A stretch of DNA of 64,000 nt from Deinococcales bacterium (GTDB lineage Bacteria > Deinococcota > Deinococci > Deinococcales > JAAFIG01). Shown piece by piece: positions 1-64,000 of the stretch (positions are counted from its first letter, which is position 1; every line of letters begins with the position of its first letter). The translations under genes were made by a program, and so were the position numbers. Where the stretch lies: the NCBI GenBank assembly GCA_013298595.1, contig JAAFIG010000013.1, positions 1 to 64,000 on the forward strand, in the 5' to 3' direction. Under the pieces are notes generated by a model. The model saw only the letters and a list, made by a program, of their open reading frames with translations. It had not been told where the DNA came from and did no database searches.

Positions 1-213
1 GTTCTGCATCAGCGTGGGAATACTATGATCCATGGTCGCAAAAGTACGCTGCGGATTACGAACCTTTAAGCCCTTTTCGCGCAGCGTCCCGAAAGCCTGC
101 GGACTGGTGACTTCGTGAATCAGGTGTGTGTCAATGTACAACACCGTTGGCGCACCTGCGTCTTGCGCCACAACGTGCGCGTTCCAAACTTTCTCGAATA
201 ATGTTTTACCCAT
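1..213 (-). CDS. leuC: 3-isopropylmalate dehydratase large subunit, N-terminal part
   Basis: First 71 codons of LeuC, the aconitase-family subunit that converts 2-isopropylmalate to 3-isopropylmalate in leucine synthesis. The translation opens [15 protein letters not shown] and continues with [17 protein letters not shown] and [10 protein letters not shown], the characteristic LeuC amino-terminal blocks. The gene runs off the left edge, so the Fe-S cysteines cannot be checked. The ATG at 213-211 has an AAGGAG ribosome site six bases upstream. Its upstream neighbour is a foreign-looking A+T-rich ORF only 31 bases away on the same strand, so that ORF may have displaced the original leuC promoter. 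Confidence 0.93.
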
Positions 214-244
214 GATGGACTCCTTGAGATGATTCTAGTGAATT

Positions 245-1234
245 TTATAAATTTGCTTCTAATCTGTCTTTTTCTAAAAATAGATTTTGTATAACTTGGT
301 CTCTTTTGTACGCGGAAAATTCATTAGACAAAAGGGCTTGCTGATTAATTTCCTGAATTTTTTCTTGAAATATTGAGCTTTGATCTTTTAAAAATTTGCA
401 GTTTGAGAAATTTAGTTTGATGTGTTTTACAACGGTATCTTCGTTTCCTCTTTTCATTACTCTAAAAGATAAAAGCATTTCGGTTAAACTGCTATCTTGT
501 GTTAGTAGAATCCAAATATTTTTATTATTGTTATACTCACTAAAAGTCAATTCTAGAATCCTGAAATACATTAAATCAAAACAAGCATTTCTTGCCACTT
601 CAATAGCTTCACGATTTTTTTTGGTTTTTAAAATATTTCTAGATGAAACATTGCCGCCAAAGATATTAAGACAAAGATAAATCAATGGAACAGATATATA
701 TCCAATATTTTTTAGCCAATCAAGAAATTCAAAAATATTGACTATTGCGGTTTTTCTGCAAATCTTTTTATTTTTCAAAATTTCTATAATTTTTAAACAT
801 CCAACATATTCAATTAGCATAGTATTTTTATATTGCTCAAAAAATTTTTCCGCCAAATCTACTTCACCTTTTATAAAAACCTTATCAATAATTCTTTTAC
901 TATCTAATTTAGAGCTAATCTCGTCACATAATTTATTATAATATTTTATATATTTAATTTTATTGTAGTTGAAATTTTTTGTATCGAAATATCTTTCTAT
1001 TAAAGCTAGTTCCACATGCAATTCAATAGTGTGTATTCTTATTATAGACAATAATTTTCTTACATATTCATCTTTTTTAGGATCCGAATTTGTATACCTT
1101 GAAAGACTTACGAAGTCTCTTATAATATTCAAGTCTAATATCAATTTTGGATTATATTGATCGTTGATCGATTGAAAAAAATAATTCTCAATTGAATCAA
1201 TTAGATCATATTTTGGGCTTATAAAATTATACAT
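245..1234 (-). CDS. unknown A+T-rich protein, possible PIN-like nuclease fold
   Basis: A 329-residue protein that I do not recognise. It is rich in Lys, Asn, Ile and Tyr. Its base composition (about three quarters A+T by eye) is far from its neighbours, and it contains no CTCGAG. Weak PIN-like features can be pointed to: LILDLNIIRDF near residues 31-41 (Asp34), acidic residues around 71-80, NACFDLMYF near 217-224 (Asp220) and ILLTQDSSL near 242-250 (Asp247). This is the usual spacing style of PIN acidic residues, but it is an inference. There is no Shine-Dalgarno before the ATG at 1234. It is probably horizontally acquired; a defence or toxin role is possible but unproven. Confidence 0.6.
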   Translation of the reverse strand: MYNFISPKYDLIDSIENYFFQSINDQYNPKLILDLNIIRDFVSLSRYTNSDPKKDEYVRKLLSIIRIHTIELHVELALIERYFDTKNFNYNKIKYIKYYNKLCDEISSKLDSKRIIDKVFIKGEVDLAEKFFEQYKNTMLIEYVGCLKIIEILKNKKICRKTAIVNIFEFLDWLKNIGYISVPLIYLCLNIFGGNVSSRNILKTKKNREAIEVARNACFDLMYFRILELTFSEYNNNKNIWILLTQDSSLTEMLLSFRVMKRGNEDTVVKHIKLNFSNCKFLKDQSSIFQEKIQEINQQALLSNEFSAYKRDQVIQNLFLEKDRLEANL

Positions 1235-1259
1235 AATTAATTAACCATTAAATTAAATA

Positions 1260-1589
1260 TCAATCCACAATGAATAACTTTGCGCCAAGGCTTGTTCTCG
1301 AGCGGTGGGCTTCGGCGTTGTCCGCCACTTGATAACTCATACCGGGCTTCAACACAAAAACCCGTCCATCCTCGAGTGTCGTCTCGAGTTCACCTTCTAA
1401 GCACAGCAAAATATGTCCTTTGCTGCACCAATGGTCAGATTCGTAATTCGGGGTGTATTCGACCATTCGCACTCGGATTTCACCAAAATGTTGGGTGCGC
1501 CAGAAGGCTTTGCCTGTTATTCCTGTGTGTTCAGTTGGTTGTATTTGTGTCCAGTCGGTTGTGCCGAATGGAATTTGGGTCATGTTCAT
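1260..1589 (-). CDS. small cupin-fold protein (DHCW-type)
   Basis: A 109-residue single-domain cupin. The body FWRTQHFGEIRVRMVEY, followed by ESDHWCSKGHILLCLEGEL and later LEDGRVFVLKPGMSYQV, matches the small DHCW-motif cupin family, in which the conserved tetrad here reads DHWC. Such proteins bind a metal or small ligand in a beta-barrel; no specific substrate is known to me. It has its own CTCGAG copies and normal composition, so it belongs to the host background, unlike the ORF downstream of it. The start is ATG 1589; a second ATG lies two codons later. Confidence 0.75.
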   Translation of the reverse strand: MNMTQIPFGTTDWTQIQPTEHTGITGKAFWRTQHFGEIRVRMVEYTPNYESDHWCSKGHILLCLEGELETTLEDGRVFVLKPGMSYQVADNAEAHRSRTSLGAKLFIVD

Positions 1590-1625
1590 GATTTTGCCTT
1601 TGCCGATTTGCCTGTGCAGGTCAGG

Positions 1626-1642
1626 GAGGGGATGAACCCCTC
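1626..1642. repeat. short palindrome, dispersed repeat family
   Basis: GAGGGG, a five-base loop ATGAA, then CCCCTC. It sits in the gap between the cupin and the GntR-type regulator and resembles the other GGGG-rich hairpins listed in this window. Confidence 0.5.
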
Positions 1643-1674
1643 TCCTATGAAAATCAAAACCATTGCCATGAACC

Positions 1675-1699
1675 CGTAGGGGAGACCCTTGTGGTCTCC
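1675..1699. repeat. CGTAGG-headed hairpin with CTTGT loop
   Basis: CGTAGG is followed by GGAGACC, loop CTTGT, then GGTCTCC (stem 1681-1687 with 1693-1699). The CGTAGGGG head and the CTTGT loop recur at 55103-55130, so these are copies of one dispersed palindromic element. Confidence 0.6.
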
Positions 1700-1810
1700 C
1701 TGCTGACCAATTGTTAATTGTTGAATACCCATAAATTTTGTTCCTTATTTTTTATTTCTCGAGTATTTTTCTGTCTTGTACCCCGAGATCAGCCTATGGC
1801 GCTTCGTGTG

Positions 1811-2470
1811 TTACGCCCTCGAGTTCCCATTTTTTGTGCCGCGTATTTGTAGTCCGCTTGTGTTCATTAAAGTGTTCAAAAGCCGTTCTCGAGATCGCTC
1901 GAGGTGCGCTTTGATTGCGGCTTCAGCGGCTGTGCTGTCGCGGTTCTGAATCGTCTCGAGGATGCGTTTGTGGTCGGTGACTGCTTTTTGCTGTCCGCCT
2001 TGGGCGTTGGCTTCGTACCAACGGGTGCGGGCAAGGCGTGTCAGTACATCCTCGAGAGCACGGACGTAGAATCCGTTGCCGCTGAGTCGGGCGAGTTCGA
2101 GGTGGAAGTCGGTGGCGCTTCGCATGAAGATTTCGAGGTTTTTGCTGGGTTTCTCGAGGGTTTTTAATAAATTTTTGATTTGGTTTTCTGTGGCGCGTTC
2201 GCAGGATAATTTTGCAGCAGCAATCTCGAGGGTAGCACGGAACTCGAGAGCTTGGCTGATTTCAGCAAAGTCTATGGGGGCAACAATATAGCCGCGTCCG
2301 TCGCGTTGGACTAAGCCTTCGTTTTCGAGTTTGGCGAGTGCGCCGCGTACAGTGGTGCGGCTGGTGTCGAGGAATGTCTCGAGTCCGCGTTCTGTGAGGG
2401 CGTTTCCTGGTGCTAAGTCTAAGCGCAGGATGGCTTCGCGGAGTTTTTCATAGGCTAGACTGGATGACAT
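1811..2470 (-). CDS. GntR-family transcription regulator with FCD domain
   Basis: A 219-residue FadR-subfamily regulator. A winged helix-turn-helix occupies about residues 5-65 (AYEKLREAILRLDLAPG, then TSRTTVRGALAKLENEGLV). An all-helical FCD effector domain follows, with likely metal-ligand positions in DFHLEL, TDHKRIL and KAHLER. The family represses neighbouring metabolic genes until a small carboxylate binds. The gene is divergent from the DinB-like gene at 2537. Two operator-like palindromes lie between them at 2482-2504, so autoregulation and control of that neighbour are likely. The effector is unknown. Confidence 0.88.
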   Translation of the reverse strand: MSSSLAYEKLREAILRLDLAPGNALTERGLETFLDTSRTTVRGALAKLENEGLVQRDGRGYIVAPIDFAEISQALEFRATLEIAAAKLSCERATENQIKNLLKTLEKPSKNLEIFMRSATDFHLELARLSGNGFYVRALEDVLTRLARTRWYEANAQGGQQKAVTDHKRILETIQNRDSTAAEAAIKAHLERSRERLLNTLMNTSGLQIRGTKNGNSRA

Positions 2471-2481
2471 GGCGTACCTAT

Positions 2482-2504
2482 TGGTATACCATTTGGTGTG
2501 CCAA
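2482..2504. promoter_or_regulatory. paired GntR-type operator
   Basis: TGGTATACCA (2482-2491, a perfect palindrome) and TGGTGTGCCA (2494-2503, extended to TTGG...CCAA) lie 12 bases apart centre to centre. FCD-type GntR regulators bind TGGTATACCA-like sites, and these sit between the divergent regulator gene and the DinB-like gene. Confidence 0.7.
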
Positions 2505-2524
2505 ATTTCAAGTCTTTTTTGCGT

Positions 2525-2530
2525 TACACT
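2525..2530 (+). promoter_or_regulatory. leaderless -10 box TACACT
   Basis: TACACT followed by six bases and the ATG at 2537, with no ribosome site. This fits a leaderless transcript and argues for the ATG start over the GTG at 2498, which lies inside the operator. Confidence 0.45.
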
Positions 2531-2536
2531 AACCCT

Positions 2537-2977
2537 ATGACAAATGACTTAGTGAACTTATTTCGGCGTGATCTGGGGAAATTAATTGCGGAACTCGAGG
2601 CGTATTCGTCAGAAGCGGTTATTTGGGCTGTGGCTGGCGAGATTAAAAACTCGGCAGGAACTCTGGTTTTGCATTTGGTGGGTAATCTTAATCATTTTAT
2701 TGGGGTAAAACTGGGTGGTACCAATTTTATTCGTGATCGTGAGGCAGAATTTGCTTTGCGTGACATTCCTCGAGCCGAGTTAATCCAGAAATTGCGCGAT
2801 ACCTTAGCGATGCTCGAGACAACATTGCCTACTTTGGATGCTGCTTCACTCGAGGCTGCATATCCGCTCGAGGTGATGGGATATCCAATGACCACACAAT
2901 ACTTTCTAATTCATTTATATGGTCATCTCAATTGGCATTTGGGGCAAATCAATTATCATCGGCGTTTAATGGCTTAA
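2537..2977 (+). CDS. DinB-like / DUF1572 four-helix protein
   Basis: A 146-residue protein of the DinB-like metal-binding superfamily (DUF1572 type). Histidines sit at the expected places: HLVGNLNHFIG in the first half, and HLYGHLNWHLGQINYHRR at the C-terminus. These proteins are four-helix bundles, some acting as bacillithiol- or mycothiol-dependent transferases; no substrate can be named here. An upstream in-frame GTG (2498) lies within the operator, so the ATG at 2537 is preferred. Divergent from, and probably controlled by, the GntR regulator. Confidence 0.75.
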   Translation: MTNDLVNLFRRDLGKLIAELEAYSSEAVIWAVAGEIKNSAGTLVLHLVGNLNHFIGVKLGGTNFIRDREAEFALRDIPRAELIQKLRDTLAMLETTLPTLDAASLEAAYPLEVMGYPMTTQYFLIHLYGHLNWHLGQINYHRRLMA

Positions 2978-2978
2978 A

Positions 2979-4787
2979 TTAGGTGGGTTGTGGTTTAGGG
3001 CTACGGAATTGCTTGGCGTGCAATTCGGCATATTTTCCGTTTTTCGTCAGCAATTCCTGATGTGTTCCTTGCTCAAGGATTTTGCCATTTTCAAGCACAA
3101 TGATGTTATCAGCATGTTCGATGGTGCTTAATCGGTGGGCAATGACAATGCTGGTACGGGTTTTTAATAGCGTCTCGAGGGCGCGTTGAATCATGGCTTC
3201 GGTGCGGGTGTCTATGTTGGCGGTGGCTTCATCGAGAATAAAAATGCTTGGGTTTGCTAGTATGGCTCGAGCAAATGCCAGTAATTGTCGTTGCCCTTGG
3301 GATAAACCGCTGCCCGCTTCGCCTAGTGGTGTGTCGTACCCTTTGGGTAAAGCGCTGATAAAATCGTGAGCACTGGCGGTCTTAGCTGCTATTTCCACTT
3401 CGGTGTCGGTTGCCTCGAGTTTGCCATAGCGAATATTCTCGCGGATTGTGCCACTAAACAAAAATGGTTCTTGTAAAACCATGGTCATTTGCGAGCGTAA
3501 GCTGGCTCGAGTGATGTTGCGCAGGTCGTGCCCATCTATGCGAATTGTGCCTTGGTTAACATCGTAGAAACGTGGTACTAGGCTGGCAACAGTGGTTTTG
3601 CCTGCGCCTGTTGTTCCAACTAAGGCAACGGTTTGTCCTGCTTTGATATGAAAAGAAATATCGTTAAGTACGAGTCGGTCTGGGTTGTAACCAAAACTCA
3701 CATGGTCAAATTCGATATTGCCTTTGACCGCGCCAAGGGTTTTGGCGTTTGGGGCATCGGCTGGTTCTGGGCGTTCATCGAGAATCGCATAAATCCGTTC
3801 TGCACCAGCTAAAGCACTCTGGGCTTGGGTGTAAATCGAAGATAGTAATTGTACAGGTCGGAAAAATTGTTGCACGTACAGTAAAAATGCAGCGAGAACT
3901 CCCACCGTTAATTGCTTCTCGAGCACTAAATAACCACCGTAGCCAATCACTAAAGCTGTAGCGACAGTACTGAGGAATTCGATAGCTGGCGAGAAAGCAC
4001 TGGTAATGCCAACGGCTTGCACATTGGCATCGCGGTTAGCAGCGTTACGTTGACGAAAACGGTCTATATTGGCTTTAGAGCGATTAAAAGCTTGGGCTTC
4101 TCGAGCACCACCTATTTCTTGTTGAATATCGGCGGTGACATCACCAACAGTTTCTCGAGTTTTACGGTAGGCACTTCTGGCTTGAGCGGCAAAAAGTGCT
4201 GTGGTTAGTAACATCACTGGAATAACCAGAAAGCTAACGATTGCCAGTGGTACATTCAGTAACAGCATGGCAATCAGAATGCCAATTAAACCAAATAAAG
4301 AACCAAATAATTGGGTTAGTCCTTGCCCGAAAAATTGATTGAGGGTGTCCACATCATTGGTGACACGGCTCATCAGATCACCAATTGGTTTTTGATCAAA
4401 GTACCGAAAAGGCAGAGACTGCAAATGCGTAAACAATTTTTTGCGTATGCCAGCCAGGAGCTTTTGGGAAATTACTCCGACCACTTGAATTTGCTGGCTT
4501 GTAAATAATGAACCTAAAATATAAACAACAAATAACTCGAGCATCCGAACTGTCAGACCTGCTGGCTCGAGTTTGGAAATGTTTTCGTCTATGGCACGTC
4601 CAACCAGCCACGGCGCGAGTGCTTGTGAGAGTGCACCAAGTACAACAAGAGTAAAGACCAAAGCTAAACTGGCAAGGTATGGCTTAAATTCAGTGAGCAA
4701 CCGACCAGCCGTTGCGCCTCGGTTTTTGGCACGCTCATTTTCCATTTGTGCCATGCTGGCTAAACTGCCTGGAGGACCACCTCTCAT
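2979..4787 (-). CDS. ABC exporter half-transporter with intact ATPase site (TmrA-like)
   Basis: A 602-residue fused exporter: six-helix transmembrane domain (about 35-330) and ATPase domain (about 355-595). Walker A is GTTGAGKT (391-398), signature LSQGQ (495-499), and Walker B FILDE ends in the catalytic Glu520. Its start codon overlaps the stop of the upstream partner (ATGA, 4784-4787), so the two are co-translated and presumably form a heterodimer, as in Thermus TmrAB. The partner carries Asp instead of the catalytic Glu, leaving this subunit to supply the Walker A/B half of the competent site. The exported substrate, lipid, drug or peptide, cannot be read from sequence. Confidence 0.92.
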   Translation of the reverse strand: MRGGPPGSLASMAQMENERAKNRGATAGRLLTEFKPYLASLALVFTLVVLGALSQALAPWLVGRAIDENISKLEPAGLTVRMLELFVVYILGSLFTSQQIQVVGVISQKLLAGIRKKLFTHLQSLPFRYFDQKPIGDLMSRVTNDVDTLNQFFGQGLTQLFGSLFGLIGILIAMLLLNVPLAIVSFLVIPVMLLTTALFAAQARSAYRKTRETVGDVTADIQQEIGGAREAQAFNRSKANIDRFRQRNAANRDANVQAVGITSAFSPAIEFLSTVATALVIGYGGYLVLEKQLTVGVLAAFLLYVQQFFRPVQLLSSIYTQAQSALAGAERIYAILDERPEPADAPNAKTLGAVKGNIEFDHVSFGYNPDRLVLNDISFHIKAGQTVALVGTTGAGKTTVASLVPRFYDVNQGTIRIDGHDLRNITRASLRSQMTMVLQEPFLFSGTIRENIRYGKLEATDTEVEIAAKTASAHDFISALPKGYDTPLGEAGSGLSQGQRQLLAFARAILANPSIFILDEATANIDTRTEAMIQRALETLLKTRTSIVIAHRLSTIEHADNIIVLENGKILEQGTHQELLTKNGKYAELHAKQFRSPKPQPT

Positions 4788-6595
4788 GATGCACCTCCTG
4801 TTGGGGTTTTCAATTGTGAACCAAGAATTTGATTGTATAACTCCGAAGTCTCGAGTAAATGCTCATGGGTGCCACTGGCTTTCATTTGTCCGTCCTCGAG
4901 CAGTAAAATCAGATCAGCGGTTCGTACTGTGCTAATACGTTGGGCAATCACAAAGGTGGTGCGTTTCTCAGCTGTCATCAGGTGATCGAGCGCATCCTGA
5001 ATCAGTCCTTCGGTTTGGGCATCCACAGCGCTGGTACTATCATCTAAAATCAGCATTCGTGGTTTGACCAACAAGGCTCGAGCAATAGCGATGCGTTGCC
5101 TTTGACCACCACTTAAACCAATACCTCGTTCGCCAACCAAGGTATCGTATTGTTGCTGGAGTCCAGTGATAAATTCGTGGGCTTGAGCAGCTTTAGCAGC
5201 CATCATCACATCATCTAAACTGGCTTCTGGTTTGCCATACGCAATATTTTCGCGGATAGTGCCGCTAAATAATGTTGAGTCTTGTAAAACAATACCGATT
5301 TGGCTGCGTACACTCGAGAGTTGCAAGTCGCGTAAATCATAACCATCGAGGGTAATATTGCCTTGGCTGACATCATAAAAACGTGGAATCAAATTGGTTA
5401 AACTCGATTTTCCACTGCCTGTTGCCCCTAGAATAGCCACCACTTGCCCAGCTTTGACTTGAAAAGAAATGCCTTTTAAAACAGCTTTTTCTGCGCCAAC
5501 ATAGCGAAAATCTACATTGTTAAATTCGACATTACCTTGTAAAGCAGGTAGCACCTTGGCATTGGGTTTATCTTGTACATCTAAAGGCGCGTCCAGTACT
5601 TCAAAAATACGTTCAGCACTGGTGCCAGCTCGAGCTAAACCAGCCGCTAAGAAACCTAAGGTAAAAATGGGTTGTAACAAAAAAGCAAGGTAAGAATTAA
5701 ATGCTAATAGTTGCCCTAAACTCAGTGCCTGACCGATCACTTGAAAACCGCCGTACCACATCACGGCTAACGTACCAAGGTTGCCAAAGAAAATCACAAA
5801 GGGAAAAATTGTGGCAATGCCTTTAATTGTTACGACATTTTTCTCGAGCAATTCCTGATTAGCCTTCTCGTAGCGGGTGGCTTCAAAGGCTTCTCGAGCA
5901 AAGACACGCACCACTTTTAAGCCACGTAAATCCTCTTGAAGTACGGTATTTAATTTACCTAATGCCATTTGCACTTGTCCAAAGCGTGGTCCGATGGTGC
6001 TCACAAAGCGAAATAACAAGTAAAACACAGGTGGTATGGTGGTTAAAACAACCAATGTTAGCGACCAATTAATTGCCAGTAGCACCACAAATGTACCGAT
6101 CAGTGTTACCAATGCAGCAATAATTTGTACAATGCCTGTGCCAATAAAACCCCGTACCGCTTCGACATCCGAGGTTAAACGCGTTACCAAATTACCAGTT
6201 TGGGCTTGGTCGTAATAACTAAAACCAAGGCGTTGCAATTTTTCAAATAACGTTTCACGTAAATCAAATGCCACACCTTGCGAAACCCGCTCGGCTAAAT
6301 AACCTTGTAAAAAAGTAAACAAACCTCGAGCTACAGCTGTGCCAATTAAGCCCAGCACAGCGGTTAAAACAACATTAGATTGTCCTTTGGCAATACCTTC
6401 ATCCACTGCTATGCGAATCAGTTGTGGTGCAAATAAACTTGTTACGGTCACTAAAATCAGGGAAAGCAAAGCCGCTAAAGCCGCTAATTGGTAAGTTCTT
6501 AAATATGTTAAGGCTCGAGTGATTGCTTTAAAAGCCCCTGGCGATGGCGCACCAGGGCGGGCAGTTGCTGATGGACGAGCCGCAGAGTTGTTCAT
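4784..6595 (-). CDS. ABC exporter half-transporter with degenerate site (TmrB-like)
   Basis: A 603-residue partner of the next gene. It has a transmembrane domain (about 35-325) and an ATPase domain with Walker A GATGSGKS (390-397), canonical LSGGQ (494-498) and Walker B LILDDS, where Asp519 replaces the usual catalytic Glu. One degenerate site is the hallmark of heterodimeric exporters such as TmrAB, BmrCD and TM287/288. A short Ala/Pro-rich tail precedes the first helix. The gene is preceded by a TATGCT box (reverse strand, 6604-6609) eight bases before the ATG and a small hairpin at 6601-6621. First gene of a two-gene operon. Confidence 0.92.
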   Translation of the reverse strand: MNNSAARPSATARPGAPSPGAFKAITRALTYLRTYQLAALAALLSLILVTVTSLFAPQLIRIAVDEGIAKGQSNVVLTAVLGLIGTAVARGLFTFLQGYLAERVSQGVAFDLRETLFEKLQRLGFSYYDQAQTGNLVTRLTSDVEAVRGFIGTGIVQIIAALVTLIGTFVVLLAINWSLTLVVLTTIPPVFYLLFRFVSTIGPRFGQVQMALGKLNTVLQEDLRGLKVVRVFAREAFEATRYEKANQELLEKNVVTIKGIATIFPFVIFFGNLGTLAVMWYGGFQVIGQALSLGQLLAFNSYLAFLLQPIFTLGFLAAGLARAGTSAERIFEVLDAPLDVQDKPNAKVLPALQGNVEFNNVDFRYVGAEKAVLKGISFQVKAGQVVAILGATGSGKSSLTNLIPRFYDVSQGNITLDGYDLRDLQLSSVRSQIGIVLQDSTLFSGTIRENIAYGKPEASLDDVMMAAKAAQAHEFITGLQQQYDTLVGERGIGLSGGQRQRIAIARALLVKPRMLILDDSTSAVDAQTEGLIQDALDHLMTAEKRTTFVIAQRISTVRTADLILLLEDGQMKASGTHEHLLETSELYNQILGSQLKTPTGGAS

Positions 6596-6600
6596 GGTTT

Positions 6601-6621
6601 TGTAGCATACCCTGTGCTACA
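6601..6621 (-). promoter_or_regulatory. -10 box within a small hairpin upstream of exporter operon
   Basis: TGTAGCA and TGCTACA form an inverted repeat separated by seven bases. Read on the minus strand it contains TATGCT (6609-6604), eight bases before the ATG at 6595. This is a probable promoter and possible operator. Confidence 0.4.
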
Positions 6622-6622
6622 A

Positions 6623-6654
6623 AAAATCTCGAGGCTTAATTGCCTCGAGATTTT
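6623..6654. terminator. bidirectional terminator with CTCGAG in the stem
   Basis: A 13-base perfect stem (6623-6635 with 6642-6654) with a six-base loop and T-runs on both strands. It ends the membrane-protein gene at 6667. Each arm contains CTCGAG. Confidence 0.85.
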
Positions 6655-6666
6655 GTTTTTGTGTCT

Positions 6667-7617
6667 TTAAGCTAAAGCAGTTGCCATTGGGTCAAGCATC
6701 ATTGTGGCATTTGCATTGGTGGCATTCGCAGTTTCAGCAGCTTCGTAAATCGCACGGGCTGAGGCTCGAGAAACCAAACCAGTTTTTAACTTTTTACTGG
6801 TGGCTTTGCCTTTTTCATCAGTAAAGTGGGCTTCGATTTCAAGAATTAAATCTCGAGCTTTTTTATTAGGGGTGTTACGAATCAAAATATCAATCCGATC
6901 TTCACTCATGGCTTCGCGTTGCCCGTATCTGCCGGCATCGGCATAACGACGGTTGTTCAAGCTCTCGAGGACTTCGTCTTGGTAAAATAGGGGCACACTG
7001 ACTAAACGCCTCGCTTCGCCGTACCATTGGTTGCTGCGTTCATCAAAGGGTTGGTTGGCTGCACCAAATGCCAGAATAGAAGCTGCACCTGCCATCAATA
7101 ACCATTCAACAAATGCGAGTATATTGTAACCAAAACCACCAGTCGAAACTCCTTTGCTGGCACCACGTCCGATACTGACCCCACTTTTGGCTTCTAAATC
7201 GTAGAAACCAGCAAATCCTGTTTTACCAACTTCGGCTTGTAATACCAAATCAGCTGCCAGTTGAATTTCAGCATCGCTGGGTGTTCTGCCTTCATTGCTT
7301 AATTCTTGACGAATCTCACCAAGAAAACTTTGATAACTGAGGTAATGATCAAAAACGGTTATTGTTGTGGCTGCAATTAAGCCAAATACAGCTGCTAATA
7401 AACCGTTGCGAATTTTGCCACTTTTAATTGCCATCGAAACGCCAATACCTGCAATCGCACCAGCAACGAGTGGAAAAATAATAATCAAACTAAAATTGAT
7501 GGTATGGGTAATGAAATGTAAGATTCCTCCAACAATTAACCCCGAGATAATACTCAGTACAATGCCAACCAGAATGCCTTGAATTGGTGCTTTGCCACTT
7601 GCTTTATATGCCAACAT
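6667..7617 (-). CDS. unknown multi-pass membrane protein
   Basis: A 316-residue protein from the ATG at 7617, which has a good GGAGG site at 7621-7627. An in-frame ATG 66 bases further upstream has none. Hydrophobic helices occur near residues 13-35, 42-65, 72-92 and about 175-195. A soluble C-terminal third has RIDILIRNTPNKKARDL and LEIEAHF motifs and an Ala/Asn-rich tail. I do not recognise the family. The gene is monocistronic, ended by the terminator at 6623-6654, and convergent with nothing. It might be an envelope or stress membrane protein, but no function can be assigned. Confidence 0.7.
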   Translation of the reverse strand: MLAYKASGKAPIQGILVGIVLSIISGLIVGGILHFITHTINFSLIIIFPLVAGAIAGIGVSMAIKSGKIRNGLLAAVFGLIAATTITVFDHYLSYQSFLGEIRQELSNEGRTPSDAEIQLAADLVLQAEVGKTGFAGFYDLEAKSGVSIGRGASKGVSTGGFGYNILAFVEWLLMAGAASILAFGAANQPFDERSNQWYGEARRLVSVPLFYQDEVLESLNNRRYADAGRYGQREAMSEDRIDILIRNTPNKKARDLILEIEAHFTDEKGKATSKKLKTGLVSRASARAIYEAAETANATNANATMMLDPMATALA

Positions 7618-7730
7618 GATATTCCTCCGAATAAATATAATCCGATAGGAATCATAGCGAGGATTTTCTATTTGGCTGGTCAAAAATCACATCACGGTAG
7701 GGTTTGCAGTACAAAGCTGGTTACACTTGA

Positions 7731-7952
7731 TTAATAATGCTCGAGTTTAGCCAGCACTTCTCGAGCTTCGGTCGGGTCGGTGATGGCTAATTTGCTACCG
7801 CCCTCAAAAAAAAGTACCAGCGAAACATTACTGGCAGTGGCTGCGGCAGGAGCACCACGCCCAAGTCCTGCGCCCATGTTGCCGGATAATTCGTAATACT
7901 GAATGCTGTCCAGATTCACACCACGATGTCCAACTCGGATAAATTTTGCCAT
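7731..7952 (-). CDS. small conserved-looking protein of unknown function
   Basis: A 73-residue protein, MAKFIRVGHRGVNLDSIQYYEL..., ending FFEGGSKLAITDPTEAREVLAKLEHY. The pattern (short beta-rich core, then a helix using 'T..EA...L..L') resembles small bacterial proteins that describe a bound ligand or surface sheet, but I cannot name it. Divergent from htpG. A TAAACT box lies six bases before its ATG, indicating a leaderless mRNA. Two CTCGAG copies lie in its last codons and one overlaps its promoter region. Confidence 0.6.
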   Translation of the reverse strand: MAKFIRVGHRGVNLDSIQYYELSGNMGAGLGRGAPAAATASNVSLVLFFEGGSKLAITDPTEAREVLAKLEHY

Positions 7953-7958
7953 GTCTCG

Positions 7959-7964
7959 AGTTTA
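7959..7964 (-). promoter_or_regulatory. leaderless -10 box TAAACT
   Basis: On the minus strand TAAACT is followed by CGAGAC and then the ATG at 7952, giving a six-base gap and no ribosome site. Confidence 0.45.
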
Positions 7965-7968
7965 ACAC

Positions 7969-7997
7969 TTGTTCGAGCCAAGAACCTTAGGTATAGT
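7969..7997 (+). promoter_or_regulatory. promoter of htpG
   Basis: TTGTTC (7969-7974), a 17-base spacer, and TATAGT (7992-7997), placed 87 bases before the htpG ATG. A conventional leader with a GGAGG site follows. Confidence 0.6.
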
Positions 7998-8084
7998 ATC
8001 ACTGGGCAATTTGTGGTGTTCCCTACAGCTTGCCGATACAAATACTTTTATTTTTAAGGGTGGTTTTTGCCACTTGGAGGTTAC

Positions 8085-9944
8085 ATGGGTAAGCACGAAT
8101 TCCAAACAGAAGTCAATCAATTGCTGCATTTACTGATTCATTCTTTGTACAGCCATAAAGAAATTTTTTTACGCGAGTTAATTTCAAATGCCTCAGATGC
8201 GATTGATAAGTTTAAGTACGCCACCATCACTGAGGAGCGTTTCAAACAAGTCTCTTGGTCGCCGCGTATCGATTTGCGTTTTACAGAAGGCGATCATCGT
8301 ATCCTCGAGATTGAAGATAACGGTGTGGGCATGTCTGAAGCCGATTTAATCGAAAATCTTGGTACGATTGCCAAAAGTGGCACAAAGAATTTTGTGGCAC
8401 AACTCTCAGGAGATGCAAAAAAAGATTCTAATCTGATTGGGCAATTTGGGGTAGGTTTTTACTCTGCGTTTATGGTTGCCAGTAAAGTCGAAGTGCAAAG
8501 CCGTAAAGCAGGTGAGGAACAGGCATTTCAATGGTCATCGGATGGAACTGGTGGTTATGAACTCGAGACAATCAGTAAAGAAAGTCAAGGCACATTAATT
8601 CGTTTGTACCTCAACGAAGAAGGCAACGAGTACGGCAATCGTTGGCAACTCGAGCAGTTGGTTAAAAAGTATTCAAACCACATTGCTTTCCCAATTTTCT
8701 TGCATTATGAAAAAACTGAGTACGGCAAAGATGGCGCACCTGACACCAAAACACCAACAGTTGACCAAATCAACAGTGCCAATGCCATTTGGACTCGAGC
8801 TAAATCAGAATTAAGCCAAGAAGATTACACGGAATTCTATAAATCGGTCAGTCATGGCATGGATGAACCGCTTTTCTGGTCGCATGTCAAAGCTGAAGGG
8901 ACACTCGAGTACACCACCTTGTTATTTGTACCAAAAACTGCCCCATTTGATTTGTATCATGCTAATTTTCAACCAGGTGTCAAACTCTATGTCAAACGTG
9001 TGTTCATCACCGATGACGACAAAGAACTCTTACCCACTTGGTTGCGTTTTGTGCGTGGTGTCATCGATAGCCAAGATTTGCCACTCAATGTTTCTCGAGA
9101 GATTTTGCAACAAAATAAAGTCATGAAAAACATTCGCAGTGCCACTGTTAAAAAATTAATTGCTGAGTTCTCGAGAATTAAAACCGAAGAACCCGATACA
9201 TGGCAAAGCTTTATCGCAGCTTTTAATCGTCCGCTGAAAGAAGGTTTGTACCAAGATCATGATAACCGCGATGCCATTGCTGAATTGGTGCAATTTCACT
9301 CGAGCAAGGAAAGTGGCTTAACAGGTTTTACTGAATATGTTTCACGGATGCAGCCTGAGCAAAAAGCAATTTATTACATCACAGGTGGTACAGAAAGCGT
9401 TTTACGCAACAGCCCATTGCTCGAGGCATATAACAAAAAAGGTATCGAAGTGTTGATTGCTGCCGATGACATCGACGAAATTGTTATTCAAGGCTACGGT
9501 AAGTACAAAGACCATGAATTAAAAGCGGTCAACCGTGCAGATGCAGGCGAGGACTTAAAAACCGAAACGGATGAAGTCGCAGCCAAAGAAGCCGCACCTG
9601 TTATTGAACGAGTTAAAAAAGCTTTGGCAGACATGGTTAAAGATGTCAAAGCCTCGAGCCGACTTCTCGAGAGTCCTGCTTGTGTTGTCACCGACGATAC
9701 CGACCCAACTTTTCAAATGCAAGCCATGATGCGTTCAATGGGACGTGAATCGGACTTGCCAGCCATCAAACCGATTCTTGAGTTAAACCCCAATCATCCG
9801 CTTATTGTTGGCTTAAAAGATGCTTCAGATGCCACGGTAGATGACACGGCTCATGTGTTACTGGCACAATCTTTGTTACTCGAGGGAGCGGAAATTCCTG
9901 ATCGAGTGGATTTTGTTAAACGCTTAAATCGTTTGTTAGGTTAG
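8085..9944 (+). CDS. htpG: chaperone HtpG (Hsp90)
   Basis: A 619-residue Hsp90-family ATP-dependent chaperone of the cytoplasm. The GHKL ATP-binding domain is at the N-terminus: LRELISNASDAIDK, DNGVGM and IGQFGVGFYSAF. The middle domain (FVPKTAPFDLY, RVFITDD, SREILQQNKV) and the C-terminal dimerisation domain (near LLEGAEIPD) follow. The ATG at 8085 has GGAGG six bases upstream; the TTG 18 bases earlier is not needed. Transcribed alone from the promoter at 7969-7997 and ended by the palindrome at 9958-9981. A normal family member with nothing missing. Confidence 0.97.
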   Translation: MGKHEFQTEVNQLLHLLIHSLYSHKEIFLRELISNASDAIDKFKYATITEERFKQVSWSPRIDLRFTEGDHRILEIEDNGVGMSEADLIENLGTIAKSGTKNFVAQLSGDAKKDSNLIGQFGVGFYSAFMVASKVEVQSRKAGEEQAFQWSSDGTGGYELETISKESQGTLIRLYLNEEGNEYGNRWQLEQLVKKYSNHIAFPIFLHYEKTEYGKDGAPDTKTPTVDQINSANAIWTRAKSELSQEDYTEFYKSVSHGMDEPLFWSHVKAEGTLEYTTLLFVPKTAPFDLYHANFQPGVKLYVKRVFITDDDKELLPTWLRFVRGVIDSQDLPLNVSREILQQNKVMKNIRSATVKKLIAEFSRIKTEEPDTWQSFIAAFNRPLKEGLYQDHDNRDAIAELVQFHSSKESGLTGFTEYVSRMQPEQKAIYYITGGTESVLRNSPLLEAYNKKGIEVLIAADDIDEIVIQGYGKYKDHELKAVNRADAGEDLKTETDEVAAKEAAPVIERVKKALADMVKDVKASSRLLESPACVVTDDTDPTFQMQAMMRSMGRESDLPAIKPILELNPNHPLIVGLKDASDATVDDTAHVLLAQSLLLEGAEIPDRVDFVKRLNRLLG

Positions 9945-9957
9945 GCAAATAAACCCT

Positions 9958-9981
9958 CAGGGCGAGGTATGCCTCGCCCTG
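9958..9981. terminator. hairpin between htpG and the SUKH-like gene
   Basis: CAGGGCGAGG and CCTCGCCCTG enclose a four-base loop. It serves both convergent genes. The core GCGAGGTATGCCTCGC matches the palindrome at 29021-29036, so it also belongs to the dispersed repeat family. Confidence 0.7.
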
Positions 9982-9986
9982 AAAAT

Positions 9987-10550
9987 TTATGGATTGTAAT
10001 AGTGTGACACCCATCGCTTAAATTGCTCTTGGTGGTTTTGCTGTGCCAAATCAACCAATGCACTTGCGTTCTCGAGCATTGTTAAACCCCAGTTTTGCTC
10101 GAGCCAGTCTGCATATTTTGGGGCAGCAGGACTCGGTTGGTGATCTTCGTTTCTCGAGTACTCTGCACCATCCCAATCCACCATTGGTTCTGAGTCAACA
10201 CTGAGTAATTGTAGGAATGCTCGAGGGTTACTGGCAACAACGTGAAATCCGCCCTCAGAACCAAAAATAATGATTGGGGCATTTGCAGTATCGGTGTAAC
10301 CTTCAGGCAACCAAACTGCGTAATTACCACCCGAACCATCCGAGATCGCAAAAATGTGGATACGCTCGAGGAAATTGGCATTGGTTGAATAGGTGGTCAG
10401 CATGGTTTTCTCGAGATCAACAACCAATTCAAAACCAGCCGAGAAGTACTGACCACCTGCGCCATTGTTTTGAAATTCCAAAAGTTGGATCAATTCGGGT
10501 GGCACAGCGTTGTTAGCAAAGTTCTTGGCAAATTCACTTTGTTCAATCAT
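9987..10550 (-). CDS. SMI1/KNR4 (SUKH)-like protein
   Basis: A 187-residue protein with the SUKH pattern: PPELIQLLEFQNNGAGG near the N-terminus, IFAISDGSGGNYAVWLPE in the middle, then IIIFGSEGGFHVVASN and AFLQLL. SUKH proteins are often immunity proteins for contact-dependent or secreted toxins, but single housekeeping-like copies also occur, and no toxin gene is adjacent. The ATG at 10550 is chosen; another in-frame ATG is at 10565. A TATGCT sequence on the minus strand lies ten bases before 10550, so the leader would be extremely short. Confidence 0.6.
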   Translation of the reverse strand: MIEQSEFAKNFANNAVPPELIQLLEFQNNGAGGQYFSAGFELVVDLEKTMLTTYSTNANFLERIHIFAISDGSGGNYAVWLPEGYTDTANAPIIIFGSEGGFHVVASNPRAFLQLLSVDSEPMVDWDGAEYSRNEDHQPSPAAPKYADWLEQNWGLTMLENASALVDLAQQNHQEQFKRWVSHYYNP

Positions 10551-10615
10551 GATGCACCGTAGCATAAATTACTCAGGGCTGTGTTGTTGTGTCTTACAGA
10601 ATTGGTGTGAAAATT

Positions 10616-11566
10616 CTAGCCAAGCAGTGCGTCCACAAATTCTTTAGCATCAAAGGGTTGTAAATCCTCGGCTTTTTCGCCAACGCCAATGAATTTAAGC
10701 GGTACACCAAGTTCACGGACAATGGGTACAACAATGCCACCTTTAGAAGTGCCATCGAGTTTTGTCACAATCACACCCGTTAAACCCACAGCTTCATGGA
10801 ATTTTTTGGCTTGCTCGAGACCATTTTGCCCAGTGACTGCATCAAGCACTAACCAGATTTCGCCTGGTTCTTTGCTATCGGCTTTTTCGATGGTACGTTT
10901 GACTTTTTTCAGTTCTTCCATCAAATTGTGCTTGTTATGTAAACGTCCTGCGGTGTCAACAAACAATAAATCTATATCTCTGGCTTTGCGAGCAGTGGCT
11001 CCGTCAAATGCCACAGCAGCAGGATCAGAGCCATCTAAACCTTGAATGACTGTGATCCCTAGGCGTTCGCCCCAAACCCCGAGTTGTGTTCCAGCCGCAG
11101 CGCGGAAGGTATCGCCAGCAGCAAACATGACGCTTTTACCTTTTTCGGTGTAATACTGTCCAAGTTTGGCAATGGTGGTGGTTTTACCAACACCATTGAC
11201 GCCAATCATCAGAATCACTTTGCCACGTAAGTCCACTGTGCTTTTTTTAGCATCAGGGGTAAAACCTGCTTGGCGCAGTTTAGCTCTAAACGCGTCAGGC
11301 TCGAGTTGCACAGTTAAAGCTTGGGCTAAGGCTTCACGCAGATCGCGTTTACCTGTTTGTTTCATGTACTCACGCACATCCTCGAGAATCTCGGTGGCGT
11401 ATTTTGCCCCAACATCTGCGCCAATTAAGGCGAATTCTAAGTCTTCAAATGTGGTTGGGTCGGGCTTCTCGGCAATGATTTCGATTGCACCAAGTGGACC
11501 AGCCATTTGATTGATTGCAGTTCGGGTTTTTGATAAGCCATCTTTTAGACGTTGTAACCAACTCAC
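10616..11566 (-). CDS. ftsY: signal recognition particle receptor FtsY
   Basis: A 316-residue SRP receptor GTPase that docks ribosome-SRP complexes at the membrane. The short N domain (about 1-95) lacks the long acidic A region of E. coli FtsY, as is usual in this phylum. The G domain has P-loop GVNGVGKT (122-129), GDTFRAAA, DTAGRLH (204-210), and TKLDGTSKGG. The start is GTG at 11566, with a TAAGCT box seven bases upstream, so the mRNA is probably leaderless. Divergent from the Gfo/Idh gene. Confidence 0.96.
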   Translation of the reverse strand: MSWLQRLKDGLSKTRTAINQMAGPLGAIEIIAEKPDPTTFEDLEFALIGADVGAKYATEILEDVREYMKQTGKRDLREALAQALTVQLEPDAFRAKLRQAGFTPDAKKSTVDLRGKVILMIGVNGVGKTTTIAKLGQYYTEKGKSVMFAAGDTFRAAAGTQLGVWGERLGITVIQGLDGSDPAAVAFDGATARKARDIDLLFVDTAGRLHNKHNLMEELKKVKRTIEKADSKEPGEIWLVLDAVTGQNGLEQAKKFHEAVGLTGVIVTKLDGTSKGGIVVPIVRELGVPLKFIGVGEKAEDLQPFDAKEFVDALLG

Positions 11567-11573
11567 ACTGCGT

Positions 11574-11579
11574 AGCTTA
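11574..11579 (-). promoter_or_regulatory. leaderless -10 box TAAGCT (ftsY)
   Basis: TAAGCT on the minus strand, seven bases before the GTG start of ftsY. No ribosome site is present. Confidence 0.4.
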
Positions 11580-11603
11580 GCAGATTCCTAATGGGATTAT
11601 TGT

Positions 11604-11609
11604 TATGCT
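11604..11609 (+). promoter_or_regulatory. leaderless -10 box TATGCT
   Basis: TATGCT seven bases before the ATG at 11617. It supports that start over the in-frame ATG at 11605, which overlaps the box. Confidence 0.45.
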
Positions 11610-11616
11610 ATTGACC

Positions 11617-12678
11617 ATGAAAATTGCACTTGTTGGTAGTGGCAATATCTCTGGAACCTATCTCGAGAATGCACAAAAGTTTAAGTCTTTTGAAATTGTG
11701 TACATTGCCGATCTTGAATTGGCTCGAGCTGAAGCCCAAGCCATGAAGTACGGTGTTAAAGCTTTGCCTATGTCTGAGGTTTTTACCAGCGATGCTGATG
11801 TGATTCTCAATTTGACCATACCCGCAGCGCATGGCGAAATTGCTTTACAAGCACTCGAGGCAGGCAAGCATATTTACAATGAAAAACCTTTAGCTGTGAA
11901 ACTCGAGGAAGCAAAGAATATGCTGGATTTAGCAACTACCAAAGGTTTACGAGTTGGTTGTGCGCCAGACACCTTTCTTGGTGCGGGTTTACAAACTGCC
12001 AGAGCAATCGTTGATGCAGGTGAGTTAGGGCATGTGGTTGGTGCCAGTTTACATATGCTTTATCCTGGACCAGATTCTTGGCATCCAAATCCAGCTTTTT
12101 TCTTTCAGGTTGGAGCTGGTCCGTTATTTGATATGGGTCCGTATTATTTAACAGCTGTGTTGCACTTATTTGGGGCAATTAAACGAGTTTCGGCTTTCTC
12201 GAGTACAGCTCGGCAAGTACGCCAAGGTACCAATGGTGAATCTTTTACTGTCGAAACACCAACCCATATCACAGCGATTCTCGAGCACATAACGGGGCAG
12301 TTAGTTAATGTCACCATGTCATTTGATGCTTATTCTGGCACAAATGCCAATATCGAAGTCTATGGTAGCAAAGGGGCGCTGATGGTTGGTGACCCAAATA
12401 TGTTTGGCAATACCCAAAAATTACGAACCGATGAAGTATGGCAACCCCTCGAGAATACCCGACCTTACTTTGAGAACGCTCGAGGGGTTGGGCTTGCCGA
12501 TATGATTCAAGGTATTCATCAGAATCGTCCGCACCGCGCCAGTGGCGAATTGGCTTTCCATGTATTAGAAGTCATGCACGCTATTTTAGCGGCAGCCCAA
12601 ACGGGGGTTGTGCAACATATTCAATCCTGCCCGCCCAGACCCGCTGCTCTCGAGATTGAAGCAGCAGATTTATTGTGA
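11617..12678 (+). CDS. Gfo/Idh/MocA-family oxidoreductase
   Basis: A 353-residue NAD(P)-dependent dehydrogenase-like protein. The Rossmann motif VGSGNISG is at residues 6-13. The family motif EKPLAV follows HIYN at about 90-98, and the C-terminal alpha/beta domain contains DMGPYYLTAVLHLFG. Such enzymes oxidise or isomerise sugars, inositols and related polyols; the substrate is not evident. Nine CTCGAG copies in about 1.05 kb make it a good example of the iterated palindrome (six as Leu-Glu, two in Ala-Arg, one in Ser-Ser). Its end nearly meets the remnant downstream of the haemoglobin gene. Confidence 0.88.
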   Translation: MKIALVGSGNISGTYLENAQKFKSFEIVYIADLELARAEAQAMKYGVKALPMSEVFTSDADVILNLTIPAAHGEIALQALEAGKHIYNEKPLAVKLEEAKNMLDLATTKGLRVGCAPDTFLGAGLQTARAIVDAGELGHVVGASLHMLYPGPDSWHPNPAFFFQVGAGPLFDMGPYYLTAVLHLFGAIKRVSAFSSTARQVRQGTNGESFTVETPTHITAILEHITGQLVNVTMSFDAYSGTNANIEVYGSKGALMVGDPNMFGNTQKLRTDEVWQPLENTRPYFENARGVGLADMIQGIHQNRPHRASGELAFHVLEVMHAILAAAQTGVVQHIQSCPPRPAALEIEAADLL

Positions 12679-12783
12679 TTCCCGAGTGAGAACAATGGTT
12701 TTTGGAAATTTTGGTGCGAGATTAGAAGCCTTGAGTTCTCCTTGGGTTGCATAAAATCGAACATTGCCTTCGAGGTCGCAAGT
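12671..12783 (-). pseudogene. open remnant in frame with, and after, the haemoglobin stop
   Basis: After the amber stop of the haemoglobin gene (12784-12786) the same frame stays open for about 36 codons, reading TCDLEGNVRFYATQGELKAS and then NLAPKFPKTIVLTRESQ before TAA at 12671-12673. The text looks like genuine protein (mixed polar/hydrophobic, typical codons) but has no start of its own. It could be the tail of a lost gene or a former longer C-terminus. It overlaps the end of the convergent oxidoreductase gene. Confidence 0.35.
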
Positions 12784-13188
12784 CTATAGCTTATCTTCTG
12801 GAGAATTGACCATTGCTGCTGCGGTTCTAGCGACTGCCTCGAGTAATTCTTGGCGCACACTCGGCTCGAGTTCAACAGCTTGCACAGCATCGGAAAAACA
12901 TTGAAACCAAGCTTTGGCTCGAGTAGGTGTGATAGCAAATTTGGCATGGCGGTAACGCAGCATGGGGTTGCCATAGGTTTGATGGTACAACGGTGGTCCG
13001 CCAAGAAAACCAGTTAAAAAGGCTTCTTGTTTATTCATGGTTTCTGATAAATTATCAGGAAATAACTCTGCAATCAGTGGCTCGGCTTTGACCAATGGGT
13101 AAAAGATTTGCACAATTTCGCGTAATTTGGCAGCTCCGATTTGATCGTATAAGGTTTTTTTGCTGGGCAGGAATTCCGATAAATTCAC
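12784..13188 (-). CDS. group II truncated haemoglobin
   Basis: A 134-residue 2-on-2 globin. The pattern LYDQIGAAKLREIVQIFYPLV, the PPLYHQTYGNPMLRYRHAKFAI block with the proximal His in RYRHAKF, and the AWFQCF helix with its Trp are those of group II (trHbO-like) proteins. They bind oxygen or NO and may protect against reactive species or deliver oxygen. Length is normal for the family, so the protein looks complete despite the open frame continuing after its TAG stop. No ribosome site is obvious before the ATG. Confidence 0.87.
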   Translation of the reverse strand: MNLSEFLPSKKTLYDQIGAAKLREIVQIFYPLVKAEPLIAELFPDNLSETMNKQEAFLTGFLGGPPLYHQTYGNPMLRYRHAKFAITPTRAKAWFQCFSDAVQAVELEPSVRQELLEAVARTAAAMVNSPEDKL

Positions 13189-13204
13189 AGCCTCAGTATG
13201 CGGC

Positions 13205-13549
13205 TTAGACTTTGGGTTTGGTGTCCTCGAGTTTTTTCTTTTTGCTAAACCGTGGCAACATTGCCAGAATCATGCCAATAAAGCCACCTAGTAAAATGGC
13301 TTCCCAGAAAATTCGTAGCGCATTAATAAATAAATAAAATGGGTTTGCATTACTGAGGTCAATAAAATCTGAGAATAATGCCAACCGATCAATAATGTAA
13401 GCTGTTACTAAGCCGCCCGTAAAAGCGAACAAAATGCACCACAAGACTACAGGCGGACCTTTAATCAATTTACCAGCGGCACGGCGCAGTAAATATGTGA
13501 AGGCAAGGGCACCAAGAAACATCAAGGCTTCGATTAGAAAGAACTTCAT
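13205..13549 (-). CDS. small three-helix membrane protein, unknown
   Basis: A 114-residue protein starting MKFFLIEALMFLGALAFTYL, with hydrophobic helices near 3-22, 34-54 and 80-102 and a basic tail PRFSKKKKLEDTKPKV. I do not recognise it. The ATG at 13549 is chosen because TATTGT lies six bases upstream. A longer in-frame version would extend across the divergent promoter of the ThiF-like gene and is unlikely. The positive C-terminal end suggests a cytoplasmic tail. Confidence 0.6.
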   Translation of the reverse strand: MKFFLIEALMFLGALAFTYLLRRAAGKLIKGPPVVLWCILFAFTGGLVTAYIIDRLALFSDFIDLSNANPFYLFINALRIFWEAILLGGFIGMILAMLPRFSKKKKLEDTKPKV

Positions 13550-13555
13550 ATCATT

Positions 13556-13561
13556 ACAATA
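13556..13561 (-). promoter_or_regulatory. leaderless -10 box TATTGT
   Basis: TATTGT on the minus strand, six bases before the ATG at 13549. Confidence 0.4.
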
Positions 13562-13668
13562 CGCGATTTTGACTGGTTTTGTTCCCAAGGTTGCTAAACC
13601 AAGTACCTCCTGTTTTCGTTTGACTTTTCTGTAATCAAACAAAACCTTTGAAAGAAAGTAAAGATAAT

Positions 13669-13735
13669 GTATCTCACACGGAATTCCAGAGTTTTGGGCT
13701 TTTGGCAGAACAGCGGAACGCAGTTGTGAGATACT
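13669..13735 (+). promoter_or_regulatory. inverted repeat and -10 box before the ThiF-like gene
   Basis: GTATCTCACA (13669-13678) and its exact complement TGTGAGATAC (13725-13734) lie 46 bases apart. The right arm overlaps GATACT (13730-13735), seven bases before the ATG at 13743. A regulator bound at both arms would cover the -10 box; this is inference. Confidence 0.4.
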
Positions 13736-13742
13736 GAGCGCC

Positions 13743-14444
13743 ATGAGTTTTACCCGTGATGAATTAAAACGCTACTCGAGACAAATTTTGCTACCCGAAA
13801 TTGGTTTGAATGGCACCGAACGCTTACGAGACTCGAGTGCGTTGGTGGTTGGCGCAGGTGGTTTGGGTAGCCCTGTTTTAACTTATTTGGTTTCTAGTGG
13901 TGTAGGTCGGATTCGGATTGCCGAAACTGATTCACTCGAGGTCTCTAATTTGCAACGCCAGTTTTTATACGATTCAGATGGGGTTGGGCAGCCTAAACTC
14001 GAGTTGGCAATGGCTCGGTTAAAAGCACTGAACCCACTTGTGCGACTCGAGGCTGTAGGTAAATTCGATCAGCAAAATGCAGCCGATTTGGTGGCTGCAA
14101 GTACCATCAGCATAGATTGTTCGGATACCATCGAAACTCGGCATTTGGTCTCGGATACTGCTGCAAGTCTTGGAAAAACTTGGGTTTGGGGAGCAGCCGA
14201 AGGCTTTACTGGTATGACAGCAGTGCTGAATGCAGGTATGACATTACGCCGAGCTTTTCCCGATGCCGCTCCTCAAGATGATTGCGATACCATTGGGGTT
14301 TTTGCGCCAGTACTGGGTGTGATTGGTTCTTTGATGGCAGGTTCAGCCTTGCGTTTGCTACTTGGTCTCGAGGTCAAAGAGGGTGAATTAACCATTTTTG
14401 ATGGGCTTGACTCGAGTTTTCGTCGGATTAAATTGCAGCGCTGA
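13743..14444 (+). CDS. ThiF/MoeB/HesA-family adenylyltransferase without zinc site
   Basis: A 233-residue E1-like enzyme that adenylates the C-terminus of a small sulfur-carrier protein (ThiS or MoaD type). Seen: RYSRQILLPEIG, nucleotide motif GAGGLG at 37-42, ETDSLEVSNLQRQFLY, and the catalytic-Cys region DDCDTIGVFAPV. The CxxC pairs that bind structural zinc in MoeB/ThiF are absent: where CYRC is usual this protein has MTLRRA. The partner carrier gene is not in the window, so thiamin and molybdopterin pathways cannot be distinguished. Confidence 0.85.
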   Translation: MSFTRDELKRYSRQILLPEIGLNGTERLRDSSALVVGAGGLGSPVLTYLVSSGVGRIRIAETDSLEVSNLQRQFLYDSDGVGQPKLELAMARLKALNPLVRLEAVGKFDQQNAADLVAASTISIDCSDTIETRHLVSDTAASLGKTWVWGAAEGFTGMTAVLNAGMTLRRAFPDAAPQDDCDTIGVFAPVLGVIGSLMAGSALRLLLGLEVKEGELTIFDGLDSSFRRIKLQR

Positions 14445-14596
14445 GTACTTTTACTGCCACAAGCAAATTGTTCTCTGAGCCGCTATTGCTACAAATCTGA
14501 CGGCTTTGGGCATATGTCCTCACGATAATTTAGGAAACTGTACACAGAGTTAAGTATCCGTTCTCCCAGTTTGTACCGAGGGTTTCGGGTAGGCTG

Positions 14597-14625
14597 TTGC
14601 TCGTTAGGCAATACAATTCTAATTT
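14597..14625 (+). promoter_or_regulatory. promoter of the ATP synthase operon
   Basis: TTGCTC (14597-14602), a 17-base spacer, and TAATTT (14620-14625), 60 bases before the first gene. It is the best sigma-70-like match in the 241-base gap. The rest of that gap holds no recognisable gene. Confidence 0.5.
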
Positions 14626-14685
14626 TGCGCCACCTCAAGCGATGCTTGGGGTCGTGTCGCACGAACGAAGAGAGGAGGAGGGGTC

Positions 14686-15003
14686 TTGGAAGCCAACACT
14701 GGAGTTTTGAAAGAACTGGCAATGCGTGAAGCGCAATTGATGGCAAAGGTCTCGCAAGCCAAAGCAGACGCGCAGAAAATTGTGACAGATGCAGAAAGCA
14801 AAGCCAAAGAATTACTGGCAAAAGCTGAAGTAGATGTCAGCACATTAGAAGCCGAATATAAGCAAAAGCGAGAAGGCGAGGAGAAATCCATTTTTGAAGC
14901 TGGAATTGCTGCTGCTAAAAGCGCCGCTGAAGCTGTTTCAAGTGCAGCCGCTGGTAAAGTGGCAGGTGCTGTACAAACTATCGTCTCGAAGGTACTGCCT
15001 TAA
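14686..15003 (+). CDS. V/A-type ATP synthase peripheral stalk subunit G (H)
   Basis: A 105-residue mostly coiled-coil protein (heptad-like MREAQLMAKVSQAKADAQK through the middle) with a C-terminal Ala-rich segment. It pairs with subunit E to form the outer stalk of the rotary V/A-ATPase. It starts with TTG at 14686, after a strong GAGGAGGAGG site. First gene of a nine-gene operon matching the Thermus order G-I-L-E-C-F-A-B-D; 12 bases separate it from the next gene. Identity rests mainly on position and coiled-coil character. Confidence 0.85.
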   Translation: MEANTGVLKELAMREAQLMAKVSQAKADAQKIVTDAESKAKELLAKAEVDVSTLEAEYKQKREGEEKSIFEAGIAAAKSAAEAVSSAAAGKVAGAVQTIVSKVLP

Positions 15004-15015
15004 AGGAGTTCGGAA

Positions 15016-16998
15016 ATGGCTATTGCAGAAATGTCCGAAATCCTCATTCTCGGACGCAAACGAGATAATCTCGAAGTGATTCGAGCTTTGCAAGATGCGG
15101 CAGTGGTACAAATAGATCCGCTTGAAGATAGTGAAATCCCTAAAGGTGTTTTGCTAGGCGCAGATGCGGAACGCAAATCTCAATTAGAAAGAATGCTGGC
15201 TCGTACAGAATCGGCATTAGCAGCCATGGGCGCAACCGATGCCCTTCCAGACCCTGCAAAATTACGCGGTATTGAACTTGAACCTTTACTCGAGGAAGTG
15301 GGTAAGCGCTCTGATGTTCTGGCACTCGAGAAATCCGAGTTATCCCAAGAACTTGGTGCAATTGGTTCGTTCCAAAGTATTGCTCGGGTTCTTGGTGAAC
15401 TAGCTTCTGGTTTAGGTAAAAGCGGACGGGTTGCTGCCATTGGTTTTACGGTGTCTGACAATAAAGACCTCGAGAAATTAAAAGCTGCTTTATCCGAAGC
15501 CAACGTTATTTTTGAACTGGGGCATCAACCTGCTGGTAAAAGTTCAGCAGCCGTTTTAGCTGTGCGTTCCCAAGACGCAGCTTTTGCCCGTAGCGCTGTC
15601 TCAAGAGCGGGTCTTGCCGAGTTGCGTTTCCCAGGTCGTTTTGAAGGCTTAGGCTATTCTGAAGCCGCAGCACTCATGGAACAACGGGCTAAAACCTCGC
15701 CTGAGGAAATGCAAGGCATCATGCAAAGCATCGAAAGCCTCAAAACCAAACACGCTGGAATGTTAGCTGCCGCTCGAGTCGAACTTAAAGACGAACTCGC
15801 TCGGTACGAAGCAGTTTCTTCGAGTGTGGCTGGTAAATACGGTTTTGCTTTGCGTGGCTGGATTCCAAAAGCCAACCATGCCCAACTCGAGAATGCTTTA
15901 ACCCCACTCAAAGGGCAAGTCATTTACCAATTTTCTGATGCGCCACACCACCATGCAGATCATGTGCCAGTTAAACTTGTCAATAATAGTTTTGTTAAAC
16001 CATTTGAAATGCTGATTGGAATTTTACCATTACCAGCCTATGGCACCTTCGATCCAAGTTGGGTTCTGGCATTGTGCTTCCCACTGTTTTTTGGTTGGAT
16101 CATCGGTGATGTTGGTTTAGGCGCAATTTCGGTGATTCTGTCTTTCTGGTTAGCTGGTCAAGCCAAAGCAGGCAAAACCATTAGCATTGATTTATTTGGT
16201 GCAAAACTTTCGCCACCTGTCCTCGAGAATCTTTCGCATGTACTGCGTTGGATGGGTATCTCGAGTATTGTCTTTGGCTTTGTTTTCGGTGAGTTATTCG
16301 GTACGCTTGGCGAGCACTTAGGTATTTTCAAATTTGCTGGTGAAGAGCACAATGCTTTAATTACTGCACCTTTGCACCGTGTTTCCTCGAGTGCTACTGC
16401 TATCATGCTGCTCATTTCCTTGATACCAGGTGTGATTCAAGTCTTGGCTGGTTGGTTACTGCGAGCCAAACTTGGCTATCAACACAAAGATATGCCGCAT
16501 TTTTATGAAGGTATTGGTATGTTCCTTGCTGTTGCAGCCATGTTGCCTTGGGTTGGACAATTTGCTTTAGGTTGGACATTTCCAAGTTGGGTTTTCCCAG
16601 TTCAAATGGGTTTATTGGTATTAGGTGTTGTGGTTTTCGGGTTACTCTCGAAAAAACTGATGTTTATGGCACTCGAGTTACCAACCAATTTCGGCAATGT
16701 GCTTTCTTACTTGCGGTTGTACGCTGTAGGTTTGTCTGGCGCTGTACTTGCCAACCTTGCTACCGACACTGGCTGGGCATTAGGCAACCAAATTGGTAGT
16801 GTTCCAGGCATTATTCTTGGAACCTTAGCTGCTTGTGTAGTGCACCTGTTATTTATCGCTTTCACCATCATCGGACACGTGCTTACCCCATTGCGTTTAC
16901 ATTACGTTGAATTTTTCACCAAGTTCGGATACTACGACCATAACGGTCGCGCTTATAGCCCTCTCGCCAAACTCAGCGGCAACAATGCCGCAAAATAA
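15016..16998 (+). CDS. atpI: V/A-type ATP synthase subunit I (a-subunit)
   Basis: A 660-residue membrane stator subunit providing the ion half-channels next to the proteolipid ring. The N-terminal half is soluble with coiled coils (about 1-330). The C-terminal half has about seven to eight transmembrane helices, including FGWIIGDVGLG, SYLRLYAVGLSGA with its essential Arg, and a final HVLTPLRLHYVEFFTKFGYYD. Start ATG 15016 has AAAGGAG upstream. Complete by length. Confidence 0.95.
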   Translation: MAIAEMSEILILGRKRDNLEVIRALQDAAVVQIDPLEDSEIPKGVLLGADAERKSQLERMLARTESALAAMGATDALPDPAKLRGIELEPLLEEVGKRSDVLALEKSELSQELGAIGSFQSIARVLGELASGLGKSGRVAAIGFTVSDNKDLEKLKAALSEANVIFELGHQPAGKSSAAVLAVRSQDAAFARSAVSRAGLAELRFPGRFEGLGYSEAAALMEQRAKTSPEEMQGIMQSIESLKTKHAGMLAAARVELKDELARYEAVSSSVAGKYGFALRGWIPKANHAQLENALTPLKGQVIYQFSDAPHHHADHVPVKLVNNSFVKPFEMLIGILPLPAYGTFDPSWVLALCFPLFFGWIIGDVGLGAISVILSFWLAGQAKAGKTISIDLFGAKLSPPVLENLSHVLRWMGISSIVFGFVFGELFGTLGEHLGIFKFAGEEHNALITAPLHRVSSSATAIMLLISLIPGVIQVLAGWLLRAKLGYQHKDMPHFYEGIGMFLAVAAMLPWVGQFALGWTFPSWVFPVQMGLLVLGVVVFGLLSKKLMFMALELPTNFGNVLSYLRLYAVGLSGAVLANLATDTGWALGNQIGSVPGIILGTLAACVVHLLFIAFTIIGHVLTPLRLHYVEFFTKFGYYDHNGRAYSPLAKLSGNNAAK

Positions 16999-17014
16999 CC
17001 TTGGAGGAAACACC

Positions 17015-17326
17015 ATGAAGAAACTCGTTCGTTATGCCCTGCCAGCCCTCGCAATCGCCCTTTTCTCGAGCCTCGGTCTTGCCGAAGGTGAAGTTGTTGC
17101 AGGTCTTGGCAACGGAAATGGCTTAGCAGCCATTGGTGCTGGCTTGGCACTTGGACTTGCAGGCGTAGGCGCAGGTATTGGTCTGGGTCAAATTGGTGCT
17201 GCTGCTGCTGGTGCAGTTGCCGAAAAACCAAGCATGTTCGGTCAAATGATTGTGTACTTGGCGCTCCCAGAATCCATTGTTATCTTCGGATTTTTGATCG
17301 CTAACACCCTTGCTGGTAAGGTCTAA
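17015..17326 (+). CDS. atpK: V/A-type ATP synthase proteolipid subunit (K/L, c-ring)
   Basis: A 103-residue ring subunit. A hydrophobic leader-like segment (residues 5-23, ALPALAIALFSSLGLA) is followed by a two-helix hairpin. The ion-binding glutamate is Glu86 in LALPESIVIFG. A single hairpin with an amino-terminal leader resembles the Thermus L subunit. The ATG at 17015 is preceded by GGAGG; an upstream in-frame start lies inside atpI and is not used. Whether the ring carries H+ or Na+ cannot be settled by eye. Confidence 0.94.
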   Translation: MKKLVRYALPALAIALFSSLGLAEGEVVAGLGNGNGLAAIGAGLALGLAGVGAGIGLGQIGAAAAGAVAEKPSMFGQMIVYLALPESIVIFGFLIANTLAGKV

Positions 17327-17328
17327 TC

Positions 17329-17898
17329 ATGGCAGACCTTGCCAAACTGCTCGAAAGCGAAGCCAGCGCAGAGATCGAAACGATCCTCGCCGAGGCACGC
17401 AGCCGTGCTGATGGCATCGTCAAAGCAGCCGAAGAGCAAGCGAAAAGTATTCTCGAGGGCAAGCGTCGCGCGCTCGAGAATGAACTGTCCGCCGCGAGGG
17501 TACGTGCCAAAAGCGCGTCTGATCTCGAGGGTTCAGCGCTGAAGCTCGGAGCCAGCCACGGTGCGAGTCAGCAAGCCTTTAATCACGCCGAATCTGAATT
17601 GCGTAATTTTACAAAAACAGCCGAGTATGGCAATGTTTTAGAAAAACTGATCCGCGAGGCTGCTACAGCTTTAGGTGGTTTGTCTAAACTCGAAGTGCAT
17701 TCATCCGACCTTGAAACTGCAAAAAAAGCTGCGGCAGCAGCTGGTTTAAATATCGAAGTGGTTGCCAATAATGCAATCGAAACGGGTATTCGTGGTGTCG
17801 GTATGAGTGGTACGAGCAGTGTGACCAATACACTGCTTGGTCGTTTAGCCAGAGCCAAAGATGGATTGCTTTCTGATGTTGCGAAGGTCTTAGGGTAA
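17329..17898 (+). CDS. atpE: V/A-type ATP synthase peripheral stalk subunit E
   Basis: A 189-residue stalk subunit. A long N-terminal helix (about 1-90, rich in Ala, Glu, Arg) pairs with subunit G. A globular C-terminal domain contains LEKLIREAATALGGLSKLEVH and GIRGVGMSGTSSVTNTL. Two bases after atpK and six before atpC, clearly co-transcribed. CTCGAG occurs three times within its first 200 bases. Confidence 0.92.
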   Translation: MADLAKLLESEASAEIETILAEARSRADGIVKAAEEQAKSILEGKRRALENELSAARVRAKSASDLEGSALKLGASHGASQQAFNHAESELRNFTKTAEYGNVLEKLIREAATALGGLSKLEVHSSDLETAKKAAAAAGLNIEVVANNAIETGIRGVGMSGTSSVTNTLLGRLARAKDGLLSDVAKVLG

Positions 17899-17903
17899 TT
17901 CTT

Positions 17904-18902
17904 ATGCCAGATGATTATGGTTATATCAATGCTCGAGTGCGAGTCATGCACTCTGGATTGGTGACCAAGAAACTCGATGAAGCCATCAATGCTGCTTCGT
18001 ATTCCGAGTTTTTACGAATCCTGTCCGAGACCAGCATGAGTGCCGATTTAGGCGATGCAACTGCTAGTGGTGCGGGTTTGCCGCAACTCGATGCTGCTTT
18101 ATCAAGAAACTTTTTTAACACTGCCCAAAAAATTGTTGGTATGGGCACAGGTTCGGCAGGTAAGGACATCGCATTACTCTTTGCTCGGTACGACTTACTG
18201 AACTTAAAAGCGGTGGCTCGAGGTAAAATTGGTGGTCGTAGTGCCGATGAAATCTATGCCAATTTAACGCCTGCTGGCAGTCTCAAACCAGCCGTTTTGC
18301 AAAGCCTTGCCAGTGCATCCGATGTTGGTAACTTAACTGGTGTGGCAGGCGTAAATGCCTCGCCACTTTCAAGTGCTTTTCGCAAAGCAGCTCAAACGTT
18401 AACTGCCGATAACAATTTACTCGAGTTTGAAGTTGCCCTTGACCAGGCTTATTACAGCGCTGCAATCAAAGGTGCAGATTCAACAGTACTTAAAGATTAT
18501 TTGCGCCGAGAAGTAGATGGGGCTAACCTTTTAACTGCCATGAAACTCAAAGCCTCAGGGACTGCCACCAACACAGAAACCTACTTTGTTAAAGGCGGCA
18601 AAGAAGTTACCCAAACCCGATTTGAACAAATTGTTTCAGGTAACGGTGGCTTAGATGGCTTAACGGCTTTTGCTCGAGTATCTGAAACCACTGATTTGGG
18701 TTCTGCCGAAAATGCTGTTCGTAGCGTGATGCTCGAGAATGCTAAAAAAGCTTACACAGGCGATGCGCTCGGTATTGGCGTGGTCATTGGTTTTTTAAAA
18801 GAAAAAGAACAAGAAGTTGCCCTTGCCCGTTTAATCGCCAGAGCTAAGTTCTACAACGTCCCTACCGATGTGATTAAAAAGGAGGTAGGACGTGGCGCTT
18901 AA
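17904..18902 (+). CDS. atpC: V/A-type ATP synthase subunit C
   Basis: A 332-residue central subunit, the funnel that seats the rotor shaft on the proteolipid ring. It begins YINARVRVMHSGLV, typical of subunit C/d, with DLLNLKAVARGKIGG in the middle and LARLIARAKFYNVPTDVIKKE at the end. It overlaps the next gene by 11 bases; the ribosome site of that gene (AAGGAGGT) lies inside its last codons, implying coupled translation. Confidence 0.93.
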   Translation: MPDDYGYINARVRVMHSGLVTKKLDEAINAASYSEFLRILSETSMSADLGDATASGAGLPQLDAALSRNFFNTAQKIVGMGTGSAGKDIALLFARYDLLNLKAVARGKIGGRSADEIYANLTPAGSLKPAVLQSLASASDVGNLTGVAGVNASPLSSAFRKAAQTLTADNNLLEFEVALDQAYYSAAIKGADSTVLKDYLRREVDGANLLTAMKLKASGTATNTETYFVKGGKEVTQTRFEQIVSGNGGLDGLTAFARVSETTDLGSAENAVRSVMLENAKKAYTGDALGIGVVIGFLKEKEQEVALARLIARAKFYNVPTDVIKKEVGRGA

Positions 18903-19218
18903 ACTTGCAGTGTTAACCGATGGCGAAACCGCTACGGGCTTTCGCCTTGCTGGTGTGGATGTACTCGAGGCGACCAAAGACAGTGCTATTAAAACTTTAG
19001 AAGCTGCAATTCAAAGTAACAACTTTGGTTTAATTGCTGTGGATGAAGCTGTGATTGCCGATCCAGCAAAATCCCTTGAGCGGCAAATGCGTGGACGTGA
19101 CTTACCAGTGTTATTGCCCATTCCTAGCCTTACCGCCGCATTCTCAGACAGCGTAGACGCAAAAGCTTATATGCGAGAACTGGTTCGCAGCACTATCGGA
19201 TTTGAAATCAAGTTGTAA
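18892..19218 (+). CDS. atpF: V/A-type ATP synthase subunit F
   Basis: A 108-residue rotor-shaft subunit: LAVLTDGETATGFRLAGVDV at the start, then NNFGLIAVDEAV and LPVLLPIPS. It sits on the central shaft with subunit D and modulates activity. It starts with GTG at 18892 behind a perfect AAGGAGGT site within atpC. A 142-base gap follows before atpA, the only sizeable gap within the operon besides the 37 bases before atpD. Confidence 0.93.
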   Translation: MALKLAVLTDGETATGFRLAGVDVLEATKDSAIKTLEAAIQSNNFGLIAVDEAVIADPAKSLERQMRGRDLPVLLPIPSLTAAFSDSVDAKAYMRELVRSTIGFEIKL

Positions 19219-19360
19219 AGCGAGTAGCTACTAGCCTAAAAGCAAGTTTTCAGTCAGCAAAGTAGAACGTTTTGAATTAAGAAAACACTCGGGGACACTC
19301 GAGTTAAGAAGCACCAAAAGCCAGAAGCTAGCAGCTAGCAGCTTTTTATCGGAGGTAAAC
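19219..19360 (+). other. 142-base gap inside the ATP synthase operon
   Basis: No ORF. It holds CGAGTAGCTA (19221-19230, also found at 59518-59527), one CTCGAG, and an AGCTAGCAGCTAGCAGCT run (19327-19343) followed by five T. The run can form only a weak hairpin. It might be an attenuator or processing site setting A-B-D levels apart from the upstream genes, or just spacer. The GGAGGT site of atpA ends it. Confidence 0.4.
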
Positions 19361-21097
19361 GTGGCAGGTAAAATTAAGAAAATTGCCGGTCCAGCCGTAA
19401 TCGTCGAGGACTTAGCAGGCGCGAAAATGAATGATATCGTTCGTGTCGGCAAAGAACAACTCGTCGGCGAAATTATTCGCTTGGATGGTAAAGAATGCTT
19501 CGTACAAGTCTACGAAGATACAAACGGTCTGATGGTCGGCGAAGATGTGATTACCACTAATTTGCCACTTGCCGTTGAACTTGGTCCAGGCATGCTTAAC
19601 GGCGTGTTTGACGGAATCCAACGCCCACTGGATAAAATTCGTGAAGCCTCAGGCGATTTTATTGCCCGTGGTGTCAACGTAAAATCGCTCTCGAGAACCC
19701 AAAAATGGGCATTTACCCCAACTGCCAAAGTTGGCGATAAAGTGCTTGGTGGCTCGAGTATCGGTAGCGTGCCAGAATTTAGTTTCGTGCACAAAATCCT
19801 TGTTCCACCAAATATTTCAGGCACTATCAAAAGCATCAAAGGTGCTGGCGAGTACACCATTGATGAAGTTATGGCAGTGCTCGAAGATGGAACTGAACTT
19901 CGCATGTACCACAACTGGGCAGTGCGTCGTCCGCGCCCAGTTGCAAAGAAACTCGATCCAAATTTACCATTCCTCACAGGCATGCGAATCCTTGATGTGC
20001 TTTGCCCACTGACCGCAGGTGGCACAGCCGCGATTCCAGGACCATTCGGCGCAGGCAAAACCGTAACTCAACAAAGCGTGGCGAAGTACGGTAACGCCGA
20101 TGTTGTGGTGTACGTTGGTTGTGGTGAACGCGGTAACGAAATGACCGACGTATTGGTTGAATTCCCAGAACTCGAGGATCCAAAAACTGGCAAGCCATTG
20201 ATGGAACGCACCCTGCTTTTGGCAAATACTTCCAATATGCCAGTGGCTGCTCGTGAAGCTTCTCTTTACTGCGGTATCACCCTCGCTGAGTACTTCCGCG
20301 ATCAGGGCTACGCTGTATCCATGATGGCAGATAGCACCAGCCGTTGGGCAGAAGCCTTGCGTGAAATCGCTTCGCGTTTACAAGAAATGCCAGCCGAAGA
20401 AGGCTACCCACCGTACCTTGCTTCACGTCTTTCGGCATTCTACGAACGTGCAGGACGCGTTACTACATTGGCAGGCGAAACGGGTTCGGTATCGGTTATC
20501 GGAGCCGTTAGCCCCGCAGGTGGAGACTTCTCTGAGCCTGTCACCCAAGCCACCTTGCGTATCACAGGTGCTTTCTGGGCGCTTGATGCCAGCCTCAGCC
20601 GCGCCCGTCACTTCCCAGCCATTAACTGGGCACAAAGTTACAGCTTGTTCAACCGTATTCTCGAGCCTTGGTACCGTGAAAACATTGCCAAAGACTACCC
20701 AGAAAAACGCACAGCCTTGATTAACTTGTTACAAAAAGAAGCTGCCTTACAAGAAGTGGTGCAACTCGTGGGACCAGACGCACTCGCCGACAACGAACGT
20801 TTGTCGCTCGAGGTTGGACGTATCGTCCGCGAAGACTTCTTGCAGCAAAACGGTTACGACAAAGTAGATGCTTCGTGCAGCATGCAAAAAGCTTACGGCA
20901 TGATCAACATGATGCTCGAGTTGTACAAAGCAGGCGAACAAATGCTTGCTAAAGGCGGAGCCATCACCGATTTCCTCGATGATGCCGCTACCATCGAAAA
21001 AGTTGGACGTGCTCGCTTTGTACCAGAAGACGAATTCCCAGCCTACCAAGCCGAGTACATGAAAATGCTCGAGACATCATTCCGCGCCAAAGCCTAA
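19361..21097 (+). CDS. atpA: V/A-type ATP synthase catalytic subunit A
   Basis: A 578-residue catalytic subunit that makes or hydrolyses ATP. P-loop GPFGAGKT is at 227-234, with the bulge domain of A-type subunits before it. Further motifs are [33 protein letters not shown] and [14 protein letters not shown]. It starts with GTG after GGAGGT. Seven CTCGAG copies in 1.74 kb, below the local average, fit stronger codon selection in a highly expressed gene. Followed by atpB after 12 bases. Confidence 0.97.
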
Positions 21098-21109
21098 AGG
21101 AGGTGAATC

Positions 21110-22513
21110 ATGAGCTTATTAACCAAAGAATACACCGAAGTTGAATACGTTTCAGGTCCACTTTTGTTCTTGAAAAGTGCTGCTGATTTGCCTTACGGCG
21201 CTATCGTGGATATCACCGACGGTGTGAATCGCATCCGTGGCGGACAAGTCATTGAAGTTTCTGACGAATATACTGTGTTACAAGTCTTCGAGGAAACCTC
21301 AGGTTTAGACCTTGCCAAAACAAAAGTATCCTTGGTCGAAGATATTGCCCGTTTAGGCGTTTCCAAAGAAATGATTGGTCGTCGCTTCAACGGAATTGGT
21401 AAACCAATTGACGGATTGCCACCAGTCGTTGCCGAAAAGCGCTTACCGATCAACGGTAGCGCTATCAACCCAGTATCTCGAGAAAAACCCGAAGAATTTA
21501 TTCAAACAGGTATCTCGAGTATTGATGTCAACATTTCCTTGGTGCGTGGTCAGAAGTTGCCAATTTTCTCAGCTTCTGGTTTGCCACACAACGAACTTGC
21601 TTTGCAAATTGCGCGTCAAGCAAAAGTGCTTGGTGAAGGTGAAGGTTTCGCTGTGGTCTTTGCTGCCATGGGTATTACCCAACGCGAAGCCAGCCAATTC
21701 GTATCAGGTTTCGAGCAAACAGGCGCACTTGCCCGTTCAGTCTTGTTCCTTAACCAAGCCGACGATCCAACCGTTGAACGCTTGCTGACACCTCGTATGG
21801 CACTAACCGCTGCCGAGTACTTAGCATTCGAGCATGGTTACCACGTACTGGTTATCCTCACAGACTTGACCAACTACTGCGAAGCACTGCGTGAAATCGG
21901 TGGTGCTCGAGAAGAAATCCCCGGTCGTCGTGGCTACCCAGGTTACATGTACACCGACTTGGCATCCTTGTACGAACGCGCAGGTGTGATTCACGGCAAA
22001 CCAGGATCAGTTACCCAAATTCCAATTCTCTCGATGCCTGGAGACGACATCACCCACCCAATCCCAGACTTAACTGGTTACATCACTGAAGGTCAAATCT
22101 ACGTGGCACGTAACCTCGACAGCGCTGGTATTTACCCACCGATCAACGTTCAACCAAGCCTTTCGCGCTTGATGAACAACGGTATTGGTAAAGGCAAAAC
22201 TCGAGTAGACCATAAAGAAGTCGCCGACCAATTGTTTGCTTCCTATGCCCGTGGTATGGATTTGCGTCGTCTTGTTGCCATTACTGGTGAAGATGCACTC
22301 ACCGACAACGACAAGAAATACTTGCGTTTTGCGGATGGCTTTGAAAAAACCTTCATCAACCAAGGACAAGCCAACCGTTCCATCGAAGACAGCCTCAATA
22401 TCGCGTGGGCACTCCTATCCGAATTCCCGCGCAGCGAGTTAAAGCGTATCCGTAAAGAATACATTGATACAAACTACGGAAAGCAAAAACTCTCTGAGCT
22501 TGTCACTGCGTAA
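21110..22513 (+). CDS. atpB: V/A-type ATP synthase subunit B
   Basis: A 467-residue non-catalytic nucleotide-domain subunit alternating with A in the hexameric head. The P-loop region is degenerate ([13 protein letters not shown]), as expected. It also has [34 protein letters not shown], and [27 protein letters not shown] lies seven bases before the ATG. Normal length. Confidence 0.97.
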
Positions 22514-22550
22514 ATTAGGGCTACAAAAACCTCTATAAGGAGGTGAATAT

Positions 22551-23225
22551 ATGGCAGAACAAATCAGTCCAACCCGCTCCAACCTGCTCGCTCGGCGTGG
22601 CTCGAGACGATTAGCAGTGCAAGGTGCAGACCTTCTGAAACGCAAACGCGACGCGTTAATTGGTGAGTTTTTTGCGCTGGTCAAAGAATCTTTGGCAGCT
22701 CGAGAAATGCTGCAACAATCTTCTAAAGATGCGTACTTTGCGCTTTTTGTGGCAAAAGCTTGGGATTCACCAGAAGCGGTTGAAAGTCTGGCATTGGCTA
22801 AACCCAGTGGTTTAGAACTTGAACTCGAGGTAGAAAGTATTTACGGCGTAAAAATCCCGAAAATACAACAACCTACCTTTAGTAAAGAATTGCCTTTCTC
22901 GCCAATCGGAGCAGGTGCTCGTACACTCGAGGCAGCCGCTCAATTCCAAAACCTTGTCGAAGCCATCATCAAAGTTGCCGCCACCGAAAACAAGTTGCGA
23001 CGCATTGGTGAGGAAATCAAGAAAACCTCGAGACGGGTTAATGCCCTCGAGCAAATTGTGATTCCCGGCATTCAAGGCGAAATTAAATTTATTACCGACA
23101 CACTCGACCAACGCGGACTCGAGGAAGTCACTACGCTCAAACGAATCAAAGCCAAGATTGACCTTGATAAAGCTACAGCTAAAGGGGTTATCAGTGCCGC
23201 CAATGAAATTGGTGCAGGCTTGTAA
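22551..23225 (+). CDS. atpD: V/A-type ATP synthase central shaft subunit D
   Basis: A 224-residue antiparallel coiled-coil rotor shaft. The N-terminal helix SPTRSNLLARRGSRRLAVQG and the C-terminal TSRRVNALEQIVIPGIQGEI motif are diagnostic. The middle is more variable. Good ribosome site AAGGAGGT. Last gene of the operon, followed by a strong terminator. Confidence 0.95.
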   Translation: MAEQISPTRSNLLARRGSRRLAVQGADLLKRKRDALIGEFFALVKESLAAREMLQQSSKDAYFALFVAKAWDSPEAVESLALAKPSGLELELEVESIYGVKIPKIQQPTFSKELPFSPIGAGARTLEAAAQFQNLVEAIIKVAATENKLRRIGEEIKKTSRRVNALEQIVIPGIQGEIKFITDTLDQRGLEEVTTLKRIKAKIDLDKATAKGVISAANEIGAGL

Positions 23226-23242
23226 GCACAAAATTGCAATTC

Positions 23243-23280
23243 AAATGCGCTCGAGCTTCGGCTTGGGCGCGTTTTGTTTT
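23243..23280 (+). terminator. UUCG terminator of the ATP synthase operon
   Basis: A 14-base-pair stem allowing G-U pairs (23243-23256 with 23261-23274), closed by loop TTCG, then a T-rich tail. The left arm contains CTCGAG; the right arm keeps pairing through G-U changes. Confidence 0.88.
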
Positions 23281-23294
23281 TGGTAATTTGCTGC

Positions 23295-23300
23295 TATGCT
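23295..23300 (+). promoter_or_regulatory. leaderless -10 box TATGCT (vapB)
   Basis: TATGCT, then GTTCTC, then the ATG at 23307. It begins 15 bases after the ATP synthase terminator. Confidence 0.45.
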
Positions 23301-23306
23301 GTTCTC

Positions 23307-23570
23307 ATGTCTGAAATGGTGACGATAGACGAAACTGGGCGAATTCTAATTCCGCAAAGTATGCGAGATGAAATGAAACTATCGCCCAAACAACAACTCG
23401 AGTTGCAATTTCGAGATGGTGAACTGACTTTGCGCCCAAAATCTCAGGGTAAAATAGTTGAAAAAAATGGAATGTATGTATGGACTGGAGAAATACCCAA
23501 CGATGCCACAGAAGACCTGATTGAACAAATTCGTGAAGAGCGAATTGATTCGATTCTTGAGAACATATGA
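23307..23570 (+). CDS. vapB: AbrB/MazE-fold antitoxin
   Basis: An 87-residue antitoxin with a SpoVT-AbrB swapped-hairpin DNA-binding domain: MVTIDETGRILIPQSMRDEM then KQQLELQFRDGELTLRP. The C-terminal tail (YVWTGEIPNDATEDLIEQIREER) should wrap the toxin. Its stop overlaps the toxin start (ATGA 23567-23570), the classic vapBC arrangement. Such antitoxins repress their own promoter, alone or with the toxin. The start is the ATG at 23307; a longer in-frame start lies inside the preceding terminator. Confidence 0.88.
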   Translation: MSEMVTIDETGRILIPQSMRDEMKLSPKQQLELQFRDGELTLRPKSQGKIVEKNGMYVWTGEIPNDATEDLIEQIREERIDSILENI

Positions 23571-23986
23571 ATCTATTTGATTCCAATGTGGTTACAGCAG
23601 CCATACTGACACATCGGGAGCATCACGAAGTCGCTAATCTTGTTTTTGGTCAGCATAAGATCAGTCGGACAGCCGCAATTTCAACCCATAGTTTGGCAGA
23701 AATCTACAACGTTCTGACTGGAAGAGCACGAATTCCGACCAACGATGCCTTGCACTTGATGCAGCTCAATTTACAAAATGTGCAATTGGTTTCACTTGAG
23801 CCAGATGAGTATCAAAAAGCATTACAACGTGTCTCGAGTTTAGGTTTATCTGGCGGGGTAATTTTTGATGCACTTATTGCTGAGTGTGCCCTTAAAATTG
23901 GAGCAGAAACCCTTTTTACATTTAACTTGCATCACTTTACTCGACTTGGAACGGATATAGTCCAGATTACTCGAGAGCCAAAATAA
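23567..23986 (+). CDS. vapC: PIN-domain ribonuclease toxin (VapC family)
   Basis: A 139-residue PIN nuclease. Acidic residues are Asp5 (MNLFDSNVV), Glu45 (HSLAEIYNVL) and Asp101 (GVIFDALIAECA). The fourth position, in LFTFNLHHF, is Asn120 rather than Asp, which is tolerated in many VapCs. These toxins cut tRNA or rRNA when freed from VapB. Overlaps the antitoxin by four bases. Confidence 0.9.
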   Translation: MNLFDSNVVTAAILTHREHHEVANLVFGQHKISRTAAISTHSLAEIYNVLTGRARIPTNDALHLMQLNLQNVQLVSLEPDEYQKALQRVSSLGLSGGVIFDALIAECALKIGAETLFTFNLHHFTRLGTDIVQITREPK

Positions 23987-24187
23987 GTTTAAACAAAGGA
24001 GTGGTTGATACTTCTGAAACACAACAATACCAAACTGCTTGAGAATCCAAACACCTCGAACAGACTGCCGAGGAAGTGGCTCAAGATAATTTAATTCCGT
24101 GATTAACAAGCTCTTAGTAATTTCTCGAGCTTGAGTACGCTACTTAGCAGATTCGAGTGGGAATAATCTTCCTTAGATTGGTTTTGT
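23987..24187 (+). other. gene-poor stretch after vapC
   Basis: About 200 bases without an intact ORF. Short frames such as ESKHLEQTAEEVAQDNLIP (about 24045-24100), bounded by stops, look like decayed coding sequence of unknown origin. One CTCGAG copy at about 24124. Confidence 0.3.
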
Positions 24188-24979
24188 GTCAAAAGTTGTT
24201 TTCGTAATATCATCGGTGAAGCCGATGTACCTGCGCTATTAGCTGTTCGTGATGCCTTGTTTTGAAATAGACCAAATTTGGGTTGGGTGGTGCCAGATGC
24301 TCGAGGGCAAGGGCTAGGTTCGCAACTTTTAACACGTCTCGAGGATCGTTGTCGTGAAAAAGCAAGCGAAAATTATCATTTGGCAAATCTCGAGATTGTG
24401 GCGAACGCCAGTAGTTCTGAAATTGCTGCGCGGGATTTGTTGCAGGCAAATAACTACTTTGTGGCTTTTACCATGCTCGAGATGAGACTTGCTAAGGACA
24501 CGGTTCTGCCAGCTTGGACTACTTTGCCTGTGGGGTATGAACTTCGTCTAGTTTTGCCTGAACATCACCTAGCAATTTGGCAGTGTATTGGCGATGCGTT
24601 TGATGCTCGGAATATGAACAAAAGTCGATTTGCTGAGGCAATTCGCAAAGAAGAGTTTGCACCTTATTTTTCGGGTGATGCCACATTGCAATTTGTGGCT
24701 TGGGAATTGCAAGCAGAACGCATCGCAGGGCAGGTGCTTTGTCGTGTTCTCGAGAATGGTGTTGGTGAGGTTTACCATGTGAGTGTCGGGGTTGGTCATT
24801 GGCGAAAAGGGATTGCTAGGACATTGCTTTTGATGGCTTTGCGTGAAATGCGTTCTCGAGGTGTGCAAGAATTTACGCTTGGTACTCGGCAAGAAAATCA
24901 AACTGAGGCGTGGCGATTGTACGAAAGTGTTGGTTTTGAAACCATTAAAGCTTTTCCTCGTTGGCGTAAGCATCGCTGA
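24188..24979 (+). pseudogene. tandem GNAT acetyltransferase, decayed
   Basis: In one frame an N-terminal GNAT start can be read (RNIIGEADVPALLAVRDALF, 24203-24262). A TGA follows at 24263-24265, and the frame resumes with RPNLGWVVPDARGQGLGSQLL, which is the acetyl-CoA-binding motif A. The segment normally between these parts (roughly 50 or more residues) is missing, so the first domain has an internal deletion plus a stop. The second GNAT domain (about 24520-24979; VSVGVGHWRKGIARTLLLMAL) is intact and could be made from the TTG at 24278. Family: two-domain N-acetyltransferases; substrate unknown. Confidence 0.7.
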
Positions 24980-25030
24980 TCTGACCGAGTTTCTTTTTCT
25001 CGAGTGATAGTCTAGTGGCAAAGGATTTTG

Positions 25031-25495
25031 ATGAACGAATTTGTATTGCGGTTAGCCAATCCCGACGATGTTCAAACCATAACCGCTGTAACTCGAGAGG
25101 CGTATGAAAATTATATTCCCTTAATTGGGCGTGAGCCTAAGCCAATGCGAGTTGATTATGCTGTGGCTTTGCAATCCAACATTTTTTGGTTACTCGAACA
25201 AGACCAAGAAGTGGTTGCTTTGCTCGAGTTGCAATTGGAAGTAGATTATCTGCTGATTGTCAATGTCGCAGTCAAGCCCAAGTTTCAAGGTTTAGGACTT
25301 GGCAAACGCTTGATGCTCCATGCCGAACTGCAAGCGCGTCAGCTCGAGCGTCTCGAATTGCGACTTTACACCAATGAGCGCTTTGTAAAGAACATTGCGA
25401 TTTATCAGGGTTTGGGTTACTCGGAAACGCATCGGCAGAAGTTGCCTGAATCAAAGACTGAAATCGTGTTTATGAAAAAATGTTGTCTCCAGTAG
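25031..25495 (+). CDS. GNAT-family N-acetyltransferase
   Basis: A 154-residue single-domain acetyltransferase. LRLANPDDVQTITAVTREAY opens the fold, motif A is VAVKPKFQGLGLGKRLM (acetyl-CoA pyrophosphate loop), and IAIYQGLGYSE is motif B. The acceptor is unknown. The ATG at 25031 has AAAGG upstream; a TTG directly before it is an alternative. It follows the decayed tandem GNAT gene by 51 bases, perhaps once in one transcript. Confidence 0.85.
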   Translation: MNEFVLRLANPDDVQTITAVTREAYENYIPLIGREPKPMRVDYAVALQSNIFWLLEQDQEVVALLELQLEVDYLLIVNVAVKPKFQGLGLGKRLMLHAELQARQLERLELRLYTNERFVKNIAIYQGLGYSETHRQKLPESKTEIVFMKKCCLQ

Positions 25496-25513
25496 CAGAT
25501 TAAAACCTCGAGA

Positions 25514-26182
25514 TTATTTTTTACTTGGTACAAAACTATTGAGCATAGTTGTGTCTTCGCGGCTTTCTAGCCAAGTGCCATCAAATCCCAGTGCAACAAT
25601 GCTGCAAATACCAGCTTCACTCGAGCCTTCACTTTTGGCTTCGTTGATTAACGCCGTAATATCTCGTATCAGTTTTTCATACCGTTGCTTGCTCAGCCGT
25701 GCAGTACGAGCATGGAAATGGGCTGGATGCTTCTCGAGACTTTCGTTTTTTTCTTGCTGTGGTGGTGGCGCTGGGTCTTCTCCTGCTTTTGCAAATCCAT
25801 ACAATGTGTAATCAGGGTCGGTGTTATTGCCCAGTGCATCGGAACGAATATAAGCCTCGAGAAATGCGTTAGAAATTAATTGTAAATCCTCGGCTTCTTT
25901 GTGCTCGATTGGTACCAAATTTCGAGCATGACTGAATTCTTTGGCTGCCAGTTGGTAAAATACTTTGCCATTTTCGCGTTTACTCTCGAGCAGAATGCCT
26001 AGGTCAAAAGCTTTTTTGGCATGATGATGCACCAAATTAGCGGCTAAGCCAGACTTTTTGGCAACATCGCTTGGGCTGGTAGGCTCGAGGAAATAATGCA
26101 GAACTGCTGTGTTACGCAGTGCTCGAGCGGTTTCTGGGTTGGTGATGCGGATGCGGTCTTTTTGCATGGGTTTAGTTTGCAT
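25514..26182 (-). CDS. ArsR-like winged-helix regulator
   Basis: A 222-residue protein with an ArsR/HTH_20-type DNA-binding domain near residues 10-75: NPETARALRNTAVLHYFLEP, then SDVAKKSGLAANLVHHHAKKAFDLG. The C-terminal half is helical with a PAPPPQQEKNESLEKHP linker and no metal-site cysteine clusters. Ligand and targets unknown. Start between ATG 26182 and ATG 26167 is uncertain; neither has a ribosome site. Convergent with the GNAT gene. Confidence 0.75.
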   Translation of the reverse strand: MQTKPMQKDRIRITNPETARALRNTAVLHYFLEPTSPSDVAKKSGLAANLVHHHAKKAFDLGILLESKRENGKVFYQLAAKEFSHARNLVPIEHKEAEDLQLISNAFLEAYIRSDALGNNTDPDYTLYGFAKAGEDPAPPPQQEKNESLEKHPAHFHARTARLSKQRYEKLIRDITALINEAKSEGSSEAGICSIVALGFDGTWLESREDTTMLNSFVPSKK

Positions 26183-26277
26183 CACTTGCGTTTCAGTGCG
26201 CTAGAGGCTTGGCTGAAAAAGCGAGGAGCAAGCCAAATTTATCGGTTGATACGGAAAAAGATTTTGTGGAACGCAAT

Positions 26278-26337
26278 GGGGCGAGGCTTCTTGACCATAT
26301 ACACGTACCTGACGGGTATGGTCGCATGCCTCGCCCC
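26278..26337. repeat. large nested palindrome of the GCGAGG family
   Basis: GGGGCGAGGC (26278-26287) pairs with GCCTCGCCCC (26328-26337). Inside, GACCATA (26293-26299) pairs with TATGGTC (26317-26323). The right end reads on into CTACG, the complement of the CGTAG head seen in other copies. Lies between the regulator and the DUF4139-like gene, possibly doubling as terminator of the latter. Confidence 0.65.
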
Positions 26338-26350
26338 TACGATTAATTGT

Positions 26351-27649
26351 TTAGAATTTTTCGGTTGAAAGCAGTGTGAGTGTCAAGGTTTTGCCCACGC
26401 CAATTTCGGACTCGAGGGTAAAAGCACCGGGTACGCGTCTGAATCCTGCCGCACCACTTGCCTCGAGTTTGATGTCATCGTCGAGTGTTTCGACCATGCG
26501 GATGTTGACGGCTCGAGTTTTGGTGTTTTTAATGGTGAAAATGATTTTGGCTCGTTCGATTTTGCTGGTGCGTTGTAGGATTTGGGCACTGCGGTTGATT
26601 TTGATGTCGAAGTCTTTGCCTAAGTTTATTTTAACAATCGTGTCTTTGGCAGTGTTGGCAAGATCGGTTTGTCCAACCAATTGATTGTTTTCTCGCACTG
26701 TCATGATGCCTGCGGGTAAGCCTTGTTGGGCAACAAAGCGGTAAGTGCGAAACAAGGCTGTTTTGAAGTTGCTGCGGGTGTCAAAGTTGTTGTTGTACTC
26801 GAGAATGCGTCTGGTTTCAACACTGGTGCGGATAAATGGCAAACTGAGGTTGCTTTTGGCTTCTAAACGTAATGGTTGTGGGTATTCAAAGCGTTGTAAT
26901 CCACCAACTTCTCCGCTCGAGACAACTCGAGGGCGGTTGGCAATAGGACTGGTAGGGACTGGTGCGTTAAAGGCAATATTGCGATTTTGTGATTGCTGCA
27001 AGGCTTCTTGGTCGTAACGTGGTTGTACATCGCCTGCAAATAATGTGGTTTTGGGGGCTTCGTAGACGATACTACTTTGATTGCTGATTTCTGCCCATGC
27101 AACTAGGCTTGAGGTTTTGCTATCGGTGCTCGAGGAATCCGTGGAATTCAGGGTGTATCTTGTGTTGTTCCATGCAACTGCGGCTGTGGCGTATTGTAAG
27201 GTAGCGTTGGTGTTGCCACCTGTTCGTTGCCATGTGTAGGTTGGTGCGTAGCGAATACCATCTATGTTTGGAAACAGTACTTCGACATTGGGCAATTGAA
27301 TGTACTCGCCATCTATTTTGAATAAAAATAATTCTGCTTTGATAACGGTTGCAACTACAAATGTTTCATGGAACCAAACTTTGACTTCTTTGCCTTCGTA
27401 CATGGTAAGTAAACTGGGTGGTGCGGCTTGCAGACTCAGCGATGTAACACTTGGGTCGGATAACTCGAGGCTACCCGGTATTAAAAATTGGCTCAGGTCG
27501 GCATTGGGTGTCCATTCGTATTTGCTGCCTGAAACTTGGACAGTTTCACGCACTTCAGCAAAGGATGGGTAGATATTAAGTTCTGATGCTCGAGCCGAGA
27601 TCAGTGCACTCGAGAGGATGAGTGTTGCTGTTAACAAGTTTTTTTGCAT
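26351..27649 (-). CDS. secreted DUF4139-like protein
   Basis: A 432-residue exported protein. The signal peptide is MQKNLLTATLILSSALISARA. The body is beta-rich. The C-terminal region is like DUF4139 proteins: FVAQQGLPAGIMTVREN, then RTSKIERAKIIFTIKNTKTR, where the usual text is an aspartate-rich 'valVr.DG' sheet domain. Function unknown; such proteins are found in the periplasm or envelope. ATG at 27649 preferred over a start six codons upstream. Divergent from the TPR gene, 85 bases apart. Confidence 0.7.
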   Translation of the reverse strand: MQKNLLTATLILSSALISARASELNIYPSFAEVRETVQVSGSKYEWTPNADLSQFLIPGSLELSDPSVTSLSLQAAPPSLLTMYEGKEVKVWFHETFVVATVIKAELFLFKIDGEYIQLPNVEVLFPNIDGIRYAPTYTWQRTGGNTNATLQYATAAVAWNNTRYTLNSTDSSSTDSKTSSLVAWAEISNQSSIVYEAPKTTLFAGDVQPRYDQEALQQSQNRNIAFNAPVPTSPIANRPRVVSSGEVGGLQRFEYPQPLRLEAKSNLSLPFIRTSVETRRILEYNNNFDTRSNFKTALFRTYRFVAQQGLPAGIMTVRENNQLVGQTDLANTAKDTIVKINLGKDFDIKINRSAQILQRTSKIERAKIIFTIKNTKTRAVNIRMVETLDDDIKLEASGAAGFRRVPGAFTLESEIGVGKTLTLTLLSTEKF

Positions 27650-27734
27650 AGACGTAAATTGTGGCACGCTTTACTAAACGAACCATGAGGGCGGGGTGTT
27701 TGCCTCGGTGTTGTCTCGAGTAGACTGGGTAGAT

Positions 27735-28997
27735 ATGCTTTCTGTGCGGTTAATGGGTGTGCTCGAGTTTCGGATAGATGATCTGGTGGTTGTTCCATCA
27801 GCCGAGTTTTTGCCGTGGTTGGTGCGTTTAGCTGCTTCGGATGTGCCGCTGAGTTTGGTGCTTCTCGAGCCTAAGATTGGTGTGTTTCCCACGGATTTTC
27901 TTGAGTTTCAACCATTTATTGAATTGTTACCCAATGGTTTTGTGCGTCTCGAGTGCGCTTCGGATGTGCTGGTGTATCGGGCAAGTGAAGATAATTTGCG
28001 TGAATTACATCAACGTAAAGCCGAGTTTGCCCCGAATCTCGAGGTAGCTGCCACGGGATTTATGGATTGGTTGGTGTGCGAGCGTTTCGATTTGCGCTTG
28101 GTTTTTCTTAGGGCATTGTTAAATAATGCTGTTGGACTTGAGGAAACCAATAAACTCGAAGAAGCTCAAAAGAATTTGCACTATGTGGAGCGCGAAGCCC
28201 AAAGTCTCGAGCCACGATTTGCAGGTTTGTTGTATCTCGAGATGGCAAAATTCTATTGGCGGCGCAATCGGGTAGGGGAGACGGTACAGACCATCGAATT
28301 GGCATTGCCGTTACTCGAGCCGTACAAACGCTTAGAAGCCAGTGTCAATTATGCAGCCGCTTTGGTGCGCTTTGGTTGTTTGCAAGCTGCTTTACGTGCC
28401 CTTGAAACGCTACCAACAGGTGAGGCTCGAGGTTGGGCATTGTTGCATCGGGCAAATGCTTTACGGTTTCTAGGGCAACATGCAGAATCTCTCGAGTATG
28501 CGGATGCTGCTTTCGCTTTTTCCAAAGACGACGAAGATGGTTTTCTTGCCATGAGTGCTTTAACCATCACAGGTGAAGTGTTACTCGAGCAAGCTATAAC
28601 CAATAACACCGAACCGAAAGATGCTGCGATAGCCCTTGGCAAAGCCATTGGTATCGCCGAGGTGCTATCCGAAGAAGCCAGCGCGTTAACATTGGCAGTG
28701 TTGGCACACACACACGCCATTTGGGGAGCTAAACAAAAAGCCCTTGAGATGGGTGAACGTGCTTTCAAACGCGCTCGAGCCGCCAAAGATGGCACTGCCA
28801 CGGTTCGGGCATTACTGGCATTGTTTGCGATTACCAAAATTGGTAGTTTTGCCCGCAATGCGTTGGCGGAAGCTAAAGCCATTACCCATAAACCACTCGA
28901 GAAACTGGCTTTAGAAGCTGTGCTAACCAAAGAGAATACACCTGAATTACGAACCGACCTCGAGGCAGTAGAACAACTTTTGCAAAGTTCAAATTAA
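27735..28997 (+). CDS. TPR-repeat protein with SARP-like N-terminus
   Basis: A 420-residue protein. The N-terminal strand MLSVRLMGVLEFRIDD resembles the start of SARP/BTAD-type regulators, but I see no convincing winged-helix motif after it. From about residue 125 to 400 it consists of helical TPR-like pairs (NNAVGLEETNKLEEAQKNL, ALLHRANALRFLGQHAESLE, LAHTHAIWGAKQKALEMGER). It may be a scaffold or a regulator. The ATG at 27735 has TAGACT eight bases upstream. Confidence 0.7.
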   Translation: MLSVRLMGVLEFRIDDLVVVPSAEFLPWLVRLAASDVPLSLVLLEPKIGVFPTDFLEFQPFIELLPNGFVRLECASDVLVYRASEDNLRELHQRKAEFAPNLEVAATGFMDWLVCERFDLRLVFLRALLNNAVGLEETNKLEEAQKNLHYVEREAQSLEPRFAGLLYLEMAKFYWRRNRVGETVQTIELALPLLEPYKRLEASVNYAAALVRFGCLQAALRALETLPTGEARGWALLHRANALRFLGQHAESLEYADAAFAFSKDDEDGFLAMSALTITGEVLLEQAITNNTEPKDAAIALGKAIGIAEVLSEEASALTLAVLAHTHAIWGAKQKALEMGERAFKRARAAKDGTATVRALLALFAITKIGSFARNALAEAKAITHKPLEKLALEAVLTKENTPELRTDLEAVEQLLQSSN

Positions 28998-29015
28998 ATT
29001 GTTGTAAACGCCATC

Positions 29016-29036
29016 GTAGCGGCGAGGTATGCCTCG
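29016..29036. repeat. GTAG-headed GCGAGG palindrome
   Basis: GTAGCGGCGAGG followed by TATG and CCTCG (29023-29036 palindromic). The core is the same as the htpG terminator hairpin at 9962-9977. Confidence 0.6.
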
Positions 29037-29111
29037 TTTGAGGTCATGGTTATGCCAAATTTTCATAATTCAACTGTGATGATTCTCATGGTGAAAAATT
29101 GATTTGGTCGG

Positions 29112-29117
29112 TAATTT
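29112..29117 (+). promoter_or_regulatory. leaderless -10 box TAATTT
   Basis: TAATTT, then GCAACC, then the ATG at 29124. No ribosome site. Confidence 0.45.
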
Positions 29118-29123
29118 GCAACC

Positions 29124-31103
29124 ATGAAAAGAATCTTCGCACTAACTGCCATTATTTTCCTCCTCGGTGCTATTCTTGCCAGTTGCCAAAATTCTGCGGC
29201 TCAAAAAGCAAACACTCGAGACCCGTGGTTACAACCCTTTTCCACATCGAGTATTTGGAACACGCCAATTGGCTCGAGTGCTGAGTATGTGCTAGCTGGG
29301 TATTTTGAAGGTGGTACCGCACACAATGCCGATCCAGAAATTATGTTGAAACTCGCTGCTTCTGATCCACTGCGTCGTGTTTATGGCACAGTCAATTGGA
29401 CTGATCGTTGCTCGAGTAAAACAGCACCTCAGCGCACTCCGAGCAGCGAACTTCTACAAATCCCTTTCCCTGATGATTTTATTTTGGATGATGTTACGCC
29501 GACCAGCACACCAAATAATGTAGCTAGTTTACTGATGCCTGATGGTAAAACAATTATTGCTATCGAACCTTTAGCCCGTTGTCAAAAAGCGGGTGATGTG
29601 TTTGGTTGGGTAAAAAACGATACGGGTAACGAAACATTAACAGGAACAGGGACGTTCGGGGGTCATTGGGGTTCTGGGTTGTCAGGAATTGGTGGCAGTA
29701 TTCGCCACGGCGAATTAACTGGCTCGAGTCCGATCAATCATGTATTAAAAATCAATGTGCCAGGAGATTACTTGCACTTTGATGCCGCTCATCCAGAAAC
29801 CCCTGTCAATGGCGTGGTGCTCGAGGGTAAAGGTTATCGTTTTCCAGCAGACCGCAACGATGCTGGTGCGCCAGGAAATTATAAAGCCAGCGCAAAATTC
29901 AAAGCTGCCAAAATGGGTGCTTTACTCGCTATTCCAGCTTCGGTCAATCTGGCGAGTTTGGGCTTGCAAACCCTAGCAGCTAAAAAACTTGCTCAGACAC
30001 TGCAAAATTATGGTGCGTATATTGTTGATGATGCAGGTGCAAAAGTATCTCGAGCCAGTGGCGGTGAGTACGATTACGCTCAGTTTAGTTTGAGTTTACA
30101 ACGTGAAGCAGAAGGCGAATTCCGCGAGGTTTTTGGTTATAACTTTGCCCAAGATAATAGTGCAACTGGAGCAGGAAAAGTTTGGTTTGAGGATTATGGC
30201 AAGCTGATTAAAGCCCTTGCTATAGTCAATAATAATGCTCCCTCGAGTCTTGGTGGTGGCGGTACACCTCGAGTGAATACAGTTCTACCAGCCTTTGGTG
30301 AAACTGATACTGAAGTACCGACCAATCCACAAAACTTAGTTGTGCTCAAGCGAACTGTCTCGAGTGTCCAACTTGGTTGGACAGCTTCTACGGATAACAA
30401 TCGCATCATGCGGTACGACGTTTTCAACAAGAATCAACTACTTGGCTCGAGCTATGGTGCGAATACAATTACCGTAAAGCAATTACCAATCAACTCGCCT
30501 TTGCAATTGCAAATTCAAGCGGTGGACACAGGCTTGAATACATCGCAGCGCAGTTCTGTTTTAGCCACTGCAACTCGAGATGGTTATGTACAAGATTTTT
30601 CGCAAAATGCCACTGGTTGGAATTTAGGCAGCAACATCAGTCTCGAGTATGGCGCGTTAAAAATGAATGGGTTTGCTGAAAATCCGTTGACTAGTATTTA
30701 CTCAGGAAAAACTTGGGGTAACAATTATCAATGGCGTTTCTCGGTGCGTTCAGATTCTCAAGATGATAACGGCAAATTTCGGGCTTTATTTCATTACACA
30801 GATGCCAACAACACTTACATCCTCGAGATTGGCGGTGGGGCTGTAAACACAGTGCAACTGAAAAAACGAGTGGCTGGTGTTGAGAGCGTGCTAGCAACTT
30901 TGAATGGACACTTTGATATCAACAAATCCGATGCCGATATTGTTCTCGAGGTTAATAATGGCAAAATCAGTGTACGTGGCAACGAAAATACGCTGCTATT
31001 TGTCGATATTGCCGATGCCACTTTTACTCGAGGCAACATTGGTTTTCAGCAAATTGGTACTCAAGCGTTTATAGATAACATCGAATTGACCATCATGGAA
31101 TAA
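29124..31103 (+). CDS. large multi-domain surface lipoprotein
   Basis: A 659-residue protein. The lipobox is LGAILASC near residues 14-21, so it should be lipid-anchored after export. The N-terminal domain (about 30-390) has SIWNTPIGSSAEYV, GGHWGSGLSGIGGSIRHGEL and KMGALLAIPASV, resembling secreted carbohydrate-active or surface proteins of uncharacterised type. It is followed by a fibronectin type III domain (about 400-480; PTNPQNLVVLKRTVSSVQLGW) and a C-terminal lectin-like beta-sandwich (about 485-655; TYILEIGGGAVNTVQLKK). Possibly polysaccharide binding or degrading; no catalytic site is certain. Confidence 0.75.
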   Translation: MKRIFALTAIIFLLGAILASCQNSAAQKANTRDPWLQPFSTSSIWNTPIGSSAEYVLAGYFEGGTAHNADPEIMLKLAASDPLRRVYGTVNWTDRCSSKTAPQRTPSSELLQIPFPDDFILDDVTPTSTPNNVASLLMPDGKTIIAIEPLARCQKAGDVFGWVKNDTGNETLTGTGTFGGHWGSGLSGIGGSIRHGELTGSSPINHVLKINVPGDYLHFDAAHPETPVNGVVLEGKGYRFPADRNDAGAPGNYKASAKFKAAKMGALLAIPASVNLASLGLQTLAAKKLAQTLQNYGAYIVDDAGAKVSRASGGEYDYAQFSLSLQREAEGEFREVFGYNFAQDNSATGAGKVWFEDYGKLIKALAIVNNNAPSSLGGGGTPRVNTVLPAFGETDTEVPTNPQNLVVLKRTVSSVQLGWTASTDNNRIMRYDVFNKNQLLGSSYGANTITVKQLPINSPLQLQIQAVDTGLNTSQRSSVLATATRDGYVQDFSQNATGWNLGSNISLEYGALKMNGFAENPLTSIYSGKTWGNNYQWRFSVRSDSQDDNGKFRALFHYTDANNTYILEIGGGAVNTVQLKKRVAGVESVLATLNGHFDINKSDADIVLEVNNGKISVRGNENTLLFVDIADATFTRGNIGFQQIGTQAFIDNIELTIME

Positions 31104-31122
31104 TGCCCCAAGCAAAATACGG

Positions 31123-31128
31123 TAACGT
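31123..31128 (+). promoter_or_regulatory. leaderless -10 box TAACGT
   Basis: TAACGT, then GCCGAT, then the ATG at 31135. Confidence 0.4.
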
Positions 31129-31134
31129 GCCGAT

Positions 31135-31785
31135 ATGAAACGATTCGACTACTCTTTTGGCGATATCCGCGTGATTCAAATGGTGACAGGGCAAATTCAA
31201 GAAAACGCATACCTTGTCATTCACAAAAATGGTGATTCAGTGCTTGTAGACCCAGGCGATAATGCTGACGAAATACTTGAGGAACTGTACAAAGAAGACG
31301 CTCGAGTTTTAGCCATACTCTTAACTCACGCGCACTTTGACCATATTGGTGCAGTGCAGCACACTCGAGAAATCCTTGAATGCAAAGTGTACTTGCACGA
31401 AGATGCTTGGACTTCTTACTCGAGAGCGCATATTGCTCCAACTCGGTATAATTTGCCATTTCAACAACCAGAAGCACCAGATGAAAAACTCGAGGTTGGC
31501 AATATTCAATTTGGGGCACTTGAGTTCACCACACTTTTTACCCCTGGTCATGCGCCAGGGCATCTGGCAATCTATTCAAGCGCAGGTTTTGTGCTTTCGG
31601 GCGATGCGCTTTTTGCAGGCAGCGTAGGCAGAACCGATATTCCAGGTGGGGATACAGAATTGCTACTCGAGCGGATTCAAACGCAGTTATACACACTGCC
31701 AGACAACACAGTGGTCTTATCAGGGCACGGGCGAGACACCACAATAGGCTTCGAGAAAGCCAGCAACCCATTCACAAATCGTTAA
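31135..31785 (+). CDS. metallo-beta-lactamase-fold hydrolase (glyoxalase II-like)
   Basis: A 216-residue hydrolase. The zinc-binding HxHxDH motif is in LTHAHFDHIGA (about 63-73). Further ligands are in FTPGHAPGHLAIY, SGDALF and LSGHGRDTTIGFEKASNPF. The ending matches the YcbL/glyoxalase II-like subgroup that hydrolyses thioesters of glutathione or related thiols. A true glyoxalase II role is not established. Probably a monocistronic leaderless gene. Confidence 0.9.
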   Translation: MKRFDYSFGDIRVIQMVTGQIQENAYLVIHKNGDSVLVDPGDNADEILEELYKEDARVLAILLTHAHFDHIGAVQHTREILECKVYLHEDAWTSYSRAHIAPTRYNLPFQQPEAPDEKLEVGNIQFGALEFTTLFTPGHAPGHLAIYSSAGFVLSGDALFAGSVGRTDIPGGDTELLLERIQTQLYTLPDNTVVLSGHGRDTTIGFEKASNPFTNR

Positions 31786-31850
31786 GATCAAATAAAGTCC
31801 TGCCTCACGGACTCGAGGCAACGCTTCACACAACTCATGGCTTTCGGCGC

Positions 31851-31856
31851 GATATT
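31851..31856 (+). promoter_or_regulatory. leaderless -10 box GATATT
   Basis: GATATT seven bases before the ATG at 31864, the chosen start of the LptC-like gene. Confidence 0.35.
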
Positions 31857-31863
31857 CGTATAT

Positions 31864-32439
31864 ATGACACGTGTCGCCCTGATTGCTTTGGCTGCCCTGA
31901 TTATTTTTGGGGTGGTTGTATCTGTTTTACCGGCACCAAAATCAGAAGGATTAGCTGTTGTTACACTCGAGGGCGTGAAACTCGAATTGTACCCAGCCGC
32001 TGACCCCGATGCCACTTGGTTTTTTCAGGCTAAAGAAGTGCGTTATAACCCCGAAACTCGAGAAAGTACAATCAACAATTTAGAACGGGGTAAAAGAATT
32101 GTCAAAAATGAACTTGATTCGACCATTCAAACAGAGAGTATTGTGATTGATTCACAAGACAATATTCGTACCCAACAAGCCGAAATTTATGTACTCAAGA
32201 ATTGCATTCGAGTAAAATTGGGTAAAGCAAGTGGTATACAAGTTTTTATAGATCAAAATCAAGGGTATCGTGCACCATATGCAGATGTTCGATCCGCAAA
32301 TTACAAAGGTACAGGCGAACCATTAACGGCTTCATTTGATTTAAAAACAAAATTTGAATTAGGTAATCCCAAAGACGAATTCATCCAAGGCGGCAACGAG
32401 CGCTGTGTCAATGGCAAGCTCATACAGGAGAAGAAATGA
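31864..32439 (+). CDS. LptC-like single-pass envelope protein
   Basis: A 191-residue protein. The N-terminal anchor is MTRVALIALAALIIFGVVV. A beta-rich body follows, with GVKLELYPAADPDATWFFQAKEVRY and TINNLERGKRI, reminiscent of the LptC/LptA jellyroll. Its stop overlaps the next gene (ATGA at 32436), and that gene overlaps the third in the same way, giving a tight three-gene operon. It may bridge lipid or lipopolysaccharide-like transport from the inner membrane. Assignment rests on fold-like pattern plus neighbours. Confidence 0.65.
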   Translation: MTRVALIALAALIIFGVVVSVLPAPKSEGLAVVTLEGVKLELYPAADPDATWFFQAKEVRYNPETRESTINNLERGKRIVKNELDSTIQTESIVIDSQDNIRTQQAEIYVLKNCIRVKLGKASGIQVFIDQNQGYRAPYADVRSANYKGTGEPLTASFDLKTKFELGNPKDEFIQGGNERCVNGKLIQEKK

Positions 32440-33332
32440 AACAGCAAATTCTAATTGCAACAACCATTTTGCTAACCGTAGCAATCGCAGCAGGTTCTCG
32501 AGTTATTACAATGACAGCTCAAAAGCGCACGGGTAGCCCACAATCTGTATCTGTAGAATACACAGGTAATGTACAAGGAAAAGTGCAGAATTTATCAATT
32601 AGTGCGCCAAAAGCAGTATTAGCTGCACCAACAGGCTCTACAGTTGTGGAAGCAGAAGGAAAGCGAACCGCCACTTTTTCAGGAGGTACTGTTGCAAGTA
32701 GAGGACGTTTAAATGCTACTGGTCCAACACTTGAATATAAAGAAGTTTCAGGTTTAGGTGTTTTATCTGGACCAGTACAGATAAAAATTACTCCAGAAGA
32801 TAAAAATTCTGATGAGGTTAGCATTCAAGCGGGTAAAGCGACATTTGATGTTGATACCAATGTTTCAACTTCTGAAGGTAGCATTAAACTGGTTAATGGT
32901 AAGCAAACAGTAACGGCAAATAAAGTCATATACGATGAAGAAAAAGATTTAGGTTGTTTATCAGACTCGAGAACTGTCACTGTTGTTCGTGAACCCAAGA
33001 AAGCTGGCGACCCGCGTATTGTGATTACAGCAAAAGACCTGCGAGTTAATACCGAAACAAACATTGTGGTTGCCCTTGGCGGGGTGAGGCTTGAGGCTGG
33101 CGATAATATTACAACTGGCGAAGCCTTGTATTACGATGATGGCAAAGAAACTGCTTGGGTGGTTGGTGATGTTGCCAAAAAACTCGAGGCAAAAAATGTG
33201 AATAAGAAATCTGGGACAACAATTTCGGGTGGTACAATTGTGAATTACACTCGTAAGAACACAGTAACTGTGCAGGGTTCATTATTTAAGATTCCCCTCG
33301 AGAAATTTGTTTGCCCACCGAGCAATAAATGA
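32436..33332 (+). CDS. LptA/OstA-like periplasmic protein 1
   Basis: A 298-residue exported protein. The signal-like leader is MKQQILIATTILLTVAIAAG. Repeated OstA strands follow: VEAEGKRTATFSGGTVASRG, ASVEG-like TSEGSIKLVNGKQTVTANKV, YDEEKDLGCLSDSRTVTV, and ALGGVRLEAGDNITTGEALYY. OstA/LptA proteins form beta-jellyroll filaments that carry lipopolysaccharide across the periplasm; here the cargo is unknown. ATGA overlaps at both ends. CTCGAG is sparse in this gene (four copies in 0.9 kb). Confidence 0.75.
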   Translation: MKQQILIATTILLTVAIAAGSRVITMTAQKRTGSPQSVSVEYTGNVQGKVQNLSISAPKAVLAAPTGSTVVEAEGKRTATFSGGTVASRGRLNATGPTLEYKEVSGLGVLSGPVQIKITPEDKNSDEVSIQAGKATFDVDTNVSTSEGSIKLVNGKQTVTANKVIYDEEKDLGCLSDSRTVTVVREPKKAGDPRIVITAKDLRVNTETNIVVALGGVRLEAGDNITTGEALYYDDGKETAWVVGDVAKKLEAKNVNKKSGTTISGGTIVNYTRKNTVTVQGSLFKIPLEKFVCPPSNK

Positions 33333-34159
33333 AATTAAAATGGCTTACTATTTGTCTGGCAACACTTTTGAGTGTGAGTTTTAGTGCGCCCGATGTTGAT
33401 GAGCCATTTAACGCAGAGCCATTTACACCAAAGGTGATTTTTGAACGTGGCGAAAACCTCGTCATAGCAAAAAAATACGGACCCGATGAAATCGGTGCAA
33501 TGTTGATTTGTCCACCTGATGAATCTGATCCAAAGCAAATTACAAAATCATATTTTGCAGATGTTGCCCCGTACTTTGTACACGTCTTCATCGATAAAAA
33601 TGTGATTAGAGCACCACTGATTATGGCAACCAAAGAATCTCGAGGTGATGGTCAACTCACGGCAGTCAATGGTACTGGACGCGTCATCAATGCCGAGAAC
33701 TGTGAAATTGATTTGAAACCAGACCCAAAACCAAACACAGTTTTTGTTGAACAAGGCAAAACCAAACTTTCAGGCTCGAGTCTAAAGTACTCTCAGGAAA
33801 CAGGCATTGGTGTGATTGCTGGTCCAATTATCTTTGAACGTCCCCAAGCTGGTGGCAATACGTTGCGTGGCTCGAGTGAAAAAATCACTGTGGATGTGGA
33901 TAAAGAAAAAACTTTTCTCGAGGGCAATGTTAAACTCGAGAGCAAATGCCGTTCAAGTATTGCAGACCGAGTCGAATACGATGACCGCGAGAACTTAGCT
34001 ATTTTGTATGGCAAACCTGCTATTTCTAAGCGTTTAGATGGCTCAGATGAAATTAAAGCAGATAGGCTCGAGTACAACCTCGAAACCAATGATGTGGTTC
34101 TCGAGGGTGCAATCACAGGGGTTTTTGAAGATACAGCTAAGCCATGCAGTGAGAATTGA
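33329..34159 (+). CDS. LptA/OstA-like periplasmic protein 2
   Basis: A 276-residue exported protein. The signal peptide is MKLKWLTICLATLLSVSFSA. A Cys-containing N-terminal region (ICPPDESDPKQITKSYF) is followed by OstA-type strands: TKLSGSSLKYSQETGIGVIAG, EKTFLEGNVKLESKC, ADRVEYDDRENLAILYGK, IKADRLEYNLETNDVVLEG. Paralogue of the preceding gene and translated with it. Two adjacent OstA proteins plus an LptC-like anchor suggest an envelope-lipid bridge in a diderm cell. Confidence 0.75.
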   Translation: MKLKWLTICLATLLSVSFSAPDVDEPFNAEPFTPKVIFERGENLVIAKKYGPDEIGAMLICPPDESDPKQITKSYFADVAPYFVHVFIDKNVIRAPLIMATKESRGDGQLTAVNGTGRVINAENCEIDLKPDPKPNTVFVEQGKTKLSGSSLKYSQETGIGVIAGPIIFERPQAGGNTLRGSSEKITVDVDKEKTFLEGNVKLESKCRSSIADRVEYDDRENLAILYGKPAISKRLDGSDEIKADRLEYNLETNDVVLEGAITGVFEDTAKPCSEN

Positions 34160-34172
34160 TGTTTAGCTTACC

Positions 34173-34201
34173 TTGTTGTTAGAATGCCCGAGTTCCAAAA
34201 T
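34173..34201 (+). promoter_or_regulatory. possible hppA promoter
   Basis: TTGTTG (34173-34178), 17 bases, CAAAAT (34196-34201), 40 bases before the GTG start at 34242. Confidence 0.4.
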
Positions 34202-34241
34202 TCTTGGTTTTTCGAGGCTTCTCGAGATAAGGGGTTCTAAC

Positions 34242-36314
34242 GTGGGTTTATTCATTACGATAGTGGCGGGTCTATTAGCGATTGTTGCTGGGGCGGCTTT
34301 AACGGCGAATATTCTCAGAAAGCCTGATGGCAATGATCGGATGCGGGCAATTGCAGCAGCCATTCAGGAAGGTGCTAGTGCGTATTTGCAAAAGCAGTAC
34401 ACAGCCGTAGCTGTTGTGGCTGTGGTGATGTTTGTGATCCTTGGTTTTGGTTTGAATTGGCTGACAGCGATTTATTTTATGGTGGGTGCTGTGGCTTCAG
34501 GTGCGGCTGGTTTTATTGGTATGAATGTGGCTGTGCGTGCCAATGTCCGCACGGCACAAGCTGCTAATGACGGGCTTGGCGCTGCGATGCAAGTGGCAAC
34601 TTGGGGTGGCGCTGTAACTGGTTTATTTGTGGTTGGTTTGGGCATTTTGGTGCTTGGATTGCTGACCCAATTTTCACCTTTGATCGAAGGTCGAATTAAT
34701 CCAGATGCGTTAATTGGTTTGGGGTTTGGTGCCAGTTTAATCAGTGTTTTTGCCCGTCTTGGTGGTGGTATTTACACCAAAGCTGCCGATGTCGGAGCCG
34801 ATTTGGTGGGTAAAGTTGAAGCGGGTATTCCCGAAGACGACCCACGGAACCCAGCAGTAATTGCTGATAATGTTGGCGATAACGTTGGTGATGATGCTGG
34901 TATGGCAGCTGATTTATTCGAGACATTGGTCGTAACAGCCATTTCTGCGATGCTTCTTGGGCATTTGGTGGCTGGTGGTAATGACACATTGGTTTGGTTA
35001 CCGTTAATTATTGGTTCAGTTGGTATTCTTGCCAGTATTGTTGGGGTTTTTGCTGTTACGCCACCTAAAGATGGTTCGCAAATTATGAATAGTTTGTACC
35101 GTGGTGTTTGGGTCTCGAGTATCTTGTCTCTGATTGGGTTTTTCCTGATTATTAATGTGTTTGGTATGGTGAACGTAACGGGGGCTAAGTTACCCAACGG
35201 GGCGGATTTAACCAATTTCAATTTATTTTTGGCAAGTACAGTGGGTGTGGCTGTCACACTTGGGTTAATGTATATTACCGATTACTACACAGCTTCTGGT
35301 TATGCTCCAGTGCGTGGCATTGCCAAAGCCAGTATCACAGGGCATGGCACCAATATCATTGCTGGTTTAGCTGTTGGTATGAAAGCCACTGCTTTTCCTG
35401 TACTGGTGATTGTGGCTGGTACATTGGTGTCGTTTAGTTTTGCTGGTTTGTACGGCGTGGCAATTGCTGCAATGGCAATGCTTTCGTTGTGCGGCATTAT
35501 TGTTACTGTGGATGCTTTCGGACCGATTACCGATAATGCTGGTGGTATTGCTGAAATGGCAGAGATGGGTGAAAACGTTCGTAATGTCACAGACCCACTA
35601 GATGCTGTTGGTAACACCACTAAAGCTGTAACCAAAGGCTACGCAATTGGTTCGGCTGGTTTGGCTGCATTGGCATTATTTGCCGCTTACACTGCCGAAT
35701 TCGAGAAACTTGGTAAAACCATCACCTTTGATTTATCCAATCCTTACGTGATTGCTGGTTTATTGATTGGTGGTATTTTGCCTTGCTTATTTGCTGCTAT
35801 GAGTATGGAAGCTGTAGGGCGAGCCGCAGGTGCTGTTGTGCTCGAGGTGCGTCGGCAATTTCGAGAAATGCCTGGCATTATGGATGGTAGTCAAAAACCA
35901 GACTATCGTCAGTGCGTGGGTATTGTGACCGAAGCAGCCTTAAAGGAAATGCGTATTCCCGCGATTTTGCCTGTGGCTGCACCAATTATTGTTGGGTTTG
36001 CACTTGGGGCACAAGCCTTAGGTGGGTTGTTGGTTGGTAGTATCGTGGTAGGTATTTTTATGGCAATCCAAATGACCACGGGTGGTGGTGCTTGGGATAA
36101 CGCCAAAAAGTACATTGAATCAGGCGATCTCAAAGACGAAAATGGTGTGGTGCTGAAAAAAGGCAGTTTCGCCCATCAAGCCGCTGTTACAGGCGATACA
36201 GTTGGCGATCCATATAAAGATACTGCTGGTCCAGCAATCAACCCTATGATTAAAGTGATTAACATTGTTGCTTTGCTGATTGTGCCATTGTTGGTGCAAT
36301 GGGGCAGATTCTAA
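34242..36314 (+). CDS. hppA: membrane-bound proton-pumping pyrophosphatase
   Basis: A 690-residue, about 16-helix ion pump that hydrolyses pyrophosphate. Catalytic motifs: [39 protein letters not shown], and a C-terminal [18 protein letters not shown]. The K+-dependence determinant reads GNTTKA, with Lys at about residue 461. In this family a Lys there, instead of the Ala of K+-dependent enzymes, marks K+-independent H+ pumps. The GTG at 34242 with AAGGGG upstream is preferred; the longer in-frame TTG overlaps the promoter and adds a non-membrane tail. Ended by the terminator at 36327-36362. Confidence 0.95.
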
Positions 36315-36326
36315 AGTAAACATCTT

Positions 36327-36362
36327 AAACTCGAGAGGACTTGTGTGCCTCTCGAGTTTTTT
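36327..36362 (+). terminator. hppA terminator with CTCGAG in both arms
   Basis: A 12-base perfect stem (36327-36338 with 36348-36359), nine-base loop, six T. Each arm carries CTCGAG. Confidence 0.88.
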
Positions 36363-36393
36363 AATTGAGTTGGCTTTGTATCCTGTAAACAGG

Positions 36394-36399
36394 TAAACT
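36394..36399 (+). promoter_or_regulatory. leaderless promoter, -10 TAAACT
   Basis: TAAACT, then GCTGCT, then the ATG at 36406. A TTGGCT at 36370-36375 lies 18 bases before it as a -35 candidate. Confidence 0.5.
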
Positions 36400-36405
36400 G
36401 CTGCT

Positions 36406-36894
36406 ATGAACGCTCGAGTTGGTATTGCCATTTTGATTATTGTGTTAGTCGCTGCGGCGGCTTTGATTCTTCGTCCTGCGCCTGCTGCAACTGCGCCGCA
36501 AAATATTGCCAGTACAGCAACAACACCTGTCACTAAGCCACCAGAACTGGATAAAGCCACGCTCGAGGCGGCTCGTAAAGCCTCTGAAGCCAGTACAAAA
36601 CAAGCCAATGCAGTCCAAGCCAATGCTGCAAAAGTGGCTGGAGATGCGAAACCTGTACTCGAGGGATACAGTTTTTTAACAGTCGAAAGCGAATTAATTT
36701 TGTCTTATGCTGTGAATTTTGATCCTGTTGAGAATGCTGCCAGTACCGATAAATTTGCGGCAGCTTTAGCAAAAAATTGGAAAATTAAAGAACTCGAGTC
36801 GTATAAACCCAAGAAAATTACCATTGAATTTTACAGTGGTAAAGACCGAATTAAAGCTAAACGCTCATTTGACCCAACTGGTAAAGCAATATAA
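36406..36894 (+). CDS. anchored or secreted protein of unknown function
   Basis: A 162-residue protein. The N-terminal hydrophobic segment MNARVGIAILIIVLVAAAALIL acts as a signal anchor. An Ala/Thr/Pro-rich linker with heptad-like EAARKASEASTKQANAVQAN comes next, then a compact domain (about 85-160) with SFLTVESELILSYAVNF and KKITIEFYSGKDRIKAKRSF. I do not recognise the C-terminal domain. Monocistronic, with a leaderless promoter and a shared strong terminator. Confidence 0.65.
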   Translation: MNARVGIAILIIVLVAAAALILRPAPAATAPQNIASTATTPVTKPPELDKATLEAARKASEASTKQANAVQANAAKVAGDAKPVLEGYSFLTVESELILSYAVNFDPVENAASTDKFAAALAKNWKIKELESYKPKKITIEFYSGKDRIKAKRSFDPTGKAI

Positions 36895-36895
36895 G

Positions 36896-36921
36896 AAAAT
36901 CCCCGCTTTGGCGGGGATTTT
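36896..36921. terminator. bidirectional terminator
   Basis: AAAATCCCCGC pairs perfectly with GCGGGGATTTT around loop TTTG. A and T runs on both sides serve the convergent genes 36406-36894 and 36935-37363. Confidence 0.92.
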
Positions 36922-36934
36922 TCTTACACATAGT

Positions 36935-37363
36935 TTACGCCTCGAGAGTCGCTTCGAGTTCCATGTTTGGTACTGCTCCAAGGGCTTTAGAAACAATACA
37001 ACCTGTTTTAGTGGCTTCGGCAAGCTCGAGGAATTTCTCGGTGCTCAGCCCAGGCACTTTGGCTCGAGTGACCAATTTAAGTTTACTAATCACCATGCCA
37101 TCACCAATTTTTTCGACTGTACAATTACCTTCGGTACTGACAAATTCAGCTGCAAAACCATTGCGCTCAAGTGCAGCATTCAAAGCCATGCTGTAACAAC
37201 CAGCGTGTGCCGCAGCTAACAATTCTTCTGGGTTTGTGCCAGGACCATCTTCAAAACGGCTCGAGAAAGCGTACTGCATGTCCAGTCCGCTCTGACCTTT
37301 TAAGTGTCCTTTACCTTCTTTGAGAGTTCCAGTCCAAGTGGCGGTTGCTTTACGAGTAGGCAT
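36935..37363 (-). CDS. OsmC-family peroxiredoxin-like protein
   Basis: A 142-residue OsmC/Ohr-family thiol peroxidase that reduces organic hydroperoxides in the cytoplasm. It begins MPTRKATATWTGTLKEGKG. The two redox cysteines are in AAHAGCYSMAL and KTGCIVSKAL, and GTNPEELLAAAHAG is the OsmC subgroup signature. ATG 37363 has AAAGGAG; an ATG-like start six codons upstream overlaps that site and is not used. Confidence 0.93.
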   Translation of the reverse strand: MPTRKATATWTGTLKEGKGHLKGQSGLDMQYAFSSRFEDGPGTNPEELLAAAHAGCYSMALNAALERNGFAAEFVSTEGNCTVEKIGDGMVISKLKLVTRAKVPGLSTEKFLELAEATKTGCIVSKALGAVPNMELEATLEA

Positions 37364-37488
37364 AAGTATTACTCCTTTCAAATCTTCTCGAGCATCCTAA
37401 GTTGTTGAAGCACAGACATTTGTCGCACAAACAATTTGGTCTCGAGAAACTCAGTCTGACATACCGTAGGAATTTGCACTCGGTACAG

Positions 37489-37517
37489 TTGCACAATTTC
37501 CTAAAATCAAGGATACT
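37489..37517 (+). promoter_or_regulatory. promoter of the transaldolase gene
   Basis: TTGCAC (37489-37494), 17 bases, GATACT (37512-37517), 70 bases before the ATG. It lies in the 224-base gap shared with the divergent osmC gene. Confidence 0.5.
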
Positions 37518-37587
37518 CGAGGTATCCCCAACAGTTTAGCGGTTAATTGCTTTGATGTTGGACATTTAAACATTCTTTGGAGAAAAA

Positions 37588-38238
37588 ATGCACTTATATT
37601 TAGATACTGCTATTGTTGAAGAAGTCCGAGAAATTGCTGCTTGGGGTGTGTTAAGTGGTTGTACCACCAACCCTAGTCTGATTCTGGCATCTGGTCGTAA
37701 ATTTGAAGATGTGATAGCCGAAATTATCGAACTGGTCAAAGGTCCAGTTTCTGCTGAAGTGACTGCCCTCGACACTGCTGGCATGATTGCCCAAGGCAAA
37801 GAACTGCGTAAAATCTCCAATCATGTAGTAGTCAAACTCCCAACTAACCCGCAAGGATTAGCTGCTTGCCGCGCCCTGACCGACGACGGACACCCAGTCA
37901 ACATGACCTTGTGCTTTTCAATGAACCAAGCCATCCTCATGGCTCGAGCAGGTGCAACTTATATTTCGCCATTCCTCGGGCGAGTAGACGACATCAGCCA
38001 AGACGGAATGCAACTGATTAAAGATATTCGTATGATGTTAGACACCCACGACCTAAAAAGCCAAATCATTGCAGCCAGTATTCGCCACCCAATGCACGTG
38101 CACCAAGCAGCTCTGGCAGGAGCGCACATTGGCACAATGCCAGCCAAGATTTTCCAAATGCTGATTAAGCACCCATTAACCGATGCTGGGTTAGAAAAGT
38201 TCAATGCAGATTGGGAGAAAGCCAAGAAAAATCAGTAA
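37588..38238 (+). CDS. transaldolase, small FSA/TalC type
   Basis: A 216-residue TIM-barrel Schiff-base aldolase of the pentose phosphate pathway. [25 protein letters not shown] and the active-site Lys in [12 protein letters not shown] (about residue 84) are clear. So are [31 protein letters not shown], here with Met/Cys where others have Thr/Ile, and [21 protein letters not shown]. Transaldolase is likelier than fructose-6-phosphate aldolase but the two are not separable by eye. TTGGAG upstream serves as ribosome site. Confidence 0.93.
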
Positions 38239-38307
38239 GTTATTTGAACTCATGCTGATGTGGCTAACAGAAGTACAACTCGAGCAAAAGCTGTGAGCCT
38301 CGAGATT

Positions 38308-38336
38308 TTGGTACGATGGATTCGAGTATTGATAGA
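38308..38336 (+). promoter_or_regulatory. possible promoter of the RelBE-like pair
   Basis: TTGGTA (38308-38313), 17 bases, GATAGA (38331-38336), 26 bases before the antitoxin GTG. Confidence 0.35.
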
Positions 38337-38362
38337 ATAAAATTTGCGAATAGGAGACTCAT

Positions 38363-38575
38363 GTGACTATAAGCCAACCCCAATTTATTTTTGATGAGCA
38401 CGGCAATAAAGCCTATGCAATTCTACCAATTGCTGACTATGAAGCATTTCTCGAGCAATTAGAAGATATTGAAGATACCAAAATTTTTGCAGAGCGTCGC
38501 AATCAACCCAAAGAATCTATTTCACTTGATGCTTTCAAAGAGGAGCTGAAACGTGAGGGACGGATTTCGGGTTGA
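38363..38575 (+). CDS. type II antitoxin (RelB/Phd-like)
   Basis: A 70-residue antitoxin: FIFDEHGNKAYAILPIADYEAFLEQLEDIEDTK, the small Phd/RelB-associated pattern, then an acidic helical tail that should bind the toxin. It begins with GTG behind AGGAG. Its 3' end overlaps the toxin gene by 23 bases. Likely autorepressed with the toxin. Confidence 0.82.
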   Translation: MTISQPQFIFDEHGNKAYAILPIADYEAFLEQLEDIEDTKIFAERRNQPKESISLDAFKEELKREGRISG

Positions 38576-38813
38576 AATCCCAAACCGAGTTCGTAAGGAA
38601 ATGCGGGATTTACCTGATGAAATTCTGGAACGGATTCTTGAAGTCATAACAGCTTTGCAAGTAAATCCATTACCAACAGGAACGAAAAAGCTGCAAGATC
38701 GTTCTGAGTACCGAATTCGAGTTGGTGATTACCGAATTTTGTATGAAGTGGATTTTAAAACTCGAGTTGTTGAAATTGTTGCAGTGTTACATCGGCGAAG
38801 TGCTTATCGGTAA
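38553..38813 (+). CDS. RelE/ParE-family toxin
   Basis: An 86-residue RelE-fold protein: EIPNRVRKEMRDLPDEILERI, then LQDRSEYRIRVGDYRILYEVD and VEIVAVLHRRSAYR. The RVGDYRILYEV core and terminal HRR..YR are typical of RelE/StbE mRNA interferases. GTG start inside the antitoxin gene with GAGGAG upstream. Its stop codon TAA forms part of the -10 box of the A+T-rich gene that follows. Confidence 0.88.
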   Translation: MRDGFRVEIPNRVRKEMRDLPDEILERILEVITALQVNPLPTGTKKLQDRSEYRIRVGDYRILYEVDFKTRVVEIVAVLHRRSAYR

Positions 38814-38816
38814 TGT
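38811..38816 (+). promoter_or_regulatory. leaderless -10 box TAATGT
   Basis: TAATGT overlaps the toxin stop codon and lies six bases before the ATG at 38823. Confidence 0.35.
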
Positions 38817-38822
38817 ACATAG

Positions 38823-39362
38823 ATGAAAACCACCCTACTAAAGAATGAGAATTGCGTACTTGAAGGGATAAAAATAGTTATGGATAGGTCAAACAATAGA
38901 ATAAAACAAGTGGTTATTTTTTTAAGTGTTTTCAGTTGTGTTCTTTTTTTGATTCCCTTATACGTTTCTTTTGAATTAAATAAACAAAAAGAGAAAAGCC
39001 TGCTCGGAGTTGTGTTTGTTTTATTTCTCTATTTAATTATTGCTTTTGTACCACAGATGTATAACTATTTATCCAAAAATCGGGACTCAGCACTTCGAGA
39101 AAAAGTGATTAATGGGTCGTCTCGGCTAACGGCAACAATAGTATTTTCTTGCGGTTCGCTGATATTTATTTTAGTTGGCATAAAAAATCTCTTAAATGTT
39201 TTTTTTGAATCAATACCAAAAGCATCAAATGATTTCATTGATTTTGTTTATTTAATGATACCAATACTTGGATTTTTTTCTCTTTTTGTAGCAAAAGAGC
39301 AATATAAAATATTTCAGCAAATCTTTGAAAAATCTTCTGATAAACCTAGGAGTCCTCAGTGA
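38823..39362 (+). CDS. unknown A+T-rich membrane protein
   Basis: A 179-residue protein with four hydrophobic segments near 30-48, 62-82, 102-124 and 140-158, Lys/Asn-rich loops and a charged C-terminus. Not recognised. Base composition is much more A+T-rich than rho beside it, and no CTCGAG occurs in the gene. The ATG at 38823 fits a TAATGT box; ATG 38880 (MDRSNNRIKQ) is an alternative start. Its TGA overlaps the GTG of rho (GTGA), which is surprising for a foreign gene next to a core gene. Confidence 0.55.
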   Translation: MKTTLLKNENCVLEGIKIVMDRSNNRIKQVVIFLSVFSCVLFLIPLYVSFELNKQKEKSLLGVVFVLFLYLIIAFVPQMYNYLSKNRDSALREKVINGSSRLTATIVFSCGSLIFILVGIKNLLNVFFESIPKASNDFIDFVYLMIPILGFFSLFVAKEQYKIFQQIFEKSSDKPRSPQ

Positions 39363-40606
39363 ATTATCTCGAGTTACAACAAAAAATCCTTCCCGAACTT
39401 CATCTTCTCGCCACCAAAGCTGGGGTGGAAAACGCTAAAGACTTTGAAAAAGAGGCTTTGGTGCTGGCTATTCTCGAGAAAAACGCGCTCGAGGATGGGT
39501 TTAGTTTGGCTCAGGGTTTTTTAGAAATTTCTGAGGATGGGTATGGTTTCTTGCAGGATTCTTTGCTCACCCCAGAGTCGCGTAATGTGATTGTGTCAGC
39601 TGGGCTAATTAAGCAGTTTCAGTTGCGAACAGGTGATTATGTGGTGGGTGTGGCGCGTCCGTCAAAGGAGATCGAGCGTTTTAATGCCATGATTCGGGTT
39701 GAAGCAGTCAATTCTCAAGACCCAGCAGCAGCAGCGTTGCGTCCTAAGTTTGATGATTTGATTCCCGAGCATCCAGATTCGCAAATTGTGCTCGAGACTG
39801 ATGGGGCAACTGTGGCTTCGCGGGTTGTGGATTTGCTTGCGCCAATTGGTCGGGGTCAGCGTGGTTTGATTGTTGCGCCGCCTAAAGCTGGTAAGACCAC
39901 GTTGCTGAAACGTATTGCTAATAGTATTACGGCGAATCATCCTGAAATTAAGGTGATTGTCTTGCTGGTGGATGAACGCCCCGAAGAAGTCACAGATTTC
40001 CGTGAGTCTGTCACCAGTGCCGAAGTTGTTGCTAGTACCTTCGATGAACCACCCGAAAATCATGTGCGGGTTGCCGAATTTGTCCATGAGCGCTCGAGGC
40101 GGATTGTTGAAGAGGGCGGGCATGTGGTGATTTTGTTGGATAGCATCACGCGTTTGGCTCGAGCTAATAATTTGGTCACACCTGCGACGGGGCGTACTTT
40201 GTCGGGCGGTTTAGATAGTAATGCGTTGTATTGGCCCAAGCGTTTTCTGGGTGCGGCGCGTAACATCCGTGGTGGTGGTAGTTTGACCATTTTGGCAACT
40301 GCATTGGTCGAAACTGGCTCGAGAATGGATGATGTGATTTTCGAGGAGTTCAAAGGTACAGGTAATATGGAGTTGCATCTTAGCCGTCGTCTCGAGGAGC
40401 GGCGGATTTTCCCTGCAATTGATATTCTTAAAAGCGGTACGCGCCGAGAGGAATTATTGTTGCAAACCGATGTGCTGCATAAAATGTGGTTGCTGCGAAA
40501 AGTGATTTCAGATATGGATCCTGCTGAGGCAATGGAAATGTTGCTCGAGCGTTTGAACCGCACGGAGAATAACAAGGAGTTCTTATCGCAGTTAGCAGGT
40601 GGCTAA
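39359..40606 (+). CDS. rho: transcription termination factor Rho
   Basis: A 415-residue hexameric RNA helicase that ends transcription. Rho N-terminal helices and RNA-binding domain (about 1-115, with YGFLQDSLLTPESRNVIVS). P-loop APPKAGKT at 173-180. LLVDERPEEVTDFRESV, HVVILLDSITRLARANN, and GSRMDDVIFEEFKGTGN with the secondary RNA site. Starts with GTG at 39359, overlapping the stop of the upstream A+T-rich ORF; AGGAG is seven bases upstream. Two bases separate it from ispD. Confidence 0.97.
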   Translation: MNYLELQQKILPELHLLATKAGVENAKDFEKEALVLAILEKNALEDGFSLAQGFLEISEDGYGFLQDSLLTPESRNVIVSAGLIKQFQLRTGDYVVGVARPSKEIERFNAMIRVEAVNSQDPAAAALRPKFDDLIPEHPDSQIVLETDGATVASRVVDLLAPIGRGQRGLIVAPPKAGKTTLLKRIANSITANHPEIKVIVLLVDERPEEVTDFRESVTSAEVVASTFDEPPENHVRVAEFVHERSRRIVEEGGHVVILLDSITRLARANNLVTPATGRTLSGGLDSNALYWPKRFLGAARNIRGGGSLTILATALVETGSRMDDVIFEEFKGTGNMELHLSRRLEERRIFPAIDILKSGTRREELLLQTDVLHKMWLLRKVISDMDPAEAMEMLLERLNRTENNKEFLSQLAGG

Positions 40607-40608
40607 TC

Positions 40609-41262
40609 TTGATTTCGGTGTTGATTCCAGCGGCGGGTAGCGGTGAGCGCCTTGGTATGGGTGCAAAAGCGTTGCTCGAGTTGCGTGGTAAGACTTTGCT
40701 CGAGCGGGCAGTGCAAGCTTTTGCGGGTATTGCAACCGAAATTATTGTGGCTTTGCCCGAAGCGAATCTCGAGTTGCTGGTGCAGAATGCTCGAGTGGTT
40801 GGTGGTGGGGCGACGCGTCAGGAGAGTGTGCAGAATTTACTGGCGGCTGCCACTGGCGATATTGTCTTAATTCATGATGCGGCTCGCCCTTTTTTGCCTC
40901 GAGAAGTGATTGAACGGGTGCTCGAGGCTGTGCAACGCGTCGGAGCAGCAACCGCAGCTCTACCTGTTGCGGATACTTTGGTGCTCGAGGATTCAGGCAA
41001 TTGGGGGCAGGTTACGGATCGGTCAAAGATGCGAGCAGTGCAAACACCTCAAGGTTTTAAGCGCAGTTTATTGCTCGAGGCGCACCAAAAAGCGTTGCTT
41101 GAAGGTGTTAGTGCCACCGATGATGCTGGTTTGGTGGCAAGGCTGGGTTTGCCAGTAGCGTTGTGCTTAGGCGATGAACGTTTATTCAAAGTTACTCGAG
41201 CTGGTGATTGGGCTTTGGCAACGGCATTTGCCGAGGTTTGGGATAACGGGTTAAGCTCTTAG
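40609..41262 (+). CDS. ispD: 2-C-methyl-D-erythritol 4-phosphate cytidylyltransferase
   Basis: A 217-residue nucleotidyltransferase of the MEP isoprenoid pathway, joining CTP and methylerythritol phosphate. SVLIPAAGSGERLGMGAKAL carries the CTP loop. VVGGGATRQESVQN, LIHDAARPF and PVADTLV are further family motifs, and TDDAGLVARLG is near the end. The usual Lys of the N-terminal motif sits at KALLELRGK. TTG start directly after rho. Co-transcribed with ispE, the next-but-one step enzyme. Confidence 0.93.
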   Translation: MISVLIPAAGSGERLGMGAKALLELRGKTLLERAVQAFAGIATEIIVALPEANLELLVQNARVVGGGATRQESVQNLLAAATGDIVLIHDAARPFLPREVIERVLEAVQRVGAATAALPVADTLVLEDSGNWGQVTDRSKMRAVQTPQGFKRSLLLEAHQKALLEGVSATDDAGLVARLGLPVALCLGDERLFKVTRAGDWALATAFAEVWDNGLSS

Positions 41263-41265
41263 CTC

Positions 41266-42114
41266 ATGGCTTATAACGTGCAAACCATTACCGAATTTGC
41301 TCCAGCAAAAATCAATCTTGGCTTAGCAGTCACGGGTCGGCTCGAGAATGGGTATCACACTTTGGATACCTTGTTTTGTACCTTGGATGTTGGTGACACG
41401 CTTACTCTCGAGCCAATCGAATCGGGTATTGAACTGACAGTGCTGGGTTTGGATCTACCAACTACTCGAGAAAACCTTGTCTACCGCGCTGCTGAAGCGT
41501 ACTTAGCAGCGGCTGGCATTCCTTCTGGCATCCGAATTACGCTCGAGAAACGCTTGCCAATTGCGGCTGGGCTTGGTGGTGGCTCGAGTGATGCAGCCGC
41601 AACGTTGCGTGGCTTAGAGCGTTTATTTCCTAGGGATTTAGATTTGCACAGTATTGCTAAAAAACTTGGTGCGGATGTACCTTTTTTGCTCGAAGGTGGT
41701 GCAGCTCGAGCTTCTGGTATTGGGGATATTCTCGAGCCAGTTCAGTTACCCGAAATTCATGTGGTGCTGGCAAATCCCAATGTTGGCATTACAGCTAAAG
41801 AAGCTTATGTTGGTTTGCAAGGTCGGTTTGGTGCACCGCTCGAAATGGCAGCTATTCTCGAGGCATTACACAATAAAACCATTCCGCCTTTTCGCAATGA
41901 CCTTGAAGCACCAGTGCTCGAGGTTTATCCAATTGTGCAAACAGTCAAAAATGTGTTGTCCAAAGCGGGTTTGTACGCTGTACTGATGAGCGGTTCGGGA
42001 AGTACATGTTATGGGTTAGCGCAAACTGCCCAACGAGCTAATGAAATTGCAACGGCATTACAACTCGAGTTTCCAAATTGGTGGGTTCGAGCTGCTACAA
42101 ATAAATACTTCTAG
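41266..42114 (+). CDS. ispE: 4-diphosphocytidyl-2-C-methyl-D-erythritol kinase
   Basis: A 282-residue GHMP kinase of the MEP pathway. EFAPAKINLGLAVTGRLENGYH at the N-terminus, ATP loop PIAAGLGGGSSDAAATLRGL, and LMSGSGSTCYGL near the C-terminus. Three bases after ispD. The gene is rich in CTCGAG. The following 20 bases contain a half-copy of the GCGAGG repeat. Confidence 0.96.
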   Translation: MAYNVQTITEFAPAKINLGLAVTGRLENGYHTLDTLFCTLDVGDTLTLEPIESGIELTVLGLDLPTTRENLVYRAAEAYLAAAGIPSGIRITLEKRLPIAAGLGGGSSDAAATLRGLERLFPRDLDLHSIAKKLGADVPFLLEGGAARASGIGDILEPVQLPEIHVVLANPNVGITAKEAYVGLQGRFGAPLEMAAILEALHNKTIPPFRNDLEAPVLEVYPIVQTVKNVLSKAGLYAVLMSGSGSTCYGLAQTAQRANEIATALQLEFPNWWVRAATNKYF

Positions 42115-42134
42115 CAGCGAGGCGTACCTTGACT

Positions 42135-42629
42135 TCATGTCTCGAGCAGTGCATTTAATCTATGCCAAGCAATTCTCGAGATTTGCCTAATGGCTTCTTG
42201 TTGTTCTGCTTCTGGTTCGAGGTTGTAACGGCGTTTGAATTCGCTAAGGATTTGCTTGAGGTTATGGTCGCGGACAGCAATAATAAATGGGAATCCAAAT
42301 TTGGTTTTATAACTTTGGTTTAAGCCCGAGAATTCTGCGAACAGTTCTGGACTGAGGTTATTCAGTCCTAAGCTGCTTTGCTCAGTCACGCTGTGTTGAC
42401 TCATACCAAGTTTGGTACCAAGGTCTGGGTGCTTGCGGATTAACTCGAGTTGTTGGCTGTTGCTACTGATTTGTACCGTGTGTTGCATGGTGTTATGTAA
42501 TTGCTCGAGGCTCGAGAATGGACGATTGGTATAAATGGTTTTGGCTACCCATGATGAATCTTCGTAAATGCTGCCCAAAGTAGCAATAAAGGCTGTTTCG
42601 GGCAGGGTGTTTACTTCGGTTAGGGTCAT
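42135..42629 (-). CDS. uraD: OHCU decarboxylase (ureide pathway)
   Basis: A 164-residue helical enzyme that decarboxylates 2-oxo-4-hydroxy-4-carboxy-5-ureidoimidazoline to S-allantoin in purine breakdown. IRKHPDLGTKL with its catalytic His, SVTEQSSLGLNNLSPE and FGFPFIIAVRDHN are signature motifs. No other urate-pathway gene is in the window. Its ATG directly abuts the stop of the upstream PrcB-domain gene, so it may be the second gene of that transcript. Confidence 0.92.
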   Translation of the reverse strand: MTLTEVNTLPETAFIATLGSIYEDSSWVAKTIYTNRPFSSLEQLHNTMQHTVQISSNSQQLELIRKHPDLGTKLGMSQHSVTEQSSLGLNNLSPELFAEFSGLNQSYKTKFGFPFIIAVRDHNLKQILSEFKRRYNLEPEAEQQEAIRQISRIAWHRLNALLET

Positions 42630-43865
42630 TTAATTGCTTTCAAATTTGACTTCAACAGCGTCAAAAGCTGTGCTGGCAACCTCGAGCATCACGTAGGGGC
42701 TGGTGATCACTTGGGTAGTCAGGCTCCCTGCGGCTGGTGAGCGTGTTTCGATGACCAGTTTGAGGATATTGCCATCTAAGCTGGCGCTTTTATAGGCGAT
42801 GCTGTATCCGCCTGTATTTTTTTGTCCCCAGAACACGGTGATAATACAGTGTTTAGCAAAATCGATTTTTGGTGCAACGGGTGCTGGTATTTGATTGCCC
42901 GAAACCATTTTCCAAGTCTCGAGGAATTCTGTGTTATTGGTGTCAAATCGGGTCAGTGGGGTTATGCCGTTATAACTGGCAATGCCGTTGCTGGGCAGGG
43001 TTTTGATAATGGGTACAGTAAGGCTGGTGGTTGGAGTGACCGTAAAAGCTGGCGTGGCAGGTGGTGCAGGTGGTGTGGTGATGATTGGGGTTGTTGGTGG
43101 TACATCAACAGTGGTTGGTGGTGTTGATGGTAGGGTCGGTGGTGTTACAGGTGTAGTCGGTGGCGTTACAGGTGTGGTTGGCGTTGCTGGCGGTGTTGTC
43201 ATCGTAGGTGCTGGTGCTGTGGTTTTGGGCACACCGTACTGTACTGCCAAAACAGAACGTCGGTATGTGGTTGGAGCAGGGGAGAGGTTGACTCGAGTTT
43301 CTGTGACATCGGTTTCTGCTAGAGTTGCAAGTAATAATTCACCTTTAGGGGCTAAGTATTTATTGAGTGCAAGGGCTTCGTCGCTGGTGAGCATACCTGC
43401 GCCAAAAGCTGAGGCTCGAGGGGTGGGGGCAAATTGGATTGAGTCGTTGGCTTTAAGGTTTTTGCCAACTGTGAACCACTTTGCACCATCAAAGTAGTAA
43501 ACGCTTTGCAGGTTTTTCTTGGTTTTAATTTGAATTTTATCAGCAACAAATTTGCCTTCGTAAACCGATAATGGTTTAGCATCAAGACGCAAATTGTTTG
43601 AACCATTGACCGCGAGGCTACGTGGAATGATTAATCCATTTAAGGCAACCGTGCTGGGTTTTGTTAGCTCGAGCCGTTGATTGCCCAGCAGCACGGCTTG
43701 TGGTTCGCCAATAAACACGCCATAACGGTCGCTGGTTTTGCTGCTGTATAAGGCAATATCCGAGAAGCTGTAACCGCCTGCTGGTTGGGCAATCAAGGCT
43801 TGTCCAACCACAGTACTGCCAATAACAAGTGCGGCAATGCTTGCTAAATAACTGAATCTTTTCAT
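42630..43865 (-). CDS. secreted protein with Pro/Thr linker and PrcB-type C-terminal domain
   Basis: A 411-residue exported protein. The signal peptide is MKRFSYLASIAALVIGSTVV. A unique N-terminal domain (about 30-205) contains VLLGNQRLELTKPSTVALNG. A Pro/Thr-rich linker (about 218-285) is made of imperfect repeats of VTPPTTPVTPP. The C-terminal domain (about 300-411) has IITVFWGQKNTGGYSIAYKSA and TTQVITSPYVMLEV, matching the PrcB C-terminal domain first named from a protease complex. A role at the cell surface is likely. TAGAAT and AGGATGG precede the ATG. Confidence 0.75.
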   Translation of the reverse strand: MKRFSYLASIAALVIGSTVVGQALIAQPAGGYSFSDIALYSSKTSDRYGVFIGEPQAVLLGNQRLELTKPSTVALNGLIIPRSLAVNGSNNLRLDAKPLSVYEGKFVADKIQIKTKKNLQSVYYFDGAKWFTVGKNLKANDSIQFAPTPRASAFGAGMLTSDEALALNKYLAPKGELLLATLAETDVTETRVNLSPAPTTYRRSVLAVQYGVPKTTAPAPTMTTPPATPTTPVTPPTTPVTPPTLPSTPPTTVDVPPTTPIITTPPAPPATPAFTVTPTTSLTVPIIKTLPSNGIASYNGITPLTRFDTNNTEFLETWKMVSGNQIPAPVAPKIDFAKHCIITVFWGQKNTGGYSIAYKSASLDGNILKLVIETRSPAAGSLTTQVITSPYVMLEVASTAFDAVEVKFESN

Positions 43866-44067
43866 AACACCATCCTATTCTAGTTTGCGTAGCTGAGGTG
43901 TGGATTTACTCATCTGATCTAAAAGTTATCTCAATCTTTCTTTGAGGTTTTCTTTAATAAGTCAAGCAAATTTGAGTGAAGGTGTCAACTCGAGAAAAGG
44001 GTAAATGTTTGGATTTGCTTTGTTGACATGCTTGTTGAGTCAAAACGATTTTTAAATTGATCAAAAA

Positions 44068-44718
44068 TTATTCAGTTAACAATTCCCAATAATTGCTGAT
44101 AACTCGAGTTGCACCAGCTGTCAGCAGTGTACTGGCAGGTTGGTTGCTGCTCATTCCGATGACTTGGCAACCTGCATCTCGAGCACTATGAATACCTGCT
44201 ACGCTGTCTTCATGGGCGATACAATGCTGAGCTGTAATGCCAAGTTTGTTGGCTCCCAGCAAGAATGGTTCTGGGTGAGGTTTACCATGTTGCACATCTT
44301 CTGCCATAACTTTAACCATAAAGCGTTGCTCGAGTCCAAGGGCAGTTAAGACAAATTGGGTGTTGATGGCATCAGCGCTGGTGACTAATGCCCATTTTTT
44401 CTGGTGTTGCTCGAGAGCTTTTAAGTACTCGTTTAATCCTGGAATGGCTTGGATTTGTCCTTGGGCGATCTTGCGGTAAGTGGCTTCTTTGTAATTATGG
44501 AATTCTGTTGCTTCGGCATCTGATAGGGTGCGCTCGAGTAAACTTTCAACAATAAACTTGGTTTTGCCACCGTGAACTCTGGGGTCGTTGGCGATCAGTT
44601 GGTATTGATAGCGCTCTTGTAAAACCTTTTCCCATGCTTGTTCATGAAAATGGGCATTGTTGGTGAGTGTGCCATCCATATCAAAAAGTACTGCGTCGAA
44701 TGAATCCCAAAGTAACAT
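44068..44718 (-). CDS. HAD-superfamily phosphatase/phosphomutase
   Basis: A 216-residue HAD hydrolase of the beta-phosphoglucomutase-like group. Motif I is VLFDMDGTLT with the nucleophilic Asp, motif II ALVTSADA, motif III Lys in HGKPHPEPFLLG, and motif IV HEDSVAGIHSARDAGC. The substrate is probably a sugar phosphate. ATG 44718 is preferred over the GTG at 44742 because TACAAT lies exactly six bases before it. Divergent from the DUF4388 gene. Confidence 0.88.
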   Translation of the reverse strand: MLLWDSFDAVLFDMDGTLTNNAHFHEQAWEKVLQERYQYQLIANDPRVHGGKTKFIVESLLERTLSDAEATEFHNYKEATYRKIAQGQIQAIPGLNEYLKALEQHQKKWALVTSADAINTQFVLTALGLEQRFMVKVMAEDVQHGKPHPEPFLLGANKLGITAQHCIAHEDSVAGIHSARDAGCQVIGMSSNQPASTLLTAGATRVISNYWELLTE

Positions 44719-44724
44719 GTTGGT

Positions 44725-44730
44725 ATTGTA
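44725..44730 (-). promoter_or_regulatory. leaderless -10 box TACAAT
   Basis: TACAAT on the minus strand, six bases before the ATG at 44718. Confidence 0.5.
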
Positions 44731-44764
44731 ACGATTTTCCACAGTCCTTTTGCATTACAGGGTA

Positions 44765-44770
44765 TAGACT
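44765..44770 (+). promoter_or_regulatory. short-leader -10 box TAGACT
   Basis: TAGACT eight bases before the ATG at 44779. A TATAGA reading overlaps it. Confidence 0.35.
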
Positions 44771-44778
44771 GATGTGAC

Positions 44779-45612
44779 ATGTCTTTGCCCAAACCTAACT
44801 TAACGGATGCTCCGATGCTGAGCGCTAAGCTGCGTCAGACGATGCTGCCAGCTTTCCTCGAGTATCTGTCGACCAGTGGGCATAATGGTACGCTTGAATG
44901 TGAAAGTCCAGACGAATTGCGAGCGTATTTTTGGGTGCAGCAAGGCAGAATTATTCGGGCTTTGTGTGAACGCGAAACCGATGAAACACTGCTTGAGGGA
45001 ATTCCTGCAATTCAGTCTATGTTGCGTTGGCGTTACGCTCAACTGAATTTATTTGAAGGCTTTATCAATGTGTCTGCCAATATGACTGGGACAATTTTAG
45101 GGACGTTACTCGAGGCAGCTCGGCTTGAAGATGAAATGCGTCGGGAGAAAACCTTCCGTCCTGAAGCGGCTATTCGCGTGCGGCATAATGTCAGTGCTTA
45201 TGAATCTTTGGGTGCGGCTGAACTTGAAATTCTCAAAAAAGCGCGTTTTGGTACAACGGTTAAAGAATTGCGAGATGCTTTTCGGGGGATGCCCATAGAC
45301 GGAGCATTGCTCGAGCTTCATGCCCAAGGTGTGATGGAAATAGAGGGTGTACCACAACCGACTCAGGTCAATAACACCTTCGAGTTACGGGCTTTTTTGG
45401 GTATTGTGATTCCGACTAAAATCGAACGACGCGCTGGTGGTTTTGGACGTGGTGGTGGCAATACTTCTTTAACGGGGTTTCATAAAACAGTGTACGATTT
45501 AATTAATGGTCAACGCAGTGCCGAGCAGTTACGCCAAGAATTACGGATTTCTCGAGGAGCAATCCGAGAATTACTGAAAAGCTTACGCAGTGCTGGTCTG
45601 ATAGATTATTAA
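44779..45612 (+). CDS. DUF4388-type protein
   Basis: A 277-residue protein. The N-terminal part has FLEYLSTSGHNGTLECESPDE and YFWVQQGRIIRALCE, the DUF4388 pattern seen in regulatory and gliding-related proteins of several phyla. Later helices contain LGAAELEILKKARFGTTVKEL and a C-terminal winged-helix-like end (RQELRISRGAIRELLKSLRSAGLIDY). It may sense or transduce a signal, perhaps with GTPases or kinases as elsewhere, but no partner is adjacent. Two bases before the deacetylase gene, so co-transcribed. Confidence 0.72.
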   Translation: MSLPKPNLTDAPMLSAKLRQTMLPAFLEYLSTSGHNGTLECESPDELRAYFWVQQGRIIRALCERETDETLLEGIPAIQSMLRWRYAQLNLFEGFINVSANMTGTILGTLLEAARLEDEMRREKTFRPEAAIRVRHNVSAYESLGAAELEILKKARFGTTVKELRDAFRGMPIDGALLELHAQGVMEIEGVPQPTQVNNTFELRAFLGIVIPTKIERRAGGFGRGGGNTSLTGFHKTVYDLINGQRSAEQLRQELRISRGAIRELLKSLRSAGLIDY

Positions 45613-45614
45613 GC

Positions 45615-46454
45615 ATGAAAAGATTTCTTATTGTTGTGTTGTTATTAGCAGGTGTGTATGCCATAGCAACCAAAGCCGACCCATATGGGTATCAATCTGG
45701 CATTCCAATTTTAATGTTTCATCGTTTCTCGAGTACCAGCACTAGTTTATACAGTGTTAAGCCGTTAGAGTTTAAAGCGATGCTCAAGGTTTTAAACTCG
45801 GATAAGTACTGTATGATTGATTTGCTCGAGTACACTTTGGCTTCGTTTCTCAAGCGTTGCGCTAAGAAAAAAGTGTTTGCGATTTCCTTTGATGATGGTC
45901 ATGCCAGCCAGTTTCGTTTTTTAAAAAATGGCAAGCTCGATCCCAATTCGGGTTTGGGGGTATTGCTTGGGGTTTTTCCTCAAGCGAAAGCCACATTTTT
46001 TTTGAATGTCACTAATGGTGGAGCACCTTTTGGTCAACAGAGTCAGCAAAAAATTGCTTTCTTGCGTGCTAAAGGTTTAAATATTGGTAATCACACGGTT
46101 TCGCATCCTGATATGTCTAAACTTTCAAACCAAGCTGTGATTCGTGAAATAGATGGAGTTTGTCAGTATTTTGGGCAAAGCAGTATGATCCTGGCTTATC
46201 CTTATGGTTTTATGCCACCAAAAAGTATCACAACTTATCAGACAAAATGTCGAGTTCCAGCCGCTTTTCGAGCATGGCTAGGCTACTTTGAAGGGGAGAG
46301 GGAAACAATTAAAACAGGTTCCTTACTAGCACCACTGCCAAATACCCCAGAGTTCTCGAGTCGGCGTTTGACTTATCCGCGTTTCACTATCTCGAGTTTT
46401 CAAGATTTTCAACGCGATATTATGCGAAATTACCGCTGGCAGCCACTGCCGTGA
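45615..46454 (+). CDS. secreted polysaccharide deacetylase
   Basis: A 279-residue NodB-domain enzyme. A hydrophobic leader MKRFLIVVLLLAGVYAIA exports it. IPILMFHRFS, the metal-binding motif 1 FAISFDDGHA and motif 2 NHTVSHPDM are visible, followed by LAYPYG. Such enzymes remove acetyl groups from peptidoglycan or surface polysaccharide. Co-transcribed with the DUF4388 gene. Confidence 0.9.
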   Translation: MKRFLIVVLLLAGVYAIATKADPYGYQSGIPILMFHRFSSTSTSLYSVKPLEFKAMLKVLNSDKYCMIDLLEYTLASFLKRCAKKKVFAISFDDGHASQFRFLKNGKLDPNSGLGVLLGVFPQAKATFFLNVTNGGAPFGQQSQQKIAFLRAKGLNIGNHTVSHPDMSKLSNQAVIREIDGVCQYFGQSSMILAYPYGFMPPKSITTYQTKCRVPAAFRAWLGYFEGERETIKTGSLLAPLPNTPEFSSRRLTYPRFTISSFQDFQRDIMRNYRWQPLP

Positions 46455-46504
46455 TGTTGTGCTCCTTGACTTGAGGTTGTGCTAAGTATGTTAGCGTGTG
46501 ATTC

Positions 46505-47608
46505 ATGTCTCGAGGCGCAACAGCTGCTGGTTTTATTGCTTTTTTCCTGATTGGCGCTGTTCAGGCGTTTTATGGACCTACCCAATTTGCTTTTCAAACG
46601 CGTTTTCAAATAGATGCAGCAACTGTTTCTTTGATGGTTTCATGCCATTTTCTTGGCTCTTTAACAGGTATTTTAATGGTATCGAGTCTCGAGCAACGCT
46701 TAGGTTGGCGTACATTATTGGTCGCTGGAACCTTACTTTTGATGCTTGGTTGCGTAGGTATTGTGCTTGCCCCGATTTGGTTATTGGTACTCCTTGCCAC
46801 TTTTGTGCTTGGCTTAGGTTTTGGTTTACTGGACCTATCGTTTAATACTATTTTCTCCAGTGGTTTTGGCGATCAGAGTGTTGCCATGACCAATATTCTC
46901 AATGCCAGTTTTGGGGTTGGTGCCATTGCAGGACCATTTATTGTCAGTTTTTTTACCAATAACTCGAGCACACCGTTCTTACTGATGGCTGTTTTAACCA
47001 TTGTGTTACTGCCATTTGTTATCCAGATAAAAGCAGCTAAACTCGAGGTTGCAACAGCCAAATTACAATTCAGTGGCTTACTTGGTTTATTTATGCTGAT
47101 GTTTTTTGTCTATGTTGGAGTCGAAGTCAGTGCAGCGAATCTCGAGCCTCGGCATTTAAAAGAAGCTTTGGGTTTTTCGCCTGAAAGTGCAGCCCAATGG
47201 AATGGTTTGTATTGGGCTGGTTTAACTGCGGCACGAATTATCATTGCGCCATTAACTGTGCGTTTTCGCTTACAGCCACCACAAATTGTGATTGGTGGTG
47301 CACTTGTGGCTGTGATGGGTTTAGCCCTGACTTTTTTTGCGCCATTAGCACCATATGCTTATATTGTGGCAGGTTTTGGTTTTGGTCCGATTTTCCCAAC
47401 TGGTTTTGTTTGGCTCACCCAAGCTATCCCCTCGAGTGTAGCGGCTGCCAGTATTGTCGTAGCAGCCGCTAATTTGGGTGCTGTGGTGTTTCCACCAATA
47501 GCTTCGAGAATTGCCGTAGATGCCGCTTGGATTCCGTTGGTGTTATTGGTGCTAGGAGTTGGTTTATTGCTGTTAACGGTGCTGCTCATGCGACGTGCTC
47601 GAGTTTAA
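46505..47608 (+). CDS. MFS transporter
   Basis: A 367-residue, about 12-helix major facilitator permease. Helix pattern throughout, with SLMVSCHFLGSLTGILMVSSLEQRLGWR resembling the loop 2-3 motif, and FVYVGVEVSAANLEPRHLKEALG at the start of the second half, which resembles sugar-type (FucP-like) members. Substrate unknown. Its TAA directly abuts the TAA of the convergent kinase gene, with no room for a terminator between them. Confidence 0.87.
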   Translation: MSRGATAAGFIAFFLIGAVQAFYGPTQFAFQTRFQIDAATVSLMVSCHFLGSLTGILMVSSLEQRLGWRTLLVAGTLLLMLGCVGIVLAPIWLLVLLATFVLGLGFGLLDLSFNTIFSSGFGDQSVAMTNILNASFGVGAIAGPFIVSFFTNNSSTPFLLMAVLTIVLLPFVIQIKAAKLEVATAKLQFSGLLGLFMLMFFVYVGVEVSAANLEPRHLKEALGFSPESAAQWNGLYWAGLTAARIIIAPLTVRFRLQPPQIVIGGALVAVMGLALTFFAPLAPYAYIVAGFGFGPIFPTGFVWLTQAIPSSVAAASIVVAAANLGAVVFPPIASRIAVDAAWIPLVLLVLGVGLLLLTVLLMRRARV

Positions 47609-49006
47609 TTATGGTGCTGAAAATGGTGATGGGATAACGTTAAAGATCAGTGCGGCGAGTAATGCCACAGCTAGAATTAAGACAACTCGTCCAAACCAAG
47701 TGCCAATCAGCCATTGCAAGAGTAAATAAGCGGTCAGTAAAACTGCGCCGTAAAAACCAACCAGCGATGCCACCAGTGGTAAAAAACGCATTTCGCCTAA
47801 GACAATTAAAGCACCACAAACCAAGTACAACAACCATAAGTAATCGCCACCTTGTTGTTGTGGTTTAGCCATGGGTGTACCACCGACCACTTGTGGCGGT
47901 GGGTTTGGATTATTGGTTGGTTTAGGTGTGCCCCAAATCTGAGCACCGGGTGCAGCTTTTGGTGCTTGATTGACAGGTGGTGTAACCTGTTGCTGAGGTG
48001 GTTGTGGTGGCGGTGGTGACACTCGAGTTGTTTGGGCAGCGGGTGCTTTTTTGTTGCCTTGGCTTTTCTCGAGCAAAGCTAGAAAATCCTCGGCGGTTTG
48101 TGGGCGGTCATCCACTTTCATTTTCATGGCTTTCTCGAGCACATCCGAAAAAGCTTTTGAAACATTTGGGTTCAATTCTCGAGCGGTGGATTGTTTAACA
48201 CCACTGGCACGGTCAGTGGCTGCCACAGGTTCTTTTGCGGTCAATGCAAATTGTAAAGTGCCTGCCAGAGCGTATAAATCGGTAAAAGGTCCACGCCGAG
48301 CTTCGGAAGCGTATTGCTCGAGAGGAGCATAACCTGGGGTGACAATAATGCTTTGTTTTGCGCCACCTGCAATGGCTCGAGCGCTACCAAAATCGATTAA
48401 TACTGCACCGCGTTGAACCATCATGATGTTGTCTGGTTTGATGTCACGGTGCAATAAATTGGCACTATGTACTAAATCCAGCGCGTTGACAATTTCTCGA
48501 GCAATTTGTAGCACTTGTTGCTCGGTGAGCACACCACCTTTTTCGACCAGGCTTTGTAAGGGTTTACCCTCGAGAAATTCCATGGTGTAGTACTCGGTGT
48601 CGTTTTCGGTGAAAACATCGTAGACCCGAACAATATGTGGATTCGGGTTGGTCAGGGTTAATTTTGCCACCACTCGAGCTTCATCAGCAAAGCGCGCTCG
48701 AGCTTCAGTAAATTCCTGAGGAGCATAAGTATTGGGCGGACGGACACTCATGCCCACGCGGACACTGCCGCTTGGTTGGAATTCTTTGACCACCACAGGA
48801 ATTGCCATGGTGGTATTTTGGGCTTTGTAGGTCACACCAAAGCCGCCCTGACCAAGGACTTTTTCGATTTTGTACTTACCACTCTGTAAGACAGTGCCTG
48901 TTTTTAGGGCAGTTGGGTACTGTGCGCCTTCAAGACTTCCGCCGCACATGCTACAAGTGGTGTTACTATCTGGGTTTTGGGTGGCACAATAAGGGCAAAC
49001 AATCAT
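47609..49006 (-). CDS. zinc-ribbon Ser/Thr protein kinase
   Basis: A 465-residue eukaryote-like kinase. Zinc ribbon Cys4, Cys7, Cys18, Cys21. Kinase domain about 44-310 with GQGGFG (52-57), Lys74 in VVVKEF, HRD (186-188), DFG (205-207) and a GYAPLEQY activation segment. A Pro/Gln-rich linker (about 325-385) leads to three hydrophobic segments at the C-terminus, so the kinase should be membrane-tethered. Last gene of a four-gene signalling operon; its natural partners are the PP2C protein and the FHA protein encoded upstream. Confidence 0.93.
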   Translation of the reverse strand: MIVCPYCATQNPDSNTTCSMCGGSLEGAQYPTALKTGTVLQSGKYKIEKVLGQGGFGVTYKAQNTTMAIPVVVKEFQPSGSVRVGMSVRPPNTYAPQEFTEARARFADEARVVAKLTLTNPNPHIVRVYDVFTENDTEYYTMEFLEGKPLQSLVEKGGVLTEQQVLQIAREIVNALDLVHSANLLHRDIKPDNIMMVQRGAVLIDFGSARAIAGGAKQSIIVTPGYAPLEQYASEARRGPFTDLYALAGTLQFALTAKEPVAATDRASGVKQSTARELNPNVSKAFSDVLEKAMKMKVDDRPQTAEDFLALLEKSQGNKKAPAAQTTRVSPPPPQPPQQQVTPPVNQAPKAAPGAQIWGTPKPTNNPNPPPQVVGGTPMAKPQQQGGDYLWLLYLVCGALIVLGEMRFLPLVASLVGFYGAVLLTAYLLLQWLIGTWFGRVVLILAVALLAALIFNVIPSPFSAP

Positions 49007-49037
49007 TTTTGATTCCTGAAAAGCTTATAAAGCTCAA

Positions 49038-50726
49038 TTAAATGGCGGCTCGTTCCTCGAGTTTTAATACCAGTGCTGTTGCATTGTCCGAGGTGTTGTG
49101 TTCAATAGCCACGCGCACCAATCTGTCGGCAAGGTCTTGAGGCTCGAGTGGTTCTTGTAAATAAACTGCAAATTCGCTGGGTGGGAACACCCCCCAGACA
49201 CCATCGGAAACAATAACTAATTTGGCATTGGTTGGCATTGTGAATTCGCGGACTTCAACATAATCTGGTGGTAATTCTCGGACAGAACCAAGTGCTCGCA
49301 TGATTTTATTGCTGTCTGGGTGATTATGGGCAGCCTCAGCTGAAATAATCCCCATTTTAACAAACATGGCGACCATGCTGTGATCTTCAGAAATTTGTTG
49401 CACTGTATCAGTGATTAAATAGGCTCGAGTATCACCAACATGACATAAAGCCAGTTTATCGCCATCAGCAATAATCCCTGTAAAAGTACAACCGCCTGAT
49501 TTGCCTTCCATTGCTCCTATAACTCGGGCATTGGCAAGAGAAATGGCTTCTAATACAGATTGGTTGCTAACTTCGGACAATGGGTAGTCCATAAAACCAG
49601 AAATAGCGGCTTGGCTGGCATCTTCGCCTTTTGCCATACCGCCAATACCATCAGCAACACAAGCCACCAAGTAGGTATCTGCGCCATTATCGCCCATCGA
49701 GCGGCGCATCCTGTACCCGACTGAATCCTCGTTGGTGATTCGGTCTGGGTTGATACCAACGGTACTAGCAGTACCGATTTGCCAGAAGTACCGTTTGGTT
49801 AAGGCACGCTCGAGTTTAGCGCATAACTCGAGCGCATCACCTGGATTAACTCGAGTGGTGGCTGTTGCCAGCATAGCTGTTAAGGCTTGTGGCGCACCTG
49901 GAATATTTGGGTATGTGACCAGCATTTCGCCTTCGATTGGCATTTGCCCAGTTAAACCATGATAAAGCAAGGCACCAAGCGAATAAACCCCTTCAATACC
50001 ATTGATTTTTGCACCAGCCGCACGTTCAGGTGCACCATAGCGTGGCGCTTCGGCACCAATCACATCACCGATTTTATGTACCCCAGGTAAACGCTGCAAA
50101 CGTGTCGGGTTGAGTAATACATCTCGAGGGTCTACGGCAACTGTGGCAAAACCCCGAGCATGTAAGTACCGATTTAAGCGAGCTAAGTCCACCACTGCCG
50201 AAACCACACTGCGAATATCTTTTTGGGCAATGGCGGTTTCGAGTGTAACCCCATCAAGTTTAGGATGGGCAATTAAGGTTTTATTTTCGTACTCACCAGC
50301 ATCCAGTAATGCAGGCAGCATTGGGTGCGGGTACAAAGCTCGAGTCACATCTGCGCCTCGAGCATAAATGGCTACCAATACTTCGCTGCCGTCAGGTGCT
50401 TTTGCCAGTACTCGCCCAGCGGACTGTTGCGTTAAAAGCGCGTACTCGCCACGTTCAAGTTTCATGATGGGCGGTACTACCAATTGCGGATTGGTAGTGC
50501 TGGCTGTGGTTGGTTCAAGAATTTCTTCCTCGAGAAAACCTGTATCTTCCTCGAGTTCAGCCACTACCACAGGTAATTCCTCGAACGTAGGTGGTGGTAG
50601 TAAAACAGTGGTTTCTTCTTCTGGCAGGACATACACACCATCTTCTGCGTCAATTGCTTCATCAGCACTGACTTCTGGCGTTGTTGTCAACGCTGCTTGG
50701 GATTGGCGTGGGTCTTCGTTGTTCAC
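49038..50726 (-). CDS. pseudokinase-PP2C phosphatase fusion
   Basis: A 562-residue two-domain protein. After an acidic low-complexity start, residues about 90-310 look like a kinase fold with YGAPER (230-235) and VYSLGALLYHGLTGQMP. Its catalytic loop reads ARGFATVAVDPRDVLLN, and it has no HRD or DFG, so it should be inactive. PP2C occupies about 318-560, with metal residues in CVADGIGG (Asp359), HVGDTRAYLI, IVSDGVWG (Asp508) and SDNATALV (Asp547). It starts with GTG overlapping the stop of the FHA gene. Probably reverses the kinase's phosphorylation. Confidence 0.9.
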   Translation of the reverse strand: MNNEDPRQSQAALTTTPEVSADEAIDAEDGVYVLPEEETTVLLPPPTFEELPVVVAELEEDTGFLEEEILEPTTASTTNPQLVVPPIMKLERGEYALLTQQSAGRVLAKAPDGSEVLVAIYARGADVTRALYPHPMLPALLDAGEYENKTLIAHPKLDGVTLETAIAQKDIRSVVSAVVDLARLNRYLHARGFATVAVDPRDVLLNPTRLQRLPGVHKIGDVIGAEAPRYGAPERAAGAKINGIEGVYSLGALLYHGLTGQMPIEGEMLVTYPNIPGAPQALTAMLATATTRVNPGDALELCAKLERALTKRYFWQIGTASTVGINPDRITNEDSVGYRMRRSMGDNGADTYLVACVADGIGGMAKGEDASQAAISGFMDYPLSEVSNQSVLEAISLANARVIGAMEGKSGGCTFTGIIADGDKLALCHVGDTRAYLITDTVQQISEDHSMVAMFVKMGIISAEAAHNHPDSNKIMRALGSVRELPPDYVEVREFTMPTNAKLVIVSDGVWGVFPPSEFAVYLQEPLEPQDLADRLVRVAIEHNTSDNATALVLKLEERAAI

Positions 50727-51490
50727 GCGGCATCACTCGACATGACAAATAAGAATTTCATATTGCCGAATGCAACTTCATCGCCATCGTTCAGGCTTTG
50801 CGGTTCGATGATGCGTGGGCTGTACTGGGCTTGCCCAGCGCGTTTAACATAAACACCATTGGTACTGCCAAGGTCGCGGACTAACCAGACACCATTCTCG
50901 AGATAAACTTCGGCATGACGGCGTGAGATATAATTTTCGCCTTGTCCGCCTGATAAATCAATATCCACAGGACCAGCACTTGGGTCAAAGCGTCCAACCA
51001 CCATGCGTTCGGAGTGCATGACAAACCCATCACCTGTCATACCACTGCGAGGGATTAACTTGGCTTGATTGACTTTGCCTGTAGGCAATGGGGTTTCCAT
51101 TGTGGCTTTGGAATTAAAAGTGCTGTCAGCAGTTGCGGCAGCCACAGCAGGGACAGCAGCGGCAACAACTTCAGCAACTGGTTCGTCCACATTCAAAGCA
51201 GGTTCATCCACAATAGGCAATGGTGGCGGTGTGACATCACCACTGAGTAATGGTGTGTCCAAAGCAGGAATGGCATCGGCGGCTGATTCCACTGCCAAAG
51301 GTTCTTCGATAACAGTCTGATGACCAGACGAATCGGCAATAACGGGTGCTTCAATAGGCGCGACAACTTCGGCAACGGCAGGAACAACGACTGGAGCAGC
51401 AACGGCAACACTTTGCAATTCAACGCCGCAACCTTCACAGAACTTCGAGCCTTCTGGGTTTTCCGTACCGCATACGTGACAAACGATCAT
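50723..51490 (-). CDS. zinc-ribbon FHA-domain protein
   Basis: A 255-residue adaptor. Zinc ribbon Cys4, Cys7, Cys18, Cys21 with nearly the same spacing and text as the kinase. A long Pro/Ala/Val-rich acidic linker (about 27-140) follows, then an FHA domain (about 145-250) with phosphothreonine-binding residues in GRFDP, SRRHAEVYLENG and DLGSTNGVYV. FHA domains read phosphothreonine marks, so it links the kinase to targets. AAGGAG precedes the ATG. Overlaps the PP2C gene by four bases. Confidence 0.92.
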   Translation of the reverse strand: MIVCHVCGTENPEGSKFCEGCGVELQSVAVAAPVVVPAVAEVVAPIEAPVIADSSGHQTVIEEPLAVESAADAIPALDTPLLSGDVTPPPLPIVDEPALNVDEPVAEVVAAAVPAVAAATADSTFNSKATMETPLPTGKVNQAKLIPRSGMTGDGFVMHSERMVVGRFDPSAGPVDIDLSGGQGENYISRRHAEVYLENGVWLVRDLGSTNGVYVKRAGQAQYSPRIIEPQSLNDGDEVAFGNMKFLFVMSSDAA

Positions 51491-51552
51491 GTTTACTCCT
51501 TAAATGTGTTTATTGTACGTGAATGGAGGCATCAAATGCCAATACCAAAAAT

Positions 51553-52893
51553 CTAAGCGCCAGTTAACTTACGAATTTCTTCGTCAGAAGGCAAACCGCT
51601 ACTTGCACTCGAGCCGCCACCCACTTTAATAGTTTGGGTTTTTGCCCCCATTTTAATGGTTTTTGCTGTGCCAGCACTCATTCCCTTACCACTCTCGAGT
51701 TCAGACTTGGCTTGATCCAAAACTTGGGTCATGGCAGCATTACCAAGTCGGACTGTCATGGCTCGAGCAATTTCAATGGTTTTAGCAGCAGCTTGTGGGT
51801 TGCTTTGGGCTTCTTTGGCAGCTTGTTTGACTAAGCCTTCTAAGTTGCGTTGTTGCACATACCCCATGACTGTTGGGTTAACAGCGGCAGTTGCGCCTTC
51901 GTCGAAACTAAATTCAACCACCACATCCACAGGCGGAATTTCGCCACGAGTGCCTTCGCCAGGCATATCAAAAGTTAAACCAATCTGAGCAATTCGCACT
52001 CGAGCGGGTGGGCGTGGTGGCAAGGTTAGCTCGAGTAAAAACGCAGTTTGGTCTTTGGATTCTAAGTTTCCTGCTCGAGATTTCATTGCGCCACCAGCGC
52101 TTTGCATTTCGCATTCGGCAAGGAACGGATACACGCGGGTGACACGATCTAAGGTAACGCCTTTGACACCACGTAAACTAAACTCGAGGTTGGTGACAAC
52201 TTCCGAGGAAGCGCGTTTGAATTCTTCACCTAGCACAGCAGGTAATTCTGAAGCTAAGACGCTGGCTGGTGGTTGTGCATTCTGACCAACCACATGGATG
52301 ACGCGTCCACCAGTACGATCCGAGATTTCACCCATCAGGTCTTCGTTGAATTCATCACCAACACCAAGGCTGGTGATCGTTACACCCTGAGCAACATAGG
52401 TATTGGTAACAGCGCGGCAAGCGTCTTCGTCGAACGTTGCGCCGTCGGTTAACAACATTACGCGCTTGTTTTTATTACCAGCCACAGTGTGATTGAGTGC
52501 CTCGAGCATACCCAAACCCATCATTGTGCCGCCTGAGTGTTTACGAAGGGCTTCGACACCTGCCAGTAAACTTGAGCGATTACTGGTTGGGGCGGTTAAT
52601 GTACTGGCATCATCATCAAATTGCACCACTGCAACACTATCTTGCGTGGTTAAATCTGAACTCGAGACTAAACTCGAGAGTGCTTGGATTGTCAGTTCCA
52701 ATTTCGTTTTACCACCAGATACTTTTTCGCGCATACTGCCTGAAGTATCGACAATAAACGTCAAAGCCAGTGGTGCTCGAGCTGTGATCTGAGGCGTTAA
52801 TTGCGCTAACAAAAAGAGTTTCTGGGTTTCTGTACCGCCCTCAGGTGAGGCTCGTAAATAGTTGCGGTGCGGAGTTAATGAGACTTCGATCAA
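51553..52893 (-). CDS. von Willebrand factor A domain protein
   Basis: A 446-residue protein. The vWA domain (about 40-215) has a complete metal site: DTSGSM at 49-54, a later Thr/Asp pair, and LLTDGATFDED. A beta-sandwich region follows (LTLPPRPPARVRIAQIGLTF). Helices and a Gly/Thr/Lys-rich tail (KTIKMGAKTQTIKVGGG), which could be phosphorylated on Thr, end it. TTG start with AGGAGG. First gene of the signalling operon. It resembles vWA proteins linked to kinase/phosphatase pairs elsewhere. Confidence 0.9.
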   Translation of the reverse strand: MIEVSLTPHRNYLRASPEGGTETQKLFLLAQLTPQITARAPLALTFIVDTSGSMREKVSGGKTKLELTIQALSSLVSSSDLTTQDSVAVVQFDDDASTLTAPTSNRSSLLAGVEALRKHSGGTMMGLGMLEALNHTVAGNKNKRVMLLTDGATFDEDACRAVTNTYVAQGVTITSLGVGDEFNEDLMGEISDRTGGRVIHVVGQNAQPPASVLASELPAVLGEEFKRASSEVVTNLEFSLRGVKGVTLDRVTRVYPFLAECEMQSAGGAMKSRAGNLESKDQTAFLLELTLPPRPPARVRIAQIGLTFDMPGEGTRGEIPPVDVVVEFSFDEGATAAVNPTVMGYVQQRNLEGLVKQAAKEAQSNPQAAAKTIEIARAMTVRLGNAAMTQVLDQAKSELESGKGMSAGTAKTIKMGAKTQTIKVGGGSSASSGLPSDEEIRKLTGA

Positions 52894-52991
52894 GGTATCC
52901 TCCTGTGGAATTTCTTACTGACTATTCTACGCCTATGGAGGAAGAAAAGTTCCACAAATTCCGCTCTGCGACTTTGGGATGAGATGTCTAG

Positions 52992-53061
52992 TTGCTAACC
53001 AAGACAGATATTTACTTGCTAACCAAGACAGATATTTACTTGCCAACCAAGAAAGTTGCTT
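52992..53061 (+). repeat. 24-base direct repeats upstream of the channel gene
   Basis: Two perfect 24-base units (52992-53015 and 53016-53039, beginning TTGCTAACCAAGACAG) are followed by two shortened, diverged units starting at 53040 and about 53060. The array ends just before the ribosome site of the gene at 53085, so it makes up the upstream promoter region. Confidence 0.7.
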
Positions 53062-53084
53062 GCTAAACAAAACAAGAGGATACA

Positions 53085-54989
53085 ATGGGTTTCGTAAAGG
53101 TGGATAAAAACATGGAACAAATTTCTTTTCGGGAACGGTTTCGGTATTGGTTTGACAGTGTTATGGCAAAAGGTCCGCTTGCCACAATTGCTTTGTTATT
53201 TCTTGCCAGTGTTGGCTTTATCACCATTATTGGTTTGCTGGTCTCGGCTTTGGGTTTTGCTCCAGAAGATGAAAATGGCAAACCACAAGGACTTGCCGAT
53301 GTTATTTGGGGCAACTTAATGCGAACCTTAGACAGTGGCACAATGGGCGGAGACGTAGGCTGGGGATTTCGCGTTTTTATGCTTATTGTCACACTAGGTG
53401 GCGTGTTTATTGTGGCAAGTTTAATCGGCATTATCTCAAGTGCTTTTGACGGCAAAATCGAAGAACTCAAAAAAGGTCGGTCTAAAGTGCTCGAGACTGA
53501 CCATACCTTAATTCTGGGTTGGAATCCCCAAGTCATCGGTATCATCAATGAGATTTGCAAAGCCAATGAGTCGCGTAATAACGCGGCTATTGTTATTGTA
53601 GCTAACCAAGATAAAGTCGAAATGGAAGAAATTATTCGTGAACGTGTTAATAAAGGTAAAACCCGAATTATTTGTCGCAGCGGTAACCCAATAGACTTAA
53701 CCGATCTCGAATTAGGTAATCCTAATGCCAGTCGCAGCATTATTATTCTGGCAGAGACCAACACCGCAGACCCAGATGCCAGCATTATTAAAACTACATT
53801 GGCACTAACCAACCATCCTAAGCGTCGAGCAGCGCCGTATCATATTGTTGCCGAAATCCAAAACTACGATAATCTCGAGGCAGCTAAACTTGTTGGTAAA
53901 CACGAAGCCCATTTTGTACTGGCAAAAGATTTAATCTCGAGAATTACAGTGCAAACCTGTAGGCAAAGCGGTTTAAGTGTCATATACACCGAATTGCTCG
54001 ATTTTGGCGGCGATGAAATATACTTTACGAAACAACCAAGCCTTGCGGGAAAAACCTATTTTATGGCTCAACAAGCTTTTGAGAAATCTGCGGTTATGGG
54101 ATTTGCTCGAGATGGCGTGATTCAACTTAATCCACCCGCAGAAACAATTTTAACAGCCACGGACGAACTGATTGTCATTGCCGAAGATGACAGTTTGATT
54201 GTGCAAACCACAATTCCAAGCCACACAGAGACCAAACATATTGCCCTTGCCGAAAATCCTGTTCAAAAAGCTGAGAAAACGTTAATCCTTGGCTTTAATA
54301 ACTCCTTATCAACCATTATCCATGAACTTGATTCTTATGTTGCCGTTGGCTCGGAAATCCTGATTATTGCCACCAAAGACCAACCAAACTTACCAACTGC
54401 TAAAAACCAACAAATCAGTTACCGACAAGCCGACCCGTCCATGCGAGCCACCCTCGAGACACTACAACCTTTTCCATACGACCATATTATTGTCCTTGCC
54501 AGCGACAGCCTCGAGCCTCAACTGGCAGATGCCAAAACCCTGATTACACTGTTGCACTTACGTGATATTGCCGATAAATTAGGGCGTGACCTGAGTATTG
54601 TTTCAGAAATGCTTGATACCGCGAACCGTGAACTTGCCGAAGTCACCAAAGCAGATGACTTTATTGTCTCCGATAAACTGATCAGTTTAATGCTTTCGCA
54701 AATATCAGAAAATAAGCAACTGGCAGAAGTGTTCAGGTATCTATTTTCCAATATTGGTAACGAAATTTACTTAACCGATGTCGAACAGTACATTCAAGCG
54801 GGTAGTACCACCAACTTTTACACTATTCTCGAGGCAGCTAAGCGTCGCAACGAAACAGCCATTGGCTACCGTCTTGTACAACATGCCCATGATGCTAATC
54901 GAGCCTATGGAGTCAAAATCAATCCGCGTAAAAGCGATCAAGTCACATACTCGAAGGGCGATAAAATTATTGTGCTAGCCGAAGCATAA
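53085..54989 (+). CDS. Castor/Pollux-type ion channel with RCK domains
   Basis: A 634-residue membrane protein. A first helix (about 31-56) and a second (about 94-118) flank a pore loop with RTLDSGTMGGD (80-90) in place of the K+ filter TVGYG. Two RCK-like Rossmann domains follow (TLILGWNPQVIGII near 131-145; TLILGFNNSLSTII near 400). This is the bacterial Castor/Pollux/DMI1 architecture of cation channels gated by cytoplasmic ligands such as Ca2+. The ion is unknown. It starts with ATG 53085 behind AGAGGA, downstream of the 24-base repeats. Confidence 0.88.
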   Translation: MGFVKVDKNMEQISFRERFRYWFDSVMAKGPLATIALLFLASVGFITIIGLLVSALGFAPEDENGKPQGLADVIWGNLMRTLDSGTMGGDVGWGFRVFMLIVTLGGVFIVASLIGIISSAFDGKIEELKKGRSKVLETDHTLILGWNPQVIGIINEICKANESRNNAAIVIVANQDKVEMEEIIRERVNKGKTRIICRSGNPIDLTDLELGNPNASRSIIILAETNTADPDASIIKTTLALTNHPKRRAAPYHIVAEIQNYDNLEAAKLVGKHEAHFVLAKDLISRITVQTCRQSGLSVIYTELLDFGGDEIYFTKQPSLAGKTYFMAQQAFEKSAVMGFARDGVIQLNPPAETILTATDELIVIAEDDSLIVQTTIPSHTETKHIALAENPVQKAEKTLILGFNNSLSTIIHELDSYVAVGSEILIIATKDQPNLPTAKNQQISYRQADPSMRATLETLQPFPYDHIIVLASDSLEPQLADAKTLITLLHLRDIADKLGRDLSIVSEMLDTANRELAEVTKADDFIVSDKLISLMLSQISENKQLAEVFRYLFSNIGNEIYLTDVEQYIQAGSTTNFYTILEAAKRRNETAIGYRLVQHAHDANRAYGVKINPRKSDQVTYSKGDKIIVLAEA

Positions 54990-55063
54990 CTCGAGATATT
55001 TGCCTACTTTGGGAGCCAATTTCATCAATGAACCTCGAGCGAAAGTCATTTCATTTTGATTTT

Positions 55064-55084
55064 GGGCGAACACAAGGTTCGCCC
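55064..55084. repeat. hairpin GGGCGAAC-ACAAG-GTTCGCCC
   Basis: A perfect eight-base stem with loop ACAAG, the reverse complement of CTTGT except for one base, and so in the style of the other dispersed hairpins. Confidence 0.6.
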
Positions 55085-55102
55085 TATAAGAACGATGTTT
55101 TT

Positions 55103-55130
55103 CGTAGGGGAGGGGCTTGTCCCCTCCCCT
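55103..55130. repeat. CGTAGGGG-headed hairpin with CTTGT loop
   Basis: CGT then AGGGGAGGGG, loop CTTGT, CCCCTCCCCT (stem 55106-55115 with 55121-55130). Same head and loop as the copy at 1675-1699. Confidence 0.7.
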
Positions 55131-55352
55131 GTGAGATTGAATTTGGTGACTTTCGCCCGAGGTCTAATGTCTTCTTAAAAGGGCGGGTACTACGAAAAAT
55201 CGATCCTTGCGACCCAAGCCTGAAGGTGCTGCTGTAAAAGTTAAGAACCCTTGTGATTGCCCTATTCTTATCTCTATCCCGAATCCACGTTACTGACGCT
55301 TTGTTAAATTGTATGACTCGAAACTTGTCATCCTAGAGGCGAGGCACGTCTC

Positions 55353-56537
55353 TTAACCAATGGTTTCTGATTGGTCGTGTAGTAACTCGAGAAATGCCTT
55401 CTCGAGTTCTTGAGGTAATTCTTTGCCGCGTTTCTCGGCGTAGAAGCTGCGGTATGCCTCGAGTGGATTGAGTTCTGGGGTTTTTGCTGTTTCAAGGGCT
55501 GCTTGTAATTCTTGATTTTGCACTTCGACTTCTAAGGCAAATAATTGTTGTGGATTCCACCACGATTTAATACTGTTTAGCACCCGATCTTTTAATCCAG
55601 GAATGGCTTGTTGCAATAAAACTGTTAATTTTGCATGACCTGTAAAGCCTTTTAACTCCTCGAGTTTACGATCTATATTTTCGATATCTACTCGAATATT
55701 TTTCAGGGTTTTACCGCTCGAGAGTGGAATATGTTCGACTTTTGCGGGTCTGCCAGCACTGACTTCGATCAGGTTAATACGTTTTTGTTCGCCCGCTTCG
55801 CCAAAATCGAGTTGGATAATACTGCCACTGTACTGCACAGGTGGGGCGCTACCTAATTCTTGGGGCTTATGCAGATGTCCAAGAGCAACATACTGTGCAC
55901 TCGAGGGAAAACTTTGTGGGTCGAGGCTGTAGGCATTGCCAACATGGAAACTATATTCGGAATTGGATAACACCCCACCATCAAGGGTTGTGTGTAACAT
56001 CAAAATGTTAACAGCGTTGGTTTGAAAATCTTTGCAGACATGCTGCACAAAGAACCGCATTCCATCACGGTATTTTTGTCGCCATTCACCAATATCAGGG
56101 GCAGCCAGTAAATCGGCAGCTTTGACTAAGCGCCGTTCGGATAAAAACGGTACACCAGCCACCACCAGAGTACCAGCAGCTAACTCGAGTTGCACAGCTC
56201 GTAAATCAGCACGAACTTGCCCAAGCACAGTGGTCTTGACCCTCGAGAGTAAACCTGCGACGCTCTCGAGACGTTGTGGGCTATCGTGATTTCCTGCAAT
56301 CACCACACTGGGAATACCTGCTGCCCCTAATTCCAAAAAAAAGTCGTAAACTGCTGCTTCGGCTTCGGCACTTGGGTTTGGCATGTCGTAGACATCGCCT
56401 GCAACTAACACGGCATCCACTTTTTCGGAAATGGCGATGCCACGAATTTCCTCGAGCGCTGCTCGGATTTCGGAGGTGCGTTCCATGCCACGCAAAGTGC
56501 GTCCAGCGTGCCAATCGGCGGTATGAAGGAGTCTCAA
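55353..56537 (-). CDS. sbcD: exonuclease SbcD subunit (Mre11-like)
   Basis: A 394-residue Mre11-family Mn-dependent nuclease that processes DNA ends and hairpins. LHTADWHAG (metal ligands), VAGDVYD, VIAGNHDSPQRL, LMLHTTLDGG and ALGHLHKPQ mark the phosphoesterase, and the capping domain follows. The start is TTG at 56537, giving MRLLHTADWH; no strong ribosome site. SbcD normally works with the SbcC ATPase, whose gene usually follows directly. Here the gene is followed by the palindrome-rich gap instead, so SbcC must be elsewhere. Confidence 0.94.
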   Translation of the reverse strand: MRLLHTADWHAGRTLRGMERTSEIRAALEEIRGIAISEKVDAVLVAGDVYDMPNPSAEAEAAVYDFFLELGAAGIPSVVIAGNHDSPQRLESVAGLLSRVKTTVLGQVRADLRAVQLELAAGTLVVAGVPFLSERRLVKAADLLAAPDIGEWRQKYRDGMRFFVQHVCKDFQTNAVNILMLHTTLDGGVLSNSEYSFHVGNAYSLDPQSFPSSAQYVALGHLHKPQELGSAPPVQYSGSIIQLDFGEAGEQKRINLIEVSAGRPAKVEHIPLSSGKTLKNIRVDIENIDRKLEELKGFTGHAKLTVLLQQAIPGLKDRVLNSIKSWWNPQQLFALEVEVQNQELQAALETAKTPELNPLEAYRSFYAEKRGKELPQELEKAFLELLHDQSETIG

Positions 56538-56562
56538 AGGCGTACCTGTGGGGTGGGTATCA

Positions 56563-56880
56563 TTAGCGTAAATCTAAACCGCTTAGACATTCCTCGGCAA
56601 CGGCTCGAGCCACGGGGTCTTTGCTGCTACGGGCATACGAAACACCACGTTGCAAACTTTCTAAGGCTTTCTTATTGTCTTTGTTATCCAGCACCATTGT
56701 TTGGTATTTATTCAGGTACGAATGGGCTAACAAAACATCTCGCGTTTTTTCGGGTGGTAATTCACGCAGTTCTTGTAAGCATTTATCAAATGCTTGAATT
56801 GCACCGTTTTTATCACCAACCAAGGCTTTTTCACGTCCTGTTTTTAAAGTAATGGCAATTTGTGTGTAAATATTTCGCAT
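56563..56880 (-). CDS. small helical TPR-like protein
   Basis: A 105-residue protein with two to three TPR-like helix pairs (GREKALVGDKNGAIQAFDKC, SYLNKYQTMVLDNKDNKKAL, LQRGVSYARSSKDPVARAVA). Unknown role, probably protein-protein contact. Its ATG is two bases after the stop of the ankyrin gene, within an operon-like run from prfA to sbcD, all on the minus strand. Confidence 0.6.
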   Translation of the reverse strand: MRNIYTQIAITLKTGREKALVGDKNGAIQAFDKCLQELRELPPEKTRDVLLAHSYLNKYQTMVLDNKDNKKALESLQRGVSYARSSKDPVARAVAEECLSGLDLR

Positions 56881-56882
56881 GA

Positions 56883-57437
56883 TTAACGCCCCTCGAGTAA
56901 CGACAATATATCAGCTTGGTTGTTTTCGCGGGCAAGGTCTAAAGCGGTTTTGCCTTTCATATTTTTCCATTGTAAATCTGGTTTGGTTTGCTCGAGTAAG
57001 AATTGCACAATTGCGTAATCTGCAAAATCTACAGCAATATTAAATGCCATTGAAGCGCCTTCCGTTGCCCCTAAAGTAACCAAGTGGCGTATGAGTTCTT
57101 CATGACCAGAAATGACAGCATGAACCAATAAAGAAATGCCATGAGCACCTCTGGTACGAATAGCATTGCTATCAGCAGCAATAAAATCTTTGACCGAGGC
57201 TAAATCGCCAAGCATCGCGGCTGTGGTAATCTCGAGTTTTGCACCATGCTCGAGTAAATACAAAGCAATGGCGCTCTGACCAACGTGCGAAGCGGCTTGT
57301 AATGCTGTTTCAAAATCCCCTTCACGCCATTCAAAAGCAGCATCTAGTAAATCTGGGTTTGCCGATAACATGGTTTTGACCTGCTCGAGATTGCCATGAC
57401 CTGCGCTAACAAAGGCTTTAATTGTTTCTTGATTCAT
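56883..57437 (-). CDS. ankyrin-repeat protein
   Basis: A 184-residue protein of about five ankyrin repeats: SAGHGNLEQVKTMLSANPDLL, ALQAASHVGQSAIALYLLEHGAKLE, HGISLLVHAVISGHEELIRHLVTLGA, and the final GKTALDLARENNQADILSLL. Binds proteins; target unknown. Starts 20 bases inside the end of the VOC gene, implying coupled translation. Confidence 0.88.
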   Translation of the reverse strand: MNQETIKAFVSAGHGNLEQVKTMLSANPDLLDAAFEWREGDFETALQAASHVGQSAIALYLLEHGAKLEITTAAMLGDLASVKDFIAADSNAIRTRGAHGISLLVHAVISGHEELIRHLVTLGATEGASMAFNIAVDFADYAIVQFLLEQTKPDLQWKNMKGKTALDLARENNQADILSLLEGR

Positions 57438-57846
57438 GTTTAACCTCGCGTTGACCTAGATCTTCGGCGAATCTGAGTAAATAACCATCTGGGTCTTGTA
57501 CCAGAAACTGGCGATTGCCTAATTCTACATGATCTTTTCGATACCAGCGTTCCTCGAGGGGCATCATCAAATGGATCTGACGTTGCGCTAATTGCTCGAG
57601 GATTGGTTGCAGACTTGAAACAGTGATTTGAAAATTGACACCTCGTCCTAATGGATGTTCAAATACGGCTGTTTGCCAAGTTCTGCCAACACCAATCTGA
57701 TCTATCATCAGTTGCGTATCTTCAAGCACTAGAAAAGCAAAACCTTCTTCGGGGCGCTGATATAAGACAGTAAAACCAAGTACTTTGGTATAAAACTCGA
57801 GGCTAATTTGAAAATCTTGCACACTGAGTTCTGGAATTAAACTCAT
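57418..57846 (-). CDS. VOC-family (glyoxalase/bleomycin-resistance-like) protein
   Basis: A 142-residue vicinal-oxygen-chelate protein. Two beta-alpha-beta-beta-beta modules: PELSVQDFQISLEFYTKVLGF and a second with GNRQFLVQDPDGYLLRFAEDLG. The text resembles bleomycin-resistance-like members that bind rather than transform a ligand. ATGA overlap with the Nudix gene and 20-base overlap with the ankyrin gene. Confidence 0.85.
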   Translation of the reverse strand: MSLIPELSVQDFQISLEFYTKVLGFTVLYQRPEEGFAFLVLEDTQLMIDQIGVGRTWQTAVFEHPLGRGVNFQITVSSLQPILEQLAQRQIHLMMPLEERWYRKDHVELGNRQFLVQDPDGYLLRFAEDLGQREVKHESRNN

Positions 57847-58325
57847 AACCCCGGGACTCGAGTTCCGCCGCGTCCATCCCAGCCATTAAAACCATAGAAA
57901 CGTCCTGCTAAACCTGTGTTTAAGTAATCCAGCAATGGGTCGCGCATGGGTACAGGTCCGAGTTTTTCAACAGCTTCTTTAGGATCAAAAAACCGTGCTT
58001 CGACAATAAAACCATCAGGGTCTCGAGGGTTGAGTAAACCATCCCATTCGACATCGAAAGCAAAGACAATGGTGCGTTCGTTTTTCATCTCATCTTCGAT
58101 ATGCACGCTGTACGCCAAGCAGTTGACATGTTTAACTTTTAACCCTGTCTCCTCGAGTACTTCGCGTTTCACAGCTTGTAAAGCAGTTTCACCATGTTCA
58201 ACCATACCACCTGGTACGGTGTAGCGCACCCGTCCTAAACCCTGCCAATCGTTGGCAACCAACAGCACCCGACCCATTTTGTCACGTAAGACTGCGGCAG
58301 CAACCAAAAGTTCACGCCGAGCCAT
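57843..58325 (-). CDS. Nudix hydrolase
   Basis: A 160-residue pyrophosphohydrolase of nucleoside-diphosphate-linked compounds. Nudix box GMVEHGETALQAVKREVLEE followed by TG fits GX5EX7REUXEEXGU. Flanking sheets contain VAAAVLRDKMGRVLLVAND and IVFAFDVEWDG. Substrate unknown; house-cleaning is common. Its ATG shares a base with the stop of prfA (TAATG). Confidence 0.9.
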   Translation of the reverse strand: MARRELLVAAAVLRDKMGRVLLVANDWQGLGRVRYTVPGGMVEHGETALQAVKREVLEETGLKVKHVNCLAYSVHIEDEMKNERTIVFAFDVEWDGLLNPRDPDGFIVEARFFDPKEAVEKLGPVPMRDPLLDYLNTGLAGRFYGFNGWDGRGGTRVPGL

Positions 58326-59425
58326 TACGCAACCACTTTCTGCATTTGCTTTTCTAAGCGTTCAGCAATCAAAGTTTCTTTTTCAAGGGCACGCAAAGCA
58401 GTGGATAATTCATTTAACCCACCTTGCATCACAGACTCGAGAGGATAATTTTTGTTCTCACCCTCGAGCCGATGATCGGTGACACGATTTTGTGGATAAT
58501 TATAAGTACGGATTTTTTCGCTACGCTCACCACTACCAATTAAACTCGAGCGTGCTTCGGAGCGTTCACGCATGGTGCGTTCACGTTCACGTTCAAATAA
58601 TCTCGAGCGCAAAACAGTCATGGCTTTTTCACGGTTTTTCATTTGGCTGCGCCCATCTTGGCAAGTGACCACAATTTCATCAGCTGTGCCTTCGCGGTAA
58701 ACCACGCGTACAGCGCTATCGGTGGTGTTCACACCTTGTCCACCATGCCCACCAGCGCGGAAAACATCCACCCGAATCTCAGCAGGATTAATTTGTACAT
58801 CCACATCTTCAGCTTCTGGCAATACTGCTACGGTGGTGGTACTGGTATGAATCCGCCCAGCTGATTCTGTTGCAGGAATCCGTTGCACACGATGCACACC
58901 TGATTCAAACTTAAACACAGCAAATGCCCCAGTGCCACGAACTTCGGCGGTTAATTTGGCAAAACCACCAATATCAGATTCGTTTGTATCAATCACCTCG
59001 AGCTTAAAGCCCAAGCCTTCACAATAGCGTTGATACATCTGCAACATATCGGCTGCAAATAACCCAGCTTCTGCGCCACCTGTACCAGCCCGAATCTCGA
59101 GAATCACATCTCTAGCATCAGCCACATCTTTAGGCAATGTTAAATCCTCAAATTCTGCCTCGAGCAAAGGAATTTTTTCCTCGCATTCAAGTACATCTAA
59201 AGCTGCTAATTCGCCCAGATCGGCATCGGAAAGCAAACCCAGAGCTTCGCTTAAACGTTGACGCGTTTCCAATAATTCACGACTAATTCGCGCTAATTCG
59301 CGCATTTCGCCATACTTACGCTGCACACGGGCGTATGCCGCGCCATCCGCCATCAAAGCAGGATCGGCAAGACTCGCCTCGAGTTGTGCAAACTCGGCAA
59401 GAATGATTTCAAGTGACTCGTTCAT
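58325..59425 (-). CDS. prfA: peptide chain release factor 1
   Basis: A 366-residue class I release factor that reads UAA and UAG. The codon-reading tripeptide is Pro-Ala-Thr (184-186 in RIPATESAGRIHTST), which separates RF1 from RF2. The GGQ motif (228-230 in RAGGHGGQGVN) triggers peptide release. The ATG has TAGACT eight bases upstream on the minus strand, with one CTCGAG in that gap. First gene of the minus-strand run leading to sbcD. Confidence 0.97.
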   Translation of the reverse strand: MNESLEIILAEFAQLEASLADPALMADGAAYARVQRKYGEMRELARISRELLETRQRLSEALGLLSDADLGELAALDVLECEEKIPLLEAEFEDLTLPKDVADARDVILEIRAGTGGAEAGLFAADMLQMYQRYCEGLGFKLEVIDTNESDIGGFAKLTAEVRGTGAFAVFKFESGVHRVQRIPATESAGRIHTSTTTVAVLPEAEDVDVQINPAEIRVDVFRAGGHGGQGVNTTDSAVRVVYREGTADEIVVTCQDGRSQMKNREKAMTVLRSRLFERERERTMRERSEARSSLIGSGERSEKIRTYNYPQNRVTDHRLEGENKNYPLESVMQGGLNELSTALRALEKETLIAERLEKQMQKVVA

Positions 59426-59433
59426 AACTCGAG

Positions 59434-59439
59434 AGTCTA
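59434..59439 (-). promoter_or_regulatory. short-leader -10 box TAGACT (prfA)
   Basis: TAGACT on the minus strand eight bases before the prfA ATG. Confidence 0.35.
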
Positions 59440-59578
59440 CCGTTTCTGGAGGGGTTTGTGCTAAGGACGGAGGTCGGGACGAAAGAAAAAGGATTAATAG
59501 AGGGATAAGTTCACAAACGAGTAGCTAGAAGCTAACCGCCAAATCTTGCTAGACTGGTCTGACTTATAAGGGGGCATC

Positions 59579-61732
59579 ATGTTTGAACTATCTTTACTCG
59601 AGAAGATTGCTTTTATTTTAGTGGCTGGTTTTTTTGGTTCTTGGGCATTATTGTATTTTGCTCGGATTTACCAAGCCATTGCTCGAGGCAGTGCAGATTC
59701 TGAAGATCGGTTCGATAACTTACCAAACCGAATTGGTGCGGCATTATGGGCAACACTTTTACAAACTCGAGTTTTCCGAGATCGTTTCTGGGTCAGTGTT
59801 TTACATGCGGGGATTTTCTTTGGGTTTACTTATTATTTATTGGTTAATGTTGTAGATGGACTCGAGGGTTTCTTTGGTTTTCATGTGCAAAGTAATACTT
59901 GGTATACTGCTTTGTATTTGCTCAGTGCAGATTTATTAACAGGAGCGATCTTACTGGGTGTCATAAGCTTGTGGATACGCCGATTTTTTACCTCGAGTGG
60001 CGAAAAAACCTTTTCTTTTAATCCGCGAACATTGTTACATGAAGCTATTCAAAACGGCAAAATTCGTTCAGATAGTGGCATTGTTTCAGGATTTATTACC
60101 TTCCACGTCGGTATGCGTTTTCTTGGGCAGGGTTTAAAGTTGCTCGAGTCTGGAACAAACCCAGATTTATTTCAACCATTTGCTTCGTTATTGGCTGGGG
60201 CATTAACAACGCTGGGTTTATCTGAACAAGCTTTAATTTCAGGTTTGCATTTTACATATTGGGGAGCACTTGGCAGTATTTTGGTTTTTCTGCCTTACTT
60301 TGCCCGTAGTAAACACATTCACATTGCCACAGCACCAATCAATTATGCACTCGAGCGTCGTCGTGATGGACAGGTACTCTCGAGCGGAGTCATTCCACTG
60401 ATGGATCTGAGTAGTCTCGAGCAGGACGAACCTAAAGTTGGTGCTTTACGGCTCGAGGATTTATCATTTCCTAGGTTACTCGATGCCTATGCTTGTATTC
60501 AATGCAATCGCTGCCAAGATGTTTGCCCTGCCAATGCCACTGGCAAGGCGTTATCGCCAGCTGCACTCGAGATTAATAAACGCATGGAATTAAATTCCTT
60601 AATTGGCAGCCCATTCGAGTTACGCCCAAGTTTCTTGGCTGGCGAGGCATCTCCCAGACCACTACTCGAGTTTGCCATTAACGAAGAATCGGTGTGGGGT
60701 TGTACCACTTGTGGCGCTTGTATGCAGGTCTGCCCTGTCCAAGATGAACAAATGCTCGACATTATAGATATTCGCCGTGAACGTGTAATGATGGCGGGTG
60801 AATTCCCGAAACAATTGCAAACCGCTTTTACAGGTATGGAACGCCAAGGCAACCCGTGGGGCATCAGTGCCGACAAACGTATGGATTGGGCAGATGGTTT
60901 AACTGTTCCAACCATAGACCAAAACCCAAATCCAGATGTCTTGTATTGGGTTGGTTGTGCTGCCAGTTACGACCCCAGCGCACAAAAAGTCTCGAGAAGC
61001 TTTGTGCAACTTTTGCAAGCTGCCAATGTTAATTTTGCTGTACTAGGCAAAAAAGAAAGTTGTACAGGCGATACAGCACGGCGTAGTGGCAACGAGTACT
61101 TGTACCAAGAACTTGCAACAAAAAATATTGCTACTTTAAATAGTCTGCAACCCAAACTGATTGTGGCAACGTGTCCGCACTGCATGAATATGATTGGTAA
61201 CGAATACCCGCAACTGGGTGGCAATTATACTGTCATGCACCACACAACCTACCTCGAGCAATTGGTTTCCGATAAACTGCTTGCCACGGGTGATTTCTCG
61301 AGTGGTAATGTCACGTATCACGACCCTTGTTATTTAGGACGACATAACGATGTCTACGATGCACCAAGGGAAAATTTACGCAGTCTTGGTTTTGATATTC
61401 TTGAACTCGAGCGTTCACGTGAAAAAAGTTTTTGTTGTGGTGCTGGTGGTAGCCAATTCTGGAAAGAAGAAGAACATGGTACCGAACGTATCTCGGACAA
61501 TCGAATGCGAGAAATTAAACAAACCGTGGCTGGAGAAGCCACCAAAACAGTGGCAGTTGGTTGCCCATTTTGTAAATCCATGTTAGCCAGTACCCCAGAA
61601 GCTCAAGATAGTGGTGTGGCTATCAAAGACATTGCTGAACTGATGCTCGAGAATCTTGAAACTGGACGCAGCAAAGGTGTGATTGTATCGCCAAAAGTAC
61701 CCTCGAGTATTGGCATCAGTGGTGATGATTAG
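59579..61732 (+). CDS. membrane Fe-S oxidoreductase (HdrD/FadF-like)
   Basis: A 717-residue electron-transfer protein. N-terminal half: about five helices with histidines suited to haem b (NarI-like). Two [4Fe-4S] motifs follow: Cys306-309-312-316 and Cys375-378-381-385. Two CCG domains come at the C-terminus (VGCAASYDPS... and CPHCMNMI; FCCGAGGSQFW). This is the architecture of proteins that pass electrons from ETF or similar donors to quinone, such as FadF. The donor gene is not in the window. AAGGGGG ribosome site. Confidence 0.9.
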   Translation: MFELSLLEKIAFILVAGFFGSWALLYFARIYQAIARGSADSEDRFDNLPNRIGAALWATLLQTRVFRDRFWVSVLHAGIFFGFTYYLLVNVVDGLEGFFGFHVQSNTWYTALYLLSADLLTGAILLGVISLWIRRFFTSSGEKTFSFNPRTLLHEAIQNGKIRSDSGIVSGFITFHVGMRFLGQGLKLLESGTNPDLFQPFASLLAGALTTLGLSEQALISGLHFTYWGALGSILVFLPYFARSKHIHIATAPINYALERRRDGQVLSSGVIPLMDLSSLEQDEPKVGALRLEDLSFPRLLDAYACIQCNRCQDVCPANATGKALSPAALEINKRMELNSLIGSPFELRPSFLAGEASPRPLLEFAINEESVWGCTTCGACMQVCPVQDEQMLDIIDIRRERVMMAGEFPKQLQTAFTGMERQGNPWGISADKRMDWADGLTVPTIDQNPNPDVLYWVGCAASYDPSAQKVSRSFVQLLQAANVNFAVLGKKESCTGDTARRSGNEYLYQELATKNIATLNSLQPKLIVATCPHCMNMIGNEYPQLGGNYTVMHHTTYLEQLVSDKLLATGDFSSGNVTYHDPCYLGRHNDVYDAPRENLRSLGFDILELERSREKSFCCGAGGSQFWKEEEHGTERISDNRMREIKQTVAGEATKTVAVGCPFCKSMLASTPEAQDSGVAIKDIAELMLENLETGRSKGVIVSPKVPSSIGISGDD

Positions 61733-61801
61733 CAGTCTCGAGTTTGAAGTGGTTTTATTGGATTTGTACCAGAATTTACCACCACTCGAGTCAGATGAAA
61801 T

Positions 61802-62260
61802 TTAAATCACAGGTTCGAGTGGTTGATGTTCAAACAGCGTTGATAGTGTCACTAACGTATTGGTACGAATTACACCAGGCACTTGTTTAATTCGGTAGAG
61901 TAAATTCTCGAGTTCGTGTGGGTTAAAGGCACGCACTTTTAAAATCACATCTAAGTCTCCTGCAACGCTATGACATTCTTCGATTTCGGGTAACTGAATA
62001 AAATTCGCCGCTACAGCTAAACCATTAGAGTTATTTTCTAAACGAATTTGAATAAAAGCCAAAGTGCTCAGTCCAACTGCTGGAGCATTAATACGAGCAC
62101 CATAACCCGAAATAATCCCGCGTTTCTCGAGGTTTTTGACTCGAGCGTGTACTGTGGCGGCACTCAAGCTAACCTTTTGGGCGATATCGGCGTAGGTTTG
62201 GCGACAGTCTTGTTGTAGCTCTTTGAGGATACTGCGGTCAGCTTCATCTAACTGAATCAT
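61802..62260 (-). CDS. Lrp/AsnC-family regulator
   Basis: A 152-residue feast/famine regulator. Helix-turn-helix: MIQLDEADRSILKELQQDCR, then TYADIAQKVSLSAATVHARV. Ligand-sensing RAM domain: ISGYGARINAPAVGLSTLAF and SVAGDLDVILKVRAFN. It probably binds an amino acid. It is divergent from an EamA transporter with 68 bases between starts, so it likely controls that transporter. TAGAAT six bases before the ATG indicates a leaderless mRNA. Confidence 0.92.
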   Translation of the reverse strand: MIQLDEADRSILKELQQDCRQTYADIAQKVSLSAATVHARVKNLEKRGIISGYGARINAPAVGLSTLAFIQIRLENNSNGLAVAANFIQLPEIEECHSVAGDLDVILKVRAFNPHELENLLYRIKQVPGVIRTNTLVTLSTLFEHQPLEPVI

Positions 62261-62266
62261 ATTCGG

Positions 62267-62272
62267 ATTCTA
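62267..62272 (-). promoter_or_regulatory. leaderless -10 box TAGAAT (Lrp-type gene)
   Basis: TAGAAT on the minus strand, six bases before the ATG at 62260. Confidence 0.5.
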
Positions 62273-62293
62273 GCACATAAGCAGAACCACGTA

Positions 62294-62321
62294 TTGACGA
62301 AACAGGATTTCTTCACATATT
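62294..62321 (+). promoter_or_regulatory. leaderless promoter of the EamA gene
   Basis: TTGACG (62294-62299), 16 bases, CATATT (62316-62321), then seven bases to the ATG at 62329. The best -35 among the leaderless set. Confidence 0.55.
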
Positions 62322-62328
62322 GTTAGCT

Positions 62329-63243
62329 ATGACTACTGCCGCAGCCACCACACCTAAATCTCGAGATACTTTGCTGATAATTCTAGCGCTGATTTCACTT
62401 TACTTTATTTGGGGCAGTACCTACTTAGGTATTCATCAAGCAGTACAAACTGGAGGATTTGCCAGTTTTCAATTAAATGCCCTGAGATTTATTTTTTCAG
62501 GTGTTTTACTACTTGGTATTTTAATGGCTCGAGGTGGCAAAATTCCGCCAGCTATTCAAATTCGTAACGCTGCCCTGATTGGTTTATTTTTAGTGATTGG
62601 TGGTAATGGCTTAACAACTTTAGCCTTAAAATGGGGTGCACCCAGTGGTTTAAGTGCCACAATTATCGCTACCACGTCCCTCTGGGCTGGTTTATGGAGC
62701 ACACTTTGGGGTAACCGTCCACGTAAACTCGAGTGGATTGGTATGGGCATTGGTGTGATTGGTGTGGCAGTGCTGACCTTTGACGGCAACCTTCGCAGTA
62801 ATCCAGCTATTTTCATTCAATTTGCTGCACCAATGCTCTGGGCACTTGGCAGTATTTTGTCACGCAAACTCGAGATGCCATCTGGACTGATGGCAAGTGC
62901 TATCGAAATGATCGCTGGGGGGTTAGCGGCACTGCCAATCAGTTTTGCCCTTGGCGAAACATGGGCAATGCCAAACCTCAATGCTTGGGGCGCTTGGTTG
63001 TATTTGGTTTTTGCGGGCAGCATGATTGGTTATAACGCCTATATATTTTTACTCGAAAAAGTCCGCCCAGCCGTGGCAACTAGTTATGCGTATGTTAATC
63101 CTTTGGTTGCACTTGGCTTAGGGGCATGGTTGATAGGCGAAAAAATCGAAGCCAGAACGCTACTCGCTTTACCAATTATTTTTATTGGTATGGGATTTAT
63201 TGCTTGGGCACAAAATAGTAAAGGGATCAAGGAAAAAGGGTAA
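62329..63243 (+). CDS. EamA/DMT-superfamily transporter
   Basis: A 304-residue ten-helix permease formed by two EamA repeats: LISLYFIWGSTYLGIHQAVQTG starts the first, and FAAPMLWALGSILSRKLEMPSG the second. RhaT/YdcZ-like exporters of amino acids or metabolites have this fold. Divergent from the Lrp-type regulator, suggesting amino-acid export. ATG 62329 preferred over TTG 62320, which falls in the -10 region. Confidence 0.9.
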   Translation: MTTAAATTPKSRDTLLIILALISLYFIWGSTYLGIHQAVQTGGFASFQLNALRFIFSGVLLLGILMARGGKIPPAIQIRNAALIGLFLVIGGNGLTTLALKWGAPSGLSATIIATTSLWAGLWSTLWGNRPRKLEWIGMGIGVIGVAVLTFDGNLRSNPAIFIQFAAPMLWALGSILSRKLEMPSGLMASAIEMIAGGLAALPISFALGETWAMPNLNAWGAWLYLVFAGSMIGYNAYIFLLEKVRPAVATSYAYVNPLVALGLGAWLIGEKIEARTLLALPIIFIGMGFIAWAQNSKGIKEKG

Positions 63244-63296
63244 GGTCAAACTGTACTCACTTTTCTTTAAGCCATAGAGTTCATGTTAGGAGCAGT

Positions 63297-63632
63297 ATGA
63301 ATCCACATTTTTCTTTAAGTACACTTGAAAAAAGCCGTCTCGATGAGCAAAAAAACTATCTCGAGTTTCTGCGTGTTCCTGATATGAGCGCAGGTTTGTA
63401 TGTGCTTGAGGTAGGAGCAACAGATCTTCAACAGCCGCACTCCGAGGATGAAATTTATGTTGTTCTTGAAGGCAAAGCCCAGATTCGAGTTGCCGATAAA
63501 GATTACCCTGCTTGTGTAGGTGACACGATTTTTGTACCTGCTAAGGTGGTTCATTACTTTCATAGCATTCTCGAGACACTGAAAGTCATTGTGATTTTTG
63601 CACCTGCAGAATATGCTCGGCAGGGATTATGA
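63297..63632 (+). CDS. cupin-domain protein
   Basis: A 111-residue cupin. Metal motif 1 in QQPHSEDEIYVVLEGKAQIRV and motif 2 in GDTIFVPAKVVHYFHSI give the expected His/Glu/His set. Function unknown, possibly a small dioxygenase or binding protein. AGGAG precedes the ATG. Its stop overlaps the start of the flavodoxin-fold gene (ATGA), so the two are translated together. Confidence 0.85.
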   Translation: MNPHFSLSTLEKSRLDEQKNYLEFLRVPDMSAGLYVLEVGATDLQQPHSEDEIYVVLEGKAQIRVADKDYPACVGDTIFVPAKVVHYFHSILETLKVIVIFAPAEYARQGL

Positions 63633-64000
63633 ATTATCTTTTTCTGCTTGCCAGCCCTCGAGCCAATGGCAATAGCGAAACATTAGCGCGAATTGCGGCT
63701 CAAAGCCTTTCAAATCAAACGCAACAATGGCTTGCTTTACGCGATTACCCACTCGAGCCATTTGCTGATTTACGACATGTTGCACCAATCAACCCAGATT
63801 TTCCATTATCAGGTGGGTATGGGCAACCAACAGGACATTCAAAAGCTTTGCTCGAGACGACATTGGCTGCCACAGATATAGTTTTTGTTGCCCCAGTACA
63901 TTGGTACTCGGTGCCGACGTTGTTAAAACGTTACTTAGACGAATGGAGCGCGTGGCTTCGTATTCCAGATGGGACGTTCAAAGCGCAAATGAGCCAGAAA
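63629..64000 (+). CDS. flavodoxin-fold NAD(P)H-dependent oxidoreductase, N-terminal part
   Basis: First 124 codons of an FMN reductase-like protein: MNYLFLLASPRANGNSETLA carries the flavin phosphate loop (SPRANGNS). VFVAPVHWYSVPTLLKRYLDEW is the conserved second motif. Runs off the right edge. Co-translated with the cupin. It might act as quinone or azo reductase; the pairing with a cupin hints at aromatic or quinol chemistry, which is inference only. Confidence 0.87.
   Translation, partial: MNYLFLLASPRANGNSETLARIAAQSLSNQTQQWLALRDYPLEPFADLRHVAPINPDFPLSGGYGQPTGHSKALLETTLAATDIVFVAPVHWYSVPTLLKRYLDEWSAWLRIPDGTFKAQMSQK

Follow-up and report, generated by a model that had tools for sequence, protein, structure and literature searches.

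CTCGAG as a highly iterated palindrome in the genomes of an uncultured Deinococcales family

The window (i.e., the whole 64,000-nucleotide stretch analyzed here) contains 388 copies of the palindrome CTCGAG by direct count, the first at position 1297 and the last at position 63851, with a mean density of 6.1 per kb. GAGCTC, which served as a control of the same composition, has 0 copies. A sequence-only reading of this DNA had counted 38 copies in positions 1261 to 6660 and estimated several hundred in the window; the former figure was exact on recount, and the latter agrees with our total. The density was 6.2 copies per kb in open reading frames (ORFs) and 5.3 per kb between them. Of the 291 Leu-Glu dipeptides in the window, 204 were spelled CTCGAG. 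Local extremes are listed in Table 1; the sparsest part may be explained by the small number of Leu-Glu dipeptides in the gene concerned. The site-free left end is probably imported DNA that lies outside the CTCGAG feature. Contig 34 of the same genome likewise carries a 13-kb island, mostly of 27 to 41% G+C, with few CTCGAG sites, and the adjoining native DNA has approximately 7 per kb. Given that these two stretches have no or few copies of CTCGAG, sites appear to be gained slowly after DNA has entered the genome.

Table 1. Coordinates of CTCGAG-related features in the window
Feature	Positions	Strand	Basis
Site-free stretch, 30% G+C; its ORF of 329 aa belongs to no known family	1..1296	.	count
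CTCGAG copies (388)	1297..63856	.	direct count
2-kb stretch with the fewest copies (2) within the site-bearing part; lies in the membrane pyrophosphatase gene	34251..36250	.	count
2-kb stretch with the most copies (24) in the window; covers the end of rho and the genes after it	40151..42150	.	count

The genome from which the window derives (G000; 4.58 Mb in 68 contigs) contains 27,159 copies of CTCGAG and 15 of GAGCTC (exact counts), which corresponds to 5,930 CTCGAG sites per Mb, approximately 6 per kb, or approximately one per 165 bp. Statistics other than counts were based on approximately 1.3 Mb of this genome. In a 464-kb sample (G+C, 45%), the 2,854 copies represented 31 times the number expected from base composition and 61, 15, and 3.1 times the expectations of first-, second-, and third-order Markov models, respectively. 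The low third-order value reflects a model that has absorbed the tetramers of the motif itself. When motif copies were masked, 54 to 70 copies were expected on both strands under first- and second-order models (second order, 70), against 5,708 observed; the excess over the masked second-order model was thus approximately 80-fold. Among all 64 palindromic hexamers compared in the sample, CTCGAG was the only one in strong excess. The runner-up was TTGCAA (2.3 times), no hexamer besides CTCGAG exceeded 2.4 times, and most of the others were below 1, many of them close to zero. These results bear out the earlier claims of a genome-wide enrichment resembling that of cyanobacterial HIP1 and of no other palindromic hexamer, including GAGCTC, at a similar density: the ratio of observed to expected copies is not near 1 even under the third-order model, and no other palindromic hexamer shows a similar excess. 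The spacing of the sites had no periodicity, whether helical or longer.

A first explanation to be weighed is that the sites are a by-product of codon usage, amino acid content, or base composition. Leu-Glu is a common dipeptide, and GC-rich halophilic archaea have frequent CTC GAG largely for that reason. In the G000 sample, however, 1,474 of the 2,159 Leu-Glu pairs (68%) were CTCGAG, where codon usage predicts 32 (1.5%), a 47-fold excess. CTC accounted for 75% of Leu codons before Glu versus 8% before other residues, and GAG accounted for 76% of Glu codons after Leu versus 18% elsewhere. The effect was not confined to this reading frame: CGA made up 72% of Arg codons in the NCN-Arg-GNN context versus 16% elsewhere, and 68, 64, and 38% of the synonymously possible CTCGAG sites were filled in the three frames. 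The density was equal in coding and intergenic DNA (6.2 and 5.9 per kb, respectively; 6.0 in a larger intergenic sample) and remained level around gene starts. Together with the near absence of GAGCTC, a word of the same composition, these results refute the by-product explanation. The excess acts on DNA and not on protein.

The four genomes of the family (G000 to G003) have 26,600 to 28,200 CTCGAG copies and only 4 to 15 GAGCTC copies each by whole-genome count. The sampled G+C contents of the four members were 45, 47, 60, and 55%, and the density of CTCGAG stayed within 5.0 to 6.5 per kb, probably because the sites are close to saturating the places where they are possible. G012 and G016, which share a genus in a different family of the order, contained 21,868 and 14,690 copies of CTCGAG with 25 and 2 of GAGCTC. 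Another genome (G008) had 13,552 CTCGAG with 1,196 GAGCTC, G004 had 683 CTCGAG, and most relatives within the order lack iteration of this kind. The iterated palindrome is a property of one uncultured Deinococcales family and a neighboring genus. Since independent assemblies from different studies agree, the excess is unlikely to be an artifact. The attribution to Deinococcota, made from the sequence alone, is in line with the public records of two near relatives, the MAGs JAAFJQ01 (G001) and JANXTZ01 (G003), which are deposited as Deinococcales bacterium.

Dense conserved words are typical of DNA uptake sequences and of Chi-like recombination signals, and the Thermus and Deinococcus relatives of this family are naturally competent. 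We nevertheless regard either role as very improbable: one copy per 165 bp is far beyond what uptake fragments need, CTCGAG is a palindrome of only 6 bp without orientation, and most relatives of the order do not share the iteration.

A scan of species genomes for other CTCGAG-rich lineages returned mainly chance matches and Natrialbaceae. These archaea have 3 to 4 copies per kb, which is only 1.1 to 2.4 times the codon usage expectation and accompanies a general excess of TCGA; they were rejected as a case of the same phenomenon. In the SMRT methylomes published for Natrinema and Haloterrigena, CTCGAG is not among the listed motifs. Low-G+C viral contigs with CTCGAG matches were also rejected, as those inspected were repeat arrays; one GC-rich viral contig was among the matches as well.

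The sites were conserved among relatives. Over 64 kb of alignment to G001 (73% identity), 67% of the CTCGAG sites were conserved, compared with 20% for the remaining hexamers and 23% for hexamers that contain CG and match in G+C. The corresponding values were likewise higher for CTCGAG in G002 (35% versus 12% of other hexamers) and G003 (51% versus 14%). One-off states were rare at these sites in the G001 alignment (5% versus 33% in matched hexamers). Among Leu-Glu pairs, the one-off transition neighbors were not depleted (CTTGAG, 2.1 times the expectation; CTCGAA, 1.0 times), whereas CTGGAG, CTAGAG, TTGGAA, and CTGGAA were present at only 0.06 to 0.12 times the expected number. In a separate comparison, all three transition neighbors of CTCGAG reached 2.1 to 2.5 times. 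Such a pattern is expected when abundant sites decay mainly by transitions, and it does not fit repair of T:G mismatches. The natural logarithm of the enrichment ratios between CTCGAG and its neighbors in Leu-Glu pairs suggests, if equilibrium is assumed, a scaled advantage of approximately 3 to 4 for CTCGAG in G000.

These observations bear on the proposal of a functionless molecular drive, in which biased mismatch repair or gene conversion (Vsr-like or other) turns near-matches into CTCGAG with no gain for the cell. Biased conversion would equally give near-saturation in all frames and between genes as well as rare one-off intermediates. The signature of very-short-patch repair is nevertheless missing: a search found no Vsr repair enzyme in the family genomes, and the depleted forms were transversion neighbors and those two or three changes away, not the transition neighbors that T:G repair could convert. 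Such a drive would also not obviously predict the exclusion of sites below 12 to 18 bp described below. We consider this explanation unlikely.

A further possibility, following the Elhai model of HIP upkeep, is that an orphan methyltransferase marks CTCGAG and that mismatch repair directed by the methylation, or some other process that depends on it, makes and keeps the sites. Cyanobacterial HIPs are nearly always accompanied by a matching methyltransferase (PMC4390886), and orphan methyltransferases specific for CTCGAG exist in Nocardia (PMC4752239). Profiles of five Pfam families (Eco57I, DNA_methylase, N6_N4_Mtase, MethyltransfD12, and N6_Mtase) were searched against six-frame translations of 21 genomes, and the matches were compared all against all. 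No methyltransferase of these families was common to all CTCGAG-rich genomes or even to the four family genomes. The most widely shared was a C5 methyltransferase that is 74% identical between G000 and G001 and has a relative in G012 (59% identical). In G000, it lies on contig 15 (approximately 67.9 to 69.0 kb) as a chromosomally resident orphan with no endonuclease beside it, and it adjoins the same neighbor gene in G001; these features favor a methylation-linked origin. Against such an origin, the gene of the G012 relative has an HNH endonuclease gene after it, and no counterpart was found in G002 or G003 despite the same CTCGAG density. As the genomes are 91 to 94% complete, an enzyme inherited from a common ancestor would seldom escape notice in two of the four. 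Methyltransferases outside the five families, or nonhomologous enzymes of the same specificity, could still provide the activity.

There was no excess of C-to-T changes at C1 or C3 of CTCGAG relative to T2; neither cytosine shows special decay, and there is therefore no m5C signature. The XhoI endonuclease (PF04555) was absent from the family genomes in a profile search, so the family does not have an XhoI-type restriction-modification system. Strong matches to the XhoI-type methyltransferase profile were found only in G009, where the gene lies beside a broken XhoI gene, and in three genomes that appear to be Meiothermus-like (G015, G025, and G037); the family genomes have no such enzyme. It does not track the excess, because two further Meiothermus-like genomes with high counts lack it. 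A solitary methyltransferase, the first cause suggested by the sequence-only reading, is thus not supported by the enzymes found. Moreover, methylation alone would not predict short-range exclusion. On balance, we regard the methylation-linked origin as rather doubtful, although it is the likeliest of the alternatives.

At short range, the sites are mutually exclusive. Leu-Glu pairs whose nearest other site was 7 to 11 bp away were CTCGAG in only 23 to 26% of cases, compared with 76 to 79% at 80 to 160 bp. For adjacent Leu-Glu pairs in G000, both members were CTCGAG in 9, 14, 13, and 31% of cases at distances of 9, 12, 15, and 18 bp, respectively, where 46% would be expected if they were independent. 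The correlations between such sites ranged from -0.47 to -0.20 and were gone by 21 to 36 bp. (A distance of 6 bp is uninformative because a CTCGAG pair there would create the avoided GAGCTC.) G003 agrees on exclusion at 9 to 12 bp, and the other two family genomes provided few cases. Counts of CTCGAG pairs rose from 27 at 0 to 9 bp to a plateau of approximately 460 by 80 to 90 bp. Between genes, there were 20 pairs at 12 bp or less (44.5 ± 6.2 expected), with no depletion at 13 to 20 bp (55 versus 47.4 ± 6.5 expected). An exclusion footprint of approximately 12 bp is thus firm. One of 18 bp applies to coding DNA alone, and since exclusion between genes is not clear past 12 bp, the coding effect beyond that distance may partly reflect codon context.

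The reading that we tentatively favor, at slightly less than an even chance, is that CTCGAG is a HIP maintained as DNA throughout the genome, either by selection or by a selection-like bias in repair or conversion, and is read by a putative DNA-binding protein. Reading of the site by a protein fits best with sites that are conserved, close to saturation in the DNA, mutually exclusive over short distances, and indifferent to gene position, and with the lack of a shared methyltransferase in the families searched. A sequence-specific DNA-binding protein or complex, probably acting as a symmetric dimer, would recognize CTCGAG and occupy approximately 12 to 18 bp; places permitted by the genetic code would then tend to gain the site unless another lay within the footprint. 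Protein binding had been among the causes listed in the sequence-only reading. It would account for the data better than a methyltransferase does, given the exclusion between nearby sites. The role of the putative protein may be chromosome-wide (i.e., nucleoid architecture, repair strand marking, or self-marking) rather than gene regulation; a role of this kind is suited to sites whose spacing, at approximately one per 165 bp, is ubiquitous and independent of gene position. In a narrower version, which we hold to be distinctly doubtful, the HIP would be independent of methylation, and its copies would be bound by an architectural or repair protein present in abundance, at approximately this spacing wherever the code and the footprint allow. 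Several points count against the favored reading: a protein that binds tightly would not be expected to leave the density level through promoters, 27,000 strongly selected sites would be a heavy demand, intergenic exclusion ends at 12 bp, and the spacing lacks periodicity. A repair-driven process would leave an equilibrium similar to that of selection.

Cyanobacterial HIP1 (GCGATCGC) and the alternative HIPs GGCGCC, GGGATCCC, and TCGATCGA are likewise single palindromes grossly overrepresented across genomes. The present case, which persists across a clade with conserved sites, is not HIP1 proper: the word is different, CGATCG occurs at 0.08 times its expected number in the G000 sample, and the host belongs to Deinococcales. 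It is a hexamer in another phylum, and its density exceeds the 300 to 2,700 copies per Mb of HIP1 (PMC4390886). HIP1 comes with associated methyltransferases; for the CTCGAG-rich genomes, no shared one was found in the five Pfam families, and short-range exclusion was measured. A later analysis of HIP1 (Xu et al. 2018) is cited in PMC6604393 as supporting its upkeep by selection, with the function under debate. In Nocardia, which has an orphan CTCGAG methyltransferase, the motif clusters at the replication origin (PMC4752239), whereas the sites of the Deinococcales family are uniformly distributed. XhoI/PaeR7I restriction-modification involves the same word, but restriction would favor avoidance and not excess. 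The Vsr/Dcm system (CCWGG) is also a repair process able to enrich a palindrome; as noted above, Vsr is absent here. In agreement with the earlier remark that this is not a textbook case, a limited literature search found no paper on a CTCGAG HIP in Deinococcota, and it is, to our knowledge, the densest HIP described.

HIP1 has been unexplained for three decades. The Deinococcales family provides a second, independent, and several-fold denser HIP in another phylum, in which close relatives differ in G+C content and in their sets of methyltransferases. It thereby sets the essential element (i.e., a force at the DNA level that acts on the word) apart from one that may be incidental (i.e., a given methyltransferase). 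The scale is unusual, as CTCGAG overrides codon choice in approximately two thirds of Leu-Glu codon pairs. A reader protein, if found, would explain a force that shapes every gene of these bacteria and could guide the search in cyanobacteria.

Palindromes other than CTCGAG were extremely avoided in a 464-kb sample of G000, the genome that holds the window. GGCC and CCGG occurred 17 and 108 times, respectively (1,215 expected for each); the count for TTCGAA and for the same-composition control word GAGCTC was 2, and CTTAAG, AGGCCT, GGGCCC, and CGGCCG had zero copies. Avoidance of most GC-containing palindromic hexamers was common to the CTCGAG-rich genomes (G000 to G003 and, from one genus in another family of the same order, G012 and G016) but was absent from the compared genomes G004 and G008. 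Across the whole G008 genome, there was a partial CTCGAG excess nearly limited to the Leu-Glu frame (CTC GAG codon pair; observed/expected, 4.1), possibly representing an early, decaying, or unrelated state.

XhoI endonuclease and methyltransferase genes were located in other compared genomes (see the table). The methyltransferase gene adjoining the broken XhoI gene of G009 is intact, and its class differs from that at the XhoI gene of G018.

CTCGAG was also dense (3 to 4 per kb), and GAGCTC scarce, in the archaeal Natrialbaceae (G063 to G075). This density is mostly explained by codon usage and a general TCGA excess, although one Natrinema plasmid reached 2.4-fold over codon expectation.

Features in the window and in compared genomes
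Feature	Location	Locus	Details
XhoI endonuclease gene	G009 contig 1, about 1.094-1.096 Mb	L028-L030	Interrupted by stops or frameshift
XhoI endonuclease gene	G018 contig 125	L025/L092	Adjoining methyltransferase (N6_N4_Mtase)
C5 methyltransferase	G008 contig 11, 83962-85231	L066, L476	Adjoining Vsr repair gene
C5 methyltransferase	G010 contig 7, 79274-83456		Vsr repair gene ~3 kb off
Inverted repeat	Window 26276-26341		TGGGGCGAGGC...GCCTCGCCCC
CTCGAG-free stretch	Window 1-1296		30% G+C; 329-aa ORF inside
Gene island	G000 contig 34, about 70-83 kb	L242:1-13200	Low G+C, CTCGAG-poor; adjoins native DNA

The inverted repeat in the window is a member of a dispersed repeat family; G001 and G003, from the same bacterial family as G000, each contain many partial matches. 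The CTCGAG-free stretch, whose ORF had no match in Pfam or PHROGs, is probably imported DNA, and the contig 34 island of G000 is a natural marker for recent transfer.

Follow-up and report, generated by a model that had tools for sequence, protein, structure and literature searches.

A four-gene vWA, FHA, pseudokinase-PP2C and kinase locus of a Deinococcales bacterium as a putative relative of the archaeal ArnA-ArnB switch

FHA and vWA proteins work as partners in the ArnA-ArnB system, a motility and DNA-damage switch of Sulfolobales. In the ArnAB complex, the zinc ribbon of ArnA binds to the beta-sandwich and the C-terminal domain of ArnB (PMC12852372). The kinase ArnC phosphorylates C-terminal threonines of ArnB, which are then bound by the FHA domain (PMC12852372; PMC6509490). 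T353, T363 and T375 of ArnB have been identified as residues phosphorylated by ArnC, and FHA binding is weakened by the ArnB exchanges T353A/T354A or T359A/T363A (PMC12852372). In Saccharolobus, the response to DNA damage is under the control of SisArnA, whose ribbon cysteines are C5, C8, C19 and C22 (PMC10470591). A vWA protein, a PP2C phosphatase and a zinc-ribbon kinase make up the TerY-P triad, whereby the ribbon of the TerY-P kinases is located C-terminally (PMC11090510). Linked genes for a zinc-ribbon (ZnR) kinase, a PP2C and a vWA protein have also been reported to accompany GAP1-N2 GTPases in actinobacteria (Kaur et al., 2020; PMC7159879).

The locus described here lies on the minus strand, at positions 47,609-52,893 of a 64-kb stretch of DNA from a Deinococcales bacterium, which was analysed as a whole and is referred to as the window. 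It consists of four co-directional, closely spaced genes, of which the vWA gene comes first and is followed by those for the FHA protein, the fusion and the kinase:

51,553-52,893, minus strand: vWA protein, 446 aa (Pfam VWA, 3.8e-19)
50,723-51,490, minus strand: zinc-ribbon protein with disordered linker and FHA domain, 255 aa (Pfam FHA, 3.1e-13)
49,038-50,726, minus strand: pseudokinase-PP2C fusion, 562 aa (Pfam PP2C, 2e-9)
47,609-49,006, minus strand: Ser/Thr kinase, 465 aa, with a zinc ribbon and, towards the C-terminus, membrane segments (Pfam Pkinase, 1.3e-35)

The vWA and FHA genes are separated by 62 nt, the FHA and fusion genes overlap by 4 nt, and 31 nt lie between the fusion and kinase genes. 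The vWA gene starts with a TTG codon that is preceded by GGAGG, as it does in the same-genus locus. On a contig of another Deinococcales bacterium the gene order is kept, and the encoded proteins are 90, 57, 71 and 80% identical. The first-pass annotation had described four tightly packed genes for a vWA protein, an FHA protein, a phosphatase-pseudokinase and a kinase, and had read them as a signalling operon with an FHA component beyond TerY-P. Coordinates and Pfam domains agree with the former description and the domain content with the latter, so that the four-gene observation is confirmed; its interpretation is supported in part. Promoter and terminator scans of the locus gave site numbers that did not exceed those of shuffled sequences. 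Upstream of the vWA gene lies a 24-bp tandem repeat, which was considered as a candidate operator and dropped, since it is missing in the same-genus locus. Across the 64-kb window, the sequence CTCGAG is 31-fold over-represented.

The distribution of the genes was surveyed in Deinococcota genomes and in plasmid records. The vWA protein is encoded in 16 of 111 Deinococcota genomes, which belong to three families (none is listed in f3 or f4), and genes for the ZnR-kinase, the ZnR-FHA protein and the pseudokinase-PP2C fusion adjoin the vWA gene wherever the contig continues; in five of the genomes the contigs end early, which limits this neighbour check. The exception is one genome that yielded only the vWA and kinase genes; some bases of this stretch are masked. 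Full-length homologues of the fusion are present in 7 of 61 genomes searched, all seven being vWA-positive. Among 72,556 plasmid records, 11 contain full-length vWA matches, and close FHA matches occur in the same 11, namely three Deinococcus plasmids (including one from D. radiodurans) and eight cyanobacterial ones; a twelfth FHA match, on a Caballeronia plasmid, is weak. In phage records the vWA protein was not found. The co-occurrence of the genes elsewhere, which had been proposed as a check on the operon, is thus recurrent across Deinococcota and on cyanobacterial plasmids, with a gene order that varies between lineages. When pairwise distances over 15 genomes are compared among the four proteins, they are correlated, with r values of 0.88-0.98, as would be expected for co-inheritance.

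For the FHA protein and the kinase, the following parts were delimited:

51,416-51,490, minus strand: zinc ribbon of the FHA protein (C4, C7, C18, C21); FHA ribbons share a mean identity of 77% across genomes
50,765-51,001, minus strand: FHA domain, residues 164-242 (Pfam)
48,932-49,006, minus strand: zinc ribbon of the kinase (C4, C7, C18, C21); cysteines invariant in 11 homologues

Both with the single sequence and with the family profile, the two best PDB matches of the FHA protein are 5a8i (ArnA) and 8s05_C (ArnA in the ArnAB complex). The profile scores are 1.3e-14 and 1.5e-14, respectively, and the alignments cover the ribbon as well as the FHA stretch. G166, S189, R190, H192, N211 and G212 are invariant in the FHA family. 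The phosphate-binding Arg167 is retained in Deinococcota and replaced by Ile in cyanobacteria, so phospho-binding may be weak in the cyanobacterial proteins. The first-pass annotation had regarded the ribbons of the FHA protein and of the kinase as nearly identical and had suggested a shared docking point. The cysteine positions 4, 7, 18 and 21 are indeed the same in both, but ribbon pairs from the same operon are no more alike (37% identity, 0.369) than pairs from different genomes (36%, 0.357). The shared-docking idea thus has no support from ribbon co-variation. By analogy, the binding of the ArnA ribbon to its vWA partner would be a better model for the ribbon of the FHA protein.

The vWA protein, a putative ArnB-like protein, comprises N-terminal strands, vWA domain, beta-rich region, C-terminal helices and tail. 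Its MIDAS is intact (D49-x-S51-x-S53, T123, D150), and these residues are invariant in 15 homologues. Its best single-sequence PDB matches are 8s05_A (ArnB, 6.9e-7) and 5a8j (vWA2, a paralogue of ArnB, 1.1e-5). With the family profile, 4cn8 scores slightly above ArnB and collagen VI follows closely; taken alone, the vWA evidence for kinship with ArnB is thus modest, and the link depends mainly on the pairing with ArnA. The ArnB_C domain (IPR040929) had no Pfam match in the C-terminal region of 15 vWA homologues. Predicted structure models are of very low confidence (pLDDT 34 for the vWA protein, 33 for the fusion), and the rest of the ArnB fold cannot be judged from them. Two conserved C-terminal segments stand out:

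51,619-51,678, minus strand: residues 406-425 of the vWA protein (SAGTAKTIKMGAKTQTIKVG), a predicted phospho-tail that the kinase may modify and the FHA protein may bind
51,556-51,594, minus strand: conserved C-terminal peptide of the vWA protein (LPSDEEIRKLTGA), kept at the C-terminus of homologues; the cyanobacterial proteins have a related form

Within the tail, S406, T409, K411, T412, G416 and K418 do not vary in either of the two phyla, Deinococcota and Cyanobacteria. The motif T-x-[KR]-[IMV]-[GS], which was defined post hoc from sequences already inspected, occurs within the C-terminal 70 residues of 22 of 23 vWA homologues and not once in the remaining 9,193 aa, some of the cyanobacterial matches falling in the helix that precedes the tail and not in the tail itself. 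The matching segment of ArnB carries this motif three times, at T344, T354 and T363 (numbering of the published work). In an alignment of the vWA tail with ArnB, 2-3 of 400 shuffles scored equally high, which is suggestive only, and the same comparison in HMMER was not significant (i-E about 730). The resemblance of the threonine block to the kinase-phosphorylated, FHA-binding region of ArnB is therefore best described as suggestive, and it provides the leading testable prediction for the locus.

Taken together, the FHA and vWA proteins both have their best single-sequence PDB matches in the ArnA/ArnB system, 8s05 being the ArnAB co-crystal. Because the two proteins independently match the two partners of one complex, we favour ArnA-ArnB, and not TerY-P, as the probable closest functional relative.

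The kinase has an intact G-loop, HRDIK and DFG, and the G-loop, HRDIK or HRDLK and the DFG are likewise kept in all of its homologues but one, which is a distant additional copy. Three to four hydrophobic segments lie within residues 386-459, consistent with a membrane protein. The assignment as a zinc-ribbon membrane kinase, made in the first-pass annotation, agrees with these segments and with the N-terminal ribbon. The C-terminal part is exchanged freely between lineages, where it consists of membrane segments, TPR repeats or a beta-helix.

The fusion protein comprises the following parts:

49,797-50,465, minus strand: pseudokinase domain, residues about 88-310 (profile versus PknB, 6.8e-13)
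49,047-49,757, minus strand: PP2C domain (NCBIfam Stp1/IreP-type, 7e-40); metal-binding NED, DGxGG, SDG and DN intact
50,508-50,537, minus strand: conserved acidic motif FLEEEILEPT (residues 64-73) in the linker that precedes the pseudokinase

A Pfam scan with the single sequence of the pseudokinase region in the window gave no match. A profile built from eight Deinococcota homologues matches PknB structures at 6.8e-13, together with many other kinases, and hhalign aligns the region with the kinases of the operon itself (P 94%, E 2e-7). The alignment to kinases that had been proposed as a check thus succeeded by both routes. The beta3 lysine, the HRDxKPxN motif (here TVAVDPRDV) and the DFG are lost, while the APE and the helix after it are retained. 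Outside the family of the window genome, the HRD aspartate is often kept; the lysine and the asparagine of this motif are gone. Judged from these alignments, the N-terminal half of the fusion is a true kinase fold without the catalytic motifs, which agrees with the earlier description of an inactive kinase fused to a phosphatase. The metal ligands of the PP2C domain are conserved in 18 homologues, except for a change of NED to NQD in four members of family f5. The cyanobacterial zinc-ribbon PP2C PRK14559 was rejected as a parent of the fusion; it matches only the PP2C and, separately, short zinc-ribbon stretches. In Deinococcota, LE[ED]-x-h is kept within an otherwise variable linker, and a similar motif is found at another place in the cyanobacterial proteins. 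The LEEE linker is a possible MIDAS ligand; as its positions in the two phyla are non-homologous, we regard it as a lead only.

It might be that the pseudokinase is a leftover or a structural spacer, that the PP2C is a general one with many substrates and that the locus is simply a housekeeping cluster for phospho-signalling of the usual kind. The residues of the pseudokinase catalytic loop vary freely among lineages, and these genomes often encode PP2C and kinase domains of a generic kind, as this explanation would predict. However, both phyla have retained the pseudokinase fusion, which occurs together with the vWA gene and co-varies with all of its partners, and we consider such a housekeeping cluster unlikely.

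No ter genes were found in the 64-kb window, as had been stated in the first-pass annotation. A Ter operon is present on a different contig of the same genome; this operon encodes TerD, TerB, TerC, ATP-grasp, PRTase, StiP and C-C lyase proteins, and no vWA, kinase or PP2C gene was found among the scanned ORFs of this operon. In one relative (G008) the module is located inside a complete Ter operon on a single strand, flanked by three TerD genes and TerC at one end and by ATP-grasp, PRTase, HAD, StiP and C-C lyase genes at the other. This arrangement lends real support to the Ter analogy. The module could thus be a divergent form of TerY-P with an added FHA adaptor, serving Ter-type stress systems. 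The component types are shared, and since the separate Ter operon of the window genome was found without vWA, kinase and PP2C genes, it is possible that the module acts on it in trans. Nevertheless, 20 other module loci are without a ter gene in their neighbourhood, and TerD is absent from seven of the eight other module-bearing genomes tested, the eighth being the relative mentioned above. Furthermore, the match of the vWA protein to the PADLOC TerY model is confined to residues 34-74 (41 residues, E 3.5e-5). By definition, the module is not a TerY-P triad, because the ribbon of the kinase is N-terminal and the 446-aa vWA protein matches TerY over these residues only. We therefore hold a divergent TerY-P module to be unlikely. 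Of the TerY-P-like layout claimed in the first-pass annotation, the component types stand and the Ter operon of the relative speaks for it; the nearer counterpart ArnA-ArnB had been missed.

A further context is given by the cyanobacterial plasmids. In five of five tested, a DO-GTPase gene or gene pair, which served as a positive control, is located about 7-15 kb upstream of the module. It could also be, then, that the module is a regulatory part of GTPase-centred conflict (defence) systems of the type described by Kaur et al. (2020), since linked ZnR-kinase, PP2C and vWA genes are described there (section 29 of PMC7159879) and the module is patchily distributed and often found on plasmids. 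Against this, DO-GTPase1 had no match in the window genome or in three Deinococcus plasmids, and the published theme is limited to actinobacteria, with no FHA partner or pseudokinase being mentioned. In addition, defence-family models did not match the FHA protein and gave generic kinase matches only for the other operon proteins, and we see only a small chance that the module is the regulatory part of such systems. The module is read here as one regulatory unit that is put to use in several settings, namely in a Ter operon, in double-GTPase neighbourhoods and standing alone.

In D. radiodurans, the genes DRA0331-DRA0335, which we equate with the module locus by order and annotation and not by sequence, comprise the same gene set as the module, unlike which they include an extra kinase fused to a beta-helix. 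DRA0331, DRA0333 and DRA0334 have been annotated gene by gene as VWFA, Zn-finger+FHA and PP2C, respectively (PMC2225504); a description of DRA0331-DRA0335 as a module was not found in the literature searched. In an oxyR mutant, DRA0331, DRA0333 and DRA0334 are induced 3.97-, 4.28- and 3.67-fold, respectively, and peroxide induces DRA0334 2.2-fold (p 0.06; PMC2225504). A role in stress is plausible, given the control of the Saccharolobus DNA-damage response by SisArnA (PMC10470591).

From these data we infer, as a somewhat probable explanation, that the four proteins make up an autonomous Ser/Thr phosphorylation switch. An FHA/vWA pair similar to ArnA-ArnB would form its core, and the operon itself would supply the kinase and the phosphatase. 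In such a switch, the FHA protein would pre-dock on the vWA protein via its zinc ribbon. The membrane-anchored zinc-ribbon kinase, with its variable C-terminal half as a putative input sensor, would phosphorylate T409, T412 and T421 in the C-tail of the vWA protein (block S-x2-T-x-K-T-[ILVM]-[KR]-h-G), and the FHA domain would then bind to the phosphorylated tail, whereby the vWA/FHA complex would be tightened or rearranged. The PP2C half of the fusion would reset the tail, with the pseudokinase half tethering it to the kinase or to the substrate. The MIDAS of the vWA protein would stay free for an acidic ligand, possibly the LEEE linker of the fusion or an outside effector. The output would be a host-specific capture by the vWA/FHA complex, with Ter proteins as candidate targets in one lineage and double-GTPase systems on cyanobacterial plasmids.

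More broadly, and more tentatively, the module may represent a previously unnamed, portable phospho-switch of four proteins, a bacterial ArnA-ArnB homologue that brings along a kinase and a phosphatase guided by the pseudokinase and that serves in Ter, double-GTPase and standalone settings, the latter being a Deinococcus oxidative-stress operon; we rate the chances of this wider proposal at slightly short of even. If it is true, the ArnA-ArnB FHA/vWA switch would be a cross-domain signalling kit and not an archaeal oddity, and in bacteria a single operon would encode the full set of writer, eraser and reader. DRA0331-DRA0334 would then be a tractable system for learning how vWA/FHA switches function, the role of a bacterial pseudokinase fused to a phosphatase would become accessible, and the module would show how one cassette moves among Ter, GTPase and standalone contexts.

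Compared with known systems, the module resembles the actinobacterial GarA/OdhI-PknB-Stp switch in combining a kinase, a PP2C and an FHA reader with a similar FHA domain. GarA and OdhI, which bind a phosphothreonine of their own, are not known to carry a zinc ribbon or to have a vWA partner. With the TerY-P triad the module shares a vWA protein, a PP2C and a zinc-ribbon kinase, whereas its kinase ribbon is N-terminal and not C-terminal, its vWA protein is long, an FHA protein is present, the PP2C is fused to a pseudokinase and most carriers lack TerD. The third-theme systems of GAP1-N2 GTPases have the linked ZnR-kinase, PP2C and vWA genes in common with it, and GTPases are likewise found near the cyanobacterial copies; yet an FHA protein and a pseudokinase are unreported there (PMC7159879), and no GTPase was found with the Deinococcota copies. 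The likeness to ArnA-ArnB (8s05, 5a8i, 5a8j) includes a C-x2-C-x10-C-x2-C ribbon followed by a flexible linker and an FHA domain, with a cysteine spacing identical to that of SisArnA, as well as an FHA reader paired with a vWA protein and C-terminal threonine phosphosites, which are established for ArnB and predicted here. ArnB differs from the vWA homologues in its ArnB_C domain, which was not detected in the latter, and the archaeal kinases ArnC and ArnD and the phosphatase PP2A differ in kind and architecture from the enzymes of the module, which has its own zinc-ribbon kinase and a pseudokinase-PP2C fusion in the same operon.

The genes next to the operon in the window (47609-52893, minus strand) are not the same at the loci of its relatives. 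The features on its two sides in the window are as follows:

44779-45612, DUF4388-HTH protein, neighbour of the operon
52992-53052, 24-bp unit in 2.5 tandem copies, upstream of the vWA gene
53085-54989, CASTOR/POLLUX-type channel protein, divergent from the operon

The tandem repeat is not present at the same-genus locus.

Ter operons were found both in a module-bearing Deinococcota relative (G008) and in the window's own genome. In G008, a complete Ter operon (contig C7, approximately 28,000-55,700; loci L088, L035, and L087) encloses the module, whereby all genes lie on one strand and three additional zinc-ribbon kinases accompany the module. The Ter operon of the window's own genome is located on contig C56 (L086:4979-16633) and comprises TerD, TerB, TerC, ATP-grasp, PRTase/TRSP, StiP/PELOTA, and C-C lyase genes; none of its scanned ORFs is a TerY-P gene (the vWA/PP2C/kinase triad of Ter stress systems).

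All five module-bearing cyanobacterial plasmids tested (L065-L069) carry one or two double-GTPase genes approximately 7-15 kb upstream of the module, and several of them also harbor extra vWA, ARC6-like, and serine-hydrolase genes. In the FHA readers of L065-L068, the phosphate-binding Arg is replaced by Ile, so that phosphothreonine binding by their FHA domain may be abnormal. For D. radiodurans, the DRR11 plasmid record (L063:12178-13121) splits the reader into two neighboring annotated genes, zinc-ribbon and FHA, whereas it is a single gene in other Deinococcus records.

The 64-kb window contains 388 copies of CTCGAG, where 12.5 are expected from base composition; this amounts to a 31-fold excess, compared to only 2.2-fold for the runner-up palindromic hexamer. 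A strong base preference was not seen in the CTCGAG flanks in the window. The excess is approximately 27-fold at further loci from the window's own family, 15-fold at loci of a second Deinococcota family (f2), and approximately 4-7-fold at those of three others (f3-f5), and on Deinococcus plasmids CTCGAG is rarer than expected (6 observed versus 20 expected). CTCGAG is not mentioned in a paper on HIP (PMC4390886). The excess resembles the cyanobacterial HIP1 phenomenon, although the palindrome is a different one.
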